From Arthrobacter sp. NIO-1057 (GTDB lineage Bacteria; Actinomycetota; Actinomycetes; Actinomycetales; Micrococcaceae): a stretch of 64,000 nt of DNA. Every line of letters starts with the position of its first letter. The stretch's first letter is position 1. Below the pieces are notes generated by a model that ran no database searches, was not told the DNA's origin, and saw nothing but the letters and a program-made list of their open reading frames with translations. The translations under genes were made by a program, and so were the position numbers. This document shows positions 1 through 64,000 of the stretch, in pieces. Location: assembly GCF_900094805.1 (NCBI RefSeq), contig NZ_FMAT01000004.1:62001-126000 (forward strand). The letters run 5' to 3'.

Positions 1-2
1 GC

Positions 3-938
3 ATGGAAATCAACGTTGACTACATTGCCGCCGGCCTCGTTGACCTCAAAGGCAAACTGCTGGCGCATGGAATCCTGCCCCGCACCAACCACGGATCAAC
101 GGCCAGTGAAGTACTCACCGCGCTGGGCGAACTAAGCCAAACTCTTCAAGAAGCGGCCAGGAGTCAAGGACTCATGATCCTCGGTGGGGGATTGGCTGTT
201 CCCGGCTTAGTTCAAGAAGACCAATTCACAGTCCTGCAGGCTCCCAACCTCGGTTGGGTGGAGCAAAACCTTGATGTGGCATCGCTATTGCCTGAACCCA
301 AAACCCGGTTCCGGCTCTTTAACGAAGCTAACGCCTCGGCACTGGCCCAGCAGCAATTGATGGATGCCCAGGACCGCGACTTCCTCTTTGTCTCGGGGGA
401 AGTTGGCATTGGTGGCGGACTGATCATTGACGCAGAACTCTTTATCGGCCCCCAAGGGCACGCCGGTGAACTCGGCCATGTGGTGATCGAACCCGATGGC
501 AAAAGATGTAGTTGCGGCGGGCGGGGGTGTTTGGAAACCATTGCCGGGCAGGAAGCCATTCTGGCTGCCGCTGGGCTTGGTGCTGGCACGGATAACGCAT
601 CGCGCCAAGAACGAATTAGCCAGCTTTACCAAGCGCTGCAAAGTGGAACCGACGTTGCCGTGAACGCAGTAGCCGAGGCCGGAAAATCCTTAGGGGTCGC
701 CGTGGCCTCTGCCCTTCGTCTCTATAACGTATCCACCGTCGTCTTTGGTGGACACTTTGCCGCCTTAGAACAGTGGCTACGTCCTGCCATGGAAGCCAGT
801 CTCCATGAGCATGCTCCGAGTATTGCCGACCAAGCACGGTTGCTGCGCTCGCCCTTGGGGCAAACCGGAGCGTTGGTCGGAGCCGCACGTAGCGTGGTAG
901 GGGACTTGCTGGAAGCCCCCTACCAGCTGGTCGACTAG
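3..938 (+). CDS. ROK family protein (transcriptional repressor or sugar kinase), 5' end outside window
   Basis: The 311 visible residues form a ROK (repressor/ORF/kinase) sugar-binding fold. They show a glycine-rich ATP/sugar-binding segment (GEVGIGGGLII), a zinc-type motif CSCGGRGCLE near residue 170, and a C-terminal VVFGGHF segment. The reading frame is open at the left edge, and the first residues (MEINVDYIAAGLVDLKG) look like the start of the second domain of a ROK repressor. The N-terminal winged helix is therefore probably upstream of the window, and the ATG at position 3 is probably internal. It would act as a cytoplasmic sugar-responsive regulator. A sugar kinase cannot be excluded. 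The ligand is unknown. Confidence 0.85.
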   Translation: MEINVDYIAAGLVDLKGKLLAHGILPRTNHGSTASEVLTALGELSQTLQEAARSQGLMILGGGLAVPGLVQEDQFTVLQAPNLGWVEQNLDVASLLPEPKTRFRLFNEANASALAQQQLMDAQDRDFLFVSGEVGIGGGLIIDAELFIGPQGHAGELGHVVIEPDGKRCSCGGRGCLETIAGQEAILAAAGLGAGTDNASRQERISQLYQALQSGTDVAVNAVAEAGKSLGVAVASALRLYNVSTVVFGGHFAALEQWLRPAMEASLHEHAPSIADQARLLRSPLGQTGALVGAARSVVGDLLEAPYQLVD

Positions 939-1162
939 GCGGCACTGACCGGTTGCTGTAGTTCGGTCACCCAATTCGCCTGGTCGTCGGACTCAGAACG
1001 TACGTAGACCTCGCGGCAGGGACCGGTTGGAACCAAGCCACGGGCCAAGACTTCCTCGTGCACTGCCTGCCAGCTTTCATGGGTGGTGTCCATGGCTCCA
1101 AGGTGCACCCCACGGATCGCTTCGGGTACTGCGGGAAGCTCGATAATTTCTATATTTTCCAT
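935..1162 (-). pseudogene. C-terminal fragment of a MerR/GyrI-like effector-binding domain protein
   Basis: About 75 codons read as the tail of a GyrI-like small-molecule-binding domain, as found in MerR-type regulators. The recognisable stretch includes GVHLGAMDTTHESWQAVHEE, then GPCREVYVR and WVTELQQPV at the end. A normal domain is about 150 residues and carries a MerR helix-turn-helix in front. Upstream of position 1162 the frame continues but shows no family resemblance, so the N-terminal half is missing. The stop overlaps the stop of the convergent ROK gene. I read it as a truncated remnant. Effector and function are unknown. Confidence 0.6.
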
Positions 1163-1499
1163 TCCCGGAGCGCTAATGGTACATCCTAGCAATGACCTCA
1201 ATGCAGTCCTCGATTCCGGTGTATTGCGTGATGGGTGAGACAAGGTTTTAGGCCAACAATGCTTGTGCGACTCTGCCGAAGAGTGGACCGATGCGGCCAG
1301 TATTTTTAGGTTGATCATCGGCTGTAAATCTGGTTTTGACTAGATGCAATGGTGGCAGTGGCTGCAGAACTAGGCAATGATAACCGCGGCCATCCTGGTT
1401 ACGAACCTTGGTATGGTGCAGGGGTCACGTATAGAGGGTGATCCTCCACTAAAGTTTTAAATTTCTTGGCCACGCACGCGCGCTGGGCGTGCAATTAGA
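1163..1499. other. Intergenic stretch without recognisable gene
   Basis: I see no coding frame with family resemblance here, and no tRNA or clear hairpin. It lies between the GyrI-like fragment and the truncated end of the minus-strand IS110 remnant and may be scar sequence. Confidence 0.4.
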
Positions 1500-2238
1500 T
1501 CAGTTGCCGGGACAAAAACGGAATGATTAAAACGGTGGCATCGGTGCCGACCACGACGATGGTGCGCTCATCTAGGGCGTCAAGGATGGTTGAAGCCCAC
1601 TCGGTGTATCGGCGAGCACCGTGCTTCTTGAGCCCCGCATCGATCCTGCCTCTGCCGGCATGCTTCATCGCAGCTAGATGGGCCAGACGGCAAGGACTTC
1701 GAACACGGTGTCATATTCTAGTCAGTGGCCGGGGGCTCGCTCCAAGGAAGGGTGGATCTACGTGAATAACCCGCGGATTCTGTTGCTGGTTTGCATGATC
1801 TGGCGGTCTCGGTCTAGCTCAAAGTCTGTGAGTTTTCCCAGAGCGGCTTTGTCCTTGTCTGAGGTTAGGATGCTGTGCAACGTGTGCGGCAAGTTGCGGG
1901 CCGTGTCAGCGATGATGAATGCATCCCTTTCCTGTGTTTTCGCCGTTCCAGGATACATATCCGCGATACGTCGCATCGAAATTCCGGGCAGGTAAGCCAC
2001 CGGGGTATCGAGGTGCTGGGCGAAGGCAACAGCCAGCGCACCGATAGTGGATGGCTAATCCACGTCGACCAGCACCGTACCTTTCGTGATGAGGTTCTGG
2101 TAGACCGAGACCAGTTTGTCTTCGTCGTAGGGCAGGGTCTTGTTCAAGATTTTGGTGCCGTCTTTGGTGACGGCACAGGCCCAGTGGTCTTTTTCCCACG
2201 TCGAGTCTAAGGAAAATGGCTGCTTCTGAAGTGATCAT
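1500..2238 (-). pseudogene. Decayed IS110-family transposase (first ~245 residues)
   Basis: The minus strand encodes the N-terminal DEDD half of an IS110 transposase, starting MITSEAAIFLRLDVGK and including MRRIADMYPGTAK and RDAFIIADTAR. It carries several lesions: an extra A in the AAAAA run after LDVGK, an in-frame TAG at the VDVD*PST position, a second TAG in FT*IHPSLE, and a further frame change before AAMKHAGRGRIDAGLKKHG. Family resemblance stops near position 1500, so the C-terminal Transposase_20 portion with the catalytic serine is absent. The element cannot be active. Confidence 0.8.
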
Positions 2239-2696
2239 GACTAGTGCTCCTTTGAACTAGTTCCTGTTCAAAGTCGACCAACCGCAGGTAGCAAAGGCTT
2301 ACATCCACGTTATGACAGGCGTCCATTTTCGGTGTCGCGCCACGAATAACAATTGCCTCGCTGCCATCCCATCCACGGCGGCAACACCCCTGTGAGTATT
2401 GAAGTGGCTGGTCTGCGACTAGCGGGCAGGGTAGGTTCTGGTTAACTCGTCTCGACTGTGACTCAACACCCCTCGGCGATCTTGCGGACTTGGATCCGAA
2501 TTGTCCAGTCGCTACAGCGGGACCAGCGCCGACCTTGTCCGCTTCGATGGCTTGATTAGAAGATTGCCCGATACAGGTGTTGTGGCTCATCACAGGAAAG
2601 CCTCGCGAGTGAACACCGCCGGCTTATCGGCCCATCTGAACGCAGCGGGTAGGGGCGGAAAGTTTTCCTAATTCTCTTGCTGGCAGTAAACGTGCG
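2239..2696. other. Flank between two IS110 remnants, no gene seen
   Basis: Open frames exist on the minus strand, but their translations have skewed composition and no family resemblance. The stretch separates two oppositely oriented IS110 remnants and probably contains their degraded termini. No inverted repeats are clear. Confidence 0.4.
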
Positions 2697-3578
2697 ATGA
2701 CGTGGGTCAATCGAAGAGCTCAGGATGAAATCCGCGTACTTTGGGTTGTCGAGGGCATCAGTAGCTTTGGGGTATTCTTAGCCGGTTCGGTGTCCAAGAG
2801 TGGCTATCGTATGATAGAAGCGCCTCGCAGGTATGCCCCTTCGGCCCTACCGTTTATGGAGCGTGAACTGAGGAATCCGAGGCAAGGCGATGGAATTCGG
2901 ACAGCATTGAATGTTCTGACCGGGGCACGAAAACGGATGATTCTGGAACGGACGTCAAAAATCAATGCGCTCACTGCTCTCTTGTGGTTCGTTGGATTTG
3001 GGAATCGATGCACGGACACCGCTGAGTGAACCACAGATCGTCAAGGTTTCTTCATGGCGTGAGCGCGTTGAAGGGATTGATTTGTCATTGCTCGTGCTGA
3101 GGCTGATCGGATGGCGAAACATGTGCTCGAGCTCAATGCTGATCTCAAAGATAACTAAGAGAAGATCACGGAACTGATCGAATCAAGTACTGCTGCTCCA
3201 CTACTTGAGGTTACCGGTGCCGGACCTGTGATTGAAGCAGTCGTTTGTGGCGCATGGTCGCACCTTGGCCGGGTGCGTTCCGAAGCCGCATTTGCCGCGT
3301 TGGCTGGTGTTGATCTTATTCCTGCTTCATCTGGCGATGTTGAGAGGCTTCGATTGAATCGTGGTGGTGGTCCTCGGCTGAACAGCGCCTTGCATATGGC
3401 TACTATCGTGAGAACGATTCACGATCCAGACACTCGTGCTTATGCAGAACGGAGAAAGTCTGAAGGCAAATCGTCGCGTGAAGTTCGGAGAATTCTGAAA
3501 AGGTACTTCGCCAGGCCCCTGTATCGCTTACTAATCGCATCTCACTCATTGCCGGACGGCCCAATTTCGGCTTGTTGA
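2697..3578 (+). pseudogene. Decayed IS110-family transposase (second copy, different subgroup)
   Basis: The plus strand carries scattered pieces of an IS110-type transposase in several frames. First comes the central helical region (GDGIRTALNVLTGARKRM, then DLGIDARTPLSEPQIVKV in another frame). Then, from about 3228, comes a Transposase_20 C-terminus with SEAAFAALAGVDLIPASSGD, RLNRGGGPRLNSALH and REVRRILKRY. The N-terminal catalytic part is missing and at least two frame changes separate the blocks. It differs in sequence from the minus-strand remnant next to it, so two separate insertions have decayed here. Confidence 0.8.
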
Positions 3579-3819
3579 GAGACATAGAAAATTTGGATCA
3601 TTGGTTAGACAGGAGCAAGACGCAATACCGAGGCTGGTCGGCCCACAGTCTTTATGATCCTCATTCTAGAGATTGTCAAAGAGATAAAGGGACGGATACT
3701 GGTTGGAGTTGTTTCTGCATGTAGCTCATGATAGCCAGAAGCTCCCGCGTGGTGGATCGGCTATGATTGTCGCAGTCAGCGAGCCACGCTCGAATAACTC
3801 GAGCACCCGGGGGGGAATC
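3579..3819. other. Spacer upstream of the MarR gene
   Basis: Short non-coding stretch between the IS110 remnant and the MarR gene. The MarR frame is open back to 3703, but the G-rich ribosome-binding stretch lies directly before the ATG at 3820. I therefore treat the upstream part as leader. Confidence 0.35.
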
Positions 3820-4389
3820 ATGGAGGACCAGGTGTTTTCCGGCATGTTCAGCTTGGCATCCTCGGATCCAGAAGGACACCTGATCAACCCTGCCGGATTG
3901 AAGCCTGAGGATCTGACTCAGATTGATCAGATCATGCAAGAGCTCTCCCGCATGCGCGGCATTGAGCGCAAGATCATGCGCAGTACTCAGCGTTTTATGA
4001 ACCTGAATGAGACGGATATGCGAGCTATCCGTAAGGTGATCTCCTCGACCTATGCGGGTAAAGCAGTCACGGCAGGCGAACTTGCCCGCTACCTAGGAAT
4101 ATCCAGCGCTTCGGTGACCAAGATGCTCGACCGGTTGGAGGCAGGCAAGCACGTCATTCGAAAGCCGCATCCCACCGACCGCCGTTCCCAGTGTGTTAAG
4201 GTCACTGAAGAAACCCATCAGGCAGCCCGGGAGCAGATCGGACGTCATCATGCTCAACGCTTTGAGGTTCTGCGTTCGTTCAGCCAAAGTGAACGGGAGA
4301 TAATCATCCGGTTCCTCTCCGGCACCTCGCAGGCGATGGAAGCCAGTTTGGATTCGGCCTCGCAGAACAACGAATCTTCAGGCAGCTAG
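3820..4389 (+). CDS. MarR-family transcriptional regulator
   Basis: This 189-residue protein has a MarR winged helix. The recognition region includes AGELARYLGISSASVTKMLD and RLEAGKHVIRKPHPTDRRS, the typical wing with a DRRS motif, flanked by helices for dimerisation. The start at 3820 is preceded by a run of G at about 7 nt spacing; upstream in-frame starts at 3703 and 3763 lack this. The gene converges on, and overlaps by 4 bp, the photolyase/DUF2867 chimera. MarR proteins of this kind sit beside carotenoid and photolyase genes in several actinobacteria, so a link to light or stress protection is possible, but that is inference. Confidence 0.85.
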   Translation: MEDQVFSGMFSLASSDPEGHLINPAGLKPEDLTQIDQIMQELSRMRGIERKIMRSTQRFMNLNETDMRAIRKVISSTYAGKAVTAGELARYLGISSASVTKMLDRLEAGKHVIRKPHPTDRRSQCVKVTEETHQAAREQIGRHHAQRFEVLRSFSQSEREIIIRFLSGTSQAMEASLDSASQNNESSGS

Positions 4390-5480
4390 GACTGGACGGA
4401 TTCCGCCTGGCGAATGATATTTCGGATCATCCCAGTAAATACCAAACCATGGAACGGGTAGACAGCCCACCAATAACAGCGTCCAAGCAGCCCCTCGGGA
4501 AAGAATACTGCCCTTTGGATTAGCTCAATTTTGCCTTCCGGGATCTTGCTTACTTTGAATTCAAGCCAGGCTTGTCCGGGCACCCGCATTTCTGCGCGAA
4601 GCCTTAACAGTGAGTTGGATTCAAGCGCTTCCACCCTCCACCAGTCGACAACGTCCCCTAGGGAGAGCTGGTTGCGGGACCGCCGCCCACGGCGAAGTCC
4701 CACTCCGCCGCTGACCTTGTCCATTAGTCCACGCAGTTTCCACAACAACGGCCATGCAAAATAGCCTGTCTCACCGCCGATTCTACGAACCACGGTATAG
4801 ACCTGTTCTGCCGAAGCAATAAGCAGCTCTAGACGATCGTAAACTGCATTCTCGCCAGGCTCCCAGGCTTCTTCCAAACCACGTGCCCAATTCGGTGAAT
4901 GTGGAAGCAGCTGCCAAGACGCCAGATCCTCACTGGCCGGCAGATTCCCCTGCGGGTAACTCTGCGCCTCAGGTGCTGGCAGTGGTTTGCGGATGTTCTG
5001 CTCAAGAAGGCGGTTATAGAACGGGGTAAACACCTTGTAGCCAGTTCCACCGACGGTCTGTATTTCCCACGGTTCTTTGAGCAGAAAGCCGCAGTAGCTA
5101 TGTGCCTGAATCCCACTCTCACCCATTTGTTCTTTGATTCGAGCATCGACTGCTATTTCCGAAGGCGAGTAGCGACGGTTCCAACGGACCGAAGAAATAG
5201 AGGCTTCCTTTTGAAGCTTCCGGAAAACCTATTGAGGATCTCCTGAGCGCAGTATCAGCGGGACACCGAGCTCCCGCAACTGAGCCGCCATAGATTTCAA
5301 TGCATGGTGCAGCCACCATTTTGCAGCGCCCCCAAGTTCGCGGATTCCCGCTGACTCTGTATCGAGAATGTAGAGGGCCCAAGCCTCCCCCTGTTTCATT
5401 CCTTCAAATAAAGCCGGGTTGTCGTTGATTCGAAGATCGTCACGAAGCCAGACTAGTTCTACGGGAGATGCAGATTGCAT
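4386..5480 (-). pseudogene. phr: Photolyase N-terminus fused by deletion to a DUF2867 C-terminus
   Basis: Read 5' to 3' on the minus strand, codons 1-83 (5480 to 5232) are the photolyase antenna-binding Rossmann domain (LVWLRDDLRINDNPALFEG, VPLILRSGDPQ). An in-frame TAG at 5229-5231 interrupts it. The same frame then continues with VRWNRRYSP and GFLLKEPWEIQTVGGTGYK, ending in EAWEPGE. Around 4800-4835 it switches to DUF2867, as found at the C-terminus of SDR-type oxidoreductases (VVRRIGGETGYFAWPLLWKL, GGVGLRRGRRSRNQL, VPGQAWLEFKV). The FAD-binding catalytic half of photolyase and the N-terminal half of the DUF2867 protein are both missing. A 246-residue frame from 5126 remains open but is a chimera with no expected photolyase activity. 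Confidence 0.8.
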
Positions 5481-5617
5481 AGGTGAAGCACTTCCTTTTC
5501 AACTACCAAGCCGTCCACCAGTTCGGTGCTTGGAATATGAACTTTTCTACCAATGAGAAGCGTTGCACTGGATAAACCTGAGCATTAGCAGTGAACTGAG
5601 AACGCAATGAATTTATC

Positions 5618-5655
5618 TAGCTAGGCTAGCATTAAGCTAATCTAAGATTAGATCT
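5618..5655. promoter_or_regulatory. Candidate iron-box-like (DtxR/IdeR) palindromic region upstream of hemH
   Basis: Two overlapping AT-rich palindromic stretches (CTAGCTAGGCTAGCATTA and TTAAGCTAATCTAAGATTA) lie 40-75 bp before hemH. By eye each matches about 13 of the 19 positions of the actinobacterial iron-box consensus TWAGGTTAGSCTAACCTWA. Iron control of ferrochelatase would make sense, but the match is imperfect. Confidence 0.3.
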
Positions 5656-5694
5656 TAGTAGTGCCCTACCCAAACAAAAACTCAAGGATGCGAC

Positions 5695-6816
5695 GTGAAC
5701 GTAGATCTCTCACCGTTCGATGCGATGATTCTGATGTCCTTCGGAGGCCCGGAACAAGAGGCAGATGTGTTGCCCTTCCTCCAAAATGTGACAGCCGGCC
5801 GCGGAATTCCTGACGAGCGGCTCAAAGAAGTCGGGGAGCACTACTACCAATTTGGTGGCCGCTCTCCCATTAATGAACAAAATAAAAGCCTGCTGGAAGC
5901 ATTGCGTCGCGAGCTGGAGCTCCGTGGAATCACTACTCCGCTGTTCTGGGGCAATCGCAATTGGAAACCATTTCTTACCGATGCAGTGCGCAATGAACAT
6001 CAGCGCTCAGGAGCTCAGAAGTTCCTGGCTATCGATACTTCGGCATATTCCTCGTATTCTTCATGCCGTCAGTACCGCGAGGATTTCGCAACAGCTCAGA
6101 CTCAGCTGTTCGCAGAAGGCATCCACGTTGAGTTCGATAAAGTCCGCCAATATTACAATCATCCGGGATTTGCTCAGGCACAGCTTGACTGCGTCCGTGA
6201 AGCCTTAGAAAAGTATCGCTCGCAGGCAGGTTCTTTGAACCCCAGTGCATTCCGCATACTGTACGTCACCCACTCCATCCCCAGCGCGATGCAGCAAAAC
6301 TCCGAACGCCACACCAACGGCTACCAGGCGCAGCACGAAGAACTGATTGACTGGATCGGCACACAGCTGGAACCGGTCTATGGCTCGTTTAGAAGCGAGC
6401 TAGTTTATTGTTCCCGCTCCGGGTCGCCACGAACCCCCTGGTTGGAACCGGACATCAACGATCGTTTGAAGGAACTGTCCCAGGATGGAGTTGACGGGGT
6501 TGTCGTCGTTCCCATCGGCTTCGTTTCAGACCATATGGAGGTCAAATACGACCTCGACACTGAAGCATTCCAAACGGCCAAAGATCTACAGATGAACTTT
6601 GTACGCGCAGCCACGGTGGGAACTCACCCTAAATTCGTTTCAGGGCTCATCGACCTAGCTCTAGAACGCGCAGCACAGGTACGTAACAGCGTAGAACGAA
6701 TCGAGGAAGCAGTAGTGATTGGCAGCGCGCTCTCCTCAGGCAGCGGCGCCTGCTCGCGCAACTGCTGTGAGGGCGGCAGGAAGGTGCCCACGCAGCCGAA
6801 TTGGCCTACTTGCTGA
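5695..6816 (+). CDS. hemH: Coproporphyrin III ferrochelatase
   Basis: This 373-residue enzyme inserts ferrous iron into coproporphyrin III in the coproporphyrin-dependent haem pathway of Gram-positives. The N-terminus has the typical LMSFGGPEQEADVLPFL segment. The proposed catalytic histidine lies in ILYVTHSIPSAM, and the acidic partner in HMEVKYDLDTEA after VVVVPIGFVSDH. The C-terminus is cysteine-rich (ACSRNCCEGG), resembling the [2Fe-2S]-binding tails of some actinobacterial ferrochelatases. GTG at 5695 is preceded by AAGGA. It is a single gene here, without the usual hemE, hemY or hemQ neighbours. Confidence 0.92.
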   Translation: MNVDLSPFDAMILMSFGGPEQEADVLPFLQNVTAGRGIPDERLKEVGEHYYQFGGRSPINEQNKSLLEALRRELELRGITTPLFWGNRNWKPFLTDAVRNEHQRSGAQKFLAIDTSAYSSYSSCRQYREDFATAQTQLFAEGIHVEFDKVRQYYNHPGFAQAQLDCVREALEKYRSQAGSLNPSAFRILYVTHSIPSAMQQNSERHTNGYQAQHEELIDWIGTQLEPVYGSFRSELVYCSRSGSPRTPWLEPDINDRLKELSQDGVDGVVVVPIGFVSDHMEVKYDLDTEAFQTAKDLQMNFVRAATVGTHPKFVSGLIDLALERAAQVRNSVERIEEAVVIGSALSSGSGACSRNCCEGGRKVPTQPNWPTC

Positions 6817-8834
6817 TGCTGGTCAGAGGCCTCGGTAAGCGTGGCCTGCTAGGGTTTTCGGATCTGCGTAAGTGGACTGATGGGCACGCTCGAACAAGCT
6901 GGCAGGTTGGCCTGATAGTTCCACGTTGCTTTCGCTCAGCAGGAAGATTCTCAACTGTGTGGCTGGACGGGACACCTTACGACTACATGCAAGGCGATTC
7001 CTAGAACTGCACTGTAAATCAACCTTAGCTCGATTAGGTTCAAGTGTCTCGTTGGTTGTCTCAAACCAAGGTTCCAGTGGTGCCGGAGGCAGTGCTGACG
7101 CGTATTCTTCCATTCGATGCCCTGTGCTAGACAGTGGTTGAAGGGAATCTATACAGCCGCGGGTTTCACTATTAGTTGGTAGTCTCCCCAGTTTCCGCTC
7201 CGCGAAGACTTGGAGCACCGGTGAATTTACTATTCCAAACTCAGTCTTGTGCACAAATCTCAAAGCCACTGACTATTGTAGATTCATGCCAGCTGTTGGG
7301 GTGTACCATCTGCATCGAGTAGTACTACCCGTCACCGGCTAGGGCAGTCAGCCTGAGACTGAACGCAACTGCCTAAGCCAGTTGCTGTCGATGCTGTAGC
7401 TGACAAGTCAAGGACCGTGAAAAAGCTGCAGCCCACCGCGACCTCCCCTGTAGAAATAGTGGCCAGCAAGCTGCGTCTGTTCGCGCAGGAATGCACCGTC
7501 CTATTGTCCCTGATTTGTTAGAGCCTGCCACCGCTACAAGGACCGCGCCCCGCCTTTGTGGGCGGCAAGCGTCGCCTCGTCTCCTGTTCGCGCACCGAAA
7601 AGAGCCGGGCTGATGTAGCTGTGCCGCCCAGTTTGTGGCTCTGCCGGCAGTCGCAATAATGGCACCAAACTCAGCGCTACTCATAAATGTGACCCGGCGA
7701 CTTCAACACTGTTACCCGGTTTCACTGAGAAAATACCTCTAGGGAACGATGCGCTGGGTTGGGCTGAATCTGCCCCGAAATGTGAAGTGCGGGAGGCTCA
7801 AATGGACTGTGCTTAGCTGGAATTCGGGGCAAAGTCCACCGGCAGAAGCGGAAGACGATCAGCTGGAGCCATCTAGCCGAGTATTCGAGTGCTGCGCTGA
7901 CAGAGGATCTTAGCGCCTCAAATATCATCGTTCCTACCTTCAACCTGCTTGCGCATTGCAGGTCGTTGGTATGTGTTCGAACGCACGCTGACTGCATCTG
8001 CGGTTCCTCGGGCAGCGCCTGGCGCGTGAATTCATATTCTACAGTGCCTACTCCCTGGTACCGAGTGCGACACTTGCTCCCGAGCTCGTCCCCGCTGCTG
8101 CATGGGGAGTGCAAACGGGTTCGAGCGGGGGCAAAGTTCCCTAATCCACTGATGCTGACACGGCGTCGATCATTACTAACGGAACAACCACGTCTATTGG
8201 TAGGGGCCCTGTTTGGGGCTAACTCGCAGTAGCCTCGATCGGAGCTGACGCCGTCGGTTACTCCCGAGGTATCCGCACCATCAAATTCTCGGATCGGTCA
8301 TTTTATCTACAGAAGTCGGTAAACGGTGGTTTCTATTTTAGAGTGGTGACCGAAAATAGTTATGGGAGCGAATTGCGTGCTGTCTCTAGAATCGTCACGG
8401 AGCATTGGATATATTCGCCTGATGCAAACCTTCAGAAATAGGAGTGTCTCCGACGGTACGTGTGGATAGCGCGAATTGGTGTCCTTCGGTGCTGGCTCCG
8501 CAATCCACCACCAAGTTGTGATCGTTGCCATCGGCATGCTAGCGATGCCTGCACCTGTTGGATCTGAAGTTAACGGTAAGAGAGACAGGAAGGCGACAGC
8601 AAGATACCTTCTGCGCCAGAAAATCATTGATATCCATGATTAAGCTCGACTTCGTGACGTACAGCTCGAGATTCGCTAATCGTTTCGGTAAACTTTGGTC
8701 GTAAGAGCCCCTAACTCTTGCAACGGACCTCCGGGTTTTAGTGCGCAGGACAGGGGCATATTTTTTGCCCGGCACCGTGCCGGGACGGCGCTAAGCACGC
8801 CGCAACCGCTGCTTTAAGCAAGGGGGAGGATCCC
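6817..8834. other. Two-kilobase stretch without recognisable gene
   Basis: Every frame is broken at short intervals. The longest minus-strand frames (6823-7269, 7373-7684, 7722-8114) give translations with no family resemblance and skewed composition. I found no transposase motif, tRNA or CRISPR repeat. The stretch separates hemH from purA. It could hold decayed genes too old to recognise, or unannotated RNA. Confidence 0.45.
8768..8784 (+). other. Small hairpin in the purA leader
   Basis: CCCGGC and GCCGGG flank a 5-nt loop about 50 bp before the purA start, just after a run of T. It has no T-run downstream on the plus strand, so it is not a simple terminator for upstream genes. A leader structure is possible. 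Confidence 0.25.
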
Positions 8835-10124
8835 ATGCCAGCAATCGTGATCGTCGGAGCCCAATGGGGCGATGAGGGTAAAGGAAAAGCTACCGACCTG
8901 CTCGGTGGCAAGGTCGACTATGTGGTCAAGCCAAACGGCGGCAACAACGCCGGGCACACCGTAGTCGTCGGCGGAGAGAAGTACGAGCTAAAGCTCCTTC
9001 CAGCCGGCATCCTTTCCCCGAACGCCACTCCGATTATCGGCAATGGCTGCGTGGTGAACCTTGAAGCCCTCTTTGATGAAATCGACGGCCTAGAATCCCG
9101 CGGCGCCGACACCTCGAAGCTGCGCGTTTCCGCCAATGCCCACCTGGTGGCCCCGTACCACCAGACCATGGACAAGGTCACCGAACGCTTCCTGGGCAAG
9201 CGGGCCATCGGCACCACCGGCCGCGGCATCGGCCCGGCCTACATGGATAAGGTCGGACGCCTAGGCATCCGCGTGCAGGACGTCTTCGACGAGTCCATCC
9301 TGCGCCAGAAGGTCGAAGGTGCACTGCGCCAGAAGAACGAACTGCTGGTCAAGATCTACAACCGCCGCAGCGTCGAGGTTGAGGAAATTGTTTCGTACTT
9401 CCTGTCCTACGCTGAGCGTCTGCGCCCACTGGTCATCGACTCCACCTATGAGCTGAACAAGGCTCTGGATGAGGACAAGGTGGTACTGATGGAAGGCGGT
9501 CAGGCGACCTTCCTGGACGTGGACCACGGCACCTACCCATTCGTGACTTCCTCCAACCCAACTGCTGGCGGCGCGTCGGTGGGCTCGGGCATTGGCCCGA
9601 CCCGGATTACTCGCTCCATCGGTATAATCAAGGCTTACACCACTCGTGTGGGTGCTGGTCCGTTCCCGACCGAGCTCTTTGATGAGATGGGTATTTACCT
9701 GCAGAAGACCGGTGGCGAGTTCGGTGTGAACACCGGTCGTCCACGTCGTTGTGGTTGGTACGATGCGGTTCTGGCTCGCCACGCTTCGCGCGTGAATGGC
9801 TTCACCGACTACTTCGTGACCAAGCTGGATGTGCTGACCAACATTGAGCAGATCCCAGTGTGCGTGGCTTATGACGTTGACGGTGTCCGCCACGATGAAA
9901 TGCCAATGACTCAGACTGACTTCCACCACGCGAAGCCGATCTTCGAGTACTTCCCGGGCTGGACCGAGGACATTTCGGACGCCAAGACCATGGAAGAACT
10001 TCCGGAAAACGCCCGGAACTACATCCTGGCATTGGAAAAGATCAGCGGCACCCGGATCTCCGCAATCGGCGTGGGTCCTGACCGCGACCAGACGATCGTG
10101 CGCCACGACCTGCTCAACGACTAG
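8835..10124 (+). CDS. purA: Adenylosuccinate synthetase
   Basis: This 429-residue cytoplasmic enzyme condenses IMP and aspartate with GTP to adenylosuccinate, the first committed step to AMP. The N-terminal P-loop GDEGKGK, the IMP-binding [10 protein letters not shown] and [15 protein letters not shown] segments and the C-terminal [16 protein letters not shown] are all present. Length equals the family norm (about 430). The start at 8835 follows a strong AAGGGGGAGG ribosome-binding site. The gene stands alone and is closed by a hairpin terminator. Its codon usage is that of a well-expressed housekeeping gene, unlike the decayed DNA on both sides. Confidence 0.98.
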
Positions 10125-10143
10125 CGGCTGAACCAACGACAAC

Positions 10144-10199
10144 GGCTTCCCATCTCATCCCGGAGAGTTCGCTCCCTCGGGTGCGGTGGGAAGCCTTTT
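10144..10199 (+). terminator. purA terminator
   Basis: GGCTTCCCA at 10144-10152 pairs with TGGGAAGCC at 10187-10195, with a second CG-rich helix inside the loop, followed by TTTT. It lies 20 bp after the purA stop. Confidence 0.75.
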
Positions 10200-10382
10200 C
10201 CGTGGAATGGCTCCGCCAGCTGTCAGCTCACAGCCATCTAAAGACCAACTGGGACACGCAACAAAGCCATCACAAGAAAACCGGAAAAGATCGAACAGCT
10301 GGGCTCTTCCGATAAACGGGTCCCAAATCACGACCTGCGGAGCCTGAGCGGTACGGGCGAATTTCATATCAGAAGGGCCAGT

Positions 10383-10600
10383 CATCCGGAGTTGCCACCC
10401 GATCGATGTGTTTGTGCGGCTGGCGGAAGGGCCAATCGTCACCCGGTCCGCCGAAGCGTTCGATCCCGCGTTTCTGGTGGGCTGGGCTTTCCATGGTGTG
10501 GATTGCCGCTTGTTGTGACTCGGTTGTGCCAGCGGACCATCATGCGGTGGGCACTGCTGCCAAGCAGCCTGCAATGACCAGCGCGAGGCTTGGGCGAATG
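10383..10600 (-). pseudogene. Remnant of a small secreted lipoprotein gene
   Basis: On the minus strand a strong ribosome-binding site (AGGAGGG) precedes a GTG that opens a lipoprotein-type signal sequence (KIIRPSLALVIAGCLAAVP, with IAGC as lipobox). An in-frame TGA follows about 24 codons in. The same frame then continues for about 50 codons (ESQQAAIHTMESPAHQKRG, GGPGDDWPFRQPHKHIDRV) before the next stop. It looks like a short lipoprotein inactivated by one nonsense change. No family is recognised, and the original C-terminus may have been longer. Confidence 0.4.
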
Positions 10601-10764
10601 ATCTTCACGATTTCCCTCCTGGAAATTTGTGATACTTCTCAAAGATGCAAGTAAAATAAACAGTCAAGAACTTTTCAGATCTCGATCTCCTTTTGTCAGA
10701 ATATAAAAGGTGACGTGTTAAACCACCCTCGAGTTTGAAGTTTTATGGAATGAGGGATGAGAAG

Positions 10765-12021
10765 ATGCCAAACAGCTTTGGACGGTTACTCCGGCAGGCC
10801 CGACGGAAAGCGGGCTTGACGCAGGAGGAAATGGGTGGAGAGAAGCTCTCTGGAAGCTACATCTCGCTGGTCGAATCAGGCCATCGGGAGCCCACCCCGG
10901 TCATGATCGAGCGCATTAGTCAGGTGCTGGGGCTGGATGTGGCCGAGGTCGAGGCATGGGGTCGGGCAGAGGCGACGTCCCAAGCCCAGAACGCGGCTGC
11001 CAGTTCCGCCATCCGTACGATGATGGGCAATCGTGATTATGCCGAAGTTGAGGGGTTGGCGGCGATAGCATCGGCCCGTGCCTTGGCAGAAAACAACTTC
11101 GTGCTCTTCTGGGACATGAGCAGTTTCCGCATTGAGGCCGCCCGCGCGCGTGGGGACTACGTGCTGTGCCGCGATCTGGCCGACGAGCTGCTACGGCAGG
11201 ATTTCGTTGCCCAGTCCGAGCAGCTTCGCTTCTGGGTCCTGTCCTACCTGTCAGTTGGGCTGCGTGAAACCGGTCAGTTACAAGGGGCAGTTGATGCCGC
11301 GACAGAGGCGCTTGACCTCGTGCTCAAGATTCGCGAGAGCGACAGCGGCGAGTACTTTGGCGGAGAAATCAAGCTTCCTCTGTTGGCTTGCGCTGCTGCG
11401 GTGTCCGAGACCGGTGATACGGAGCGAATTCAGGAGTTGACCGACAGGCTTGAGGTCGAGTTACGCGATAATGCCGCGATTTCCCGTTTTGAGCGCGGAG
11501 ACCTGCTCTGGGCACTGGGCAACCTTTACTTCGCGCAGGGTCAGGTTGAATCGGCGGTGGATAGGCACGACCAAGCACTTGACTTGCTGCGTCAGGGATC
11601 GGCAGATCTGGATACTCAATATCGCTTGTTGCGCGGCACTGTGAGAAATCGCCTAGCCGCTGGGCTGACTGATGAGCGTACTGGCGACCTCGCGCAGATG
11701 CTGGTTCCGGTGGCTCAGTGGGCCGAGGGCTCAGACTCGGTGTTAGCCGTCACCACGCAGGCCAAGTGGCTCATGCTCACGGGGCAGCGCGAGAAGGCCC
11801 AGGAGCCGCTGGGAAGGCTCGCCGACTTGGTGGTTGACCTGCATGGGCCGGCCCGCGCAGCAGCACTGGAAATGCTCGCCCATGACCTTGCGGGGTTGAG
11901 CGAGGTTGAAACCTTGCAGATGCTGGCTGAAGCCGCCCGGCTCTATGCGGAGGTGGGGGACGATGTTGCCATGCGGCGCGCCCTAATAGCAACGTCTTCC
12001 GTGGGCCGGGCCCACGGGTAG
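10765..12021 (+). CDS. XRE-family regulator with TPR-like sensor domain
   Basis: The 418-residue protein starts with a Cro/cI-type helix-turn-helix (SFGRLLRQARRKAGLTQEEM, then GSYISLVESGHREPT). About 340 residues of helical repeats follow, resembling TPR units (for example ALGNLYFAQGQVESAVDRHD). Such fusions are cytoplasmic regulators whose helical domain senses a small ligand or peptide. ATG at 10765 follows AGGGATGAG; in-frame starts at 10735 and 10750 lack a site. It stands directly before an MFS exporter and a ligase-like fragment on the same strand, so local control of a small export or biosynthesis locus is likely. That locus is now truncated. Confidence 0.8.
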   Translation: MPNSFGRLLRQARRKAGLTQEEMGGEKLSGSYISLVESGHREPTPVMIERISQVLGLDVAEVEAWGRAEATSQAQNAAASSAIRTMMGNRDYAEVEGLAAIASARALAENNFVLFWDMSSFRIEAARARGDYVLCRDLADELLRQDFVAQSEQLRFWVLSYLSVGLRETGQLQGAVDAATEALDLVLKIRESDSGEYFGGEIKLPLLACAAAVSETGDTERIQELTDRLEVELRDNAAISRFERGDLLWALGNLYFAQGQVESAVDRHDQALDLLRQGSADLDTQYRLLRGTVRNRLAAGLTDERTGDLAQMLVPVAQWAEGSDSVLAVTTQAKWLMLTGQREKAQEPLGRLADLVVDLHGPARAAALEMLAHDLAGLSEVETLQMLAEAARLYAEVGDDVAMRRALIATSSVGRAHG

Positions 12022-12095
12022 TGAACTCGTAGCCATTTCTGTCAAGTTATGAATCCCTCTCGTCAAGTCTTTCGATTTCGTTTAGATTCGATGAT

Positions 12096-13664
12096 GTGAA
12101 GGAACAAGCGGAAAACTACAAGATGGATTATCAGCGAAAGTCCGAAGGCCGGGCCGGACAGCTTTCGGGGATAATCACGCTTCCGGCCGCCGGACTGGCG
12201 GGACTTGGCGAACTGCTCGAATTCGTGCTGCCGCTGTGGGCGGCATCTCGGCTGGGATTGGAACCCGGGTTAATCGGCGCAATTCTGGCCATCGAGCTAA
12301 CGGTGGCGTTTTGCCTGCGCCCGGTATCGGGCCGGCTTGCTGACCGGTTCGATCGCGCCGTACTTGCCGGTCTGGGTGCCTTCGGATTTGCGGGTGGGCT
12401 GGTCATCCTCGCGCTGGCCGGGAACGTGGTACCGGTATTCGTGGCTGCGGCGCTGATGGGCGCTGGCTCGGCCTTCTTCTGGGTTCCGCTGCGGGCCATA
12501 GTTGCCGAATCCGAAAACCCGAAGCGCTCCTTTGCCTCGTTGACCGAGGCTGAGGGAACCGGGATCTGGGTGGTCTACGTCATTGCGCTCTCGTTGTTGC
12601 CTCTGCTCGATTATTCCGGGGTCTACGCGGCGGCGGCCGCGGTAGCCCTGGGGTTGGCGGTGTATCTCGGTACCGCAGGGCGTTCCAGGAAGTCTGCGGC
12701 CACCGCGCCACACGTGACCCGGGCGGAAGTTGATCGGGAACGGCCTTTGGGCCGGGGGCAGGCAACCAGACTCACCAGTTTCATTGTCCTGGTGGCCTTG
12801 GTGGAGGCAGCGGCTTCCGTTTACCTTCTACTGCGATTCCAGCGCGAATTCGAGTTGGAACTGATGCAAATCATTTGGTTCTACCTCCCCGGGCTGATCG
12901 TCTACTCGGTGGTACCCCAGATGGGAGCCGCGCTTTCAGAGCGCGCGGGGCAACGAACCACCGTCGTGATCAGCCTGCTGCTATCCGTTTCAGGTGTGGT
13001 TCTGGTGACCCTCGCGCCACAGACCTGGATGCTTTCGGTGGGCTGGGCACTGCTGTGCTGGTCGTGGGGCTGGCTGGATCCGCTGCAACAGACCACCTCG
13101 ATCCGAGTTTTTCCCGGAGGCTTCGGTCGATCCATGGGACGCTATGAATCGGCCGGGCTGGCTGGTGGCGCAGTGGGCTCGCTGGTCGGTGGCATCGCCT
13201 TTGAATCCGACTCCATCATGGCCGTGGCGCTGGCGGCCGTAGTTGTATCGCTGCTATGCCTGATCCTCGTGCCTGGGCTGTACCCGGCCGGCCCGTCACC
13301 GGCGGTGTCCGGCGGTATGGGTGGGCGCAAGGCGCCAAGGGAACCGCGGAAGGAATTCACCAAGGCGGTGGAGCACTTTGTGGTCTACGCCGTGGTCCAG
13401 ATCCTGCTGATGTTGGCCGAGATGTCGTGGATTGCCGACTGGATTCACACCGGCCAATTCATGGGGGGTCTCAGCGACCAGGGTGGAACCGTGAACCAAA
13501 TGCTGTACGTCGGCAATGCCGTGTGGGCGGGACTGGTCGTCGTTGACCTTGCCGTCAATGGCCTTCCATTGCTGCGTCAGGAATCAGAGAACCATGGTGC
13601 GTCCAGCAAGGGCGAAACGACACCGGATGAGTCCGAAACCGAACACCCGGAAGGGACGCCATGA
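12096..13664 (+). CDS. MFS transporter with C-terminal extension
   Basis: A 522-residue major facilitator superfamily membrane protein. It has hydrophobic helices throughout, the loop 2-3 signature RPVSGRLADRFDRA near residue 75, and a central cytoplasmic loop rich in charged residues. After the usual 12-helix core (to about residue 415) comes a charged linker and two further hydrophobic segments (VVYAVVQILLMLAEM and AVWAGLVVVDLAVNGLPLL), which is unusual. Start choice is uncertain: GTG at 12096 or ATG at 12123. Its stop overlaps the ATG of the following ligase-like gene (ATGA), so the two were cotranscribed. An efflux role is inferred from context; the substrate is unknown. Confidence 0.75.
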   Translation: MKEQAENYKMDYQRKSEGRAGQLSGIITLPAAGLAGLGELLEFVLPLWAASRLGLEPGLIGAILAIELTVAFCLRPVSGRLADRFDRAVLAGLGAFGFAGGLVILALAGNVVPVFVAAALMGAGSAFFWVPLRAIVAESENPKRSFASLTEAEGTGIWVVYVIALSLLPLLDYSGVYAAAAAVALGLAVYLGTAGRSRKSAATAPHVTRAEVDRERPLGRGQATRLTSFIVLVALVEAAASVYLLLRFQREFELELMQIIWFYLPGLIVYSVVPQMGAALSERAGQRTTVVISLLLSVSGVVLVTLAPQTWMLSVGWALLCWSWGWLDPLQQTTSIRVFPGGFGRSMGRYESAGLAGGAVGSLVGGIAFESDSIMAVALAAVVVSLLCLILVPGLYPAGPSPAVSGGMGGRKAPREPRKEFTKAVEHFVVYAVVQILLMLAEMSWIADWIHTGQFMGGLSDQGGTVNQMLYVGNAVWAGLVVVDLAVNGLPLLRQESENHGASSKGETTPDESETEHPEGTP

Positions 13665-13892
13665 GGATTTGCCAAGCTGGCCAGGAACCCCGCCCAGCTG
13701 CCCCGTTGGTGGCAGCGACTCGGGCGCGTCTACAGGCGCTGGGGGCCGGGGCAGGTCAGCGGGTGCTGGTGGTTGACACGCACAGCGAGCAACTGGTTGT
13801 CACCCTGATTGCCCTGGTACTCCAGGACTGCTCAATCGTGCTGGCCGACGATACCGTTGACCCGACGACCCTGCGCCACATTGGGGCTGAGT
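13661..13892 (+). pseudogene. N-terminal fragment resembling an AMP-dependent ligase
   Basis: About 77 codons start at an ATG overlapping the MFS stop. The stretch LQALGAGAGQRVLVVDTHSE followed by LVVTLIALVLQDCSIVLADD resembles the early helix-strand region of acyl/aryl-AMP ligases (ANL superfamily). The match is to overall pattern only, since the ATP-binding motifs would lie downstream. Homology stops abruptly at about 13892, where an ISL3 transposase tail begins in another frame. The gene has been beheaded by IS-linked deletion, so whatever pathway it served is probably dead. Confidence 0.4.
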
Positions 13893-14309
13893 TTGGCTAC
13901 GGAGAAGCAGAAAACCAAGCTTGAAGACCTGTTCAAGGTCCCGGAGCATGAGTCAGTACAGCTGGTGTGGAGTGTGTATCAGCGGATGGTGGATGCTTAT
14001 CGGCAGCCCAAGCCTGAGGTTGGGCGGTGGGCGTTGGAGCAACTGATCAGCGAGATCGGTAGGAAGGTTCCGAAGGGGTTGCCGGAGTTGCAGAAGCTCG
14101 GCGGTACCCTGCGTAGGAGGAAGACGGATATTCTCGCGTATTTTGATCATATTGGCAGTTCCAACGGACCTACCGAAGCGTTGAATGGTCGTTTGGAGCA
14201 TTTGCGGGGTATCGCGTTCGGGTTCAGGAATTTGGCGCACTATATCGAACGGTCGTTGTTAGAGGCCGTTGGTTTCAGGCCCGGTTTACACCCTGAATTG
14301 TGAAGAGCC
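13893..14309 (+). mobile_element. 3' remnant of an ISL3-family insertion sequence
   Basis: About 135 codons encode the C-terminal part of an ISL3 transposase (KQKTKLEDLFKVPEHESVQ, DILAYFDHIGSSNGPTEALN, GRLEHLRGIAFGFRNLAHY, GFRPGLHPEL), with the terminal stop at 14301-14303. ISL3 elements end in inverted repeats starting GGCTCTT. The matching right end GAAGAGCC is at 14302-14309, overlapping the stop. The N-terminal two thirds of the transposase and the left inverted repeat are missing, consistent with a deletion that joined it to the ligase fragment. Confidence 0.75.
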
Positions 14310-14671
14310 GGAAAACGGGTAACTTGCGTTGCGGGTGGCATAAAAACGCAAAAGGAAGCACGAAAGCAACGGGTGTAGGCTTTCGGCACATTAAAGCTGG
14401 TCACAGGAGCCAGTGGGAGAATCAGGCCGTTTTCCTCGGTGCCAACTGGCGTGAAATGGCGGACTGGGCTACGAACGAGGCTCTGAATCACTCTTGTAAG
14501 AAGGGATACTTTAAGTCTCAAGGCAAGGCCAAGTATGTTGCTCCGTATCAGATTCGCGATAGCCGGGATCGGGTCATTAGGAGGTTTGCAGTCTATGTAG
14601 CGGTTGGCGCAAAGGATCAGAATGTGATCACTAGTTACCCGAGGGATGGTCGCTACTCGTGCAGCCTATAA
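14310..14671 (+). pseudogene. Toxin-like C-terminal domain fragment next to an IS end
   Basis: The frame runs out of the ISL3 end with no credible start (a GTG at 14300 lies inside the IS). It reads like the C-terminal domain of a polymorphic or contact-dependent toxin: HIKAGHRSQW near the beginning, then FLGANWREMADWATNEAL, KYVAPYQIRD, and VITSYPRDG at the end. The spaced histidines and the final TxYP motif recall RNase toxin domains of the barnase/EndoU/colicin (BECR) type, but I cannot assign a family. The delivery part of the toxin is missing. It has either been cut by the IS or was an orphan cassette. Confidence 0.45.
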
Positions 14672-14708
14672 TTTTCAATTTAGACTGACTCTATTGCGTC
14701 TTATTGAT

Positions 14709-14981
14709 TTATTGCAGAGTTTCGATTTCGTACGAATTTCCGCGAATTATTCCGCGTTTTCCGGAGAAATTATAAAGTGCGCCCAATATTAGGTCGTCTT
14801 GTGGGGTGTGCGGAACGTCGTGGTCGGCAAGGCGCCATTCAATGACTGCCAAATAGTCTTCCTGCGCAGCGGGGAGTTCTATGTAAATCCCCCAAGGGCT
14901 CAAACTCGCTTTAATGCCAGGCTGATCGTTCAGGAAATCGACCAGCACTTGCCGCTTATGTGTAATCATGCAAGATAGCAT
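14709..14981 (-). CDS. Small protein of unknown function, possible toxin neighbour
   Basis: A 90-residue soluble acidic protein, convergent with the toxin-like fragment (37 bp apart). It has no signal peptide or membrane helix. Visible features are SPWGIYIELPAAQEDYLAVI and GALYNFSGKRGIIRGN. Two starts are possible: ATG at 14981, or ATG at 14969 giving MITHKRQVLVDFL; neither has a strong ribosome-binding site. The position next to a toxin domain suggests an immunity-type protein, but immunity genes are normally on the same strand as the toxin. I give no function. Confidence 0.5.
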   Translation of the reverse strand: MLSCMITHKRQVLVDFLNDQPGIKASLSPWGIYIELPAAQEDYLAVIEWRLADHDVPHTPQDDLILGALYNFSGKRGIIRGNSYEIETLQ

Positions 14982-15171
14982 AGCCCTGATTCATCAGGTG
15001 AGCTCCGTCGTGAGTCGCAGTTTGATAATCATATTTGCTAGAGTCCTAGTCGCCTTCTGATTATTAGGACAAGTGATAAAACCACCAGCGCCAGGTGCTC
15101 GGTGCTAGCCCAACTTTTTCATGAATGCCTGGAAACCCGGAAATTTTCAAGTCGAGTGAGACCAAGGGGTG

Positions 15172-16110
15172 CTAAGCAGCCTGCAATTCTTCACCTTCCT
15201 CCTGCTTCAACGGCGCGTTGATCCACGCCGCAGACGGCATCTGCAGCTTCTTGGGCAGACGACGCTGTCCGAACCGCTCCGGATGCCTATCCCACGCCTT
15301 CTGCAGGGCCGCCATCCGCTGGTCCTCAACATGCCCGGTCATCCCGAAATGCACATCCGCCGGGGTATGGAACCCGATGCCTGAATGCCGGTGATGGCCG
15401 TTGTACACTTGGACGAACCGGTCCATGAATTCCCGGGCATCGGCCAGCGAACCGAACCGCTCAGGGAACACCGGAAGATACTTCAAAGTCTTGAACCAGG
15501 CCTCTGAGTAGGGATTATCATTACTGACCTTGGGTCGTGAATGCGACCTGAGCACGTCCAGGTCCGCCAGCAGCGCGGCGACCGGCTTCGACGTCATCGA
15601 GGTCCCCCTGTCGGCATGCACCACCTTGGGCACCTGGTCGGTGGCGAACACCTCGCAGATGAACTCCTTCGCCAGCGCACCGGATTCGCGAGCATGGACC
15701 TGGCAGCCGACAATATAGCGCGAATAGATATCGATCATCACGTACGCATCAAAGTAGGTGCCCTTGGCCGGGCCCGCCAACTTCGTGATGTCCCACGTGA
15801 ACACCTCTCCAAGCTGGTACGCGACCAGCTCCGGGACCTTCCGGGCCGGGTACCGGGCCTGCCGGCGGCGTTCGGCCACCTGCTTCTCGCGACGCAGCAG
15901 CCGATACATCGTAGCCACCGAGCACAAATACGTCCCCTCGGACAGCAAGGTGGCGTAGATCTGCTCGGGCGCCTGATCCACGAACCGCTCGCTATTCAAC
16001 GTCTGCAAGATGGTGGCTTCCTCGCTCGCGGTGAGCTTGTTCGCCGTGACCGGACGGAGAACGGCGGGCGCCGGCTGCGGGGCCCGCGCGGCACGCTGGC
16101 GGCGGTGCAT
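15172..16110 (-). CDS. IS3-family transposase OrfB (integrase core)
   Basis: The 312-residue frame contains an rve integrase domain with the DDE triad in FTWDITKL, VVHADRGTS and NDNPYSEAWFKTLK. The reading frame is open upstream of the ATG at 16110 for about 30 codons, with good family resemblance (LIDSGVPTRWASTLAGVSRA). The protein is therefore probably made by -1 frameshifting from orfA near the orfA stop at 16209, or from a start within that overlap. Together the two products catalyse transposition of this element. Confidence 0.85.
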   Translation of the reverse strand: MHRRQRAARAPQPAPAVLRPVTANKLTASEEATILQTLNSERFVDQAPEQIYATLLSEGTYLCSVATMYRLLRREKQVAERRRQARYPARKVPELVAYQLGEVFTWDITKLAGPAKGTYFDAYVMIDIYSRYIVGCQVHARESGALAKEFICEVFATDQVPKVVHADRGTSMTSKPVAALLADLDVLRSHSRPKVSNDNPYSEAWFKTLKYLPVFPERFGSLADAREFMDRFVQVYNGHHRHSGIGFHTPADVHFGMTGHVEDQRMAALQKAWDRHPERFGQRRLPKKLQMPSAAWINAPLKQEEGEELQAA

Positions 16111-16208
16111 CGTGGCCCGGCTGACCCCGGCCAGGGTGCTGGCCCACCGCGTGGGAACGCCACTGTCGATCAGCTGCTGGTAGGTCTGCGTCAGGATGTC
16201 CCATGCTG

Positions 16209-16655
16209 CTATTTGGAATCCGCGCTCTTCGAGATCTGTTCCAAGAGCGCGTGTGCTTTTCCCATGATGTCCAGGGCGGTCTGCGTGGTGGCCAGCTTCT
16301 GCTCACTGGCCGCGAGCTGCTTCTTCAGCCGGGCGATTTCCGCTTGCTCCTTGGTCAGCTTGCTGCCGTTCTTGGCGCCTGTGCCGGTGGTGCTGGCGGG
16401 GTGGTTCCCGTCGAGAATTCCCGCGTCGCGCAGCCTGCGCCACTCGACGATCTGCGAAGAATATAGTCCGTTGGTTCGCAGGTAACCGCGGCCCTGCCCG
16501 CTTTGAATCGCGTGTTCGTAGCCTTGCAGGTAGGCGAGCTTCTGGGTCGGGGTGATGGTACGGCGGCGTGGTTGGTCCTGTCGGGGCTGGGCGGAATCCA
16601 TGGTCCCATTCTCCGACACGGTGTTGGCGGTTGGGTGAATGGAGGCGATGCTCAT
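16209..16655 (-). CDS. IS3-family transposase OrfA
   Basis: A 148-residue DNA-binding subunit (from ATG 16655; ATG at 16601 and an upstream 16721 are alternatives). It has a helix-turn-helix region (LYSSQIVEWRRLRDAGILDG) and a C-terminal coiled coil (KEQAEIARLKKQLAASEQKL) typical of IS3 OrfA, which binds the inverted repeats and multimerises. The stop at 16209-16211 sits where the orfB frame is already open, the arrangement needed for a programmed -1 shift. I do not see the classical A-rich slippery heptamer there. Confidence 0.8.
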   Translation of the reverse strand: MSIASIHPTANTVSENGTMDSAQPRQDQPRRRTITPTQKLAYLQGYEHAIQSGQGRGYLRTNGLYSSQIVEWRRLRDAGILDGNHPASTTGTGAKNGSKLTKEQAEIARLKKQLAASEQKLATTQTALDIMGKAHALLEQISKSADSK

Positions 16656-16725
16656 GGTGGCGATCAGTCCTGTTCTCGCCCTGTCTGGGGAGGGTAACTT
16701 GCTATGAATCGGTGGTCTCACTCAA

Positions 16726-17385
16726 CCCTGACAGACAGGGTTGCGACGTTCTTTGGTGGCTGCGTTAGTGGCGCCGAGCGAAGATTGAGAAGTGATAGAC
16801 ATGAGTGCCTTCCGGGAAACAGCGGAAACTGCGCACGTAAATGTGATGCAGATTACCAACTGATGCTAGGGCTTGGCTTGGGCCTCAAGGAATGCAAAAA
16901 GTCGAGCTATTCCCTGCTCGATAAGTCTTGTTCGTCCAGTGGCAAATTTGTTCAATTATGCCGCCACGAATGTTCTGGAAACCGCCGGTGACATCGGGGT
17001 GGAGAAGGTCGTTTGGACCGGCGCCGGGCATAGTAGAAAACGGCACGCGTGAATAGTTCGGATCAGGCTTGGTCCCGGCTCGTACGCGTGCCGGCCGGTG
17101 GCACCAGAATTCATGCCAAGCTGAACTCGGGGCACGTTTCCCGCCTGGTTTTGATTGACTATGGACTATCGTCGAACAACATCAGCAAAGCCGCGGCACG
17201 GTATCTGCATAGCCTGGAATTCAAGCGAATCGTCGATTGCTGGATTTCAAGAAAAACTCATATCTCGATCACACCGACACGAAATAGCGTGATTCAGCTA
17301 AAGCAGTTGAACTTACAGGGACACCAAACTTGCTTTACACTAAAGCCAATATCACGGAGGCGCACTCGGAAAGGGTCCCCGGAAA
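16726..17385. other. IS flank without recognisable gene
   Basis: A plus-strand frame at 17049-17492 is open but has no family resemblance and runs antisense into the small membrane protein gene. I see no hairpin with a T-run, tRNA or repeat. The stretch is probably insertion-flank scar. Confidence 0.4.
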
Positions 17386-17625
17386 CTAACGCTTTCGAAC
17401 AGATTCCACGATGCATAGGGCTACGAGCGAAAGGACACCTGCCACCAATAGCGCCAAGCCTACAGGTTCTAGGTAGACCACTCGTGAAGTAAATACCTCT
17501 GCAGAACCCTGCTGAGTATCCCAGGCTGTAGCTTCCTTTTTTGATACGAAGAATATGCCAAAGGCTGTTGAAAGTACCGCGATGGTCCACCCGAGAAGTT
17601 GAAACAACCTTGTGTAAGTGTTCAA
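17386..17625 (-). CDS. Small two-helix membrane protein
   Basis: A 79-residue protein with two hydrophobic segments (LLGWTIAVLSTAFGIFFV near residues 9-26, and VGLALLVAGVLSLVALCIV near residues 55-73) joined by a short polar loop, ending in basic residues (RKR). It begins 9 bp after the stop of the secreted-protein gene on the same strand, so the two are surely cotranscribed. No family is recognised. The arrangement suggests a membrane partner, protector or anchoring factor for the secreted protein, which is inference from neighbourhood only. Confidence 0.65.
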   Translation of the reverse strand: MNTYTRLFQLLGWTIAVLSTAFGIFFVSKKEATAWDTQQGSAEVFTSRVVYLEPVGLALLVAGVLSLVALCIVESVRKR

Positions 17626-17634
17626 TTAATTTCC

Positions 17635-18243
17635 TTATTTCTTGATGTCGAATCCAATGTTAGGCGAAAATGCAGTCAGGGTGCCCGATGTGCTTACTGT
17701 GGTCCACCGTGTTTTCTTTTGTCCCAGTGCTTTCACGCCTTTCATCTTCCTGATTTTGTAGGTTGCCTTGGTTCCAACAGCGTAAGCGCGATAGGTGGCA
17801 GCGGATTTCTTGCTAATTGATGGTGAGGTCCAAGAGACGGAGCCGTTGGCCGAATAGTGGCGGTTGAAACCTACGGAGCCGGAAATATCGTTAATGGTCG
17901 CGCCTAGACTTACTGAAACGTCAGTGCCAATTGAATAGCCGGCGTTGATGCTGCAGCTGCCGCCGACGCCTTTGGACACCTTGCAAATACCTAGTTGTTT
18001 TTTGGTGTTCGTCCAATTTTTGGTCTTCTTCAGATCGATCACGTCATATCGATAGTATGTAACGCTCCCACGAGCAGGCGTTGCAGGGGAGATGGGCAAC
18101 GAATCAGCTTTTGAAGGATTGGACGAGGCGTTGGCAGTCGTAACAACATCCGGGGCAGCTTTGTCTGGACTCATTGCATGTGCAGGAATGATACCTGTTA
18201 GGGCTAATGACAGTGCAAGAGCTATCGCAGACTGCTTCTTCAT
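17635..18243 (-). CDS. Secreted protein of unknown function
   Basis: From ATG 18243 the 202-residue product starts with a clear signal peptide (MKKQSAIALALSLALTGI, then IPAHA as likely cleavage site). A Ser/Thr/Pro-rich spacer follows, then a beta-rich domain with two cysteines (GICKVSKGVGGSCS), alternating polar/hydrophobic strands (VSVSLGATINDISGSVGFN) and a C-terminal SGTLTAFSPNIGFDI. In-frame codons upstream to 18339 are unlikely to be used because they would bury the signal peptide. The domain resembles uncharacterised exported actinobacterial proteins; I know no function. A bacteriocin-like or surface role is possible given its tiny membrane-protein partner. Confidence 0.7.
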   Translation of the reverse strand: MKKQSAIALALSLALTGIIPAHAMSPDKAAPDVVTTANASSNPSKADSLPISPATPARGSVTYYRYDVIDLKKTKNWTNTKKQLGICKVSKGVGGSCSINAGYSIGTDVSVSLGATINDISGSVGFNRHYSANGSVSWTSPSISKKSAATYRAYAVGTKATYKIRKMKGVKALGQKKTRWTTVSTSGTLTAFSPNIGFDIKK

Positions 18244-18339
18244 AGATTTTCCACTTTCGGACTTGATTTGGGCCTTTTCTATAGACTCTACATAGAAAAC
18301 AGTGTGGCCACCATCCGTTTCAAGGTATTTTATTCTCAT

Positions 18340-18795
18340 TTTCGAATTGAGCCTCCAATTCCCTGCGCGCCAACCGTGAGCACTGAAATGTCAGCTTAAG
18401 TATTTTGTATCTGAATCTTTGCTATATGCCGCAGAGAACCAGACCTAGGCTTTGCCCGTCTTTTTCCTGGCTTTGGCGGCTACGCGATCAAACTTGATGA
18501 GTACGATCGGCGATCTAATAAAAGCCTCTAGTGACTAATGGTGTAAGCATGAATCTGCGTCACTCGTTGCGGCACATGATGCAGGAATAAAATTCCTTGT
18601 TTTTGGACGATTCTGTCGGGGTGCAGTGTTCAAGCCACCGTATTTGAACGTCCTTTGGCATCAATTGGTGAACCACAGGCCGAAATCGAGTAGCTGCGGT
18701 GCCTTGACGAGGCAGCGGAACTAGATGAGATTGCCATTTTACTCAAAGGCATGGTCTTCCAGGCTTTGCTCGCTGGCCCACGGAGGATCCAGCGC
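18340..18795. other. Intergenic stretch with a possible decayed frame
   Basis: Mostly non-coding. Between about 18637 and 18795 the frame that leads into the LOG gene looks weakly coding (ERPLASIGEPQAEIE, TAG, then LDEAAELDEIAILLKGM). It may be the scar of a small upstream gene interrupted by a stop. The function is not recognisable. Confidence 0.3.
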
Positions 18796-19365
18796 TTGGC
18801 AGTGTTCACCGGCTCGGCTTCGGGCACGTCGCCCGTTTATGAGCAGGCGTCAGAAGACTTCGCACGCACCGTCGCCGGCGCAGGGCGCGCCATCGTTTAT
18901 GGTGGTGGACGTGTGGGCTTGATGGGAACAATCGCAGATGCGGCGCGCAGTGCCAGCGGCAAGGTATTTGGTGTCATGCCGCAGGTCCTGGTTGAGGGAG
19001 AACTGGCGCACCCAGGACTAACGAGCCTAGAAGTTGTTCCAGACATGCATGCACGAAAGCACCGCATGTCGGAACTGGCTGAGAGCTTTGTCGCACTGCC
19101 CGGTGGTGCCGGAACGCTGGAAGAGCTCTTTGAAGTGTGGACCTGGCAACAGCTTGGAATCCATGCGAAACCAGTAGCCCTTCTGGACGTCGACGGATTC
19201 TGGCAGCCTCTGCTGAACATGCTGGATCACATGACTGATCAGGGATTCCTGGCTCCGCAGTTCCGCGACTCGTTGGTGGTGGCCGGCGAACCACAAGCGT
19301 TTTTGGACGCCCTGTCCTCGTGGCAGGCTCCGGCGGCCAAATGGAGCGCAGGATCTAAGAACTAA
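18796..19365 (+). CDS. LOG-family protein (cytokinin riboside 5'-monophosphate phosphoribohydrolase-like)
   Basis: About 189 residues with a Rossmann-type fold of the LOG (formerly lysine-decarboxylase-like) family. It has the GGGRVGLMG nucleotide-binding loop and the PGGAGTLEELFEVWTW catalytic signature. Characterised LOG enzymes hydrolyse nucleoside 5'-monophosphates to the free base and ribose 5-phosphate. I choose TTG at 18796 because GGAGG lies 9 nt upstream and the protein then begins MAVFTGSASG, as family members do. An ATG start at 18751 would add 15 atypical residues. A very strong hairpin follows the stop. Confidence 0.82.
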   Translation: MAVFTGSASGTSPVYEQASEDFARTVAGAGRAIVYGGGRVGLMGTIADAARSASGKVFGVMPQVLVEGELAHPGLTSLEVVPDMHARKHRMSELAESFVALPGGAGTLEELFEVWTWQQLGIHAKPVALLDVDGFWQPLLNMLDHMTDQGFLAPQFRDSLVVAGEPQAFLDALSSWQAPAAKWSAGSKN

Positions 19366-19377
19366 AGCACGAGGAAC

Positions 19378-19429
19378 AATTCGAGCCCAGTGCCCAGCAG
19401 TTTGCACCGCTGGGCACTGGGCTCGAATT
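19378..19429. terminator. Perfect 21-bp hairpin between convergent genes
   Basis: Positions 19378-19398 and 19409-19429 are perfect inverted repeats around a 10-nt loop, in the gap between the LOG gene (plus) and the symporter gene (minus). No clear T-run follows on either side, but position and symmetry point to a bidirectional terminator. Confidence 0.75.
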
Positions 19430-19458
19430 CATGGGTTCGACTCGGTACTACTAGCTCA

Positions 19459-20988
19459 CTAGAGCGTAGGCTCTTGTGCCGTTGCGTTCACCGGGGCATC
19501 CTGGACCTTGCCGGCAACGCGCAGGTTCCAGTGCTCAATCACTTGTCGGTCCGTGGTCTTGGTCAACAGCGAAACAATAATGAACGCTACTGCCGAAGCG
19601 ATCAGGCCGTAGTAGATAGGTTCGTTGGCATAGACGCCATCGAACTTGTTCTCGGCCTGGATCTCCAAGATGATCATCGTGCCCAGGGTTACCAGGGAGC
19701 CGGCAGCCATGGAGGCCGTAGCCCCAACGCCGTTGCCGCGCTTCCACAGCAGGCCGCCGATGATAGCCACCAGCAAACCGCCCACCAGAATGTCGTATGC
19801 GATAGTCAATGCGGCAACCACGTCATCCACCAGGATGGCCAAGGTGACCGTGACGACGCCTAGAACCATGACCCAGATGCGGTTGGCGCGAACATCGTGC
19901 TCAGGGTTCTCATTCGAGTTGACCTGGATCTGCTTGCCGAACCAGCTAGCCACGAATGGAGTCACGTCGGTGCGTGCCACGGTGGCGGCGGCGATCAATG
20001 CGCCCGAAGCGGTGGACATCATGGCGGCAACAGCCGCGGCCATCACCAGACCGCCCACAGCTACTGGCAGCAGCTGTGTGGCGACCTCTGCGTAAACGAC
20101 GTCCTTATTATCAGCAGCACCAGCGATCTCAGGCAGTGCTACCTTTGCGGCCATGCCGATCAGGGCACCTGCTGCGCCGTAGAAGATGCAGTAGATGCCA
20201 GCAGTCATGCCGCCCCAGCGAGCTACCTTGGGAGTCTTGGCGGTGAAGACGCGCTGCCAGATGTCCTGGCCGATGAGCAGGCCGAGGGTATAGACCACGA
20301 AGTAAGTGATGATCGACTGCAGGCCGATGCCGGTGAAGCTGAAGAACTCAGCATCCACGCGTTCGCGGATGCCGTCCAGGCCGCCAGCTGCGTGCATGGA
20401 GAATGGGAGCATCAGGGCGAAAATGCCGATGGTCTTGATGATGAACTGGACCTGGTCCGCGAGGGTAATGGACCACATGCCGCCGATGGTCGAGTAGACC
20501 ACCACGATCGCACCGCCAATGGCGATGGCTACCCACTTTTCCCAGCCGAAGAGCACCACGAAGATGGTGGCGTAGGCACTGGTGGAGGTGGCGCAGAGCA
20601 TCAGGGTATAGGCCAGCATGACAATGCCGGAGGTGTTGGTAGCCGCTGCGCTGCCGTAGCGCAGGCTGAGCATCTGCGAGACGGTGAAGACCTTGAGCTT
20701 CTGCAGGGTTGGCGCGAAGAACACCGAAAGGAGAATGACGCCGGCGCCGATGGCAACGACCAGCCACATGCCTGAGATTCCCCATTTGTATCCCAGACCA
20801 ACACCGCCCACGGTGGAGGCTCCGCCGAGTACTACCGCGGCCATGGTTCCCGTGTAGAGGAACGGGCCGAGGCGACGTCCAGCGACTAGATAGTCGCTGC
20901 TGTTCTTGGTGCGGGACTTGCCCCACCAGCCGAAAGCAAGCATTGCCACGAGGTATAACGCGACAATGCTCCCATTGATGAATTCCAT
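19459..20988 (-). CDS. Sodium:solute symporter (SSS family)
   Basis: A 509-residue integral membrane protein with 13 or so hydrophobic segments, consistent with the LeuT-fold SSS/SLC5 family. The early region SSDYLVAGRRLGPFL and the GGASTVGGVGLGYKWG segment are family hallmarks, as is the serine-rich STASGALIAAATVARTDV region around the sodium site. It imports a small organic solute with Na+; the substrate cannot be read from sequence. It is divergent from a TPP-dependent decarboxylase/carboligase gene, so the substrate may be a 2-oxo acid or related compound handled by that enzyme. That is inference. Confidence 0.88.
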   Translation of the reverse strand: MEFINGSIVALYLVAMLAFGWWGKSRTKNSSDYLVAGRRLGPFLYTGTMAAVVLGGASTVGGVGLGYKWGISGMWLVVAIGAGVILLSVFFAPTLQKLKVFTVSQMLSLRYGSAAATNTSGIVMLAYTLMLCATSTSAYATIFVVLFGWEKWVAIAIGGAIVVVYSTIGGMWSITLADQVQFIIKTIGIFALMLPFSMHAAGGLDGIRERVDAEFFSFTGIGLQSIITYFVVYTLGLLIGQDIWQRVFTAKTPKVARWGGMTAGIYCIFYGAAGALIGMAAKVALPEIAGAADNKDVVYAEVATQLLPVAVGGLVMAAAVAAMMSTASGALIAAATVARTDVTPFVASWFGKQIQVNSNENPEHDVRANRIWVMVLGVVTVTLAILVDDVVAALTIAYDILVGGLLVAIIGGLLWKRGNGVGATASMAAGSLVTLGTMIILEIQAENKFDGVYANEPIYYGLIASAVAFIIVSLLTKTTDRQVIEHWNLRVAGKVQDAPVNATAQEPTL

Positions 20989-21249
20989 GGACTTCCCCGA
21001 TGCGAGTGAGAATGCTTACTATCAGTAAACTTTTATTTCTCAATAGGCTACTTGTGTGGCCAGTCACAAGTCAATGTCCACCCGGATTATGTCTATGGAT
21101 CTAAGCGTATGGAAATGTGAGCAACGTTACTGTCATTCAGTGGTAAAGAATCTAGACAATTTGCGCAGGAATATGCATCTTGACCTACATTGTGTCATAC
21201 TCGCGTAGCAATAGGCCTTCATCATGTGCAGTTGGATGTTCTTTAGTAT

Positions 21250-21276
21250 CGTTGCACGACGACGCAACGTTGCGTC
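21250..21276. promoter_or_regulatory. 16-bp perfect palindrome with repeated half sites upstream of the TPP enzyme
   Basis: GACGCAACGTTGCGTC at 21261-21276 is a perfect palindrome, and CGTTGC at 21250-21255 adds another inverted half site. It lies 35 bp before the TPP enzyme start and in the region shared with the divergent symporter. A regulator operator is likely; no matching regulator gene is adjacent. Confidence 0.45.
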
Positions 21277-21310
21277 AAATGATTCTTCGCAACCAGAAAG
21301 ACGCCTAAAG

Positions 21311-22966
21311 ATGAGTGAAAATGCTCAAGGTCTGACAAAGAAGTCAGCCGGACACGTCATTGTCGATACACTTGCCGCACACGGCGTTGAACGAGCTTAT
21401 GTTGTCCCGGGAGAAAGCTACCTAGACGTCCTCGACGGACTGCACAACTCTTCCATTGAAACCATCGTCTGCCGCCACGAAGGCGGAGCCACCTACATGG
21501 CTGAAGCAGAAGGCAAGATGCATCAACGCCCCGGAGTTGCCATGGTGACCCGCGGTCCGGGCGCCGCCAACGCACATGTTGGATTGCACACTGCATGGCA
21601 GGACTCCACCCCGCTGGTGCTTTTTGTGGGCCTGATTCCATTCGAGCATCGTGAAAAGGAAGCCTTCCAGGAATTTGATCCCAAGGCATGGTTTGGCACC
21701 GGAGCCAAGCGCGTGATGATCTTGGACCACGCGGAACGCGCCAGCGAAGTTGTCGCCGAAGCCATGTTCGCGGCCATGTCCGGACGCCCGGGCCCAGTCG
21801 TGGTTGGACTTCCAGAAGACATCATCCGCAATGAAATTTCCGCTGAACTGCACCCAGAGATTCCCGTTGCCACAGGTGGTATGACCGTGACCGACTGGAA
21901 GTCGCTGAACTCGGCGTTGCAGGAAGCAGATAAACCACTGTTTGTCTTTGGTGGCAATGATTGGTCGGATCAGGGAGCCGCTGACTTTACCCGGTGGCTC
22001 GAAGAACATGGTCTGCCAGCTGCGGCCGAATGGCGTTGCGAAGGAACTGTGCCATTCAATTCGCCCTCCTACGTTGGCCCTATCGGTTACGGACGTCCCA
22101 AGCCAACCTACGACCTGCTCGAAGAAACTGACCTACTGATCTTCGTGGGCACCGTACCCGGCGACGTTATTACCGACGGCTTTAACATTCGTCAGAATTG
22201 GGAAAAGAAAAACTTCCTCGTCACCATTGACCCCTCTCTGCGCGGGCGCTCCGGTCCGGTCTCGCATCAGATTGTGGCCAAGCCTGACGTATTCGTCCGC
22301 GATCTTCTGCTCATGGATCTACCCGTGAAGGATTCATGGAAGGAATGGACCTCGCGAATGCGTGGCGAGCAGGAAAAATTCGCGGCACTGCCAACCTCGG
22401 AGCCAACAAACGGGCCAGCAAAAATGGCCACCCTCATGGCTAACTTGGTCACCGCATTGCCTGAAGATGCCATGGTGACCTTCGGCGCGGGCGAGCACAC
22501 CAACTGGGCGCACCGCTACTTCCCAACCAACGGTTACGCCTCAATGCTCTCGGCACGCAACGGCTCCATGGGGTACTCAATCCCATCGGCCGTCGCGGCA
22601 TCGTTGAACTTCCCAGGGCGTCGAGTAGTAACGATTGCTGGTGATGGTGAGTTCTTGATGAATGGCCAGGAACTGGCGACCGCTACCCAATATGGGGCAA
22701 CTCCTTTGGTGATTGTCATGGACAACCAGCAATACGGCACCATCCGTACCCATCAGGAACGCCAATACCCTGAACGTGTTTCTGGCACCCAGCTACAGAA
22801 CCCCGATTTTGCTTTGATGGCTCAGTCTTTCGGTGGCTTTGGGGTTCGGGTAGAGAACGACTCAGAGGTCCCCGCCGCTCTGGAGGCAGCGGTGAAAGCT
22901 ATTGATGAAAACAAGACCTTTGCGTTGATCCACCTCATCGTGGAACAAGGTGTTAAAGCCTACTAA
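21311..22966 (+). CDS. Thiamine pyrophosphate-dependent enzyme (acetolactate synthase/benzoylformate decarboxylase-like)
   Basis: A 551-residue enzyme with the three-domain layout of the acetohydroxyacid synthase/2-oxo-acid decarboxylase superfamily. The N-terminal Pyr domain has the catalytic Glu region YVVPGESYLDVLDGL and the EGGATYMAEAEGK segment. Next come a central Rossmann domain and a C-terminal PP domain with the TPP/Mg motif GDGEFLMNGQELATA...DNQQYG. ATG at 21311 fits the family start; an upstream in-frame start at 21224 would add 29 atypical residues. There is no regulatory small subunit nearby, so it is probably a catabolic decarboxylase or lyase and not the biosynthetic IlvB. The substrate is not determinable. 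Confidence 0.85.
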   Translation: MSENAQGLTKKSAGHVIVDTLAAHGVERAYVVPGESYLDVLDGLHNSSIETIVCRHEGGATYMAEAEGKMHQRPGVAMVTRGPGAANAHVGLHTAWQDSTPLVLFVGLIPFEHREKEAFQEFDPKAWFGTGAKRVMILDHAERASEVVAEAMFAAMSGRPGPVVVGLPEDIIRNEISAELHPEIPVATGGMTVTDWKSLNSALQEADKPLFVFGGNDWSDQGAADFTRWLEEHGLPAAAEWRCEGTVPFNSPSYVGPIGYGRPKPTYDLLEETDLLIFVGTVPGDVITDGFNIRQNWEKKNFLVTIDPSLRGRSGPVSHQIVAKPDVFVRDLLLMDLPVKDSWKEWTSRMRGEQEKFAALPTSEPTNGPAKMATLMANLVTALPEDAMVTFGAGEHTNWAHRYFPTNGYASMLSARNGSMGYSIPSAVAASLNFPGRRVVTIAGDGEFLMNGQELATATQYGATPLVIVMDNQQYGTIRTHQERQYPERVSGTQLQNPDFALMAQSFGGFGVRVENDSEVPAALEAAVKAIDENKTFALIHLIVEQGVKAY

Positions 22967-22991
22967 GAGAGGCTACAAGGGAACCTACAAT

Positions 22992-23025
22992 CCCAACGGG
23001 TATCGTTGATGCGGTACCCGTTGGG
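22992..23025 (+). terminator. Hairpin after the TPP enzyme gene
   Basis: CCCAACGGGTA (22992-23002) pairs perfectly with TACCCGTTGGG (23015-23025), 25 bp after the stop. A short CGCTTT follows and the T-run is weak. Confidence 0.6.
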
Positions 23026-23091
23026 CGCTTTAAAGGGCCCATCAGCCAGATGAAGTTTGCCGGAAACAACTTGCACTAGTGGAGCTCAAAT

Positions 23092-24348
23092 ATGAATGAC
23101 CCATTGATCGCTAGCCTCATCCGCGCGGTGGAAGCCACACCGGAAGAACACGAATTGCGTCTGCATCTTGCTCAGCAGCTACATCAAGCAAACCGTGCTG
23201 CTGAAGCCCTGACGCATATCAATATCGTGGTTCAGAAGGATCCTGGAAACACTGTTGCACTGCAGTTGCTCGGCCAGGTCAGTGCAGCGTTGTTGGGTAA
23301 CGCAGCTGATGCAACGGCGCCTGTCACGGAACCAGAAAAACCTGCACAGGCCGAACAGCCCGATTTTGACTGGGACGCTGCCGCCGGACAATTTGAGCAA
23401 TCGGTGCCAGCCCCATTTGCAGAACCAAAAATTGAGATGTGCGAGAGCTCAGGCGGTGCTGTTCCCGAAGAACCTGTCGGAGAGCGCATTACCCTGGCGG
23501 ATGTTGGTGGCCTACAAAACGTCAAAGACCGACTGAATGAGTCATTCTTGGCGCCAATGCGCAATGCTTCCATTGCAAAAGCCTTCGGCAAATCTCTGCG
23601 CGGCGGGCTGTTGCTCTATGGTCCTCCGGGGTGCGGTAAGACTTTCGTGGCACGCGCGGTAGCCGGCGAACTTCAAGCCAACTTCATGGCCGTCACCATG
23701 ACCGATATCTTGGACTCACATATCGGCGAAACCGAGAAGAACATCAAGGCAGTCTTCGATAAGGCCCGAAGTAATGCCCCAACGGTCTTGTTCCTCGATG
23801 AAGTTGATGCCCTAGGACTTCGCCGTGGCTCGCTGTCCGGGAGCGCCTCGTGGCTGCGCCAGATGGTTAACCAGCTGCTCATGGAGATGGATTCGTTGTC
23901 CTCGAATAATGATGGACTGTACGTACTAGCAGCGACCAACCATCCCTGGGATCTGGACGAAGCCTTATTGCGCCCGGGACGTTTGGACCGAGCCGTACTA
24001 GTTACCGCACCGGATGGACCTGCTCGTGAGTCCATCTTGCGGTACCACCTGGAGCGACGCCCCATCGCCGGTATTGACCTGAAATGGATTGTCCAGCGCA
24101 CCGATGGATTCTCAGGTGCTGACCTAGAACACCTGTGCACTACGGCTGCCGAAAAAGCCATGATGCAATCCATTGAACGCAATGAAGTGCTACCCGTGGA
24201 CATGACACATATCCAACTGGCACTGAACGAAGTGAAACCATCGACCTTGCCATGGCTGGAATCCGCGCGTAACGTGGTCCGGTTCAGCAACGAAAACGGC
24301 CGCTACGACGAGTTAGAAGAATATTTGATCGCCAGAAAATTGATGTAA
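23092..24348 (+). CDS. AAA+ ATPase with N-terminal TPR-like region
   Basis: 418 residues. The first ~60 are a TPR-like helical pair (HELRLHLAQQLHQANRAAEA), followed by a low-complexity Ala/Glu/Pro linker to about residue 130. A classical AAA domain of the Cdc48/VAT/FtsH type follows. It has LLLYGPPGCGKTFVARAVAG (Walker A), VLFLDEVDALGLRRG (Walker B), ATNHPWDLDEALLRPGRLDR (sensor 1 and arginine finger region) and the GFSGADLEHLCTTAAEKAM C-lid. A single AAA ring acting as an unfoldase or remodelling ATPase is expected. It is followed 21 bp later by a TPR membrane protein, probably its adaptor or anchor. Confidence 0.88.
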   Translation: MNDPLIASLIRAVEATPEEHELRLHLAQQLHQANRAAEALTHINIVVQKDPGNTVALQLLGQVSAALLGNAADATAPVTEPEKPAQAEQPDFDWDAAAGQFEQSVPAPFAEPKIEMCESSGGAVPEEPVGERITLADVGGLQNVKDRLNESFLAPMRNASIAKAFGKSLRGGLLLYGPPGCGKTFVARAVAGELQANFMAVTMTDILDSHIGETEKNIKAVFDKARSNAPTVLFLDEVDALGLRRGSLSGSASWLRQMVNQLLMEMDSLSSNNDGLYVLAATNHPWDLDEALLRPGRLDRAVLVTAPDGPARESILRYHLERRPIAGIDLKWIVQRTDGFSGADLEHLCTTAAEKAMMQSIERNEVLPVDMTHIQLALNEVKPSTLPWLESARNVVRFSNENGRYDELEEYLIARKLM

Positions 24349-24369
24349 ACAACTCACGGAAGGCTCCGC

Positions 24370-25986
24370 ATGGATTTTGATGTCCTCCAGACCAGAGTCA
24401 CCCATCATCTGGCGACGGGTAGAGATGCCGAAGCCATCAGCCTGCTGAAAGACAATCTCAACGATTACCAACACGTGGCCGAGTTTTGGATTTTTTACAC
24501 TGCCTGCCATTTGAATCTTGAGCAATGGGATGATGCCGAAGCCACAGCACGCACTGCGCTCACACTGAACCCCGAGCATCCGGTGGCCGGAGAACAGCTC
24601 GCAGTAGCACTCTCTAGCCTGCACCGTCGAGACGAAGCACTTGCGGTGATTCAGCAAGTCATCACGGTAGCCCCCGAGTATGCGCGCGGGCACTACCTGC
24701 TTGGCATGATTCTGCTCGGCCACGTCCAGAATAATGATGAACGCATCTTGGCTCGTCAGGCCACCGAACACGCGTTGAAACTGGATCCAGAAAACCCTGA
24801 CTTCTATCAAGGTGCAACGTTAGCCGCTGATTTAGCTGATGATCAAAATAGCGCATTGGGTTTCCTCGAAGCTGGTTTGCGCATGGATCCACACCATCAG
24901 GGGCTGCTACGTGCAGCGGGCAGTATCAAGAATGGTCACAAGGTCGTGGGAGACCAAGGCGTTCTGTTGCGCGGAATGCTGGCCAGCGACCCAATGAATG
25001 AAAAGCTGCACGGGGACTATGCAGAGAACTTCCTGGAGAAACAGGTTGTTTATGCCGACCGTTGGTGGCTTTTCACTCCGATACTGGCAGTCATCGCCGC
25101 CTTTGGCTATGGCGGTGGTTCGCTGGGCAAAATTGTGGTGATCGCACTGGTATTGGTGGGTGCCGGCGTATTTGCCTGGTGGAATATTTCGACCTATAAA
25201 AAGACCGCGAAGTCCTTTCCCTCCGGCTACCTCAAAGATATCCACGCTCGTTTCCCAACACTGCCTAAAGCAGTGCGCGCCTATCAGGGCAGTTGGGTAT
25301 TGGCCGTGGCCGGTGCGCTCGCAGGCTGTTTTGTACCGCTTGCTGGAGCCATCTTGATGATTCTGGGCATCGTGGCCAGTAGGGTAGCAGCGACACTGAT
25401 TCGTAGAGAAAATTCGGCTCCGCCGGCGGATCGGACTGATCCTGAAGAACGTCGCGTTCATCTGATACGTCTTAGTGGGGGATTAGCAGCAGGTTTCTGG
25501 AAACGTGTCCTTCTGGTCATCGCCCACCTGATTTTCTTTGGCGTGGCTGTCTCGCAAACGAATCACATGGCTACGGTGCCATTGGCTTCGGTGGGCCTTG
25601 AACTCCTCGTGATTGGAGGAGTGCTGGCCTACTGCCAGTTCCGTTTGGGATTCAAAAATAACGCCTTCGCTTATGGGCTTGCGGTCGGTGCTTCGGCGAA
25701 ATCAAGGAACTTCGCTTTACTCAGAGGCAATATCGGAGGCATCTACTTCATCGGATTACATTTAGTCATTGGACTGATCGCCTTTTCCGCTGCGCTCTCA
25801 TTGCTGATGCAGTCTCCTGAATCCATTGGTGCAACGGATAACTCGGTAGATGAACAGCCATCAGGCGAGGTAGAAGAACCAAGTCAAACCCCCACGATTC
25901 CCACGCAGATTCCTTCGGCGAAACCTGAAGATTTCAGTATTACGCCGTTGCCTGAACTTCCTGATCTTCCTTCGTTGGATCAGTAG
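24370..25986 (+). CDS. TPR-repeat membrane protein paired with the AAA+ ATPase
   Basis: 538 residues. The first ~210 are TPR repeats (HLNLEQWDDAEATARTALTL, EYARGHYLLGMILLGHVQN) facing the cytoplasm. About six hydrophobic segments follow (from WWLFTPILAVIAAFGYGGG to GIYFIGLHLVIGLIAFSAAL). The acidic Pro/Thr-rich tail ends in PLPELPDLPSLDQ. A good ribosome-binding site (GGAAGG) and the 21-bp gap show cotranscription with the AAA gene, whose N-terminus also has a TPR-like pair. The pair probably forms a membrane-bound remodelling machine. I know of no assigned function. Confidence 0.75.
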   Translation: MDFDVLQTRVTHHLATGRDAEAISLLKDNLNDYQHVAEFWIFYTACHLNLEQWDDAEATARTALTLNPEHPVAGEQLAVALSSLHRRDEALAVIQQVITVAPEYARGHYLLGMILLGHVQNNDERILARQATEHALKLDPENPDFYQGATLAADLADDQNSALGFLEAGLRMDPHHQGLLRAAGSIKNGHKVVGDQGVLLRGMLASDPMNEKLHGDYAENFLEKQVVYADRWWLFTPILAVIAAFGYGGGSLGKIVVIALVLVGAGVFAWWNISTYKKTAKSFPSGYLKDIHARFPTLPKAVRAYQGSWVLAVAGALAGCFVPLAGAILMILGIVASRVAATLIRRENSAPPADRTDPEERRVHLIRLSGGLAAGFWKRVLLVIAHLIFFGVAVSQTNHMATVPLASVGLELLVIGGVLAYCQFRLGFKNNAFAYGLAVGASAKSRNFALLRGNIGGIYFIGLHLVIGLIAFSAALSLLMQSPESIGATDNSVDEQPSGEVEEPSQTPTIPTQIPSAKPEDFSITPLPELPDLPSLDQ

Positions 25987-26125
25987 TTGCCGTCGAAATT
26001 CACACGATCAGAAAGATCACAATCCAACTAAAGCTTCTGTCTTGGCATGCTCGCCCTGAAGAAATAAGATGAATTGCTACCGAATTACGTGAAGCAAAAC
26101 CCCCGACCACGAGGTGGATAATCTG

Positions 26126-26494
26126 ATGGCAAAGATGAGCGACGAGCTCATTGAACAGTGGGCTGACGCAACCGCTGAAATCTACAATGAGTCCTTGACT
26201 GGCATCAACCTGAGCCGTCTGCCCGAGGCAGTGGCTCAGTACGTCGAACTTTTTGCGCAGAGCGAGAATCTGACGTTTAACGAAGAGGCCACTCCAACCG
26301 ATTACTTTGAGAACCATCCATTCGTTGCAGTCACTGCTGTGCTGAACAGTCCTGAAGCCCTTGAGGTACTAGACGGCGATGCACAGGACGCACTGGACTC
26401 GATGGCTGACTTCACTGAAGCCTGGTACAACTTCGACTTAGAACAAGAACCGGAGTTGGGTGTTTCCGAGGCAGACGTTGACGAAGACTGGTAA
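26126..26494 (+). CDS. Small acidic protein of unknown function
   Basis: 122 residues from ATG 26126, preceded by GAGGTGG at 8 nt. GTG at 26114 is the alternative. It is strongly acidic and helical, without signal peptide or cysteines, ending in a very acidic tail (ELGVSEADVDEDW). It lies 140 bp after the TPR membrane protein and is closed by its own terminator, so it may be a separate unit. No family is recognised. Confidence 0.65.
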   Translation: MAKMSDELIEQWADATAEIYNESLTGINLSRLPEAVAQYVELFAQSENLTFNEEATPTDYFENHPFVAVTAVLNSPEALEVLDGDAQDALDSMADFTEAWYNFDLEQEPELGVSEADVDEDW

Positions 26495-26516
26495 ACGCCG
26501 GTAACGCTTTGAACTG

Positions 26517-26553
26517 GTCCCGAGCAGAGATTCTGCTCGGGACTACTTTTTAT
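26517..26553 (+). terminator. Rho-independent terminator
   Basis: GTCCCGAGCAGA (26517-26528) pairs perfectly with TCTGCTCGGGAC (26532-26543), 12-bp stem and 3-nt loop, followed by TACTTTTTAT. It lies 20 bp after the acidic protein gene. Confidence 0.88.
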
Positions 26554-26611
26554 CTACCCAAATCCGCTGAAAGCTATTCCCACTACGCGTTGAGAGTGCC
26601 ACCATTCGGGT

Positions 26612-27043
26612 ATGAGCCAGTTCAGTGTTTTTGAAAGCACCGTTCTTATTCACCTTCCGGTGCACCGCGTATGGGAGTTGCTGACTGACTGGGCAGCTGC
26701 TCCCTTGTGGATTCATGGAATTGGTTCCATGCATTCAGATGATCCCCAACTAAAAGTTGGAACGAATCTTGTTTATCGCGTTGCCGGGCATGAACGGGTC
26801 TATCGCGTCCACGAGCTCATCGAAAACCGGTTGTTGATTCTGCATACCTCGGAAAATCCGGACGGGCTGTCCTATCGCTACGACTTGAAAGACGATGCCG
26901 GGTATACCGAAGTGGTCTTGCAGGTTGCGATTATCAATCCTGATTTGAGTGTTGAACAGTGCGAAGAGCTTGCCGCGAACATTCGCGAAAGTGAAGGGGA
27001 CAAGTTAGATCAATTACGGCTCTATGCGGAGCAGGCGCCTTAG
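26612..27043 (+). CDS. SRPBCC/START-like protein
   Basis: A 143-residue single-domain protein of the SRPBCC (polyketide cyclase/dehydrase, START-like) fold. The opening FESTVLIHLPVHRVWELLTD is the typical first strand and helices, and the C-terminal long helix (CEELAANIRESEGDKLDQL) closes the hydrophobic pocket. Members bind hydrophobic small molecules or lipids; the ligand here is unknown. The ribosome-binding site is weak and no operon partner is visible. It is convergent with the deacetylase gene. Confidence 0.75.
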   Translation: MSQFSVFESTVLIHLPVHRVWELLTDWAAAPLWIHGIGSMHSDDPQLKVGTNLVYRVAGHERVYRVHELIENRLLILHTSENPDGLSYRYDLKDDAGYTEVVLQVAIINPDLSVEQCEELAANIRESEGDKLDQLRLYAEQAP

Positions 27044-27063
27044 AAACAAATAAACGCGGACGC

Positions 27064-27813
27064 TTACTTTTCGGTGACTTGCGGCCCCGAGGAATACGCC
27101 ACAGAATTTGTGAGTTCGCCAGCAAAGAGTTCGTCTATGGTCACCAACGTATAGCCCTGCGCTTTGAGCTGCGATACCAACTCTGGAACCGCCTGCACCG
27201 TGGTGTTACGGGTGTCGTGCATCAGGACAATGGAACCCGGATGCACGGTGTCCATAATGGCATCAATGATCTTCTGCGAATCTTTAAGCCTACCGTCGTG
27301 ACTGTGGGTATCCCACAGAATCACTGGGTAGGGTACTTGCTCATTGTGGGACTCATCGTGATGACCTAGAGGGGGCCTAAAAACGCTGGGGCTATGGCCT
27401 GTAACTTCCTTGATAGCCTCGTCGGTGCGTTCTAGCTGTTGCCTAAGCTCTGGGGCCGAGAGCGTGGTGATATCGGCATGATCCCAGGTATGACTCCCCA
27501 CTTGGTGGCCCTCCGTTTCCATGCGTTGAACCATGGAGGCAAAGTTTTGAACCTTGCTTCCGATGAGGAAAAACGTTGCTGGAGTCTCGGTGGACTTTAA
27601 AGTGTCGAGTAGGTTTTGGGTGTACTGATCAGGCCCGTCATCAAAGGTGAGCGCTACACAGTTCTCCAGTGAACAATCGACCTGAGCGGCGTCGGACTCG
27701 GTAGGGGAATGAGTAGGCGCAGCTACCTCTGGAATGGCAGAGCACGAGGCCGTGCATGTCAAAGTCAGTAGCGCCAAAGAGCACATCATCCGGCGCGAAA
27801 ATCGTCGGCTCAT
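27064..27813 (-). CDS. Polysaccharide deacetylase lipoprotein (NodB/CE4)
   Basis: From ATG 27813 (MSRRFSRRMMCSLALLTL) the 249-residue product has a lipoprotein-type signal ending near TASCSA. A NodB homology domain follows: motif 1 ALTFDDGPD (the two Asp), motif 2 SHTWDHADITTL (metal His residues), motif 3 RPPLGHHDE, motif 4 LWDTHSHD and motif 5 GSIVLMHD. It removes acetyl or other N/O-acyl groups from cell-wall glycan or an extracellular polysaccharide outside the membrane. Motif 3 has GHHD where many members have YG, so the substrate may differ from peptidoglycan. ATG at 27858 is possible but would add 15 residues before the signal. Confidence 0.85.
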   Translation of the reverse strand: MSRRFSRRMMCSLALLTLTCTASCSAIPEVAAPTHSPTESDAAQVDCSLENCVALTFDDGPDQYTQNLLDTLKSTETPATFFLIGSKVQNFASMVQRMETEGHQVGSHTWDHADITTLSAPELRQQLERTDEAIKEVTGHSPSVFRPPLGHHDESHNEQVPYPVILWDTHSHDGRLKDSQKIIDAIMDTVHPGSIVLMHDTRNTTVQAVPELVSQLKAQGYTLVTIDELFAGELTNSVAYSSGPQVTEK

Positions 27814-27922
27814 CCTTCTAATCTTGTCGCTACTTATGCAATTCGTATAGACCGTCACGGAAATGGGCCATGAATTTCAAGTCGGTTAGCGCGGAACCAG
27901 CGCACTTGCCCGACTGCGCAAG

Positions 27923-27954
27923 GGCAGAAACACTGCACTTAGAGTGTTTCTGCC
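27923..27954 (-). terminator. Hairpin at the end of the MFS gene
   Basis: GGCAGAAACACT (27923-27934) pairs perfectly with AGTGTTTCTGCC (27943-27954). The helix overlaps the last codons of the minus-strand MFS gene. The following T content is low. Confidence 0.5.
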
Positions 27955-29243
27955 TCGGGCACAGAAGTAGGTTCGTCAATGAGTGGATTTTCCAGTTCAT
28001 CGCTGGCAAATTTCCCGGCCCACCACGCGATGATGCCGAAAACTGGAGAGGCTACCCCTGCGATGACAAAAATCGTTTGGAGGCTCATTACCTGGGTGAG
28101 CGGTCCGGCCACCGCCATGGATAAAGGCATCAACGCTAGTGAAACGAAAAAGTCCAAGCTGGAAATTCTGCCCAACAGGTGGCTAGGGACTCTACGCTGT
28201 AACAGTGTTCCCCAAATGACCATCCCCACTGCGTCGGTAATACCGAAGGCCAACAAGATAATAAATAGCGTCCACGCCTCGTTGACGAAGCCGATCATCG
28301 CTAGGGGCAGGGTGCCCAAGCACCAGCAAGCGGTCATCAGGCTTAGATAGCGTCGGGGGAATTTTGCGGAGGCGATGATCAGTGAACCTAGTGCAGACCC
28401 GATTCCAAAGAAGGCCAAGGCGAAACTGAAAAGCTTTGCATCACCATGCAAGTTATCGCTGACGATAAACGGCAGCAACACTTCGAAGGGGCCGATAAAG
28501 GTGAACACCGAGATGACGGAGAACAGCAGGGTCCACAGCAACCAGCGGGTGCGTACGGTATAACCAAAACCCTCACGCAATTGTCTAAGAATGCTCGGCT
28601 GTGGTTGGTCACCTTCCGCGCTCACTGCGTTGTAAGCATCCCGATTGGGGATCATACGAAGCATGAGTAGAGCTAAAGCATGCACTAGGGCCACACCAAT
28701 GATTGCGTGAGCTGGCGACAAGGCGGCCACGAGGAATCCCGCGGTCATCGGTCCTAGCGCCGTGTGCACGACAGGCCGGATGGTGCCTTCTAACCCATTG
28801 GCTGCCAACAACTGTTCAGCGGGCAACATTTTGGGAAGTAAAGCTGAGTATGCGGGATAGAAAAAGGCCGAGCTGGCACCAATAAGAAAGCCTGCCACCA
28901 TCAGATGCCACAATTCCAAGCTGCCGGTGATGGCCAGTACTGCGATGCTACTCATCAGCACGAAGGAAAAGGTTTCTACCAGCACAACGATGCGCCGGCA
29001 CGAATGACGGTCGGCCATAATGCCGCCGAAAAGCACAAAGCAGAGCAGCCCCACGGCGTTAGCGGTAGCAACCATGGACAGTTCTACCGGACCGCCGCCA
29101 AGATGGCGCACCTGATAAACCATGGCCACGGTCCACATGCCTGCGGCGAAAGTAGACAAAACAAGAGCGCTGGCCAACATGGCGTAATCGCGGATGGCGA
29201 AGGGCCTGATGAGACGCAGCGCAGAGCTTTTGAGCGCGCTCAT
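27939..29243 (-). CDS. MFS exporter (DHA3/enterobactin-exporter-like)
   Basis: A 434-residue major facilitator protein with 12 hydrophobic helices. The loop 2-3 signature GGIMADRHSCRRIVVLVE and the segment SSAFFYPAYSALLPKMLP are typical of the DHA3 drug/siderophore exporter group. AGGAG at 5 nt precedes the ATG at 29243. The gene stands alone. Export of drugs or a natural product is inferred; the substrate is unknown. Confidence 0.85.
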   Translation of the reverse strand: MSALKSSALRLIRPFAIRDYAMLASALVLSTFAAGMWTVAMVYQVRHLGGGPVELSMVATANAVGLLCFVLFGGIMADRHSCRRIVVLVETFSFVLMSSIAVLAITGSLELWHLMVAGFLIGASSAFFYPAYSALLPKMLPAEQLLAANGLEGTIRPVVHTALGPMTAGFLVAALSPAHAIIGVALVHALALLMLRMIPNRDAYNAVSAEGDQPQPSILRQLREGFGYTVRTRWLLWTLLFSVISVFTFIGPFEVLLPFIVSDNLHGDAKLFSFALAFFGIGSALGSLIIASAKFPRRYLSLMTACWCLGTLPLAMIGFVNEAWTLFIILLAFGITDAVGMVIWGTLLQRRVPSHLLGRISSLDFFVSLALMPLSMAVAGPLTQVMSLQTIFVIAGVASPVFGIIAWWAGKFASDELENPLIDEPTSVPEAETL

Positions 29244-30111
29244 CCAAACTCCTACGTTAGTGCGTAAGTATTATCATCCGACAAGTGATTGAGATCTGTC
29301 AATCAGTATTTTGAGGAGGTAGTGAACGGCGGAAGGTTCTCCTGCTGTTTTTCGCGTCCGGGGATTTCCTGATGTTGCAGCTTGGAGCCTGGCCGAGCAT
29401 GACGTGGGACGATTGGGCAAGCGGGGCGGGGTGCTGGTCCGGGATTCGTCGGCCAGTACCTCTTGTATGCCTTGCGGCCAAAAGTGCGCAGGGAGACGGG
29501 GTCTTGCTTAATCTAACGGCCCTCCGTCCACTTGGCACGGTGGGCAATTGCAAAGATGGGCGGCTGGGTGCTTTTCAATGAATTGAGGGGCCGGCTTCGC
29601 GTTCGAACTAGCCCCGATCGAATCGCCCTGGGGATTTGGATTGGGTGATTTATCGCCGGACTGCAAAAACGCGCAATGAGCCCAGTGTTCGTCCGAATCT
29701 CTGGTACTGGAAATCAGGAGAGTGGTGAAGCTGTATTCCCTGCAGCGCACTCCTGAACGGAGTGAGTTATCCAGGTGCCGCGTGGATTCGCGATCTACCC
29801 ATTCTTCGGCCCAGAAATCAGCTCCGCCGAGTCGATCAATTTGGTTTGGGGCTTGGTGCGTCCAGCGCACGGAGCATGCGGGTAGTGGCATATCGCCAAT
29901 GCTTGCAACTCGCGGCCAGCGTGCATCGATGGGCGGCTCACTGGGCAGGCCAAGCCCTGGTCGCGATATCCGAAGTCCGTGAATTCGGCCGGCCCTAGTT
30001 TTCTGCGGTGGTGATCCGCGGGTCGGCATCCGTTGTGTCTGCCAGAGGAGCTGCCAAGGCATCCAGATGAGAGCGCTTATTTCGAAAAGGGACTATCTTT
30101 TGCGTGAAATA
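29244..30111. other. Boundary region of the catabolic island, no gene seen
   Basis: Several frames stay open for 80-180 codons on both strands (for example minus 29508-30062), but their translations conflict and show no family resemblance. I see no tRNA or integrase. It marks the left edge of the C-glycoside catabolic island. Confidence 0.4.
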
Positions 30112-30119
30112 GACATAAG
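30112..30119 (-). promoter_or_regulatory. Operator-like element upstream of the first fused CGD gene
   Basis: GACATAAG is the reverse complement of CTTATGTC, the core repeated before the ABC importer, the split CGD beta gene and the ROK gene. It lies 35-42 bp before the start codon at 30154. Confidence 0.4.
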
Positions 30120-30153
30120 ATGGAAGCGTACGCACTATGAGGAGTAGGTCACA

Positions 30154-31479
30154 ATGTTGCTGGAAAGAAGCCTGATTCAATCCGTTGGATTCCGCAATGT
30201 ATTTCAAGACGGACGCGCCATTGGATTTCAATTCAGGGTTCGCATGCCGTCGTACCGCGGGATGGCGGCGTCGCTGATCGATGGGATCGCGGTTTCTGTA
30301 GGGAATCTGGTGAGCGTTGGACCGGAAGTCCCGTTGTGGGACTTTGGAGGTGGCACCTACACCCTTGAGCAGCTCTGGGGCAGCGAGGGGCTTCGGTGGC
30401 CACTCGAAGAAGCCGCGGTTGTCACAGTGCCGCTTGAGGGGGGTCTGCCTCCAGGCGTGCATGAAGTCAGCGTCGAATTGCGCTTGAGGATGTCCTATAT
30501 TCCGCTCATTCACCAGCCATCAGTGTTCCGCGAAACCCGGATGGTCACCTTGGTGTCACAGGATGGCGGGGGCCAGTTCAAGTACGGAGTGTCGCTCTAC
30601 AGCTTCATGGGTGACTACTGCACGGACATGGATCTGGAAACCACTCTGGCGGCCATCAGCGATATCGGTGCCACCGGCGTGGAGATCCTCGGAGAGGGGC
30701 ATATTCCCGGATATCCCAACCCCTCCACGGCGTTCATTGACCGGTGGTTCGGGCTGCTGGAGCGCTATTCCTTGGAGCCGACGAACTATGGATCCTGGAT
30801 CGACACCCGGCTGCATCCTGGGCGTGGCATGACCGAGCAGGAAGGCGCGCTGGCATTGCAGCGCGATCTCAAGCTTGCGCATCAGCTCGGTTTCAAATTC
30901 CTCAGGCCAAAAATCGGCGTGGTTTCCGACGACCTGATTCCCGATCCCATCTGGCAAGGCGCGGTTGAGCGAAGCCTGGATCTTGCTCATGAGCTGGGGA
31001 TCATCATCTGTCCCGAGATCCATTCGCCGACACCGATCAAGCATCCGGTGGTGCAGGACTACATCAACCTCGTCGAACGCACGGGTACCGAGAACTTCGG
31101 ACTGCTTATTGATACGGGCATCTTCCAAGATCGCCCCATCCCGCTGCGCGAGGGCGAGAGCCGCGAAACCAGGCCGGCTTTCCTCGACGGCATCGGTGTG
31201 GACCCGGACGACTTCGCCGGGATTGCCGAATACGTGGTCTTTATCCAGGCCAAGTTCCACGACATCAACAACGAACTCGAAGATCAGCAGATTCCATGGG
31301 TTCCGGTCATCAATGCATTGCAGAACGCCGGATACCGGGGCTACCTGTCCAGTGAATATGAAGGTGAACGAACTGCAGGGCGCGCCATTGAACAGATCCG
31401 CCGGCAACACACTCTGCTCCGCGGGATCGCTGAGGTCAGCAAATCAACAACAAACCAGAAAGAAGAATCCCATGCCTAA
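30154..31479 (+). CDS. Single-chain beta-alpha C-glycoside deglycosidase-like enzyme (fusion 1)
   Basis: 441 residues. Residues 1-135 match the small beta subunit of C-glycoside deglycosidases (DUF6379; DgpC/CarC type): FRNVFQDGRAIGFQFRVRMP, YRGMAASLIDGIAVSVG, LRLRMSYIPL. Residues 142-425 are the alpha-type AP-endonuclease-2/xylose-isomerase-like TIM barrel. By alignment with the other alpha domains here, candidate metal ligands are Glu288 (CPEIHSP), Asp320 (LLIDTG), Gln365 (FIQAKF) and Glu401 (SSEYEGE). The third position is His in the other three copies. Such enzymes cleave the aryl C-C bond of 3-keto C-glucosides by beta-elimination. GAGGAG precedes the ATG, and the stop overlaps the next gene by 8 bp. 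Confidence 0.8.
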   Translation: MLLERSLIQSVGFRNVFQDGRAIGFQFRVRMPSYRGMAASLIDGIAVSVGNLVSVGPEVPLWDFGGGTYTLEQLWGSEGLRWPLEEAAVVTVPLEGGLPPGVHEVSVELRLRMSYIPLIHQPSVFRETRMVTLVSQDGGGQFKYGVSLYSFMGDYCTDMDLETTLAAISDIGATGVEILGEGHIPGYPNPSTAFIDRWFGLLERYSLEPTNYGSWIDTRLHPGRGMTEQEGALALQRDLKLAHQLGFKFLRPKIGVVSDDLIPDPIWQGAVERSLDLAHELGIIICPEIHSPTPIKHPVVQDYINLVERTGTENFGLLIDTGIFQDRPIPLREGESRETRPAFLDGIGVDPDDFAGIAEYVVFIQAKFHDINNELEDQQIPWVPVINALQNAGYRGYLSSEYEGERTAGRAIEQIRRQHTLLRGIAEVSKSTTNQKEESHA

Positions 31480-32950
31480 TGGCCTCATTGACGAATCCAG
31501 CCTCCGCGTCCATTCCGAAGGCCTTGCTGTGGCCTTGACGATTCCATGGTATCGAAGCCTCTGGCTGTCTTCGGTGACCTCACTGAAGCTGGCGCTGGAC
31601 GGGGTGGAGGTTCCAGCCGATGACCTCAGCTTTGAACTTCGCGGCGTGCGTTACACCGTCGATGAGCTGCCCAATCAGGATCAGGTCCTCTGGTTCCTCC
31701 AGGATCACCCGCTGCTGATCGTCGCGCTGCCCGAACCCGTTGAACTGGGCGCCGTGCTCACGGTGCGGATTTCTGGGGAGATGCGCTTACCGTACATGCA
31801 AATCGCTCCGGGGACTGATGGCGGGCCGGGGATGTATGTCCCGAACTTCGTGAACCAGCAACTGGAGCTGAAGGCAACCGACCGCCCGCAACAGGCGCAG
31901 ATTGAGATTGAACCCGTCGAACCGCCAGCGCCAAAAACGCAGGAAGACCCGTTTGATCTCGGGCTGACGTTGTATTCGGCCAGCGCTGAATACCGTGCCG
32001 GATGGTACAACTTCGACAGCTTGCTTGAACGTGTTGCGCAACTGGGAATCGGCCCCGGCATTGAGATGGTCGCCTCGCAAATGCTTCCGGACTATCCGCG
32101 GGTCACGCCCGAATTCACCAGGGTGTGGAAGGGAGCCATGGATAAATACGGGTTCACCGCCAGCTCTTTCGGCGCCAACCTGGACATGGGGCGGCGCCGG
32201 GACCGCGACATGACACCGGACGAGGAATTCGAGTTCAGCAGGACGCTGTTCGACGGGGCCAAAGCTCTGGGATTCCCACTGGTCCGTATTCAAAGCGCCA
32301 AACCAGAGCTGCTGCGACGGTTGCTCCCGGTGGCTGAAGAGCGCGGGCTGAAACTTGCCTACGAGATCCATGCCCCCATGGGGCCGAACTCACCTGAAAT
32401 CATGCGCGTGAGGGATGTCTACGAGGAACTGGACTCGCCGCTGCTGGGATTTGTCGCCGATTTCTCCTCCACCATGCACAGCATGTCTCCCACCCTGCTG
32501 CGCGCCGTGCGCCGGGCAGGCCTGGATGATCAGGCCGTGCGGCGCCTGCAGGAGATCTGGGCTACCGATGCCTCGATGCGTGAACGCCAGGAGCAATTCA
32601 TCGCCTACCTGTGTGGCTGTGACTTCGACCCGGCGCGCTTGGGGTCCTTCGCCCACCTGGCCTTCAATATGCATGGGCACGTCGAACCGGCGCAGTGGGG
32701 TGACATCATGCCGCAGATCTTCCATGTCCACGCCAAGTTCTACGACATCGACGAGCAGGGTGATGAGCCTGCCATCGATTATCCAGAACTCGTGCGCGTT
32801 TTCGTTGAAGGCGGCTACCGCGGCTATTGGTCCAGCGAATGGGAGGGTCACGCATTCGCCGAGCTCGGGGAAGTGGACCCGCTGGCGCTGGTGCGCAAGC
32901 AGCATGACCTGATTCGCCGCAGCATGCGGTCGATGAAGGCTGGTGTCTAG
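31472..32950 (+). CDS. Single-chain beta-alpha C-glycoside deglycosidase-like enzyme (fusion 2)
   Basis: 492 residues from ATG 31472; the frame is open further upstream only by chance. Residues 1-134 are a DUF6379 beta domain (ALTIPWYRSLWLSSVTSLKL, RLPYMQIAPG). A Pro/Glu-rich linker follows (about 135-160, EIEPVEPPAPKTQEDP), then a TIM-barrel alpha domain. Candidate metal ligands are Glu298 (AYEIHAP), Asp330 (VADFSSTMHS), His420 (FHVHAKFYDID) and Glu456 (SSEWEGHAF). It is essentially a fusion of the split pair encoded at 41454 (beta) and 40394 (alpha), to which each half is closely similar. In known enzymes the two chains assemble into a large complex; here the link is covalent. Confidence 0.82.
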   Translation: MPNGLIDESSLRVHSEGLAVALTIPWYRSLWLSSVTSLKLALDGVEVPADDLSFELRGVRYTVDELPNQDQVLWFLQDHPLLIVALPEPVELGAVLTVRISGEMRLPYMQIAPGTDGGPGMYVPNFVNQQLELKATDRPQQAQIEIEPVEPPAPKTQEDPFDLGLTLYSASAEYRAGWYNFDSLLERVAQLGIGPGIEMVASQMLPDYPRVTPEFTRVWKGAMDKYGFTASSFGANLDMGRRRDRDMTPDEEFEFSRTLFDGAKALGFPLVRIQSAKPELLRRLLPVAEERGLKLAYEIHAPMGPNSPEIMRVRDVYEELDSPLLGFVADFSSTMHSMSPTLLRAVRRAGLDDQAVRRLQEIWATDASMRERQEQFIAYLCGCDFDPARLGSFAHLAFNMHGHVEPAQWGDIMPQIFHVHAKFYDIDEQGDEPAIDYPELVRVFVEGGYRGYWSSEWEGHAFAELGEVDPLALVRKQHDLIRRSMRSMKAGV

Positions 32951-32968
32951 GCGACGAGCCGAGTTAAA

Positions 32969-33014
32969 GACGCGCAGGGCGCACCTCTATTCCAGGAGGT
33001 GCGCCCTGCGCGTC
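32969..33014 (+). terminator. Perfect 18-bp hairpin after fusion 2
   Basis: Positions 32969-32986 and 32997-33014 are perfect GC-rich inverted repeats with a 10-nt loop, 18 bp after the stop. No T-run follows. It probably separates the two fused CGD genes from the ABC importer operon. Confidence 0.7.
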
Positions 33015-33071
33015 AGTTGCTTGCGGGCCGGGTGAGTCTAGCAGTGGCGCGCAGAGGCGACGCAAATACTT

Positions 33072-33102
33072 ACTTATGTCTACTATCTGCAAAACTTATG
33101 TA
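33072..33102 (+). promoter_or_regulatory. Tandem ACTTATGT elements before the ABC importer
   Basis: ACTTATGTC at 33072-33080 and ACTTATGTA at 33094-33102 are direct repeats 22 bp apart (two helix turns), about 85-115 bp before the substrate-binding protein start. The same core occurs before other genes of the island and beside the ROK gene. They are likely ROK repressor sites. Confidence 0.5.
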
Positions 33103-33187
33103 CTTTTCTGGCACATGTATCCATAATTATGAGTGACCGGGATCACCCTTCGGTCGTACACTCACAAAGATGTTTGAAAGGCTGGTC

Positions 33188-34480
33188 ATGACTCAGCAAC
33201 GACGCTCCGCAGGCTTTAGACTTGCAGCCCTGGCTATTCCCACCGTCGCGGCACTCGCTCTGACCGGATGCGGGGGATCTTCGAGCAGCGCCTCCGATGC
33301 CGAAAACCAGGAATTCTCGCTCACGTTCGCGACCTCCAACACTGTTGAGAGCCCCTACGAGGCTCTGGCCAAGCAGTACATGCAAGAATTCCCCGACGTG
33401 AAAATCACCCTGAACCCACAGCCCAACGATTCCTATGACCAGGTGGTGCGCACGCAGCTGCAAGCAGGCAATGCTTCCGATGTCCTGGTCACCTCTCCAG
33501 GTTCGGCTTCAGGGCGCAGCATCCTGCCACTGGTGGAGGCTGGCTTCCTGGAGCCGTTGAGCGAATCGGCCGCGGCATTGGTCCCAGAAGGCAGCGAAGC
33601 GCTCTTCGGCCCAGATGGCAAGGTGTACGGCTTGGCTCCAGAGATCACCGTTGTTGGACTGGTCAACAACGACACCGCATCGGCCGCAGCCGGGGTCAAC
33701 GCGTTCCCCGAAGACTTCGCAGGTGTCCTGGAGCAGTGCGGGGTCTTGGCAGCAGACAACAAATCAATGTTTGCCGTCGCTGGCACCGCGGCGCCTAATA
33801 CCGGGTTGCTGGGAATGCAGCTGGCTGCCACCCGGGTCTATTCCAAGGACCCCGACTGGAACGACAAGCGAGCTGCAGGTGACGTGACTTTCGCCGGAAC
33901 CGAGGGCTGGCAGCAAGCCCTGGAGGCAGTGGTCGATTTGAAGGATGCAGGCTGCTTCCAGAAGGGTGCCGAGGGTGCCGGCTTCGACGTGGTAACCAAG
34001 GCATTGGTCGGCGGAGATTCGCTGGCTGCCTTCATCCCTGGCCCGAGCAACAAGCAATTGAAAACCACCGCCGAAGACCAGGACTTCGAGGTTCGGGTGC
34101 TGCCGAGCGAAGGCGGCCCGGACGAAGACTTCATCTACGCCAGCGCCAACTACGCCTACTCGATCAATGCAGCATCGAAGAACAAGGATGCTGCCACAAC
34201 CTTCTTGGAATGGCTGGCTGAGCCAGAACAGACCAAGGCTTTCGCAGAAATCGACGGAGCCCTGCCGGTGACCGGCCTGGAAGATTTCGACTTCGCCAAC
34301 AGCGCCTACAAAAACGTGGCAGACCTGGTCCTGAATAATCGCTACGCACCTCTGCCGAACAGCGAATGGTCCAACGCCTCGGTGTACGACGAGCTGGGTA
34401 CCGGTGTGCAGGGCCTGCTGACCGGTCAGCAGACCCCGGCCCAGGTGCTTGAGGCCATGGACGCCGCCTGGGATCAGTAA
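33188..34480 (+). CDS. ABC transporter sugar/glycoside-binding lipoprotein
   Basis: 430 residues from ATG 33188 (AAAGG 7 nt upstream). The lipoprotein signal ends in LALTGC, so the mature protein is lipid-anchored outside the membrane. The body is a family-1 extracellular solute-binding protein (SBP_bac_1/UgpB type): FATSNTVESPYEALAKQYMQ, a hinge region near DGKVYGLAPE, and the C-terminal TFLEWLAEPEQTKAFAE. It captures the substrate for the two permeases that follow. Context makes aryl C-glycosides or their oligosaccharide relatives the likely ligand. Confidence 0.88.
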   Translation: MTQQRRSAGFRLAALAIPTVAALALTGCGGSSSSASDAENQEFSLTFATSNTVESPYEALAKQYMQEFPDVKITLNPQPNDSYDQVVRTQLQAGNASDVLVTSPGSASGRSILPLVEAGFLEPLSESAAALVPEGSEALFGPDGKVYGLAPEITVVGLVNNDTASAAAGVNAFPEDFAGVLEQCGVLAADNKSMFAVAGTAAPNTGLLGMQLAATRVYSKDPDWNDKRAAGDVTFAGTEGWQQALEAVVDLKDAGCFQKGAEGAGFDVVTKALVGGDSLAAFIPGPSNKQLKTTAEDQDFEVRVLPSEGGPDEDFIYASANYAYSINAASKNKDAATTFLEWLAEPEQTKAFAEIDGALPVTGLEDFDFANSAYKNVADLVLNNRYAPLPNSEWSNASVYDELGTGVQGLLTGQQTPAQVLEAMDAAWDQ

Positions 34481-34529
34481 CCCGCTGATCTCTGAGGTTT
34501 TGGTTTCGGAAGAATAGGCAGAAATTATC

Positions 34530-35528
34530 ATGACGGTGACATCACAATCGACCAGTCGCGAGGCTAGCGAGCCAGCGAGCGGTCAAGCGCCCATCGGGCA
34601 GAAAACCGAAGATAGCCGCCCCGGACGGCGCGGTAATGGTTCGAAAAAACCTTCTCGTCCGCAATGGGGCTTGGAATTTGGGCATTGGTGGTGGGCGTTA
34701 CCCGGGATTGTGTTGGTTTTCGCCGTCCATTACGTGGCGACCGGTATCGGCGGGTTTTTCGCCTTCACCAACTGGTCGGGGATCGGCTCATTCGAGATTG
34801 TCGGGTTCAAGAACTTTGAAGCGATTTTCAACGACCCCACCAAAATTCGTTCCCTCGGCAACACCCTCTTTTTCGCCTTCGGCTCGGTGCTCCTTGGGAA
34901 CATCCTAGGCCTGTTGCTCGCCTTGGGACTGAATCGGGTGGTGAAAACACGTTACGCGCTGCGTACCCTGTTTTTCATGCCCGTGGTGCTCAGCCCGCTG
35001 GCCACGGCCTACATCTGGAAGTTCATTTTCGACTTCGACGGTCCGATCAACGTGTTGCTCACCTCGGTTGGCCTTGAACACCTGGCTAAACCGTGGTTGG
35101 CAGACCCGCACTGGGCAGTCTGGACAGTCCTCGTGGTACTGACCTGGTCTTCCACCGGATTCGCCATGGTCATTTTCATGGCCGGGCTGACCAGTGTTCC
35201 CAATGAAGTTGAAGAGGCCGCCGCGATTGACGGGGCCAACCTCTGGCAGCGTTTCTGCCACGTCACCCTGCCGGTGCTGCGACCGGCGGTGGCGATCGCG
35301 ATGACCCTGGGCATCGTGCAGGGCCTGCGGGTCTTCGACCCGATCATGGCGTTGACCAGCGGTGGCCCCGCCGGGGCCACCGAAACCCTGGCCACCGAGG
35401 TGTACAAGCAGGCATTTGCGCTCGGAAACTTCGGCGGCGGCGCCGCGCTGGCACTGGTGCTGGCGGTCATCATCCTATTCTTCGCCGTGCTCCAGCAGCG
35501 GCTCACCCGTTCGAACCCGGAGGACTAA
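34530..35528 (+). CDS. ABC sugar transporter permease (MalF-like)
   Basis: 332 residues with a long polar N-terminus (about 50 residues, Ser/Gly/Lys-rich) and six hydrophobic helices. The EAA loop that docks the ATPase reads EAAAIDGANLWQRFCHVTLP near residue 230. It pairs with the next permease as the heterodimeric channel of a carbohydrate importer (CUT1). There is no ATPase gene in the operon, so a shared MsiK-type ATPase encoded elsewhere must energise it, as is common in actinobacteria. Confidence 0.9.
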   Translation: MTVTSQSTSREASEPASGQAPIGQKTEDSRPGRRGNGSKKPSRPQWGLEFGHWWWALPGIVLVFAVHYVATGIGGFFAFTNWSGIGSFEIVGFKNFEAIFNDPTKIRSLGNTLFFAFGSVLLGNILGLLLALGLNRVVKTRYALRTLFFMPVVLSPLATAYIWKFIFDFDGPINVLLTSVGLEHLAKPWLADPHWAVWTVLVVLTWSSTGFAMVIFMAGLTSVPNEVEEAAAIDGANLWQRFCHVTLPVLRPAVAIAMTLGIVQGLRVFDPIMALTSGGPAGATETLATEVYKQAFALGNFGGGAALALVLAVIILFFAVLQQRLTRSNPED

Positions 35529-35532
35529 GCTC

Positions 35533-36369
35533 ATGTTCCGCTACACCAAGCTGACGCTGCTACGAGAAATTGGGCTCTGGGTCCTCGCCCTGGTGTTCCT
35601 GGCGCCCTTCTATTTCCTGGTCACCACGGCACTGAAGTCGGGTACCGAAATGTACTCCACCTCGCCGCTGGCGCTGCCCGAGAGCCTGGACTTCAGCGCC
35701 TTTGTTGATGTCTTGACCGCCACGGGCAATTCGAATGTGCTATCCGGGTTGCTCAACAGCGCGATCATCACCGCGGGCAGCATCCTCTTGCTGATCGTCA
35801 TGGGTTCGCTGACCGGGTACGTCATCGCCCGCGGCACCCGGCGCTGGACCAAGGCCGCCTACTACCTGTTCCTGGTTGCCATCATCCTCCCCGGCCAGCT
35901 GGGCGCCGTACCGCTGTACATGGGTGCACGAACCCTCGGTTTGACCGGTTCATCTTGGGGCATGGTCATCCTGTATACGGGCATGCTGCTTCCGGTGTCG
36001 ATTTTCCTTTACTCGAATTTTTTCCGCGGATTGGGGACCTCATACGAGGAAGCAGCGACCATTGACGGGGCCAGTCGATTCCAGATCTTCTCCAAGATCG
36101 TTCTTCCCATGATGGCCCCGGCCACCGGTACTGTCACGATCTTCGCGGGGCTGATCGTCTGGAACGACTTCTTCACCTCGCTGATCTTCCTGGGCGGATC
36201 CGAGAACCAGACCTTGCCAGTGGCCATGTACTACTACATCGGCTCACTGGTGTCCGAATGGAACTCCATCTTCGCCATCGTGATTGTCTCCATGATCCCG
36301 ATTCTGGTGCTGTTCCTCTTCGCGCAGAAGCGCTTCATCCAGGGATTTGCCGGCGGCCTGAAAGGCTAA
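35533..36369 (+). CDS. ABC sugar transporter permease (MalG-like)
   Basis: 278 residues from ATG 35533, 4 bp after the previous stop and preceded by GGAGGA. In-frame codons upstream to 35362 overlap the previous permease and are not used. Six helices are visible with the EAA loop EEAATIDGASRFQIFSKIVL and the C-terminal FAQKRFIQGFAGGLKG typical of MalG-type subunits. It forms the inner-membrane channel together with the 34530 gene. Confidence 0.92.
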   Translation: MFRYTKLTLLREIGLWVLALVFLAPFYFLVTTALKSGTEMYSTSPLALPESLDFSAFVDVLTATGNSNVLSGLLNSAIITAGSILLLIVMGSLTGYVIARGTRRWTKAAYYLFLVAIILPGQLGAVPLYMGARTLGLTGSSWGMVILYTGMLLPVSIFLYSNFFRGLGTSYEEAATIDGASRFQIFSKIVLPMMAPATGTVTIFAGLIVWNDFFTSLIFLGGSENQTLPVAMYYYIGSLVSEWNSIFAIVIVSMIPILVLFLFAQKRFIQGFAGGLKG

Positions 36370-36495
36370 GGCCCCGCCGGCCATCCCATCCCATCCAGAC
36401 AGGTCACGTACCTGTCGTGGTGACCCGCTGCGCCCAAAAGCAGGGCCCGCATCATCAATACCACTTACTTTCCACCCCTTGCGATAGGAGTTCCC

Positions 36496-37272
36496 ATGTA
36501 CGAGCTTGCCCCCAACATCGACCTGCTTTTTGCTGAAGCCGGCGAATCCGCTGCGGACCGGGTCCGTGCGGCGGCCGCCGCCGGATTCAGTGCCGTGGAA
36601 ATGTGGGGACCGACGGGCAAGGACATCCCGGCACTGAAGGATGCACTTGAGCAGACCGGTGTGAAGCTCACCGCCCAGCTGGCCGAGCCGCGCACCCAGT
36701 TCATGATTCCACCGAAAAATCATGCGCCGTTCTACACCGGGCTTGAAGAAGGTGTGCAGGTCGCCCTGCAGCTTGGCTGCCCGCGGATTGTTGTCGGCTC
36801 GGGCACCGGTTTTGGCGGACGCAAACGCCAGGACCAGCTCGATGAACTGATCGAGATCTACACCAAGGCCATCAAGCTCATCGACGGATCGGGCATCACC
36901 CTGGTGCTGGAACCGGTCAACGTGCGGGTGGATCACCCCGGCGCATTGCTGGACCGAACCTCGGAGGCGGTGTACGTGGCCCGCGGCGTGGATTCGGCGC
37001 AGTTCGGGGTGCTCTACGACCTGTACCATTCGACCGTCGAGGGCGAGGACGTTGAACACGAACTGGCCAACGCTGCGGGATTGATCAAATACGTGCAGAT
37101 TGCCGATGCACCGGGGCGGGGCGAACCGGGCTCCGGGCTGATTGACTGGACCTCGCGCCTGGTGCAGCTGCACACCAGCGGCTACCGCGGTGAGATCGGT
37201 CTGGAATACTACCCGACCGTCAGTTCGGACCAGTCCGTGAAGCGTATTCAGGAACTGGTGGCCGCACCATGA
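36496..37272 (+). CDS. Hydroxypyruvate-isomerase-like TIM-barrel sugar isomerase
   Basis: 258 residues of the Hyi/xylose-isomerase-like TIM-barrel family. It has AAAAAGFSAVEMWGPTGKD near the start, the ligand residues in LVLEPVNVR (Glu), LYDLYHS (Asp-His region), YVQIADAPGRGEPG (substrate/product loop of hydroxypyruvate isomerases), and the final Glu in IGLEYYP. It probably isomerises a keto-sugar or short-chain hydroxy-keto acid derived from the oxidised glycoside. Its stop overlaps the ATG of the oxidase gene (ATGA), so the two are translationally coupled. Confidence 0.85.
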   Translation: MYELAPNIDLLFAEAGESAADRVRAAAAAGFSAVEMWGPTGKDIPALKDALEQTGVKLTAQLAEPRTQFMIPPKNHAPFYTGLEEGVQVALQLGCPRIVVGSGTGFGGRKRQDQLDELIEIYTKAIKLIDGSGITLVLEPVNVRVDHPGALLDRTSEAVYVARGVDSAQFGVLYDLYHSTVEGEDVEHELANAAGLIKYVQIADAPGRGEPGSGLIDWTSRLVQLHTSGYRGEIGLEYYPTVSSDQSVKRIQELVAAP

Positions 37273-38837
37273 TCGCCAACCGTTATCCGCTGGAGGTAGA
37301 CGTTGCCATTGTGGGCAGCGGGCCGACTTCCGCCGCCTACGCCCGGATCCTCAGCGAGCTGGCCCCCGAGGCGCGGATCGCCATGTTCGAGGTGGGCCCG
37401 AGCATCAGCAATCCACCTGGCGCCCACGTCAAGAACATCGGCGACCTGGCCGCACGCGCGGCGGCCCAACGGGCGTCGGAAGGTCCCGGGGCCGGCGCGG
37501 CAACGGTCAATTCTCCCGGGGAAGTGAAGGCCGGAAGCCGGCAGGCCCGCCCCGGCACATTTTTGCTCTCCGAAGGCTACACGGCTGATGGGGAGGACGG
37601 GCTGCCGGTGGCGGCCATGTCCAGCAACGTCGGGGGCATGGGGGCGCACTGGACCGGTGCGTGCCCGCGGCCCGGCGGCGCCGAACGGATCGGCTTCCTC
37701 GATGACCTCGATGACCTCGATGCGCTGCTGGCCGAAGCTGAACGGCTGCTGGGGGTGACGACCCAGGCCTTCGAGCAGGCGCCGCTGCCAAAGAGGGTAA
37801 GGGAGCTTTTGGCGGCCCAAGTGGATCAGGACCGCGCTACCGAATACCGGGTGCAGCCCATGCCGCTGGCCGTGCACCGGCATCCCGAGGGGCCGCTGGT
37901 CTGGTCGGGAGCCGACGTCGTGATGGGCGAGACGACCCGGAACAATCCGAATTTCACGCTTTTCGACAATTCATTGGTTCGCCGGGTGCTCACCGAAGGC
38001 GCGTCGGCCAGCGGGATTGAGGTGAGCGACCAGCTCACCGGTCAGCTGCACCAGGTTGCCGCCCGCTGCGTGGTGGTGGGGGCCGACGCGTTGCGCACTC
38101 CGCAGCTGTTGTGGGCCTCGGGAATCCGCCCCGAAGCCCTGGGCCGGTACCTGAACGACCAGGCGCAGGTGGTTTTCGCCAGCCGCTTGCGCGGGGTTGA
38201 AGCATCGCAGGCCGGCGGGGAGCCTGGCGCTGGGCTGAGCGAACAAAGCGGCGTGTCCTGGGTGCCCTACACGGACGAGGAGCCCTTCCACGGGCAGATC
38301 ATGCAGCTGGACGCCTCGCCGGTTCCGTTGGCAGATGACGATCCTGTGGTTCCTGGATCGATTGTCGGTCTTGGGTTGTTCTGCGCCAAGGACCTGAGCG
38401 CGCAGGACCGCGTCGAGTTCGACGACGAGGTCCCGGATTTCTATGGGATGCCCTCGATGCGGATTCACTATCGCCTGAGCGAGGTGGATCATCAGGTCAT
38501 TGAGCGGGCCAAGAAGCAGATTGTCCGGTTGGGGCACGCCGTCGGGGAACCACTGGATGAGCACCCGTTCGTACTGCCTCCGGGTTCTTCGCTGCATTAC
38601 CAGGGCACCACGCGAATGGGAACCGCGGATGACGGAACCAGCGTGTGCTCACCGGATAGCGAAGTCTGGCAGGTTCGGTGCCTGTTTGTGGCCGGCAATG
38701 GCGTGATCCCCACGTCCACCGCCTGCAACCCCACCCTCACCTCTGTCGCCCTGGCCGTGCGCGGGGCGCGGAAGATCGCCGAAAAACTCAATGACTCTTT
38801 ACTTATGTCGAAATCAGACAATAGAATGAGCGAATAA
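37269..38837 (+). CDS. FAD-dependent pyranose-oxidase/glycoside-3-oxidase-like enzyme (copy 1)
   Basis: 522 residues of the GMC/pyranose-2-oxidase group, which includes CarA and actinobacterial glycoside 3-oxidases. Visible are the Rossmann FAD motif VAIVGSGPTSAAYARIL (12-28), NVGGMGAHWTG with His127 at the site that is flavinylated in fungal pyranose oxidase, and the catalytic pair His443 (SSLHYQGTTRMG) and Asn487 (TACNPTLTSV). Such enzymes oxidise C3 of the glucosyl group of C-glycosides, which activates them for the deglycosidase. The length is shorter than fungal pyranose 2-oxidase (about 620) and equals that of the bacterial C-glycoside oxidases. It is translationally coupled to the upstream isomerase. 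Confidence 0.85.
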   Translation: MIANRYPLEVDVAIVGSGPTSAAYARILSELAPEARIAMFEVGPSISNPPGAHVKNIGDLAARAAAQRASEGPGAGAATVNSPGEVKAGSRQARPGTFLLSEGYTADGEDGLPVAAMSSNVGGMGAHWTGACPRPGGAERIGFLDDLDDLDALLAEAERLLGVTTQAFEQAPLPKRVRELLAAQVDQDRATEYRVQPMPLAVHRHPEGPLVWSGADVVMGETTRNNPNFTLFDNSLVRRVLTEGASASGIEVSDQLTGQLHQVAARCVVVGADALRTPQLLWASGIRPEALGRYLNDQAQVVFASRLRGVEASQAGGEPGAGLSEQSGVSWVPYTDEEPFHGQIMQLDASPVPLADDDPVVPGSIVGLGLFCAKDLSAQDRVEFDDEVPDFYGMPSMRIHYRLSEVDHQVIERAKKQIVRLGHAVGEPLDEHPFVLPPGSSLHYQGTTRMGTADDGTSVCSPDSEVWQVRCLFVAGNGVIPTSTACNPTLTSVALAVRGARKIAEKLNDSLLMSKSDNRMSE

Positions 38838-38850
38838 GGAATAAGTAAGT
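38801..38850. promoter_or_regulatory. Operator-like inverted elements before the split CGD pair
   Basis: ACTTATGTC at 38801-38809 (inside the end of the oxidase gene) and, reversed, ATAAGTAAGT around 38841-38850 bracket the region before the beta-subunit gene at 38878. The first element shares ACTNATGTCGAAA with the site beside the ROK gene. This suggests an internal regulated promoter. Confidence 0.4.
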
Positions 38851-38877
38851 CATGAAGAACCTAGACAAGGAGATCCG

Positions 38878-39273
38878 ATGATTGCCGATCGCATAATCGA
38901 GCTGGGGACACTGAGAAGCCACGGAGGCCAAACGGCCGTGGAGGTGCGGATCCCTTGGTACCGGGCCCTGCCGGGGTCCTGCATTGCCGGCGCAACACTG
39001 AGTGTTGACGGCGTCGAAGCACCGGCCGACAGCCTGCGCTGGGGCATGAACGGACGCACCTTCAGCTTCGACGAGCTGGTCCAGGAAACCGACGAATGGT
39101 GGTTCCCGCTGGATTCGGCCACACTGACCGGGGAACTGCCGCTGCGCGAGGAGATCACCGAGCACGAAGTTCGCGTGGAACTAAAGGTCTACATCCCGTA
39201 CATCATTACCGACCACGGGGTACTGCACATTGAAGAAAACGACACCAAAACCATGAAGGTGGAACAGCGATGA
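38878..39273 (+). CDS. C-glycoside deglycosidase beta-subunit-like protein (DUF6379), split pair A
   Basis: 131 residues, the usual length of stand-alone beta subunits (DgpC/CarC/AgCGD beta type). The beta-sandwich pattern includes VEVRIPWYRALPGSCIAGAT, the conserved SLRWGMNGRTFSFDEL segment and VELKVYIPYII. In characterised complexes this chain caps the active site of the TIM-barrel alpha chain. The stop overlaps the ATG of the alpha-like gene at 39270 (ATGA), giving 1:1 coupled synthesis. Confidence 0.85.
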   Translation: MIADRIIELGTLRSHGGQTAVEVRIPWYRALPGSCIAGATLSVDGVEAPADSLRWGMNGRTFSFDELVQETDEWWFPLDSATLTGELPLREEITEHEVRVELKVYIPYIITDHGVLHIEENDTKTMKVEQR

Positions 39274-40373
39274 GCACTCTGGGAACACCGATCCAGGGGG
39301 TCACCCTCTACAGCTTTACCCGCGCCTCCCACGCCCGCCAGTACGATCTTGAATCCCTGATCCGCAAGGTCGCGGCCGAAGGATTCGGCCCGGGACTTGA
39401 ACTGATCGGCTTCTCCAGCCTGCGTGGTTTCCCGAACCGCATCGAGGACCGTTTTATCGGCGAATTCCGCGAGCTGGTGCAGGAAGTGGACCTTGTCCCT
39501 ACCTCGCTGGCAGTCAACGTGGACACCGGGCTGCGCCGCGACCGCTTGATGACCCAGGATGAGATGGTTGAATACATGAGGGCCCAGATCGAGGTGGCCG
39601 CCCGGTTGGGATTCCCCATCGCCCGGGTGCAAATTTCGCTGACCCCGGACGCCATGGAAAGCCTGCTGCCGGTGGCGGAAAAGTACGGGGTGACCCTGGC
39701 ACTGGAGGTCCACGCAGACCAGCACGGCGCCCACGAGCGGGTGCTTGCACTGCGCGACCGCTACGAAATGCTGAACTCTCCGCTGCTGGGTTTCACCGCC
39801 GACTGGGGCGCCACCGTCACCGGTTTCGCCCCGTCCCTGCTGGAGGCCTACCGCCGTCGCGGGGCCAGCGAGGAACTGCTGGCCGCGGTGGTTGCGCTGT
39901 GGGATGGCTTCTACGCCGAAGGCCCGCCGATCACCCAGAAGGTGCACGGAGAACGGTTTGGCGCGTTCATCGGCCTGGCCGCCCGCTATGGCCGCCCGGA
40001 GCTCGGAATCGACTTCGCCATTAACGGCACCGGCCTGTTCGGTCCGGCATCCATTGACACCTGGCAGGAAATCATGCCCTTCATCCGCCACGTGCACGGC
40101 AAGTTCTTCGGCATCGATGAGACCGGCGAAGAACCATCGGTTCCGGTCCGCGGCCTGATTGCCCAACTGGTGGAGAGCGGCTACCACGGCGCCATCTCCA
40201 GCGAATACGAGGGCTGGCATTGGAACAACTGGCAGGACCCGTTTGAGATCATCCGCGGCGAGCACGCATTGCAGCGCGCGGCGGCCCAGGACGCCGGCTC
40301 CAGCATGATCACCGATTCGCACAGTGCCCGTGAACTGCTCCACGCGCACCTGGCCCAGCCGGCACACGGCTGA
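39270..40373 (+). CDS. C-glycoside deglycosidase alpha-subunit-like TIM barrel, split pair A
   Basis: 367 residues; the AP-endonuclease-2-like barrel has candidate metal ligands Glu146 (LALEVHAD), Asp178 (FTADWG), His276 (RHVHGKFF) and Glu312 (SSEYEGW). This matches the Mn-binding set known for C-glycoside deglycosidase alpha chains. With the overlapping beta gene it forms a complete split module. It diverges from the other alpha domains in the middle (residues 180-260), where substrate contacts are expected, and has a C-terminal tail of about 45 residues after the barrel. Confidence 0.85.
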   Translation: MSTLGTPIQGVTLYSFTRASHARQYDLESLIRKVAAEGFGPGLELIGFSSLRGFPNRIEDRFIGEFRELVQEVDLVPTSLAVNVDTGLRRDRLMTQDEMVEYMRAQIEVAARLGFPIARVQISLTPDAMESLLPVAEKYGVTLALEVHADQHGAHERVLALRDRYEMLNSPLLGFTADWGATVTGFAPSLLEAYRRRGASEELLAAVVALWDGFYAEGPPITQKVHGERFGAFIGLAARYGRPELGIDFAINGTGLFGPASIDTWQEIMPFIRHVHGKFFGIDETGEEPSVPVRGLIAQLVESGYHGAISSEYEGWHWNNWQDPFEIIRGEHALQRAAAQDAGSSMITDSHSARELLHAHLAQPAHG

Positions 40374-40393
40374 AAAACTCTGGAAGGAACATC

Positions 40394-41419
40394 ATGGCAG
40401 AAGGCATCGCAGGCTCGGGGATCGAGCTTGGCATCACCTTGTACTCCTTGACCTCGGAATTCGCCGCGGGACAATACACCCAAGAAACCCTCATCAAGGC
40501 CGTGGCCGATCACGGGCTGGGGCCGGGGATTGAATTCAACATTGCGCAGATGCTGCGCACCTACCCGCACGTTGACGACGAGTTCATCAAGCTGTGGCGT
40601 ACCAGCATGGACCGCTACGGTCTGGTGCCCAGCGCGGTGGGAACCAACCTGGACATGGGCCGGCGCAAGGACCGGGACATGACCCCGAGCGAGGAATACG
40701 ACTTCTTCGCCGCCCAGCTGCACACCGCCCACCAGCTGGGATTCAAGCGGATCGTGATCCGCTCGGCCGGCAAGGAGCTGCTGCGCAGCCTGCTGCCGTT
40801 GGCCGAAAAATACGATCAAAAACTCGGGTATGAGATCCACGCGCCGCAGGGCCCGAACGATCCGAAGATCCTGCAGATCCGTGAAATGTACCAGGAGCTG
40901 GACAGCGAACGCCTGGGCTTCACCGCAGACTTCAGCTCCACCATGCACTCGCTGTCCCCGACCCTGTTCCGCACCCTGCGTCAGATGGGACTGGGCGAGG
41001 AGCACCTGGCTATAATGCAGCAGATCTGGCGCGAACCGCTGCCGATGCATGAGCGCAACCAGAAGTTCGAGGAGCACCTGCTGGCCCACAATTTCGACCC
41101 GGCCCGGCTGGGCCCCTTCACCCGGCTGGCCTTCAACATGCACGGGCTGGTGCCGCCGGAGGAATGGCTGGATATCATTCCGCTGATCTTCCACGTGCAT
41201 GCCAAGTTCTACGACATCGATCAGGACGGCAACGAGCCGGCCATGGATATTCCGCGGATCGTGCGCCAGTTTGTGAACGGCGGGTACCAGGGATTCCTCT
41301 CCAGCGAATGGGAGGGCCACGCATTCGCGGACCTTGGCGAATCCGACCCCATCGACCTGGTGAAAAAGCAGCACACCCTGATGCGCCAGGCCATTGAAGA
41401 CGCCGTCGTTCCGGCCTAG
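40394..41419 (+). CDS. C-glycoside deglycosidase alpha-subunit-like TIM barrel, split pair B
   Basis: 341 residues, starting after GGAAGG. Candidate metal ligands are Glu147 (GYEIHAP), Asp179 (FTADFSSTMHS), His269 (FHVHAKFYDID) and Glu305 (SSEWEGHAF). The protein is closely similar to the alpha half of fusion 2 (31472) along its whole length, including NLDMGRR.DRDMTP and FDPARLG. These two are therefore paralogues that differ in being split or fused. Its beta partner follows 34 bp downstream (41454), so the gene order is alpha then beta, opposite to pair A. Confidence 0.87.
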   Translation: MAEGIAGSGIELGITLYSLTSEFAAGQYTQETLIKAVADHGLGPGIEFNIAQMLRTYPHVDDEFIKLWRTSMDRYGLVPSAVGTNLDMGRRKDRDMTPSEEYDFFAAQLHTAHQLGFKRIVIRSAGKELLRSLLPLAEKYDQKLGYEIHAPQGPNDPKILQIREMYQELDSERLGFTADFSSTMHSLSPTLFRTLRQMGLGEEHLAIMQQIWREPLPMHERNQKFEEHLLAHNFDPARLGPFTRLAFNMHGLVPPEEWLDIIPLIFHVHAKFYDIDQDGNEPAMDIPRIVRQFVNGGYQGFLSSEWEGHAFADLGESDPIDLVKKQHTLMRQAIEDAVVPA

Positions 41420-41453
41420 CCGAAACCCAGGCCCAGATTGTTAAGGATTACCC

Positions 41454-41852
41454 ATGGCAACTCATAATTCACTTTTCCAAGACTCGAATGTCAGCCGGCA
41501 CCCTGACGGCCTGTCGGTCTCCGTCCAGCTCCCGTGGTACCGAAGCCTGTGGCTCTCCGCGGTTGACAACGTCGAGGTCAGCGTCAACTCGGTGGCGGTA
41601 CCCACCGAGAACCTCCGGTTTGAACTGGCCGGGACCAGCTACCGCATCGAAGAATTGCGCGAGCAGTGGGACACCCTGTGGTTCGTGGCCGACCGCCCGG
41701 ATGTGGTGATCAGCCTGGAGAACCCGCCGGCCGCGGGCGAGCGGGTGGAGGTCGAGGTGGTGCTGACCATGCGCCTGCTTTACATGCAGATCGCCCCGAT
41801 GCGCTACGTGACCAACCGCGTGGCCGTTGAACGCGAGCTGGTGCTCTCGTGA
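41454..41852 (+). CDS. C-glycoside deglycosidase beta-subunit-like protein (DUF6379), split pair B
   Basis: 132 residues of DUF6379 with SVQLPWYRSLWLSAVDNVEV, LRFELAGTSYRIEELREQWD and VVLTMRLLYMQIAPMRYV. The same segments occur in the N-terminal half of fusion 2. The last codons overlap the GTG start of the dehydrogenase gene (GTGA). It should assemble with the alpha chain encoded just upstream. Confidence 0.87.
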   Translation: MATHNSLFQDSNVSRHPDGLSVSVQLPWYRSLWLSAVDNVEVSVNSVAVPTENLRFELAGTSYRIEELREQWDTLWFVADRPDVVISLENPPAAGERVEVEVVLTMRLLYMQIAPMRYVTNRVAVERELVLS

Positions 41853-43009
41853 AAAGCCTCAAGGTGGCCATGATTGGCCACGGATTCATGGGTGCCGCCC
41901 ATTCCCAGGGCTGGCGCACCGCGCACCGCGTTTTCCAGATGCCAGCCAGCCCGCAGATGGCGGTGCTGGTGGGGCGCGATGACGCCAGAACCGCGGTGGC
42001 CGCGGCGAAATGGGGCTGGGAGACACAAAGCACCAACTGGCGCGAGGTCATTGAACGTGAAGATATCGACATCATCGACATCGTCACCCCCGGCGCCTCG
42101 CACGCAGAAATCGCCATCGCCGCGTTGGAGGCGGGCAAACACGTCCTGTGCGAGAAGCCGCTGGCCAACACCGTTGACGAAGCGCAGCTGATGGCGCGGG
42201 CCGCCGAACAAGCGGCCGCCCGCGGGGTGCAGTCGATGGTCGGCTTCACCTACCGCCGGGTTCCGGCGGCCACCCTGATGCGCCAGCTGATTGCGCAGGG
42301 TGTGCTGGGGCAGATCCAGCAGGTACGTGCGTCCTACCGGCAGGACTGGCTGGTGGACCCGGCCGCCCCGCTATCCTGGCGGTTGCAGCAGGACCAGGCA
42401 GGTTCCGGGGCGCTGGGTGATATCGGAGCCCACGCTATCGACCTGGTGCAGTTCACCACCGGGCTGCGCACCGAACAGGTCAGCGGCGTGCTGCAAACCG
42501 TCACCGAACACCGGCCGCGGGCCGACGGCAGCGGTTTCGGCCAGGTGAGCGTGGATGACTTGGCGCTGTTCACCGGGCGGCTGTCCAACGGGGCGTTGGC
42601 CTCCTTTGAAGCCTCGCGGGTGGCCACCGGACGTAAAAACGCGTTGTCCATCGAGGTTTCCGGCTCCAAGGGGGCGCTTGCCTTCGACCTGGAGGACCTG
42701 AACAGCCTGCAGTACTACAACCGGGAAGACCCGCAAGAGATCCAGGGTTTCCGCAAGATCCTGGTCACCGAACCGGTCCACCCTTACCTTTCGGGCTGGT
42801 GGCCGGCCGGGCACATGCTGGGTTACGAGCACGGGTTCTCCCACCAGGTCAAAGACCTGGTGGAGGCGATTATCCACGGGACCCCGGCGCATTCGACTTT
42901 TGCCGAAGGGCTCGGCGTCCAGCAGGTGCTGGACGCGGTGAGCCGCAGCGCGGCCAACCAGTCGCTCTGGACTTCGGTAGCTCACCCCGCTGACATCCAC
43001 GTAGCTTAG
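41849..43009 (+). CDS. Gfo/Idh/MocA-family sugar dehydrogenase
   Basis: 386 residues. The N-terminal Rossmann domain has [15 protein letters not shown] and the catalytic-lysine motif [11 protein letters not shown]. The C-terminal domain has [13 protein letters not shown] (the His of the active site) and [17 protein letters not shown]. Members use NAD(P) to oxidise or reduce cyclic polyols and keto-sugars. Within this operon the likely role is interconversion of the 3-keto sugar released by the deglycosidases. The GTG start overlaps the beta-subunit stop. Confidence 0.88.
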
Positions 43010-43020
43010 GAGCACACATC

Positions 43021-44025
43021 ATGGCACGACCTATTACGCTGTTCACCGGCCAGTGGGCGGACCTTCCCTTCGAAGAGGTGGCTCGGCTTGCCGGGCAGTG
43101 GGGCTATGACGGGTTGGAGATCGCCTGTTGGGGGGATCACCTGGATCCCAACCGCTGGGACGATGAGAAGTACATTCAGGGAAAAATAGAGATTCTCGAC
43201 CGTTACGGGCTGAAGGTCTGGACCATCTCCAACCACCTCAAGGGCCAAGCGGTCTGCGATGACCCGATTGATGCACGGCACCGCGATATCCTGCCGGACT
43301 CTGTCTGGGGCGACGGGGACCCGGAGGGGGTGCGGACCCGGGCGGCCGAAGAGCTGAAAAACACTGCCCGGCTGGCGGCACGGTTGAACGTGCAGACGGT
43401 GACCGGTTTTACCGGCTCCTCCATCTGGAAATACGTAGCGATGTTCCCGCCGGCCTCTGAAGCGATGGTCGAGGCAGGCTACCAGGACTTCGCGGACCGC
43501 TGGAATCCGATCCTCGACGTGTTTGACGAGGTGGGTGTTCGTTTTGCCCACGAGGTTCACCCCTCGGAGATTGCCTATGACTACTGGAGCACCCAGCGTG
43601 CCCTTCAAGCCATCGGCCACCGCAAGGCTTTCGGCCTGAATTGGGACCCGAGCCATATGGTGTGGCAGGACATCGACCCGGTGGGATTCCTCTGGGACTT
43701 CCAGGACCGGATTTACCATGTGCACTGCAAAGACACCAAAAAGCGCCTGGACAACGGACGCAATGGGCGCCTGGGATCCCACCTGCCGTGGGCCGATCCG
43801 CGCCGCGGCTGGGACTTCATTTCCACCGGTCACGGAGACGTGCCGTGGGAGAACGCGTTCCGGATGCTCAATTCCATCAACTACTCCGGGCCCCTGTCCG
43901 TGGAGTGGGAAGACGCGGGCATGGACCGGTTGGTCGGAGCGCCGGAAGCGTTGGGTTTTGTGCGCAAGCTAGCAACGTACGAGCCCTCGAATGCGGCATT
44001 CGACGCCGCCTTCAGCACCAATTAA
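43021..44025 (+). CDS. Sugar-phosphate isomerase/epimerase-family TIM barrel
   Basis: 334 residues of the AP-endonuclease-2-like isomerase family. Metal-ligand candidates lie in [15 protein letters not shown] (Glu), GLNWDPSHM (Asp, His), [11 protein letters not shown] (His) and [12 protein letters not shown] (Glu). Unlike the deglycosidase alpha chains it has the long [14 protein letters not shown] region and no beta partner. It is likely to isomerise, epimerise or hydrate the keto-sugar product. It ends the operon, before a strong convergent hairpin. Confidence 0.85.
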
Positions 44026-44049
44026 CACCGCACCAAATTTCATCAAACT

Positions 44050-44087
44050 AAGTCACCGCACCGGCCACGCGGCTGGTGCGGTGACTT
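44050..44087. terminator. Bidirectional terminator between the isomerase and ROK genes
   Basis: AAGTCACCGCACC (44050-44062) pairs perfectly with GGTGCGGTGACTT (44075-44087), with further pairing GGCC/GGCT inside. It lies between two convergent genes. Confidence 0.75.
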
Positions 44088-44101
44088 GGTGTGGTGGCCC
44101 G

Positions 44102-45379
44102 CTAGCGTACGGTGCTGCGGTCCGGCGAGGGACGACCGTCGGCAAACCAGCGGGGGAAGGTGACATCGAAGAGCTGCTCGATGGCCAGCTCGACCCCGCC
44201 GTGCAGCGGTTCGAGTTCATCATTCACCGATAACGTAATGGTGATATCGCGGGTGGCCAGCGGCATGGAGCGTTCATAGATCCGTTGCCGCACATCGGCC
44301 AGGAACAGCTCGCCGGCGGAGGCAATAGCCCCGCCGAAGACAATCACCCCGGGGTTGAACAGGTTCACCAGGGTGGAGACCGTTTCCCCGGCCACCAGGG
44401 CCGATTGCTGAATCAGTGAAATAGCCAGCGGGTCACCGGCCTGGGCGGCGATGGAAATCAGTTCCAGCGTGATTGGCTGTTTTTTGGCCAGTGCGGCCAG
44501 CGGGCCGTCGCTGCCTGCGTCCACTGCTTCTTGGGCATCGCGGACCAGCGCCCACCCGCCGCCGACGGCTTCCAGGCAGCCGATTTTGCCGCATCGGCAG
44601 GGGGCCGAGGAATCCGGGAGTCGAACATGCCCGATATCCCCGGCGGCGCCGTTGGCCCCGCGATGGATCGACCCCTGTGATAACAGTCCGGCACCAATGC
44701 CGGAGCCAATCTTGCAGTATATCAAGTCGGCGTTCGCCTCGCGGCGACGGGCTCGCTCGCCCAGCGCCAGCAGGTTGACGTCGTTATCCACCCAGACCGG
44801 GGCGTCGAAACGCTGCTCGAAGGGGGTTCTGATGTCATAGCCGTTCCAGCCTGGCATCAGCGGGGGTGCGGCCGGGCGCCCACTGGCGAAATCCACCGGC
44901 CCCGGGAGGCCGATGACAACACCCCATACTGCCGGGGCTGCCTGCTTGTCGAGCACCGTGTCGATCTGCTTGAACAGTTCCTTGATGGTTTTGACTGGCC
45001 CCTGGGCGATATCCCATTGGCGCTGTACGTGCTGTTGCAGCTTGCCGTCGAGATCCGTGATGCCAACGCGGATCCGCTGGGCGCTCAGCGCGCAGATGAT
45101 CAATGCGCCCTGTTCGGAATGGAAGCGCAAGGTGCGCGGCGCCCGGCCGCCGGAGGAAGCTGCGAAATCGCTGTCTTTGAGGAAACCGTATTGGATCGCC
45201 TGGTCGATGCGCTGGCTGACGACGCCGCGGCCGAGCCCGGTCACCTTGCCAATTTCGGGCCGGGTTGTTGCTTCGCCGGTGCGCACCAGGTTGACGATAC
45301 GCAGCAGGCTCGTCACTTCGTCTGTTTGGGCTCCGAAGTGGAGCGTCGACAATGTTGCCATAACTGATAATTCTTGCAT
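44102..45379 (-). CDS. ROK-family transcriptional repressor of the catabolic island
   Basis: 425 residues. The N-terminal winged helix (TRPEIGKVTGLGRGVVSQRI, DQAIQYGFL) is followed by the ROK sugar-binding domain, with DNDVNLLALGE (catalytic-type Asp), the zinc motif CRCGKIGCLEAVG and NPGVIVFGG. ROK repressors of this layout bind a free sugar or glycoside and then release DNA. The gene is convergent with the catabolic operon. Candidate self-operators (ACTAATGTCG, ACTTATGCA) lie 32-61 bp before its start, which fits autoregulation plus control of the island. Confidence 0.9.
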   Translation of the reverse strand: MQELSVMATLSTLHFGAQTDEVTSLLRIVNLVRTGEATTRPEIGKVTGLGRGVVSQRIDQAIQYGFLKDSDFAASSGGRAPRTLRFHSEQGALIICALSAQRIRVGITDLDGKLQQHVQRQWDIAQGPVKTIKELFKQIDTVLDKQAAPAVWGVVIGLPGPVDFASGRPAAPPLMPGWNGYDIRTPFEQRFDAPVWVDNDVNLLALGERARRREANADLIYCKIGSGIGAGLLSQGSIHRGANGAAGDIGHVRLPDSSAPCRCGKIGCLEAVGGGWALVRDAQEAVDAGSDGPLAALAKKQPITLELISIAAQAGDPLAISLIQQSALVAGETVSTLVNLFNPGVIVFGGAIASAGELFLADVRQRIYERSMPLATRDITITLSVNDELEPLHGGVELAIEQLFDVTFPRWFADGRPSPDRSTVR

Positions 45380-45410
45380 ATTTCAAGCGAAATGACAGGT
45401 TTCCGAAACT

Positions 45411-45440
45411 ACTAATGTCGAAAACGACGTAACTTATGCA
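45411..45440. promoter_or_regulatory. Operator-like pair beside the ROK gene
   Basis: ACTAATGTCG at 45411-45420 and ACTTATGCA at 45432-45440 are 21 bp apart, like the 22-bp spacing before the ABC importer. GTCG and CGAC between them form a short inverted repeat. The region lies between the ROK start and the divergent MFS gene and could serve both. Confidence 0.45.
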
Positions 45441-45705
45441 TTTTATACACCTATTGGGCCGCCTGTGCGAGGTGGCGGGCAAGGCGCCGGTGAGCTCGCG
45501 TTATCTTGAACCTTACGCCCCTGAAGGAGCAGTGGAAAGTGCGCCCTTGGGATCGGTCGAGAGGGTGCCCCCCGACCCATAAGGTTGGAAAGCTTCGAAC
45601 TTTCGTTGTTTTTAGACTTAAGTGAGGATATTCTGGAAATGACGTAGGGGCCAGTTGGTCCGTTTGCTCCGGGAGAATCCGGGGCAAGCACATTCTGTCG
45701 CGTAG
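45441..45705. other. Leader region of the aromatic operon
   Basis: Non-coding stretch between the ROK-site region and the MFS start. I see no hairpin or riboswitch and no confident -10/-35 pair. Confidence 0.35.
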
Positions 45706-47235
45706 ATGGCCCGATCGATCGGGCAGATCACTATGAAACTTTCACCCTTGAGGCTCAGGTTGCTTCTCGCCTGCCTGCTGGCCGTCTCATTTCTCGGTGC
45801 CATGGACCATACGGTGGTCTCCGCCTCCCTGGCGACCATTGCTGGTGAGCTCGGCGCCCTGCAGTACATGAGCTGGATTGTTGTCGGATACACCCTTGCC
45901 AGCACGGTTCTCCTGCCGGTCTTCGGCAAACTGGATGACATCCTGGGGCCGCGCAGGATTTTCCTCGCCGCCCTGAGCGTTTTCCTTCTCGCCTCCCTAT
46001 CCTGCGGGTTCGCAGCCGACTTCAGCTGGTTGATCGCCGCCCGCGTTGTCCAGGGCATGAGCGCCGCCGGATTGCAGCTGATGTCGCAAACCATCATTGC
46101 GCGGGTGACCACGCAACGCGAGCGGCCGCGTTACATGGCCATGATTGGCGCCGCGTTCCCCGTCGCAATCCTGATCGGGCCACTACTGGGCGGACTCATC
46201 ACCGATCAGTGGGGATGGCAGTGGGTTTTCTGGATCAACGTCCCCGTTGGCGTGATCGCCCTGGCACTGGCGGTCTTCGCCCTGCCGCAGCTGGAATCCC
46301 AGCACACGCCGCACGGTTTCGACATTGCCGGCGCCGGGGTCTTCGCCATCAGCCTGGTGGCGTTGATTCTGGGGATCACCTGGGCCAGCGACCAGGGAGG
46401 AACGGTCTCAACGGTTCTCGCATTAGCGGTGAGCCTGCTGGGGCTGGTGCTGTTTGCGTGGATCGAGACCCGGGCACCCGAGCCGATGATCCCGCTGAAG
46501 GTTTTCCGCAATCGAACCGTCGCCGCCGGCACTGCGCTTTCGGCCATTATCGGTGTCGGGCTGTTCTCGATCACCGCGTACCTCCCGACCTACATCCAGA
46601 TGGCGTATCAGACCAGCATCACTATCTCCGGGCTGGTGCCGATTGCCACCGTTTTCGGCATGCTGTGCAGCAACCTGCTTACCGGCTGGTGGGCCAGCCG
46701 CACCGGCGGATACTGGATGTTCCCGATCCTGGGCACCGCGTTGGGGGCTGTCGGGCTGTTTGCCATGGCCCTGCTTCCGGTGGGCCAACCACTCTGGGTC
46801 CCCATGGCCATCATGGCCCTGGTGGGTGTGGGAACCGGTGCCTTCATGAACCTGATTGTGGCGCTGGTGCAGGGTGCGGTCCCGGTGCAGCAGACCGGAA
46901 CCATCACCGCAACGGTGAATCTGGTGCGCCAAATCGGCTCCACGGTAGCCACGGCGATGATCGGCGTGGGCATTGCCGCCTCGGTCGCCGGGTTGCTGCC
47001 GATCGGGCTGGATGCGGCGACGCTGACTCCGCAACAGGTTCATGCCGCCCCCGCCGAGGTGCAGGCCGAGGTGGCGCAGATCTACACCTCGGTCTTCGCC
47101 CCGGTGTTCATCGCCCTCGCCATCGCCTACGCCGTGGGGATCCTTGCCTCGCTCTGCCTGCCCCGCGGCCGGCTGAGCAGTGCCCCCGCCGGGGCTTCGC
47201 AAGGCGCCAACAAACCCGTCACCACTCACTCTTGA
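45706..47235 (+). CDS. MFS transporter, 14-helix DHA2 (EmrB/QacA) type
   Basis: 509 residues with about 14 hydrophobic helices. Helix 1 has the DHA2 signature AMDHTVVSASLATIAGELGA, and the loop 2-3 motif is GKLDDILGPRRIFL. The ATG at 45706 gives MARSIGQITMKLS; an in-frame ATG at 45733 is possible. It heads the second operon, ahead of an oxidase and ring-cleavage enzymes. It may export aglycones or overflow intermediates, or import an aromatic compound. DHA2 members are mostly H+-coupled exporters. Confidence 0.87.
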   Translation: MARSIGQITMKLSPLRLRLLLACLLAVSFLGAMDHTVVSASLATIAGELGALQYMSWIVVGYTLASTVLLPVFGKLDDILGPRRIFLAALSVFLLASLSCGFAADFSWLIAARVVQGMSAAGLQLMSQTIIARVTTQRERPRYMAMIGAAFPVAILIGPLLGGLITDQWGWQWVFWINVPVGVIALALAVFALPQLESQHTPHGFDIAGAGVFAISLVALILGITWASDQGGTVSTVLALAVSLLGLVLFAWIETRAPEPMIPLKVFRNRTVAAGTALSAIIGVGLFSITAYLPTYIQMAYQTSITISGLVPIATVFGMLCSNLLTGWWASRTGGYWMFPILGTALGAVGLFAMALLPVGQPLWVPMAIMALVGVGTGAFMNLIVALVQGAVPVQQTGTITATVNLVRQIGSTVATAMIGVGIAASVAGLLPIGLDAATLTPQQVHAAPAEVQAEVAQIYTSVFAPVFIALAIAYAVGILASLCLPRGRLSSAPAGASQGANKPVTTHS

Positions 47236-47249
47236 TCAAGGAGAAGACC

Positions 47250-48860
47250 ATGTCTCAGCCCACCATCGCCATTGTCGGCAGCGGACCCATCGGTTCGGCC
47301 TACGCCCGAGTGCTGATTGAGCAACACCCCCACGCGCGCGTTGTGATGTTCGAAGCCGGCCCGCAACTGACCGAAATTCCCGGTGAGAGTGTCCGCAACA
47401 TCCAAGACCCGCAGGCCAAGCAAGAGGCGCGGGAGAAGTCCCAGGGGCCGCAGGCCGGCTCCTACCGGGCCTCTCTGGGCATCCCGGAAGCCACCGTCAC
47501 CGAGGGGATGTTCACCGCCCGGCAGGGAACCCACCTGCTGGACTTCGGCGGCCCCGGTGCGGCCCATGCGGCCAGCTTCCCGGCCGCCGCGGCGGCAACC
47601 AACGTCGGCGGCCAGGGGGCGCACTGGACCTGCGCCACCCCGGAACCTGCCTTCAGCGAAAAGATCCCATTTATCCCGGACGGCGAGTGGGATGCGCTGA
47701 TGGCCCGCGCCCGGGACCTGCTGCACGTGCAGAGCGCGGCCTTTGCCGACTCTGCGGTGGGTGAAGCGATTCGCAGCCTGCTGGATGAAGAGTTCGGGGC
47801 CGAACTTCCCGACGGCTATGGGGTGGGGACCCTGCCGGTGGCCGGGGACCCGCAACCGGATGGATCGATGCGCTGGGCCGGTGCCGATGTGGTGCTCGGC
47901 CCCTTGATCACCCCGGGCAGCGTGCAGACTTCGCGTTTTGAATTACGCGATTTGAGTTTGGTGCTGCGTGTCGAACGCGAAGGGCGGCGTGCCACCGGTC
48001 TGACCTACAAGGATCTGCGCACCTCGGAAACCTTGTTTTTCGCCGCGGATGCGGTGGTTGTGGCCGCTGATGCCTTCCGTTCCCCGCAGCTGCTCTGGGC
48101 CTCGGGGATCCGCCCGGCGGCGCTGGGCCATTATCTGACCGAGCATCCGGTGGTGATCTCCACCGTGGCCCTGAATGCCGAGAAAATGCAGCGCTTCGCT
48201 TCCGAGGACGACTTGGCTGCCGAACTTGCCCGCAGGGCGCTGAATCCGGCGGATCCGGTGGCCGCGGTGAACCGTATTCCGTTCTCCGAGCCTGGGCACC
48301 CGTTTTCCGTCCAGGTGATGTACACCGAATCCACGCCGTTCCCCATGGACCCGCAGGCCGAGCACGCGAACAACCGCTGGGGCTACGTCAACATGGGTTA
48401 CGGCATGCGCAAGCAGCCGCGCTTTGAGGATGCGGTGAGCTTCGACGAGACGGAGCTGGACTACCGGGGGCTGCCCAATATGCGTATCGATTACTCGCTG
48501 AGCGCAGCCGAGGAAGCGGAAATCGAGCAGGCCACGCAGCGGTTGCGGCGAGCCGGGCACGCGCTGGGTGCCTTCGTCGCCGAACCGCGACTGATGCCCA
48601 ACGGGTCCAGCCTGCACTACCAGGGCACCATGCGCATGGGGGAGCGCAACGACGGCACCAGTGTTGCCGACCCGTACTCCCGGGTGTGGGAGTACAGCAA
48701 TCTCGTGGTCGGCGGCAACGCGCTGATCCCGACGGCCACTGCCATGAATCCGACGCTGATGAGCGTGGCCATTGCGGTGCGCGGGGCCAAGCAGTTGGCT
48801 GAAGACCTGGTGGTCGACACCGAGCTGGCAGCCGCCTCGCAGCCGGCGGCGACGGCGTAG
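47250..48860 (+). CDS. FAD-dependent pyranose-oxidase/glycoside-3-oxidase-like enzyme (copy 2)
   Basis: 536 residues from ATG 47250 (AAGGAGAAG just upstream); the much longer open frame before it overlaps the MFS gene and is not real. FAD motif AIVGSGPIGSAYARVL, NVGGQGAHWTCATPEP with His125 at the flavin-attachment-like position, and catalytic pair His456 (SSLHYQGTMRMG) and Asn500 (AMNPTLMSVA). It differs from copy 1 by an extra 20-30 residues around residues 60-110 and in the middle domain, so it probably accepts a different glycoside. Its place in the aromatic operon links sugar oxidation with aglycone breakdown. Confidence 0.85.
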   Translation: MSQPTIAIVGSGPIGSAYARVLIEQHPHARVVMFEAGPQLTEIPGESVRNIQDPQAKQEAREKSQGPQAGSYRASLGIPEATVTEGMFTARQGTHLLDFGGPGAAHAASFPAAAAATNVGGQGAHWTCATPEPAFSEKIPFIPDGEWDALMARARDLLHVQSAAFADSAVGEAIRSLLDEEFGAELPDGYGVGTLPVAGDPQPDGSMRWAGADVVLGPLITPGSVQTSRFELRDLSLVLRVEREGRRATGLTYKDLRTSETLFFAADAVVVAADAFRSPQLLWASGIRPAALGHYLTEHPVVISTVALNAEKMQRFASEDDLAAELARRALNPADPVAAVNRIPFSEPGHPFSVQVMYTESTPFPMDPQAEHANNRWGYVNMGYGMRKQPRFEDAVSFDETELDYRGLPNMRIDYSLSAAEEAEIEQATQRLRRAGHALGAFVAEPRLMPNGSSLHYQGTMRMGERNDGTSVADPYSRVWEYSNLVVGGNALIPTATAMNPTLMSVAIAVRGAKQLAEDLVVDTELAAASQPAATA

Positions 48861-48900
48861 CCGGTGTGGTGCCCGCCGTTGCGGCGGGCACCATCGGTAT

Positions 48901-48927
48901 TTGACAAACAAATATCAAGCATATTCA
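48901..48927 (+). promoter_or_regulatory. Candidate promoter before the ring-cleavage genes
   Basis: TTGACA at 48901-48906 followed by TATTCA at 48922-48927 (15 bp spacing, shorter than ideal) in an AT-rich gap. The gap of about 150 bp between the oxidase and the dioxygenase is the only long one in the operon, so an internal promoter is plausible. Confidence 0.35.
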
Positions 48928-49013
48928 TATCTCTGTTCCACAAATACTTGAACTGGATCACACTGGTGTTGTGGCTCACAGTTGGTAGTCGCATCAACCC
49001 GAAAGGCATCACC

Positions 49014-50033
49014 ATGGAACGTCCACTCTCACACCTCGCCCATCTGGAAATCACCAGCGAAGATGTCGAAACCTCGGCGGCTTTTTACGAGGAAAAGTTC
49101 GGTATGCGCATTGTCGAGCGTGCCGAGGGCAAGGTCTACCTGCGCTGCTGGGGCGACTACTACCGCTACAGCCTGGTGGTTGTCCCGGGCGAAGTTGCCT
49201 CCCTGGCGCGGATGGCCTGGCGCACCAATAGTGCGGCGGCTCTGGAAGCCGCCGCCGCCCAGGTTGAGGCCAGCGGTGTGCAGGGCGTCTGGAGCGAGGG
49301 CGGGCTGGGTTACGGCCGCGCCTACGAATTCACCGGCCCCTACGGCCACCACATGCGCTTGGTCTATGACGTTGAGCGTTTTGCCGCCGATGAGGAATTC
49401 GCCTCCATCTACCCGGACCGCCCGGAGAAGCGCAGCAGCCACGCGGCCGCCCCGCGTTTCCTGGACCATGTCACCGTGGCCGCCTCGGATGTGCGCGGTT
49501 TCGCTGACTGGTACAACAAGGCCCTGGACTTCCGCATCATGGCCTTCACCGAGCTGGACGAAGCGCCGATCACCGTGTTCTCGGTGCTGACCACCAATGA
49601 AAAGTCGCACGACCTCGGTGTGGTGCTGGATACGTCCAACACTGCCGGACGCGTGAACCACATTGCCTTCTGGGTGGATACCCACGAGGACCTGCTGCGT
49701 ACCGCCGACGTGCTGATGGAAAACGGAACCCCCATGGAATACGGGCCGTCCATCCACGGCATCGGCGAACAGAACTTCTTGTACTTCCGCGAACCCAGCG
49801 GACTGCGTGTCGAGCTGAACTCCGGTGGCTACCGCAACTACGTCCCGGACTGGGAAGCCAACACCTGGACCCCGTCCGAAGGTTCGAACAACTTCTACCG
49901 CAACGGCGCCATGCCGCATTCCATGACCGAATCCTTCCCGCCAGCCGAGGGTTTCACCGCCACGGAAGAGGGTGCCTCGGATGAAATGAAGGCCGCGCTG
50001 CTCAACCCCTACGCAGAGCAGGGACGGGGCTAA
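49014..50033 (+). CDS. Type I extradiol dioxygenase (catechol 2,3-dioxygenase-like, VOC superfamily)
   Basis: 339 residues from ATG 49014, built of two VOC modules. The C-terminal module carries the complete Fe(II) triad: His152 (FLDHVTV), His216 (VNHIAFW) and Glu267 (GLRVELNSGG), with the conserved Tyr region before it (NFLYFREPSG). Such enzymes insert O2 next to a catecholic diol and open the ring (meta cleavage). The tail after residue 275 is longer than usual (about 65 residues, YVPDWEANTWTPSEG), also seen in some catechol 2,3-dioxygenases. The substrate is probably a catechol-type aglycone or its fragment. Confidence 0.9.
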   Translation: MERPLSHLAHLEITSEDVETSAAFYEEKFGMRIVERAEGKVYLRCWGDYYRYSLVVVPGEVASLARMAWRTNSAAALEAAAAQVEASGVQGVWSEGGLGYGRAYEFTGPYGHHMRLVYDVERFAADEEFASIYPDRPEKRSSHAAAPRFLDHVTVAASDVRGFADWYNKALDFRIMAFTELDEAPITVFSVLTTNEKSHDLGVVLDTSNTAGRVNHIAFWVDTHEDLLRTADVLMENGTPMEYGPSIHGIGEQNFLYFREPSGLRVELNSGGYRNYVPDWEANTWTPSEGSNNFYRNGAMPHSMTESFPPAEGFTATEEGASDEMKAALLNPYAEQGRG

Positions 50034-50037
50034 CACG

Positions 50038-50973
50038 ATGAGCTACTCGCTGATCCGATTCACCCGTCTCGGTTCCGAAACCGAGCAAACCGGTGTGCTG
50101 GTGGACGGACGTATTCACTCGCTGCAGGCCCACATCAACGACCTGGTGCAGAACTGGGCCGACTGGCAGGAAACGGTCGAGCAGTCAATCGCCGAGCCCG
50201 CCGGGGACACGATTGACCTCGACGATGTTCGGCTGCTTTCCCCGGTGCAGCCGCAGCAGATCATCCAGGCCGGAGCGAACTACCGCACCCACGTCATCGA
50301 CCTGGCGGTTTCCCACAAGGAAGAGAACCAGAGCGAAGAAGAAGTTCGCGAGCAGACCGCGCGGATGATGGACAAGCGCTCCCAAGAGGGACTGCCCTAC
50401 TTCTTCATCGGACTGCCCTCGGCCATCGCCGCCCCCAACGACGAACTGTCGCTGCCCTACTACAGCCAGTCCCACGACTGGGAGCTGGAGCTGGCCGCGG
50501 TCATCTCAAAGCGCACCCACCGGGTCAGCGTCGATGAGGCCCTGGAGCACGTCTTCGGGTACACCATGGTCAACGACATCACCACCCGCGACCTGGTCTT
50601 CCGCAAGGACATGCCGGCCATCGGCTCGGACTGGTACCGCGCCAAGAACGCTCCGGGATTCTTCCCCACCGGGCCACTGCTGGTTCCTTCGAAGTTCATC
50701 GCGGACCCGCAGCAGCTGACCGTGACGCTGAAGCTCAACGGCCAGGTGATGCAGCAGGAATCAACCGCGGACATGATCTTCACCGTGGCCCAGCTCATCT
50801 CCCATGCCTCCTGGAATATGCCATTGCTCCCTGGAGACCTGGTGCTGACCGGTTCGCCGGCCGGAAACGGGGCGCACTGGGGACGGTTGCTACGCGACGG
50901 GGATGTGATGGAAGGCAGCATCACCTCCCTGGGCACGCAAACGGTGGCCTGCCGGGATGAGGTTCGGGTATGA
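50038..50973 (+). CDS. FAH-family hydrolase/isomerase (1)
   Basis: 311 residues; a C-terminal FAH domain with metal ligands in SHDWELELAAVISK (Glu-x-Glu) and the conserved GYTMVNDITTRDLV segment, then GDLVLTGSPAGNG near the end. FAH enzymes hydrolyse C-C bonds of ring-cleavage products or tautomerise and decarboxylate hydroxymuconate derivatives. It follows the dioxygenase by 4 bp and overlaps the next gene (ATGA), so it acts in the same pathway, most likely directly on the ring-opened product. Confidence 0.88.
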   Translation: MSYSLIRFTRLGSETEQTGVLVDGRIHSLQAHINDLVQNWADWQETVEQSIAEPAGDTIDLDDVRLLSPVQPQQIIQAGANYRTHVIDLAVSHKEENQSEEEVREQTARMMDKRSQEGLPYFFIGLPSAIAAPNDELSLPYYSQSHDWELELAAVISKRTHRVSVDEALEHVFGYTMVNDITTRDLVFRKDMPAIGSDWYRAKNAPGFFPTGPLLVPSKFIADPQQLTVTLKLNGQVMQQESTADMIFTVAQLISHASWNMPLLPGDLVLTGSPAGNGAHWGRLLRDGDVMEGSITSLGTQTVACRDEVRV

Positions 50974-51953
50974 GCACCGAAACCCACACCTGGGTTGGTG
51001 CTTCCCCGGAACAAGCGATCGCGCAAGCCGCCGAGCGTTATCGCAACTGGGGGCGCTGGGGCGAAGATGACGTGCTGGGCACCCTGAACTTCATCACCGA
51101 GGCCAAACGGGTCCAGGCCGCGTCGCTGGTGCGCAGCGGCACCACCTTTTCCCTCTCGCAGCCCTTCAGCTCCGAGGGCCCGCAGAAGGGTTGGCGCCGG
51201 CGCACCAACCCGGTGCACACCATGACGGACACCGGGGTGGAAGCCGAGCACGGGATGCAGGGATTCCCGCACGGCTTCGGCGGAGCGGATGACGTGATCT
51301 CCATGCCGCTGCAGTGCTCAACCCAATGGGATGGGCTGGGGCACATTTTCGATCGCGGCAAGGCCTGGAACGGGCGCGCCGCCAGCAGCGTGGTGACTTC
51401 CGAGGGGGACCGGGTCACGGGCATCGAAACCGCCGCCGCCCAGGTGCTCACCCGGGGTGTGCTGCTGGATGTCGGCCGGGTCTGCGGAACCGACGGGGAA
51501 CTCCCGGACGGGTTTGCCATCACGGAAGAACACCTGGAACAAACCATCGCGGCCCAGGGCTCAAGCTCCCAGGTGGGCCGCGGAGATATTGTCATCATCC
51601 GGACCGGGCAATACACTCGGGCCAAACGTGTCGGATGGCAGGACTATGCCGGCGGCGCGGCCCCCGGGTTGTCCTTCGGCACCGTCGGGTGGCTGCACCG
51701 CACCGAGATTGCCGCGGTAGCCACCGACACCTGGGGTTTCGAGGTCCGCCCCAACGAATTCGAGGAAGCATTCCAGCCCCTGCACCAGGTAGCCATCCCC
51801 AGCATGGGATTGTTTCTGGGGGAGATGTGGGATCCGGACGACCTGGCGCTGCATTGCGCTGGCGACGGGGTCTACGAGTTCATGCTCAGTGCCGCACCGC
51901 TGAAGATCCAGGGAGCCGTCGGCTCGCCAGTTAACCCGCTCGCCGTCAAATAG
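50970..51953 (+). CDS. Cyclase-family metal-dependent hydrolase (kynurenine-formamidase-like)
   Basis: 327 residues of the cyclase/arylformamidase family (PF04199 type). The metal site normally reads HxGTHxDxxxH. Here it is CSTQWDGLGHIFDRG, keeping Asp and the final His, as in the QWDGLGH subgroup. GDIVIIRTGQY and ATDTWGFEVRP are further family features. It probably opens or hydrolyses a lactone, ester or amide of the aromatic pathway. The start overlaps the FAH gene stop by 4 bp. Confidence 0.82.
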   Translation: MSTETHTWVGASPEQAIAQAAERYRNWGRWGEDDVLGTLNFITEAKRVQAASLVRSGTTFSLSQPFSSEGPQKGWRRRTNPVHTMTDTGVEAEHGMQGFPHGFGGADDVISMPLQCSTQWDGLGHIFDRGKAWNGRAASSVVTSEGDRVTGIETAAAQVLTRGVLLDVGRVCGTDGELPDGFAITEEHLEQTIAAQGSSSQVGRGDIVIIRTGQYTRAKRVGWQDYAGGAAPGLSFGTVGWLHRTEIAAVATDTWGFEVRPNEFEEAFQPLHQVAIPSMGLFLGEMWDPDDLALHCAGDGVYEFMLSAAPLKIQGAVGSPVNPLAVK

Positions 51954-51988
51954 GCAACGGTCCACGAGAATTACAAAGGAGAAATCAG

Positions 51989-53113
51989 ATGGCCGCAGTA
52001 TCTACCGTTGGAATCGTCGGCGCCGGCGCCGCCGGGCTGGCGCTGGCATCGTTCCTGGCTGACGCCGGGATCAAGACCGAAATTCTGGAGAAGTCCCAAG
52101 CCCCCTCCACCCTGGGCTCTGGGATCACCCTGCAGGGCAACGCGTTGCGAATCCTGCGCCAGTTGGGTTTGTGGGAGGAAATCTCCGCCCACGGATATGC
52201 CTTCAACGACCTGGGACTGCGTGCACCGAACCCCGAAGGTACGGTGCTGGCCATCCTCGATGAAATGCAGACCGGTGGCGCGGACCTTCCGGCGACCTTC
52301 GGGATGTACCGCCCCAAGCTGGCGGCCATCATGCGTGAGCGGGCGCTCGCCGCCGGGGTAGTGATTAGCTACGGCAAGACCGTGAAAACCGTAGAGGATC
52401 TCGGCAGTGCGGTCCGGGTGCACACCGAAGGCGGGGAGGAAACGGACTACGACCTGTTGGTCGGGGCCGACGGGATCCATTCAACCGTGCGCCGGGCCAT
52501 CGGGATCACCGCCGAACCGCAGCCTACCGGGATGGGGATCTGGCGTGCATTTGTTCCGCGTCCGGCCGAGGTGGTGCGCACCGACCTGACCTATGGCGGC
52601 CACTGCTTTATCGCCGGTTACTGCCCGACCGGGCAAGAGGACATGTACGCCTACCTGGTTGAGCGCGCCCAGGACAGGCACGATCAAAAAGACACCACCA
52701 TCATGGCCGAACTGGCCGCCAACTACGGCGGCCCGTGGAATGAAATCCAGCAGTCCCTGCTTGACGGTGCCCCGGTGAACTACACCCGCTTCACCCAGCA
52801 TGTGGTGGACGGGAACTGGCACCGTGGCCGCACCGTCATCATTGGCGATGCCGCGCATTCCTGCCCGCCAACCATCGCCCAGGGCGCCGCCATGGCGCTG
52901 GAAGACGCGGCGGTTCTGGCCGAAGAGCTGATCGCTGGGCAATCGGTGGACAACGAGCTGTGGGAGAAGTTCCACACCCGACGCGCCGAACGGGCCAGCG
53001 CGGTGGTGAAGGCCTCGGTGCAGCTGGGCCAGTGGCTCTTGGACGGCGAAAAGAACGCGGACGTCCCGGGCCTGATGGGCGGGTTGGCTTCGCGACTGGT
53101 GGTGCCGGCATGA
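51989..53113 (+). CDS. FAD-dependent aromatic monooxygenase (class A hydroxylase)
   Basis: 374 residues with the three landmarks of the para-hydroxybenzoate/salicylate hydroxylase family: VGIVGAGAAGLALASFLADA (FAD Rossmann), LLVGADGIHSTVRRAIG (DG motif) and VIIGDAAHSCPPTIAQGAAM (GD motif). It hydroxylates an activated aromatic ring with NAD(P)H and O2, which could prepare the aglycone for the extradiol dioxygenase. It is preceded by AAAGGAG. Its stop overlaps the amidohydrolase start (ATGA). Confidence 0.9.
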   Translation: MAAVSTVGIVGAGAAGLALASFLADAGIKTEILEKSQAPSTLGSGITLQGNALRILRQLGLWEEISAHGYAFNDLGLRAPNPEGTVLAILDEMQTGGADLPATFGMYRPKLAAIMRERALAAGVVISYGKTVKTVEDLGSAVRVHTEGGEETDYDLLVGADGIHSTVRRAIGITAEPQPTGMGIWRAFVPRPAEVVRTDLTYGGHCFIAGYCPTGQEDMYAYLVERAQDRHDQKDTTIMAELAANYGGPWNEIQQSLLDGAPVNYTRFTQHVVDGNWHRGRTVIIGDAAHSCPPTIAQGAAMALEDAAVLAEELIAGQSVDNELWEKFHTRRAERASAVVKASVQLGQWLLDGEKNADVPGLMGGLASRLVVPA

Positions 53114-54177
53114 GCGAGAACCAGCCAATTGTCGACGTCCACGCCCATGTGCTGCTCCCGCAGCTTGAGTCGCTGGTCAAGCAGCTGCATCCGGAAGGTT
53201 TGGCCGAGCAGCAGCGAACCGATCTGCTGCGCAATGGGCAAGAATCCCAGAAGAACTCGGGCCTGATGATCCGCGAACGCTGGCCGTTGCTCACCGACCT
53301 GGGCGCACGCCTGGAGCACATGGACAAGAGCCAGGTTGATGTCCAGATCATTTCACCCTCACCCTCTCATTTCTACGCATTTGCCGACACCGGGCTTGCC
53401 ACCACGCTGTACCAAGAAGCCAACCGCCTGATCCGCGAATACATCGATCAGGCTCCTGGACGCTTCCACGGCCTGGGCCTGGCGCCGCTGCAGCACCCGG
53501 AACTGATGGTGGCGGCCCTTGAGGACGCGGTGCTCACCCGGGGACTGGCCGGAATCGAGATCGGGTCCTATGCGCCTGATCCGAACGGAGGGACGGTTGA
53601 ACTTTCCGATCCGCGGCTGGACCGGTTGTGGGCGCGGGCCGAAGAGCTGGGCGCAATCATCTTCCTGCATCCCTTCGGATGCCCGTTGGAGGCACGGCTG
53701 GACAAGTTCTACCTGGCCAATACCGTGGCGCAGCCTGCGGAGAACGCGGTCGCGCTATCCCACTTCATCTTCGCCGGGGTCCTTGACCGGTTCCCCGCGC
53801 TGAAGCTGGTTGCCGCCCACGGCGGCGGTTACCTGCCGCAGGTGATCGGGCGTTCGGATCATGCCTGGAAGGTCCGCCCCGAGGCGCGGGTTTGCGCACA
53901 CGCCCCCTCAACCTACCTCTCCCGCCTCTGGTTTGATTCGCTGGTGCACAACCCTGTGGAGCTTGCCCGGCTGATGGAAACCGCGGGAACCTCCCGAGTG
54001 CTGTTGGGCTCCGACTATCCCTTTGACATGGGTAGCGACTATCCGGTGCAGGCGGTTGACCAGGCCGCGTTGGCCCCGGAACACCGCGAGGCAATCCTGC
54101 GGGGCAATGCAGCGGATCTCGGGTTGAGGTCCCTGGAGCACAGTGCGGCAACGGTTCTGGAAGGTAGTGAGAGCTGA
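53110..54177 (+). CDS. ACMSD-like amidohydrolase (decarboxylase or hydrolase)
   Basis: 355 residues from ATG 53110; a much longer frame upstream overlaps the monooxygenase and is not real. Amidohydrolase-2 (TIM-barrel) ligands are seen in IVDVHAHVLLP (HxH), IIFLHPFG (His), LVAAHGGGYLPQ (His) and LLGSDYPFDMG (Asp). The closest functional group is 2-amino-3-carboxymuconate-6-semialdehyde and aromatic-acid non-oxidative decarboxylases, so removal of a carboxyl group from an aromatic or ring-opened intermediate is likely. Both ends overlap neighbours. Confidence 0.85.
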   Translation: MSENQPIVDVHAHVLLPQLESLVKQLHPEGLAEQQRTDLLRNGQESQKNSGLMIRERWPLLTDLGARLEHMDKSQVDVQIISPSPSHFYAFADTGLATTLYQEANRLIREYIDQAPGRFHGLGLAPLQHPELMVAALEDAVLTRGLAGIEIGSYAPDPNGGTVELSDPRLDRLWARAEELGAIIFLHPFGCPLEARLDKFYLANTVAQPAENAVALSHFIFAGVLDRFPALKLVAAHGGGYLPQVIGRSDHAWKVRPEARVCAHAPSTYLSRLWFDSLVHNPVELARLMETAGTSRVLLGSDYPFDMGSDYPVQAVDQAALAPEHREAILRGNAADLGLRSLEHSAATVLEGSES

Positions 54178-55172
54178 TGGCGATTATTGCTCGCTGGATG
54201 CAGGTCAACGGCAAGGAACGCAGCGGATTCGTGGCTAATGGCCGCTGCTACCCGTTGGCGGCTAGCGAAAGTGTCCAGAACTTGTGCGACATGGGGCTGG
54301 CCGCGACCTTGGAACGCGCCGAGCAAACCATTGCGGAAGGTGAATGGGTTTCATTGGACCAAGTGCAACTGCTGGCCCCGATCAAGCCGCCCACCATCCG
54401 TGATTTTGTGGCCTTCGAGGAGCATGTTGAAGGGGTGAGGATCTCGGTGGATGGTGTTGCCGGGGTGGTTCCCCAATGGCATGAGGCGCCGACCTTCTAC
54501 TTCGGCAACCCCCACACCGTGCGCGGCACCGGTGCGAGCATCCCGATTCCCGCAGGATGCCAGGAGCTGGACTTCGAGCTTGAGGTTGCCGCGGTGATCG
54601 GTTCCGTTCCCGGAAGCAACGGTGAAAACCTCGATGCGGCAACGGCCCATCAGCACATCTTCGGCTACACCATCTTTAACGACTGGTCCGCGCGGGATCT
54701 GCAACGCCGTGAAATGAAGGTGAGCTTGGGTCCGTGCAAGGGCAAGGATTTCGCCAGCACCCTGGGCCCGTGGATCGTGACGGCTGACGAGTTCGAGCAC
54801 CTGCACGACGAGCAGGGATTCTTGGCCCTGCAGATGCAGGTGAGCGTGAATAAACAGCAGATCGGGATGGATTTGCTCTCCCACATGGGATGGCCCTTCG
54901 CCGAACTGGTAGCCTATGCCTCGGCCGATTCGGTAGTCCGTCCAGGCGATGTGCTCGGCTCTGGAACCTGCGGCAGCGGGTGCCTGGCCGAGCTGTGGGG
55001 GCGCAACGGAACCCAGAGCCCGCCGCCGCTGCAGCCGGCGGACACCGTGGTGATGAGTGTTGAAGGGATTGGCACCATCAGCAATACGGTGGGTGCGCGC
55101 CGCGAGGCAATCACCCGGGTTCCCTCCTCACCGCGCCCGCGGCTCGAAGCGGCCCGGCGGGCCCAGGGATGA
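54177..55172 (+). CDS. FAH-family hydrolase (2, fumarylacetoacetase-like)
   Basis: 331 residues. Unlike FAH (1) it carries the full fumarylacetoacetase-type signature: LDFELEVAAVIG (Glu-x-Glu), GYTIFNDWSARDLQRREM, LGPCKGKDFASTLGPW and VLGSGTCGSG. It should cleave a C-C bond of an acylpyruvate-type intermediate or hydrolyse a related product. The start is TGATG-coupled with the amidohydrolase and the stop overlaps the SDR start. Two different FAH enzymes in one operon suggest two successive hydrolytic steps. Confidence 0.87.
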   Translation: MAIIARWMQVNGKERSGFVANGRCYPLAASESVQNLCDMGLAATLERAEQTIAEGEWVSLDQVQLLAPIKPPTIRDFVAFEEHVEGVRISVDGVAGVVPQWHEAPTFYFGNPHTVRGTGASIPIPAGCQELDFELEVAAVIGSVPGSNGENLDAATAHQHIFGYTIFNDWSARDLQRREMKVSLGPCKGKDFASTLGPWIVTADEFEHLHDEQGFLALQMQVSVNKQQIGMDLLSHMGWPFAELVAYASADSVVRPGDVLGSGTCGSGCLAELWGRNGTQSPPPLQPADTVVMSVEGIGTISNTVGARREAITRVPSSPRPRLEAARRAQG

Positions 55173-55930
55173 ACCTGGGACTGGCCGGGAAAACCGTGGT
55201 GGTGACCGGGGCGGGGCAGGGACAGGGAAGCGCCGAAGCGCGGCTGCTGGTGGAACACGGTTGTCGGGTTTTCGCCGTGGATCTCTGTGCCCAGGTCCCC
55301 GCCGAATTGCGCGGCCTGAGCGGACCTGGTGAGCTGATCTACCGCCAACTTGATGTCACCAAGCGTGCCCACTGGGAAGAGCTGGCGGCGCAACTGTCCG
55401 GGCGGGAGGTGCACGGGCTGGTGAACAACGCCGGGATCACCCAGCGTGACCGCTTGGCGCAGGTCAGCCTGGAGCAACTGCACCGGGTTTATGAGGTCAA
55501 CGTGGCCGGGCCCCTGCTGGGAATCCAGGCCCTGACTCCGCTGTTCGCCCCGGGCTCCTCCATAGTGAACATCGGTTCCGTGGCCGGGCTCAGCTCCCAT
55601 TATCCGGTGGCCTACACCACCAGCAAGTGGGCGCTGCGGGGGCTGACCCGAGTTGCCTGCATGGAATTAGGCCCAGCCGGGATCCGGGTGAATTCGGTTC
55701 ACCCGGGATTTATTGAAACCCCCATGACCAGCGCCGCGAACCCCAGCTTCCGTGAGGCGACGATTCGTGAAACGCCGTTGGGCCGGGCCGGAAGCAGCCA
55801 GGAAGTTGCCAATGTGGTGCTGTTTTTGCTCAGCGATTTATCTTCATTTGTCAACGGCGCCGAAATCCCGGTGGACGGCGGGCAAACGGCTCATGGCGGG
55901 GCTAAATCCATCTCGGATGCACTGAAATAA
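55169..55930 (+). CDS. Short-chain dehydrogenase/reductase
   Basis: 253 residues of a classical SDR: cofactor motif VVVTGAGQGQGSAEA, NNAG in GLVNNAGITQR, active-site SVAGLSSHYPVAYTTSKWAL (Ser, YxxxK) and the C-terminal INGAEIPVDGG-type ending (NGAEIPVDGGQTAHGG). It uses NAD(P) to oxidise or reduce a hydroxy/keto intermediate. It is the last gene of the overlapping aromatic operon; the substrate is unknown. Confidence 0.9.
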   Translation: MNLGLAGKTVVVTGAGQGQGSAEARLLVEHGCRVFAVDLCAQVPAELRGLSGPGELIYRQLDVTKRAHWEELAAQLSGREVHGLVNNAGITQRDRLAQVSLEQLHRVYEVNVAGPLLGIQALTPLFAPGSSIVNIGSVAGLSSHYPVAYTTSKWALRGLTRVACMELGPAGIRVNSVHPGFIETPMTSAANPSFREATIRETPLGRAGSSQEVANVVLFLLSDLSSFVNGAEIPVDGGQTAHGGAKSISDALK

Positions 55931-56028
55931 ATGGTTGAGCGCCCCCGCGCAACACCCGGTGACCTGCAGAATCACCACGACGGTGGGGAAACCGGCACTA
56001 CGAGGGAAGTAAAGTCTAAGCTGGCACC

Positions 56029-57015
56029 ATGAAGAATCTTGATATCAATCTGTTGCCGGTGCTGCAAAGCCTGTTGCGAATGCGCAACGTCACGCGCGCG
56101 GCGGATTTTTTGGGGCTGAGCCAACCGGCCACCAGCGCGGCCCTGTCCAGGCTGCGCCGATATTTTGATGATGAATTGCTGGTGCGCTCCGGGCGCGGAT
56201 ACGACCTCACCCCGCTGGCCCAGGATCTGCAACCGCTGGTGGAATCGGCAATGCACGCCATCGACCGGGTCTCGACCATCAAGAGCCAGTTCAACCCCGC
56301 CACCAGTGATCGAAAGTTCGTGATTGTCGCCTCCGACTACGTCGCGGCGATGCTGGTGGAACCACTGCGGGCGATCCTCCGGGTTGAAGCGCCTGCGGTC
56401 TCGGTGGAGATCACCCCGACCTCCGCGGCGTCGTGGGATCGCAGTACCTACGGAAAGTGGGACTTGATTGTTGGGCCCATGGGATACGATCTGCCCGGGC
56501 ACGGCAAACCCGTGTTCCGCGATAGTTTTGTGGCGGTGCTGGATGCCGATAATCCGGTGTTGGACAAACCGGATCTCAGCGCCCAGGATCTGGTGAAACT
56601 ACCTCAGGCCGTGGGGTTCTTCGGTTCAGAAATCCGGACACCGGGTGATCAGTTCTGGGATGTCCTCGGTGAATCTCCCGCCATTGCCGCCCGTGTGCAG
56701 GGCCTGCTGTCCCTGCCATTGCTGGTAGAAGGAACCGACTTGATGGCCTTGGTGCCGCGCATGCTGGCCTACAAGTACTCGCGGGGAACCAACTTGGCGA
56801 TTGTCGATTTTCCGGTGGAGCATGAAGCGGCACTCGTGGAAGCGATGTTCTGGCATACGAACCGCGATGATGATCCGGCCAATTCCTGGCTCAGATCCGT
56901 CGTGCAACGGGCCTGCACGAAACTGCACGAGATCCTGCAGACGCTGAATCCCGAGGTGCGTCATGCCTCCATTGGGCTTGCAAGCATGCCCGATGACCGC
57001 GAGATCAATAGCTGA
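56029..57015 (+). CDS. LysR-family transcriptional regulator (NahR/NodD-like)
   Basis: 328 residues. The N-terminal helix-turn-helix reads NLLPVLQSLLRMRNVTRAAD, FLGLSQPATSAALSRLRRYF, which is the NahR/NodD/LinR style beginning. It is followed by a two-lobed effector-binding domain (FVIVASDYVAAMLVEP). Such regulators activate degradation operons in response to an aromatic inducer. The gene lies 98 bp after the SDR on the same strand, not divergent, and probably controls the aromatic operon, perhaps through the AT-rich region before the dioxygenase. Confidence 0.88.
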   Translation: MKNLDINLLPVLQSLLRMRNVTRAADFLGLSQPATSAALSRLRRYFDDELLVRSGRGYDLTPLAQDLQPLVESAMHAIDRVSTIKSQFNPATSDRKFVIVASDYVAAMLVEPLRAILRVEAPAVSVEITPTSAASWDRSTYGKWDLIVGPMGYDLPGHGKPVFRDSFVAVLDADNPVLDKPDLSAQDLVKLPQAVGFFGSEIRTPGDQFWDVLGESPAIAARVQGLLSLPLLVEGTDLMALVPRMLAYKYSRGTNLAIVDFPVEHEAALVEAMFWHTNRDDDPANSWLRSVVQRACTKLHEILQTLNPEVRHASIGLASMPDDREINS

Positions 57016-57128
57016 TGGCAACGACCCAAGCAAGCGCCGCGCGGCATTTCGCGCGGTGCATAGGACAACTTCAGCGCCAGCGTGCAGGATGCTGGCTTCC
57101 GCTATTGCATCCAGCCTCCCGGGAATGC

Positions 57129-57166
57129 AAAAGCGGGGAACAAGCCACAGCTTGTTCCCCGCTTTT
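57129..57166. terminator. Strong bidirectional terminator between LysR and ptsH
   Basis: Perfect 17-bp inverted repeat (57129-57145 with 57150-57166), 4-nt loop, with A-run before and T-run after. It serves both the plus-strand LysR gene and the minus-strand PTS operon. Confidence 0.9.
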
Positions 57167-57177
57167 CTCGCTAAAAA

Positions 57178-57456
57178 TTACTCAGCGTCGTGGTCGGTCT
57201 CCAAGATGGTGACCAGCTGATCCAGAGCAGCTTCCGCGCCATCACCCTCGGCACGCAGAACCACGGTGGTACCGTGCTCAGCGCCCAGACCCATCAGCGA
57301 AAGGATGCTCGATGCGTCCATTGCGTCCTCTGCAGGTTCACCTTCCAATGCGATGGTGACCTCTACCGGAAGCTCTGCTGCTGCTTCGGCGAATATTGCT
57401 GCCGGGCGGGCGTGCAGGCCGACGCGGCTACCGATAATTGCTTTACGTTCTGCCAT
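57178..57456 (-). CDS. ptsH: Phosphocarrier protein HPr
   Basis: 92 residues. The phospho-acceptor His15 lies in VGLHARPAA, and SSILSLMGLG is the Ser46-region helix. HPr passes phosphate from enzyme I to sugar-specific EIIA domains. The acidic C-terminus (DQLVTILETDHDAE) is typical of actinobacteria. It is the last gene of the fructose PTS operon, 52 bp after ptsI. Confidence 0.96.
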   Translation of the reverse strand: MAERKAIIGSRVGLHARPAAIFAEAAAELPVEVTIALEGEPAEDAMDASSILSLMGLGAEHGTTVVLRAEGDGAEAALDQLVTILETDHDAE

Positions 57457-57508
57457 GATGGCTCCTTCAGGATCTTGTGAACGGTCGTTGAAGATAAATT
57501 CTAGTGGC

Positions 57509-59191
57509 CTACAGGCCGAAGCGGTCCAGTTCGCTCAGCTCGGCGCGAACAGCGCTGCGGGCCAGCTCGGCAGACGGCGCATCAAGCGCCAGCTTGGCCA
57601 GGCGCTTGGCCTTGGCGAAGTCCACGGTGCGCAGTACTGCGGAGACCGGAGCCAGCGCGCGCTTGTTCATGGACAGTGTGGTGACGCCTAAGCCCACCAA
57701 CACTACGGCCAGGGCCGGGTCGGCAGCGGCCTCGCCGCAAACACCTACTGGCTTGCCGTCGGCGCTTTGTGCTCCAGCGGTGGTGGCAGCGACCATATGA
57801 AGCACTGCTGGCTGCCATGGGTCGTTGAGCTCGGCCAAGGTGCCCAGCTGGCGATCCGCAGCCATGGTGTACTGGGTCAAGTCATTGGTGCCAATGGAGA
57901 CGAAGTCGCAGCGCTGCAGGATCTGGCCGGCCAGAACGGCAGCCGAAGGGACCTCAATCATGGTTCCAGCGGTAGCGAGTCCTGCAGCCCGAGCCATCTG
58001 CGCGAAATCCTGGGCTTCGGCTGGGGTGGAGATCATCGGGGCCATGACCCAGACATCAGCTTCATGCTCGCTGGTTGCCTGGGCGATGGCCTTGAGCTGA
58101 CGTTCCAGCACACCGGGGCTGGTCATATCGGTGCGGTAACCGCGCACACCCAATGCCGGGTTTGGCTCGCTGGCGTCGGTCAAGAACGGCAGCGGCTTAT
58201 CCGCACCGGCATCCAGGGTACGAACAACAACCTTCTTGCCGGCGAAGGCAGCGAAGACCGCGCCGTAGGCAGCAACCTGCTCCTCGTGGGTAGGCTCTTT
58301 TTCCTTGCCCAAGAAGCAGAACTCGGTACGCAACAGGCCTACACCTTCAGCGCCCGCGGCGGCAGCCAACTGAGCATCCTCACCGCTGCCCACATTCGAG
58401 AGCAGTGGTACGCGGTAGCCGTCGGACAGTTCGCCGGTGCCGGAGAAATCTGGCAGGACCTCGCGGTTGGCGTAAGTCTGGGCCAGGTGCTCTTCGGCTT
58501 CGCTCGGATCGGTGACGACCAGTCCGTCGATGCCATCAACAAAGACGTAGTCGCCATCGGCCAGCTCGGTGGTTTCTGGTGCTGCGACGATGGCCGGCAG
58601 GCCCAGGGAACGAGCGATAATCGCGGTGTGCGACTGTGGTCCACCATCGGAGGTGACCAGGGCCAGCACCTTAGCCGGATCCAGGGTTGCGGTGTCCGCA
58701 GGGGCCAGGTCCACGGCAGCGAGGATGAATGGCTGATCCGAGTCCGGGATGCCTGGGGCAGGCACGCCCCGCAATTCGGCAACAATGCGGGCACGCACGT
58801 CGAGCACATCCCCGGCACGTTCAGCCATGTAACCGCCCAGAGCAGTCAGCTGGGTGGCGACCGCATCGGCAGCTTCCCAGATGGCCGACTCGGCGCAGGT
58901 GCCGCTGGACACCAACTTGGTCGCCGACTTCAGCAGGGTGCGGTCGCTGGCCATCAATGCGGTGGCCTTCAAAACGGCCTGGGCATCTCCGGTGGCCACT
59001 GCTGCGCGCTCCTTGAGCCCGGTGGCCACCGCCTTGGAGGCTTCGGCCAGGCGCTGGCTTTCTTCCTCGGGGCTTACACCCTGGGGCAGCGGTGCACCAT
59101 CGGCCGGAGCCAGGATAGGTTCAGGCATGCGGCGCACCTGTCCAATGACACGTCCAGCGCTAACGCCTACTCCAGTGAATTTCTTGCTCAT
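57509..59191 (-). CDS. ptsI: PTS enzyme I (phosphoenolpyruvate-protein phosphotransferase)
   Basis: 560 residues; starts the PTS phosphate relay by accepting phosphate from PEP on His188 (SDGGPQSHTAIIARSLGLPA). The C-terminal PEP-binding barrel includes LLRTEFCFLGKEKEP, VVVRTLDAGADKPLPF and FVSIGTNDLTQYTMAADR. Length is near the family norm (about 570). The start overlaps the fruA stop by 4 bp, so the general enzymes are made together with the fructose permease. Confidence 0.97.
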   Translation of the reverse strand: MSKKFTGVGVSAGRVIGQVRRMPEPILAPADGAPLPQGVSPEEESQRLAEASKAVATGLKERAAVATGDAQAVLKATALMASDRTLLKSATKLVSSGTCAESAIWEAADAVATQLTALGGYMAERAGDVLDVRARIVAELRGVPAPGIPDSDQPFILAAVDLAPADTATLDPAKVLALVTSDGGPQSHTAIIARSLGLPAIVAAPETTELADGDYVFVDGIDGLVVTDPSEAEEHLAQTYANREVLPDFSGTGELSDGYRVPLLSNVGSGEDAQLAAAAGAEGVGLLRTEFCFLGKEKEPTHEEQVAAYGAVFAAFAGKKVVVRTLDAGADKPLPFLTDASEPNPALGVRGYRTDMTSPGVLERQLKAIAQATSEHEADVWVMAPMISTPAEAQDFAQMARAAGLATAGTMIEVPSAAVLAGQILQRCDFVSIGTNDLTQYTMAADRQLGTLAELNDPWQPAVLHMVAATTAGAQSADGKPVGVCGEAAADPALAVVLVGLGVTTLSMNKRALAPVSAVLRTVDFAKAKRLAKLALDAPSAELARSAVRAELSELDRFGL

Positions 59192-61254
59192 GCTGCGACC
59201 TTTGCCGGTTCAGCGGCTCCAACCGGAGCCTTACGTACAAACTTCTTCAGGATCACGACCAACACTGCCGAGATCACCGTACCAATCAAGGTAGCCAAGA
59301 GGAACAGCGGCCAGGTGTTGTTCATCGCGAAGAAGACGAAGATGCCACCGTGTGGGGCCTGGCTAACCACGTTGAAGACCATGATCAGCGAACCGGTCAC
59401 ACCCGAACCAACCATCACAGCTGGGATCACGCGCAGTGGGTCAGCGGCGGCGAAGGGGATGGCACCTTCGGAGATGAAGGTGGCGCCCAGCAACCAGGCA
59501 GCCTTACCGTTTTCGCGCTCACCCTCGGTGAACAGTTTTGGCTGCAGGACGGTAGCCAGTGCCATAGCCAGCGGTGGAACCATACCAGCGGCCATAACCG
59601 CTGCCATGATCATCAGTGGGGCAGGGTTCTCGGTCAACGAACCGGCACCAAGACCAGCCACGGCGAAGGAGTAAGCAACCTTGTTGATTGGACCACCCAG
59701 GTCCACTGCCTGCATCAGGCCAAGGATCAGGCCAAGGATGGCGGCGGTGGTGCCGGACATGCCCGAGAGCCAGGTGTTCAGGGCTTCGGTGAGCTTAGCG
59801 ATCGGGCCACCAAGGAAGAGGAACATGATGCCCGAGGCAATGATCGAACCAAGCAGTGGCACGATCACCACTGGCATCAGGCCACGCAACCAGCGTGGAA
59901 CATTCCATGAGGTGATCCAGCGGGCGGCCAGACCGGCCAGCAGACCACCGACGATACCGCCGAGGAAGCCAGCACCCATGAAGCCTGCTACCGCACCAGC
60001 GGTGAAGCCTGGGGCGATGCCCGGACGGTCAGCGTAAGCGTAGGCGATGTAGCCTGCCAGCGCTGGGACCAGGAAGCCCATGGAGAGGCTACCGATCTTG
60101 AAGGCTACCGCGCCGAGGTAGGCGCCGACTGGGCCAAAGGGTGTGTCCAGCTGCGACATGACGTCGGCACCGGGCAGGTTGAACAGGGTGTTGGCACCGA
60201 GCAGGTCATCGGCCACGTTGGTGATCGAGTAACCGCCGAGCAAGAAGCCCAGCGCGATCAGCAGACCGCCACCGGCAACAAACGGAATCATGTAGGAGAC
60301 ACCGGTGAGCAGTGCACGCTTCAGGGCGGCACCGAAGGACTCATTGCCCTTGCTCTCTTCGTTGCTCGTTGCAGCACCGGCAGGAACGCGGCGTGCCTGT
60401 GGATCTTCGGAGGCGGCGATGGCATCGTTGATGAGCTTTTCTGGCTCGTCGATACCGCGCTTGACTGGAACCTGGATGACCGGCTTACCAGCGAAGCGAC
60501 CACGGTCGCGTACGTCAACGTCGACGGCGAAGATCACCGCGTCAGCAGCTTCAATGACCGCTGGGTCCAGTGGGGTGGAGCCCGAGGAACCCTGGGTTTC
60601 TACGGCGAACTCGACGCCCATTCCTTCGGCGGTCTGCGCCAGTGAGTCGGCAGCCATGTAGGTGTGGGCGATGCCGGTAGGGCATGCGGTCACCGCGACG
60701 ATCGACTTCTTCTTGGGGCCACTGGCGGCAGCTGGTGATGCCTCGGTGGTTGCGGCAGCTGGGGCAGCAGCGGCGGCCGGCGCAGCGGCAGGAGCAGCTG
60801 GCTTGTCAGCCACTACCTCGCGCACCAGTTCAACGATTTCGTTCTCGCTCTTGGCTTCACGCAAGGCACCGGTGAAGGACTTCTTCACCAACGCACGAGC
60901 CAGCTTGGAGAGTAGCTTCAGGTGAGCCTGGTCGGCGCCATCTGGGGCAGCGATGAAGAAGACCAGGTCAGCTTCGCCGTCTTTGGCACCGAAGTTCACC
61001 TTGGGGTTCAGTCGGGCCATCGCCAAGGTTGGTTCGGTCACCGCGGTTGAACGGCAGTGCGGGATGGCAATGCCGCCAGGAACGCCGGTGGCGGTCTTGG
61101 CTTCACGGGCCTTACCGTCGGCGGCCAGCGCACTGGCATCGGTGGCACGGCCCTGCTCGGCCACCAGCGAAGCTAGCTTCTCGATGACTTCGCCCGTGCT
61201 TTTGCCCAGATCGGCATCGAGCAGCACGAGCTGTGGGGTGATTAGTTCACTCAT
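59188..61254 (-). CDS. fruA: PTS fructose transporter EIIABC
   Basis: 688 residues in A-B-C order. EIIA has its phospho-site at His66 (GIAIPHCRSTAV). An Ala/Pro-rich linker spans about 150-180. EIIB has its phospho-cysteine at Cys191 (VAVTACPTGIAHTYMAADSL). From about residue 320 EIIC has some nine hydrophobic segments (LLTGVSYMIPFVAGGGLLIA is the first). It imports fructose across the membrane and phosphorylates it to fructose 1-phosphate. The start overlaps the fruK stop (ATGA). Confidence 0.96.
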   Translation of the reverse strand: MSELITPQLVLLDADLGKSTGEVIEKLASLVAEQGRATDASALAADGKAREAKTATGVPGGIAIPHCRSTAVTEPTLAMARLNPKVNFGAKDGEADLVFFIAAPDGADQAHLKLLSKLARALVKKSFTGALREAKSENEIVELVREVVADKPAAPAAAPAAAAAPAAATTEASPAAASGPKKKSIVAVTACPTGIAHTYMAADSLAQTAEGMGVEFAVETQGSSGSTPLDPAVIEAADAVIFAVDVDVRDRGRFAGKPVIQVPVKRGIDEPEKLINDAIAASEDPQARRVPAGAATSNEESKGNESFGAALKRALLTGVSYMIPFVAGGGLLIALGFLLGGYSITNVADDLLGANTLFNLPGADVMSQLDTPFGPVGAYLGAVAFKIGSLSMGFLVPALAGYIAYAYADRPGIAPGFTAGAVAGFMGAGFLGGIVGGLLAGLAARWITSWNVPRWLRGLMPVVIVPLLGSIIASGIMFLFLGGPIAKLTEALNTWLSGMSGTTAAILGLILGLMQAVDLGGPINKVAYSFAVAGLGAGSLTENPAPLMIMAAVMAAGMVPPLAMALATVLQPKLFTEGERENGKAAWLLGATFISEGAIPFAAADPLRVIPAVMVGSGVTGSLIMVFNVVSQAPHGGIFVFFAMNNTWPLFLLATLIGTVISAVLVVILKKFVRKAPVGAAEPAKVAA

Positions 61255-62231
61255 GACTCGGTTCCTTGCGTTGAAGTAATTTTCTCGACGGTGACGGCGT
61301 CAACGGTGAGATCAGATTCTGTGGGGATGGTGGAGCCTGGCAGCTGCGTTGCTGCAGCCCCGTAGGCGACGGCGTTTTTCAACCGTTCAGGGGCGCTGGC
61401 CCCTGCAACATCTGCCAGCAGGTAGCCGGCCAGCGAGGAATCGCCAGCTCCCACCGTGCTGCGCGGGGTAATCGGGGTATGGGAGCCATGCCAGATGCCT
61501 TCTTCGGCGACCAGCAGTGCGCCCTTGGCGCCCAGGGTGGCCAGCACCGTGCCGATTCCCTTGGCCAACAACCGCTGTGCGCAATCGGAGGCCAACTGAA
61601 CCGAACTTTCCAGCGCGTCTTCGTCGTAACCGCCGACCAATTCCGCCAGTTCTTCGGCATTGGGCTTGATCAGGTCGGGCACGTGGCTCTGGGAGTGGGC
61701 GAAGAGTTCGATCAGTGGAGCACCGGAGGTGTCGACCGCGATCTTTGGGCACTTCTCGCCTAGGTCACTGCGAAGCTTTGCGGTCAGCTGTGCGTAGTAA
61801 TCCGCTGGCACGCCCGGTGGCAGCGATCCGGCCAGCACCAGCCAGTGGGCACCGGCTGCCGCATCGGATACGAGCTCACTGAGCTCTGCCAGCTGGTCGG
61901 CGTTCAGGGTGGGGCCTGGTTCGTTGATCTTGGTGGTGGTGCCATCAGGATCGGTCAGGGTGATGTTGGTGCGCAGTGGCTCGCTGATTGAGAGGCAACG
62001 GTGGGCCAACTGGTCGTTGCTCAGCGAGGTTACCAGCGGGTCGGTGCTGGCTCCGGGCAGTACGGCCAGGGTTGGTACACCGGCGGCGGCGATGGCGCGT
62101 GAGACGTTCACGCCCTTGCCTGCTGCCTGCACGTGGCTGGCGGTGGCGCGCTGTACCGCGCCGTGGCCCAGTGGCTCACTGAGCTCAATGGTTTTATCCA
62201 GTGCCGGGTTGACCGTCAGGGTCACAATCAT
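61251..62231 (-). CDS. fruK: 1-phosphofructokinase
   Basis: 326 residues of the PfkB/ribokinase fold: GKGVNVSRAIAAAGVPTLAV near the N-terminus and the catalytic STVGAGDSSLAGYL near residue 250, where the Asp is the general base. It phosphorylates fructose 1-phosphate to fructose 1,6-bisphosphate with ATP. The ATG overlaps the upstream DeoR gene stop by 4 bp. Confidence 0.95.
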   Translation of the reverse strand: MIVTLTVNPALDKTIELSEPLGHGAVQRATASHVQAAGKGVNVSRAIAAAGVPTLAVLPGASTDPLVTSLSNDQLAHRCLSISEPLRTNITLTDPDGTTTKINEPGPTLNADQLAELSELVSDAAAGAHWLVLAGSLPPGVPADYYAQLTAKLRSDLGEKCPKIAVDTSGAPLIELFAHSQSHVPDLIKPNAEELAELVGGYDEDALESSVQLASDCAQRLLAKGIGTVLATLGAKGALLVAEEGIWHGSHTPITPRSTVGAGDSSLAGYLLADVAGASAPERLKNAVAYGAAATQLPGSTIPTESDLTVDAVTVEKITSTQGTES

Positions 62232-63004
62232 GCGATCACCACTTCTACATCGGCGGCTTCCAAGGCGGCCGCAAGTTCTTCACCGGGCTGTTGATCGGTC
62301 ACCAGGGTGTCAATGGCATCCAAGGTGGCAAAGCGGACCAGGGTTTCCTGATCAAATTTGGAGCTGTCGGAGAGCAATACGACCCGGCGGGCGCTGTTCA
62401 CCAGTGCGCGTTTCACCGCGGCCTCGAGCGGATCGGGGGTGCTCAGGCCGAAGCTGGCATGCAGTCCGTTGGTGCCGATGAAAGCGATGTCTGCGCGGTG
62501 GCGGGAGTATTCCTGGACGGTTTGTGCTCCGGAGGTGGCTCCGGTCAGTCCGCGGACGCGTCCACCGATCAGTTCCAGGGTCACCGCTGTGCTTTGAACC
62601 AAGACGGAGGCGATGGGCAGGGCGTGGGTGATGACGACCAGACCAGCGCTGGCGTTGGTTCGCAACATGCGTTCGGCCAAGAATTCGGTGGTGGTGCCGG
62701 CATCGATGATGACCGAGGCGTCCGAGACGGGCAGCAGGCTCAGTGCGCGCTGGGCGATGCGGGATTTAGCGTCGGAGTGAATGGCCGTACGTACCAGGTG
62801 GCTTTCCTCGCGGGTGCTTGCCTCGGTGGTGGTGACCGCTCCGCCGTGGACGCGGCGCAGGAAGTTTTCTGATTCGAGTTGGGCGAGGTCGCGGCGGACC
62901 GTTTCCCGGGTGATTTCAAAGCGTTCGGCGAGCTGAGCGACGGTGACTTTTCCGTCCTTCTCAAGCTGCTCGACGATCAGCCGGTGTCGTTCTTCGGCGA
63001 ACAT
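62228..63004 (-). CDS. fruR: DeoR-family repressor of the fructose PTS operon
   Basis: 258 residues. N-terminal DeoR helix-turn-helix (VAQLAERFEITRETVRRDLA, LESENFLRRVHGG) and a C-terminal sugar-phosphate sensor domain (VIIDAGTTTEFLAERM, FIGTNGLHASFGLSTP). It is the first gene of the operon and surely regulates it, probably with fructose 1-phosphate or a related ester as inducer. The ATG at 63004 follows GGAGG at 7 nt. Confidence 0.92.
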   Translation of the reverse strand: MFAEERHRLIVEQLEKDGKVTVAQLAERFEITRETVRRDLAQLESENFLRRVHGGAVTTTEASTREESHLVRTAIHSDAKSRIAQRALSLLPVSDASVIIDAGTTTEFLAERMLRTNASAGLVVITHALPIASVLVQSTAVTLELIGGRVRGLTGATSGAQTVQEYSRHRADIAFIGTNGLHASFGLSTPDPLEAAVKRALVNSARRVVLLSDSSKFDQETLVRFATLDAIDTLVTDQQPGEELAAALEAADVEVVIA

Positions 63005-63058
63005 TTACTGCCTCCGCAATCCCTCATGACGTGCACCACATGAATCTGTGTTTCCATG

Positions 63059-63088
63059 ACTTTATGCCCGATTGAGTGGGAACGTCAA
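63059..63088 (-). promoter_or_regulatory. Promoter of the fructose PTS operon
   Basis: On the minus strand TTGACG (63088-63083) and TAAAGT (63064-63059) are separated by 18 bp, about 55 bp before the fruR start. This is a good sigma-70-type match. Confidence 0.6.
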
Positions 63089-63349
63089 GTGAAATGTGAG
63101 CGAAAGTTAACGAATCAGACATCTGCATGTGGCTATAGTTGGCATATTGCCCGGTCGGGTGCCATTGGGCCTTAAAAATCGGCTCGAAAATTTATGCGCT
63201 GAGAAACAAGGAGGCGCGCCAAGCCCGGGTCGCGGGAGTCTGGATCTGTCGCTGCGACTGGGGCCAATCTTACCTAGTAGCACATCTTTCAAATGAGGCG
63301 TTTATACCTCTTGAGTTCTAGATCGCACAGGTAGTAATAACTTGGTATA
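63089..63349. other. Intergenic stretch before the decayed TA pair
   Basis: No gene with family resemblance is seen. The region near 63091-63116 may hold the FruR operator (GTGAAATGTGAGCGAAAG), but I cannot support a specific site. Confidence 0.35.
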
Positions 63350-63590
63350 TGAGACATAGTTGTTGAATTTATCGATAGCTGGCTCATGTCGCTTGACGAG
63401 CAATCCTATGCTCATGTGATTTCTGCGCTCAGAATTCTTGCCAGCGATGGTCGTCCGCTGGGGGAACTGGTACCGAGAAAACATTCCTACCGCGGATAGT
63501 TTGTATGAAGTGCATTTAGAACAGTTGCAGGAAGGCGATCACAATGACGAAGAAGCTCGACGAGCTATTGGCAAAGAGGCCTGTGAATGA
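63350..63590 (+). pseudogene. Remnant of a HigB-like (phage Gp49-type) toxin
   Basis: Two parts of a RelE/HigB-type toxin remain in different frames. The N-terminal part reads EFIDSWLMSLDEQSYAHVIS, ALRILASDGRPLG (to about 63463). The C-terminal part reads NWYRENIPTADSLYEVHLEQ, LQEGD from 63465. About 50 residues that should lie between, including the RNase core strands, are missing, and the junction is out of frame. The C-terminal frame runs on into the start of the antitoxin gene, the usual overlap of such modules. No toxin activity is expected. Confidence 0.6.
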
Positions 63591-63933
63591 ACAACTCGCA
63601 TCGGTATCTGAGGTTCAATTGCGCGCCGAAATCCGCGCTTATCGTCTCAGGGAATTACGTGAAAAGTCTGAACTAACGCAGACTGCTATGGCCAAGGTGA
63701 TAGATGTTAGCCAGAAACGTGTGTCCAACATTGAGCACGGAGCAGTTGAGCGGGCTCAGGTTGATACCTTGCGTCGGTATATTGAAGCGCTCGGAGAACG
63801 CTGTTCGTGGAAGCGAAATTTGGCAACGACACCTATCGGATCGCTTGAAGTCTTATCGGCAATTGAAAACGAACGCCGGCGGCGGAGAACCTTTAGGGTA
63901 ATCCGCCGCCGGCGTTCGTATTGCAGTGTTTAG
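63544..63933 (+). pseudogene. HigA-like XRE antitoxin with a late frameshift
   Basis: The first ~85 residues are a typical antitoxin: AEIRAYRLRELREKSELTQT, MAKVIDVSQKRVSNIEHGAV, ERAQVDTLRRYIEALG. After GCGCTCGGAGAA the frame goes wrong. One base shifted, the sequence continues as TLFVEAKFGNDTYRIA and stops at TGA 63846-63848, the normal family ending. As it stands the gene instead reads into an arginine-rich artefact to 63933 that crosses a terminator. The DNA-binding domain may still fold, so residual autoregulation is possible. Confidence 0.65.
63869..63919. terminator. Strong GC-rich hairpin
   Basis: Perfect 18-bp inverted repeat (63869-63886 with 63902-63919), 15-nt loop, between the antitoxin remnant and the convergent minus-strand gene at the window edge. 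It is probably a bidirectional terminator. Confidence 0.75.
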
Positions 63934-64000
63934 GCGAGTACCTGACGCTTCGAAGAAATCACGCCGGTATTAAAGCCCGCCAAGCGTAGCCCACCATGGA
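63930..64000 (-). CDS. C-terminal end of a minus-strand gene, product not identified
   Basis: A TAA at 63930-63932 ends a frame that is open to the window edge and reads HGGLRLAGFNTGVISSKRQV, then LA. It sits directly behind the strong hairpin, as a real gene end would. Only 22 residues are visible and I cannot name the protein. Confidence 0.45.
   Translation of the reverse strand, partial: HGGLRLAGFNTGVISSKRQVLA

Follow-up and report, generated by a model that had tools for sequence, protein, structure and literature searches.

Within the 64,000-nucleotide stretch of Arthrobacter sp. NIO-1057 analysed here (the window), positions 29314-57128 are a single insertion that entered this genome in one piece. 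The overall explanation that we favour, at a probability of about 0.8, is that this block is an island acquired by horizontal transfer for the catabolism of aryl C-glycosides, in which four predicted C-glycoside deglycosidase (CGD) modules adjoin an aromatic ring-cleavage operon.

Insertion and gene content

In the nearest sister genome (G246, locus L119), 7 bp occupy the site that holds 27,815 bp in the window. By blastn, the left flank (window 23860-29313) corresponds to L119 1-5454 with 96.0% identity and the right flank (57129-63204) to L119 5462-11537 with 94.1% identity, while the L120 and L121 junctions lie no more than 2 bases from those of L119. A block-free site with joined flanks was found in all the sister genomes aligned at base level (3/3), and neither CGDB, the CGD beta-subunit family, nor the extradiol dioxygenase EDO was found in 17 further genomes of the genus. 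The island had initially been delimited at 30112-57015, a span that the sister-genome junctions widen slightly. The features are as follows.

29314-57128, no strand: inserted block (27,815 bp; 7 bp in G246)
30154..31479, +: F1, single-chain CGD, beta (CGDB) and alpha (TIM barrel without the lid-region stretch), by Pfam
31472..32950, +: F2, single-chain CGD, beta and alpha, AgCGD2-like; start overlaps the F1 stop
33170..34480, +: ABC sugar-binding protein (SBP_bac_1, 92 bits)
34530..35528, +: ABC permease 1, by homology (52% identity to a D. aetherius "sugar ABC transporter permease")
35533..36369, +: ABC permease 2 (41% identity to a D. aetherius frame with the same end as an annotated "carbohydrate ABC transporter permease" gene)
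36496..37272, +: AP1, hydroxypyruvate-isomerase-like TIM barrel (TIGR03234, 154.9 bits, below the cut-off of 353); PDB relatives weak
37269..38837, +: Ox1, glycoside 3-oxidase by homology, clade IV-like (859 bits to 7qf8)
38878..39273, +: M3 beta (CGDB, 55.1 bits)
39270..40373, +: M3 alpha (196 bits to 7dnm_A; active-site residues)
40394..41419, +: M4 alpha, AgCGD2-like (685 bits to 7dnm_A, 1-340 on 1-340)
41454..41852, +: M4 beta (CGDB, 57.5 bits)
41849..43009, +: Gfo/Idh/MocA dehydrogenase (Pfam), proposed 3-keto-glucose reductase
43021..44025, +: Hyd, proposed 2-hydroxy-3-keto-glucal hydratase (PDB sequence matches)
44102..45379, -: ROK-family regulator (ROK, 169.7 bits; NagC/Mlc and glucokinase models below cut-offs)
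45706..47235, +: MFS transporter, DHA2-like (TIGR00711, 200.5 bits, below the cut-off of 230.2)
47250..48860, +: Ox2, second glycoside oxidase by homology, clade II-like (366 bits to 8qve; query without N-terminal residues)
49014..50033, +: EDO, extradiol ring-cleavage dioxygenase, VOC family (TIGR03211, 241 bits, below the cut-off of 320)
50038..50973, +: FAH1, fumarylacetoacetate-hydrolase family (PF01557, 203.6 bits)
50970..51953, +: Cyc, putative cyclase family (PF04199, 74.6 bits)
51989..53113, +: FMO, FAD aromatic monooxygenase (PF01494, 136 bits; PRK06847 subfamily, above cut-off)
53110..54177, +: Amd, ACMSD-like amidohydrolase/decarboxylase (PF04909, 142 bits; 159 bits to 2wm1)
54177..55172, +: FAH2, fumarylacetoacetate-hydrolase family (PF01557, 174.9 bits)
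55169..55930, +: SDR dehydrogenase (PF13561, 184.9 bits)
56029..57015, +: LysR-type regulator, probably of the ring-cleavage operon (LysR models, below cut-offs)

The gene starts of F2 (31472), Ox2 (47250), and EDO (49014) are corrected here. Most elements of the first-pass annotation are borne out by this inventory, including two pyranose-oxidase-like flavoproteins beside the modules, a sugar dehydrogenase, and the adjoining aromatic operon (Pfam and NCBIfam families). Its importer is represented by genes for a binding protein and for two permeases, with no ATPase gene among the open reading frames listed, and its term "isomerases" is too loose, one such protein resembling a solved 2-hydroxy-3-keto-glucal hydratase.

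Traces of mobility were sought around the block. No tRNA was found at the island, no direct repeat linking its two ends among 20 of the 29 direct repeat families listed, and no integrase or transposase gene among the island proteins covered by the Pfam scan (20 of 24) together with the MFS and LysR proteins. Positions 29250-30170 gave no plasmid match, 29314-30153 no blastn match to the loci of six relatives, and 28000-58000 no Rfam match; a promoter and terminator scan of 29300-46000 stayed at chance level.

The four predicted alpha/beta lyase modules

Four domains of the CGDB family (C-glycoside deglycosidase beta subunit, PF19906, equivalent to DUF6379) occur in the 3.54-Mb genome, all of them inside the window (108.6, 57.3, 54.7, and 49.1 bits against a cut-off of 27.6), and none were detected in the control genomes (0/14). 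Each is adjacent or fused to one of four AP_endonuc_2 TIM barrels, F1 and F2 being single-chain beta-alpha fusions (Pfam: F1, CGDB 105.1 and AP_endonuc_2 46.9 bits; F2, CGDB 45.8 bits) and M3 and M4 split pairs. The closest solved relatives of all four modules are CGDs: F1 matches the Microbacterium testaceum enzyme 8qrz at 664 bits over residues 1-427, F2 matches 7dnm_A and 7dnm_B at 428 and 96 bits, respectively, and a profile of the four window betas scores 164 bits against 7dnm_B. Since every CGDB match lies above the cut-off and CGDs are the solved structures most similar to the modules, chance reading frames or unrelated isomerases are ruled out.

In AgCGD2 numbering, used throughout for ligand and catalytic sites, positions 147/179/269/271/305 are occupied by E/D/H/K/E in F2, M3, and M4 and by E/D/Q/K/E in F1, which agrees with the four DUF6379 domains and the E/D/H(or Q)/E ligand set noted earlier and adds lysine 271. 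The catalytic His149 and the supporting Glu307 are kept in 4/4 window alphas. Among relatives of at least 40% identity, window rows counted, the catalytic and metal residues are retained in 11/11 rows for F2, 16/16 for M4, 10/11 for M3 (the remaining row being incomplete), and 14/14 for F1, there with Gln at 269. The tyrosine of the P-x-Y-R motif is invariant in the beta domains (4/4); that of F2 falls on chain position 39 of DgpB (7bvr_B), as placed by the equal length of the matched stretches. This residue corresponds to Tyr39 of PuCGD, which is required for C-C cleavage. In PuCGE, replacement of this tyrosine by Phe is reported to remove >99% of C-cleavage and only about 59% of O-cleavage (PMC10628242). 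By sequence, the four modules are thus assigned as C-glycoside deglycosidases.

The four alphas share 26-54% mutual identity, and in a tree built by a quick method, with SH-aLRT support only and long-branch warnings, the modules form four separate clades, each with relatives from other genera. Owing to this divergence and these separate groupings, a recent tandem duplication is ruled out. An assembly error behind the F2 fusion is likewise unlikely, because the same single reading frame occurs in 8/9 other genomes or plasmids in which a close relative (at least 60% identity) was read, the split being confined to G121. AlphaFold models of F2 from 3 rows (pLDDT 69, pTM 0.55) and 7 rows (pLDDT 74, pTM 0.62) recovered both domains (TM 0.84 to 7dnm_A and 0.81 to 7dnm_B, by target length); against 8qrz (TM 0.54, rmsd 14.7 A), their mutual placement was not recovered.

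Other functions for these modules have been weighed. The modules might act mainly on 3-keto O-glucosides of plant phenolics, with C-glycoside cleavage as a side activity, a reading for which it speaks that PuCGE cleaves both 3-keto O- and C-glucosides (PMC10628242) and that Ox2 resembles clade II, whose characterised member is described as oxidising the O-glycoside phlorizin along with aspalathin (PMC11673046). It is nevertheless unlikely: the tyrosine needed for C-cleavage is kept in all four beta domains, the O-specific eliminase AtOGE is described as having no beta subunit (PMC10628242), and AgCGD2 is the nearest relative of F2 and M4, the solved M. testaceum CGD that of F1. It has also been considered that some modules act on the 3-keto sugar after its release, as hydratases or isomerases, rather than as eliminases. 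In relatives, a fifth CGD-like paralogue no longer has either catalytic residue, His or Glu, in 20/20 rows, so such drift does occur in the CGD family, and the F1 group carries Gln for His269 throughout. However, His149 and Glu307 persist in the four window modules, and the F1 relative 8qrz is titled a C-glucosyl deglycosidase, which makes this possibility quite improbable.

Proposed oxidation, sugar recycling, and ring cleavage

A genome search with Ox1 (E 1e-10) returned only Ox1 and Ox2. Both match PsG3Ox and other pyranose oxidases (POx) and have the GMC fold with a clade-specific substrate loop. As far as the consensus sequences in the excerpts of PMC10807413 extend, the Ox1 loop LDASPVPLADDD fits clade IV, and the Ox2 loop TESTPFPMDP is to be compared with the clade II consensus SETTPFPMDP; the flavinylation motif is GAHW in both proteins and is printed there as GAWH for clade II. 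Hyd, likely a 2-hydroxy-3-keto-glucal hydratase judging from its homologs, aligns with the enzyme of that name, 8ro4, at 125 bits over residues 16-317. It matches 2zds, titled a putative DNA-binding protein, far better (569 bits), which counts against the assignment. The best NCBIfam model for the Gfo/Idh/MocA protein is levoglucosan dehydrogenase (334.8 bits, below the cut-off of 650). For EDO, the Gfo/Idh/MocA protein, and AP1 alike, the score against the best-fitting NCBIfam model is lower than the curated threshold of that model, an observation that counts against the overall explanation.

In the proposed route, glycosides would be taken up via the ABC and MFS transporters, and the glucosyl C3-OH would be oxidised by Ox1 or Ox2, by homology with reduction of O2 to H2O2. 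One of the four lyases, each with a different aglycone pocket, would then perform a metal-assisted beta-elimination to give the aglycone and 2-hydroxy-3-keto-glucal, a step suggested by the metal site and the beta tyrosine for C-C over C-O cleavage. Hyd would hydrate the glycal to 3-keto-glucose and the Gfo/Idh/MocA enzyme would reduce it to glucose, so that these two together with Ox1 and Ox2 could return the sugar as glucose. The phenolic aglycone may be hydroxylated by FMO and its ring opened by EDO, after which the FAH, cyclase, and decarboxylase enzymes would cut down the product.

Other genera, among them a Deinococcus, and a 1-Mb plasmid also combine CGD with ring-cleavage genes, in two different operon types, and this co-occurrence across genera and operon types makes the coupling look selected. 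In the family, EDO is present in 7/8 CGDB-positive and 23/287 CGDB-negative genomes (Fisher p 4e-7, a value that ignores shared ancestry). No close EDO was found in the surrounding stretch compared in 8/20 CGDB-positive genomes examined. In a comparison of 80 EDO loci, CGD genes of at least 40% identity lie in the flank at 13/80, and the flank compared contains none at 67/80, so C-glycosides need not be the source of the operon substrate. The window EDO is 79-88% identical to Arthrobacter-type loci, mostly stand-alone operons, and 68-70% identical to the type found in G261, G385, G587, G595, and StoSoilB13. The island is therefore composite and not simply one old cluster copied whole, and the idea that it copies the G385/StoSoilB13 supercluster was dropped because its ring-cleavage operon is of another type.

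The deglycosylation genes (30154-44025) and the aromatic block (45706-57015) could be accidental neighbours with different substrates. Ring-cleavage operons of the window's type are common without a close CGD in Arthrobacter and its relatives, often with a LysR gene (homologue of at least 40% identity in the flank at 38/80 loci). Against such independence, which we regard as very unlikely, stand the recurrence of the union in several genera, Deinococcus among them, on the plasmid, and with different types of operon; the position of F2 between the ring-cleavage genes and MFS-Ox2 in G261; the presence of a relative of Ox2, a glycoside oxidase by family, in the EDO flank at 15/80 loci; and the single insertion containing both halves. 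The recurring neighbourhoods, the co-occurrence, and the one-piece insertion thus uphold the coupling proposed in the first-pass annotation; the complete mineralisation of several C-glycosides that it also proposed is conjectural. No neighbour naming a substrate was found at two stand-alone ring-cleavage loci (10 reading frames scanned, 7 with a match), and no CGD is annotated in the stretch surrounding an EDO relative (44%) on an R. rhizogenes plasmid.

Relation to known systems and biological meaning

Taken singly, the enzyme types of the island are known. The metal and catalytic residues of AgCGD2 (AgCarB2-C2), an enzyme from Arthrobacter globiformis (7dnm; PMC8563793), are the same as those of M4 and F2; F2 alpha is 57-58% identical to it in structure-based alignments, and AgCGD2 is a separate-chain heterodimer whereas F2 is a single chain. 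A single-chain CGD is already known from the M. testaceum enzyme in the PDB (8qrz, 8un2, released 2025), a beta-alpha fusion that matches F1 end to end, has Gln at the same ligand position (269), and shows no difference in kind from F1; F2 belongs to another clade. A literature search found no paper on 8qrz.

The PsG3Ox cluster of Pseudarthrobacter siccitolerans and the CarABC and PurABC systems of soil actinobacteria (PMC10646112, PMC12724307, PMC8563793) are described as combining an FAD 3-oxidase with genes for CGD alpha and beta, of which P. siccitolerans has two pairs; the excerpts of these papers describe no aglycone genes beside the CGD genes. Beyond these systems, the island has four modules, oxidases of two clades, fusions, a hydratase, a reductase, and the adjoining ring-cleavage operon. 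Several modules in one cluster have precedents: the two published P. siccitolerans pairs are one, and of 21 CGDB-positive genomes, 8 carry four or five CGDB matches (in two of them, one match lies below the cut-off) and 7 a single one. The C-glucosyl flavonoid/xanthonoid deglycosylation cluster of Deinococcus aerius (8qvc, 8umc; Furlanetto 2024) likewise has a CGD, with solved alpha and beta chains. On the D. aetherius plasmid, which is related to it, EDO, cyclase, and FAH genes adjoin the CGD genes in a contiguous CGD-oxidase-EDO-cyclase-FAH run. Among the titles and summaries listed in searches of the open-licence literature, we found no report of a cluster with four CGD modules or of one joined to ring-cleavage genes.

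In the fde (Herbaspirillum) and ifc (Variovorax) pathways, the A-ring is described as being attacked first by an FAD monooxygenase and then by a dioxygenase of the glyoxalase/VOC type (PMC11069340, PMC8552027). The window likewise has an FAD monooxygenase and an extradiol dioxygenase in one operon, a likeness by enzyme type. A Rieske protein (FdeD) belongs to the fde pathway and cupins (IfcD) to ifc; the Pfam scan, which covered 20 of the 24 island proteins, found neither family. FdeR is of the LysR type and FdeG is a putative cyclase. As a regulator, FdeR is described as a naringenin-dependent activator. By analogy with the Fde and Ifc pathways, we infer that 5,7-dihydroxyflavonoids would be the likeliest aglycones, with attack on the A-ring.

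A tentative and rather improbable extension is that the lyases are specialised for different sugar positions (C8 for M4 and possibly F2, C6 for M3 and F1), so that di-C-glycosyl flavones are stripped and passed to an Fde-like A-ring pathway. M4 and F2 keep Met249 and the full-length loop before it, features tied to the C8-active AgCGD2 in the excerpts of PMC8563793. M3 has a shortened loop without Met249, as in C6-active enzymes, and F1 lacks about 45 residues at the lid region of the others, like the lid-less C6-active EuCGD. Cereals contain 6,8-di-C-glycosyl flavones such as schaftoside and vicenin. If the extension held, one cell could strip both sugars from such compounds, and the island would amount to a transferable pathway, complete in itself, that leads from di-C-glycosyl flavones towards central metabolism; we know of no earlier example.

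The need to study the other genes of CGD clusters has been stated (PMC8563793), and one such lyase is reported to run in reverse, making C-glycosides (PMC13273386). C-glycosides are widespread in plants and resistant to hydrolysis, and little is known of what becomes of them in soil. The island offers candidates for most steps from the glycoside to glucose and an opened aromatic ring, and provides four phylogenetically distinct lyases for work on position and aglycone specificity.

The inserted island and its four deglycosidase modules

The island at 29314-57128 appears as a single insertion when the window is compared with its congeners. Its flanking genes, which we take to be a transporter (27939) and PTS enzyme I (57509), were found in 18/18 genomes of the genus sample. 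The gap between them, computed from match positions, is 28.3 kb in the window versus 0.46-4.8 kb in the other 17 genomes (458-484 bp in 12 of these). In the nearest sister (94-96% identical), homology to the window ends at 29313 and restarts at 57129 with 7 bp between, and the junctions in two further sisters lie within 2 bases of these positions. The beta domain of C-glycoside deglycosidases (CGDs), CGDB, was not found in the 17 other genus members, and the extradiol dioxygenase (EDO) was found at E 1e-80 in one of 18 genomes, the window's own. No integrase or transposase was found among the island proteins scanned (20 of 24 by Pfam, plus MFS and LysR), no tRNA at the island, and no end repeats of the island among the repeat families listed. 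At the right junction a strong hairpin (57129-57166) begins, adjoining a presumed HPr gene, and this hairpin is a possible insertion target. The leftmost ~840 bp of the insert (29314-30153), whose sole ORF is a doubtful one of 184 aa, matched neither the plasmid records nor the loci of six relatives.

Profile search of the 3.54-Mb genome gave four matches to CGDB (PF19906, formerly DUF6379), all inside the window and above the family cut-off, and Pfam placed a xylose-isomerase-like TIM barrel (the alpha domain) with each, as the first-pass annotation had claimed. The modules are arranged as follows:

30154-31479, F1, single-chain beta-alpha fusion
31472-32950, F2, single-chain beta-alpha fusion
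38878-39273 and 39270-40373, M3, split pair
40394-41419 and 41454-41852, M4, split pair

The four alpha domains share 26-54% pairwise identity, and all retain E147, H149, D179, K271, E305, and E307 in the numbering of AgCGD2, whose active-site residues, as described in PMC8563793, served as reference. The E/D/H(or Q)/E ligand set proposed earlier is likewise upheld, with E147, D179, and E305 in all four domains and position 269 occupied by His in F2, M3, and M4 and by Gln in F1; Gln269 recurs in 14/14 rows of the F1 group and in the corresponding stretch of 8qrz. Within the beta domains, a P-x-Y-R motif is invariant, and the match between F2 and DgpB places its tyrosine on position 39. This tyrosine is taken as the putative counterpart of Tyr39, described as needed far more for C-C than for C-O cleavage (PMC10628242). 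A deglycosylation function of the island is considered very probable.

F1 matches 8qrz, titled as a Microbacterium testaceum C-glucosyl deglycosidase, from end to end (664 bits), so a single-chain CGD was already known. The alpha domains of M4, F2, and M3 score 685, 428, and 196 bits, respectively, against AgCGD2 (7dnm_A). A tree of 82 alpha domains, built by a quick method that gave long-branch warnings, places the four in separate groups, each of which also holds relatives found in other genera. The fused form of F1 occurs in the window, in G137, G252, G385, G519, G544, G587, G595, and G645, and on the plasmid of StoSoilB13, and the split form in G063, G121, G367, and L087. For F2, fusion was seen in the window and in 8 of the 9 other cases, G121 having the split form. 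AlphaFold models of F2 recovered both domains, not their packing. The M3 alpha of the StoSoilB13 plasmid is read as two overlapping ORFs (L112:14893-15681 and 15410 onward).

A fifth CGD-like paralogue adjoins a ROK gene in relatives (L060:5162-6157, L106:5205-6191, L112:23639-24724, and 17 further rows) and is absent from the window at 44026-44101. It keeps the metal ligands, but His149 is replaced by Gln and Glu307 by Gly in 20/20 rows, and its function should differ from elimination.

Oxidation, sugar processing and aglycone

The route described in PMC13273386 and PMC10628242 proceeds from C3 oxidation through beta-elimination to 2-hydroxy-3-keto-glucal, followed by hydration and reduction. 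Two glycoside oxidases are encoded in the island: Ox1, with 859 bits against PsG3Ox (7qf8) and a clade IV substrate loop, and Ox2, with 366 bits against 8qve and a clade II-like loop, the loop consensus being that of PMC10807413. A genome search at E 1e-10 gave no third Ox1 relative. Aspalathin and phlorizin are both oxidised by the clade II enzyme of PMC11673046, whose host has a clade IV gene as well. The proposed hydratase Hyd (43021-44025) scores 125 bits against 8ro4, named 2-hydroxy-3-keto-glucal hydratase, and 569 bits against 2zds, a better match with no assigned function. For the Gfo/Idh/MocA gene, levoglucosan dehydrogenase is the nearest model, with a score well below its cut-off. 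The stretch between F2 and the binding-protein gene contains a perfect inverted repeat (32969-33014; arms of 19 bp, loop of 8 bp), which perhaps limits read-through from the lyases into the transporter.

The aromatic monooxygenase (FMO) and the VOC-type EDO are enzyme types of A-ring cleavage in the fde and ifc systems (PMC11069340, PMC8552027). The likeness is one of enzyme type alone, and the Rieske and cupin partners of fde/ifc were not found among the 20 of 24 island proteins scanned by Pfam; flavonoid A-ring cleavage is therefore inferred, at roughly even odds. In the work of Marin in 2016, fdeG is said to encode a putative cyclase. A phloroglucinol-carboxylate or dihydrochalcone route is a possible alternative. 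An intradiol dioxygenase pair elsewhere in the genome could take a protocatechuate B-ring.

Published clusters, as far as the cited accounts extend, hold one or two modules versus four in the island: two CGD pairs near PsG3Ox (PMC10646112), AgCGD1 and AgCGD2 from one organism (PMC8563793), and PurABC (PMC12724307). According to PMC8563793, alpha and beta homologues were adjacent in the cases surveyed by its authors. Neither a four-module CGD cluster nor CGD coupled to ring cleavage turned up among the papers listed by searches of the open-access literature. The island is real and ordered, its chemistry is already known, and its arrangement was not encountered in print by these searches.

Association with ring cleavage across genomes

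CGDB occurs in 8/295 family genomes and EDO, at E 1e-120, in 30/295. EDO is present in 7/8 CGDB-positive versus 23/287 CGDB-negative family genomes (Fisher p 4e-7, uncorrected for ancestry) and, with the genus left out, in 6/7 versus 23/270 (p 5e-6, likewise uncorrected). With the order (CGDB in 16/396 genomes), 21 different genomes are positive, carrying 4-5 matches in eight, three in one, two in five, and one in seven. Among the 20 whose CGDB stretches were compared (G516 left out), an EDO of at least 60% identity lies in the same stretch in nine (G000, the window's own, G121, G137, G236, G261, G367, G385, G587, and G595); none was found in the compared stretch of G235, G445, G458, G459, G500, G519, G573, or G645. 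G063 has its EDO far from the CGD genes, and G544 has the rest of the ring-cleavage operon without a close EDO. In G252, the EDO lies on another contig, ~20 kb from the Hyd-bearing end, which would continue the CGD contig ending in Gfo.

A mostly complete gene set in similar order was found in G385, G587 (stretch ending inside the operon), G595, G544, G261, G252 (two contigs), and the 1-Mb plasmid of Arthrobacter sp. StoSoilB13; neither Hyd nor Gfo was seen at the expected place in G595, and G261 lacks F1. MFS-Ox2 follows the operon in G261, G385, G595, G544, and StoSoilB13 and precedes it in the window. The nearest named relatives of the window EDO belong to Paeniglutamicibacter, Pseudarthrobacter, and Arthrobacter. 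In the flanks (up to 10 kb) of the best 80 of 201 EDO relatives, homologues at 40% identity or more were counted for FAH2 (71), cyclase (69), FMO (67), Amd (60), FAH1 (59), LysR (38), and Ox2 (15), and a CGD gene was present in 13, one of them (L086) in G236. A more distant CGD pair is present in L044. A plasmid of Deinococcus aetherius carries, in a row, transporter, CGD alpha, DUF6379, GMC oxidase, EDO, cyclase, and FAH. This cluster continues (L111:14900-25017) with SMP-30 lactonase, P450, and alpha/beta hydrolase, with cupins further along, and the extension has some enzyme types in common with ifc.

Two types of operon can be distinguished. The window EDO shares 79-88% identity with its counterparts in Arthrobacter-type loci, which mostly stand alone (FMO 60-75% where found), and 68-70% (FMO 52-54%) with those in the joined clusters of G261, G385, G587, G595, and StoSoilB13; L060 is a mixed case, joined, with EDO at 81% and FMO at 54%. 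The island is therefore a composite of a CGD half and an Arthrobacter-type, mostly stand-alone operon; the same joining seems to apply to G252 and G137 (EDO 83%). An Ox2 homologue (80-81%), a clade II-like oxidase, flanks seven Arthrobacter-type operons without a close CGD (L034, L038, L039, L043, L049, L053, and L055), which hints that the substrates of these seven operons arrive as glycosides. This composite make-up speaks against a single conserved unit, but that CGD genes were joined to ring cleavage a second time, separately, favours a functional link. The coupling of CGD genes to ring cleavage is given a probability of about 85%.
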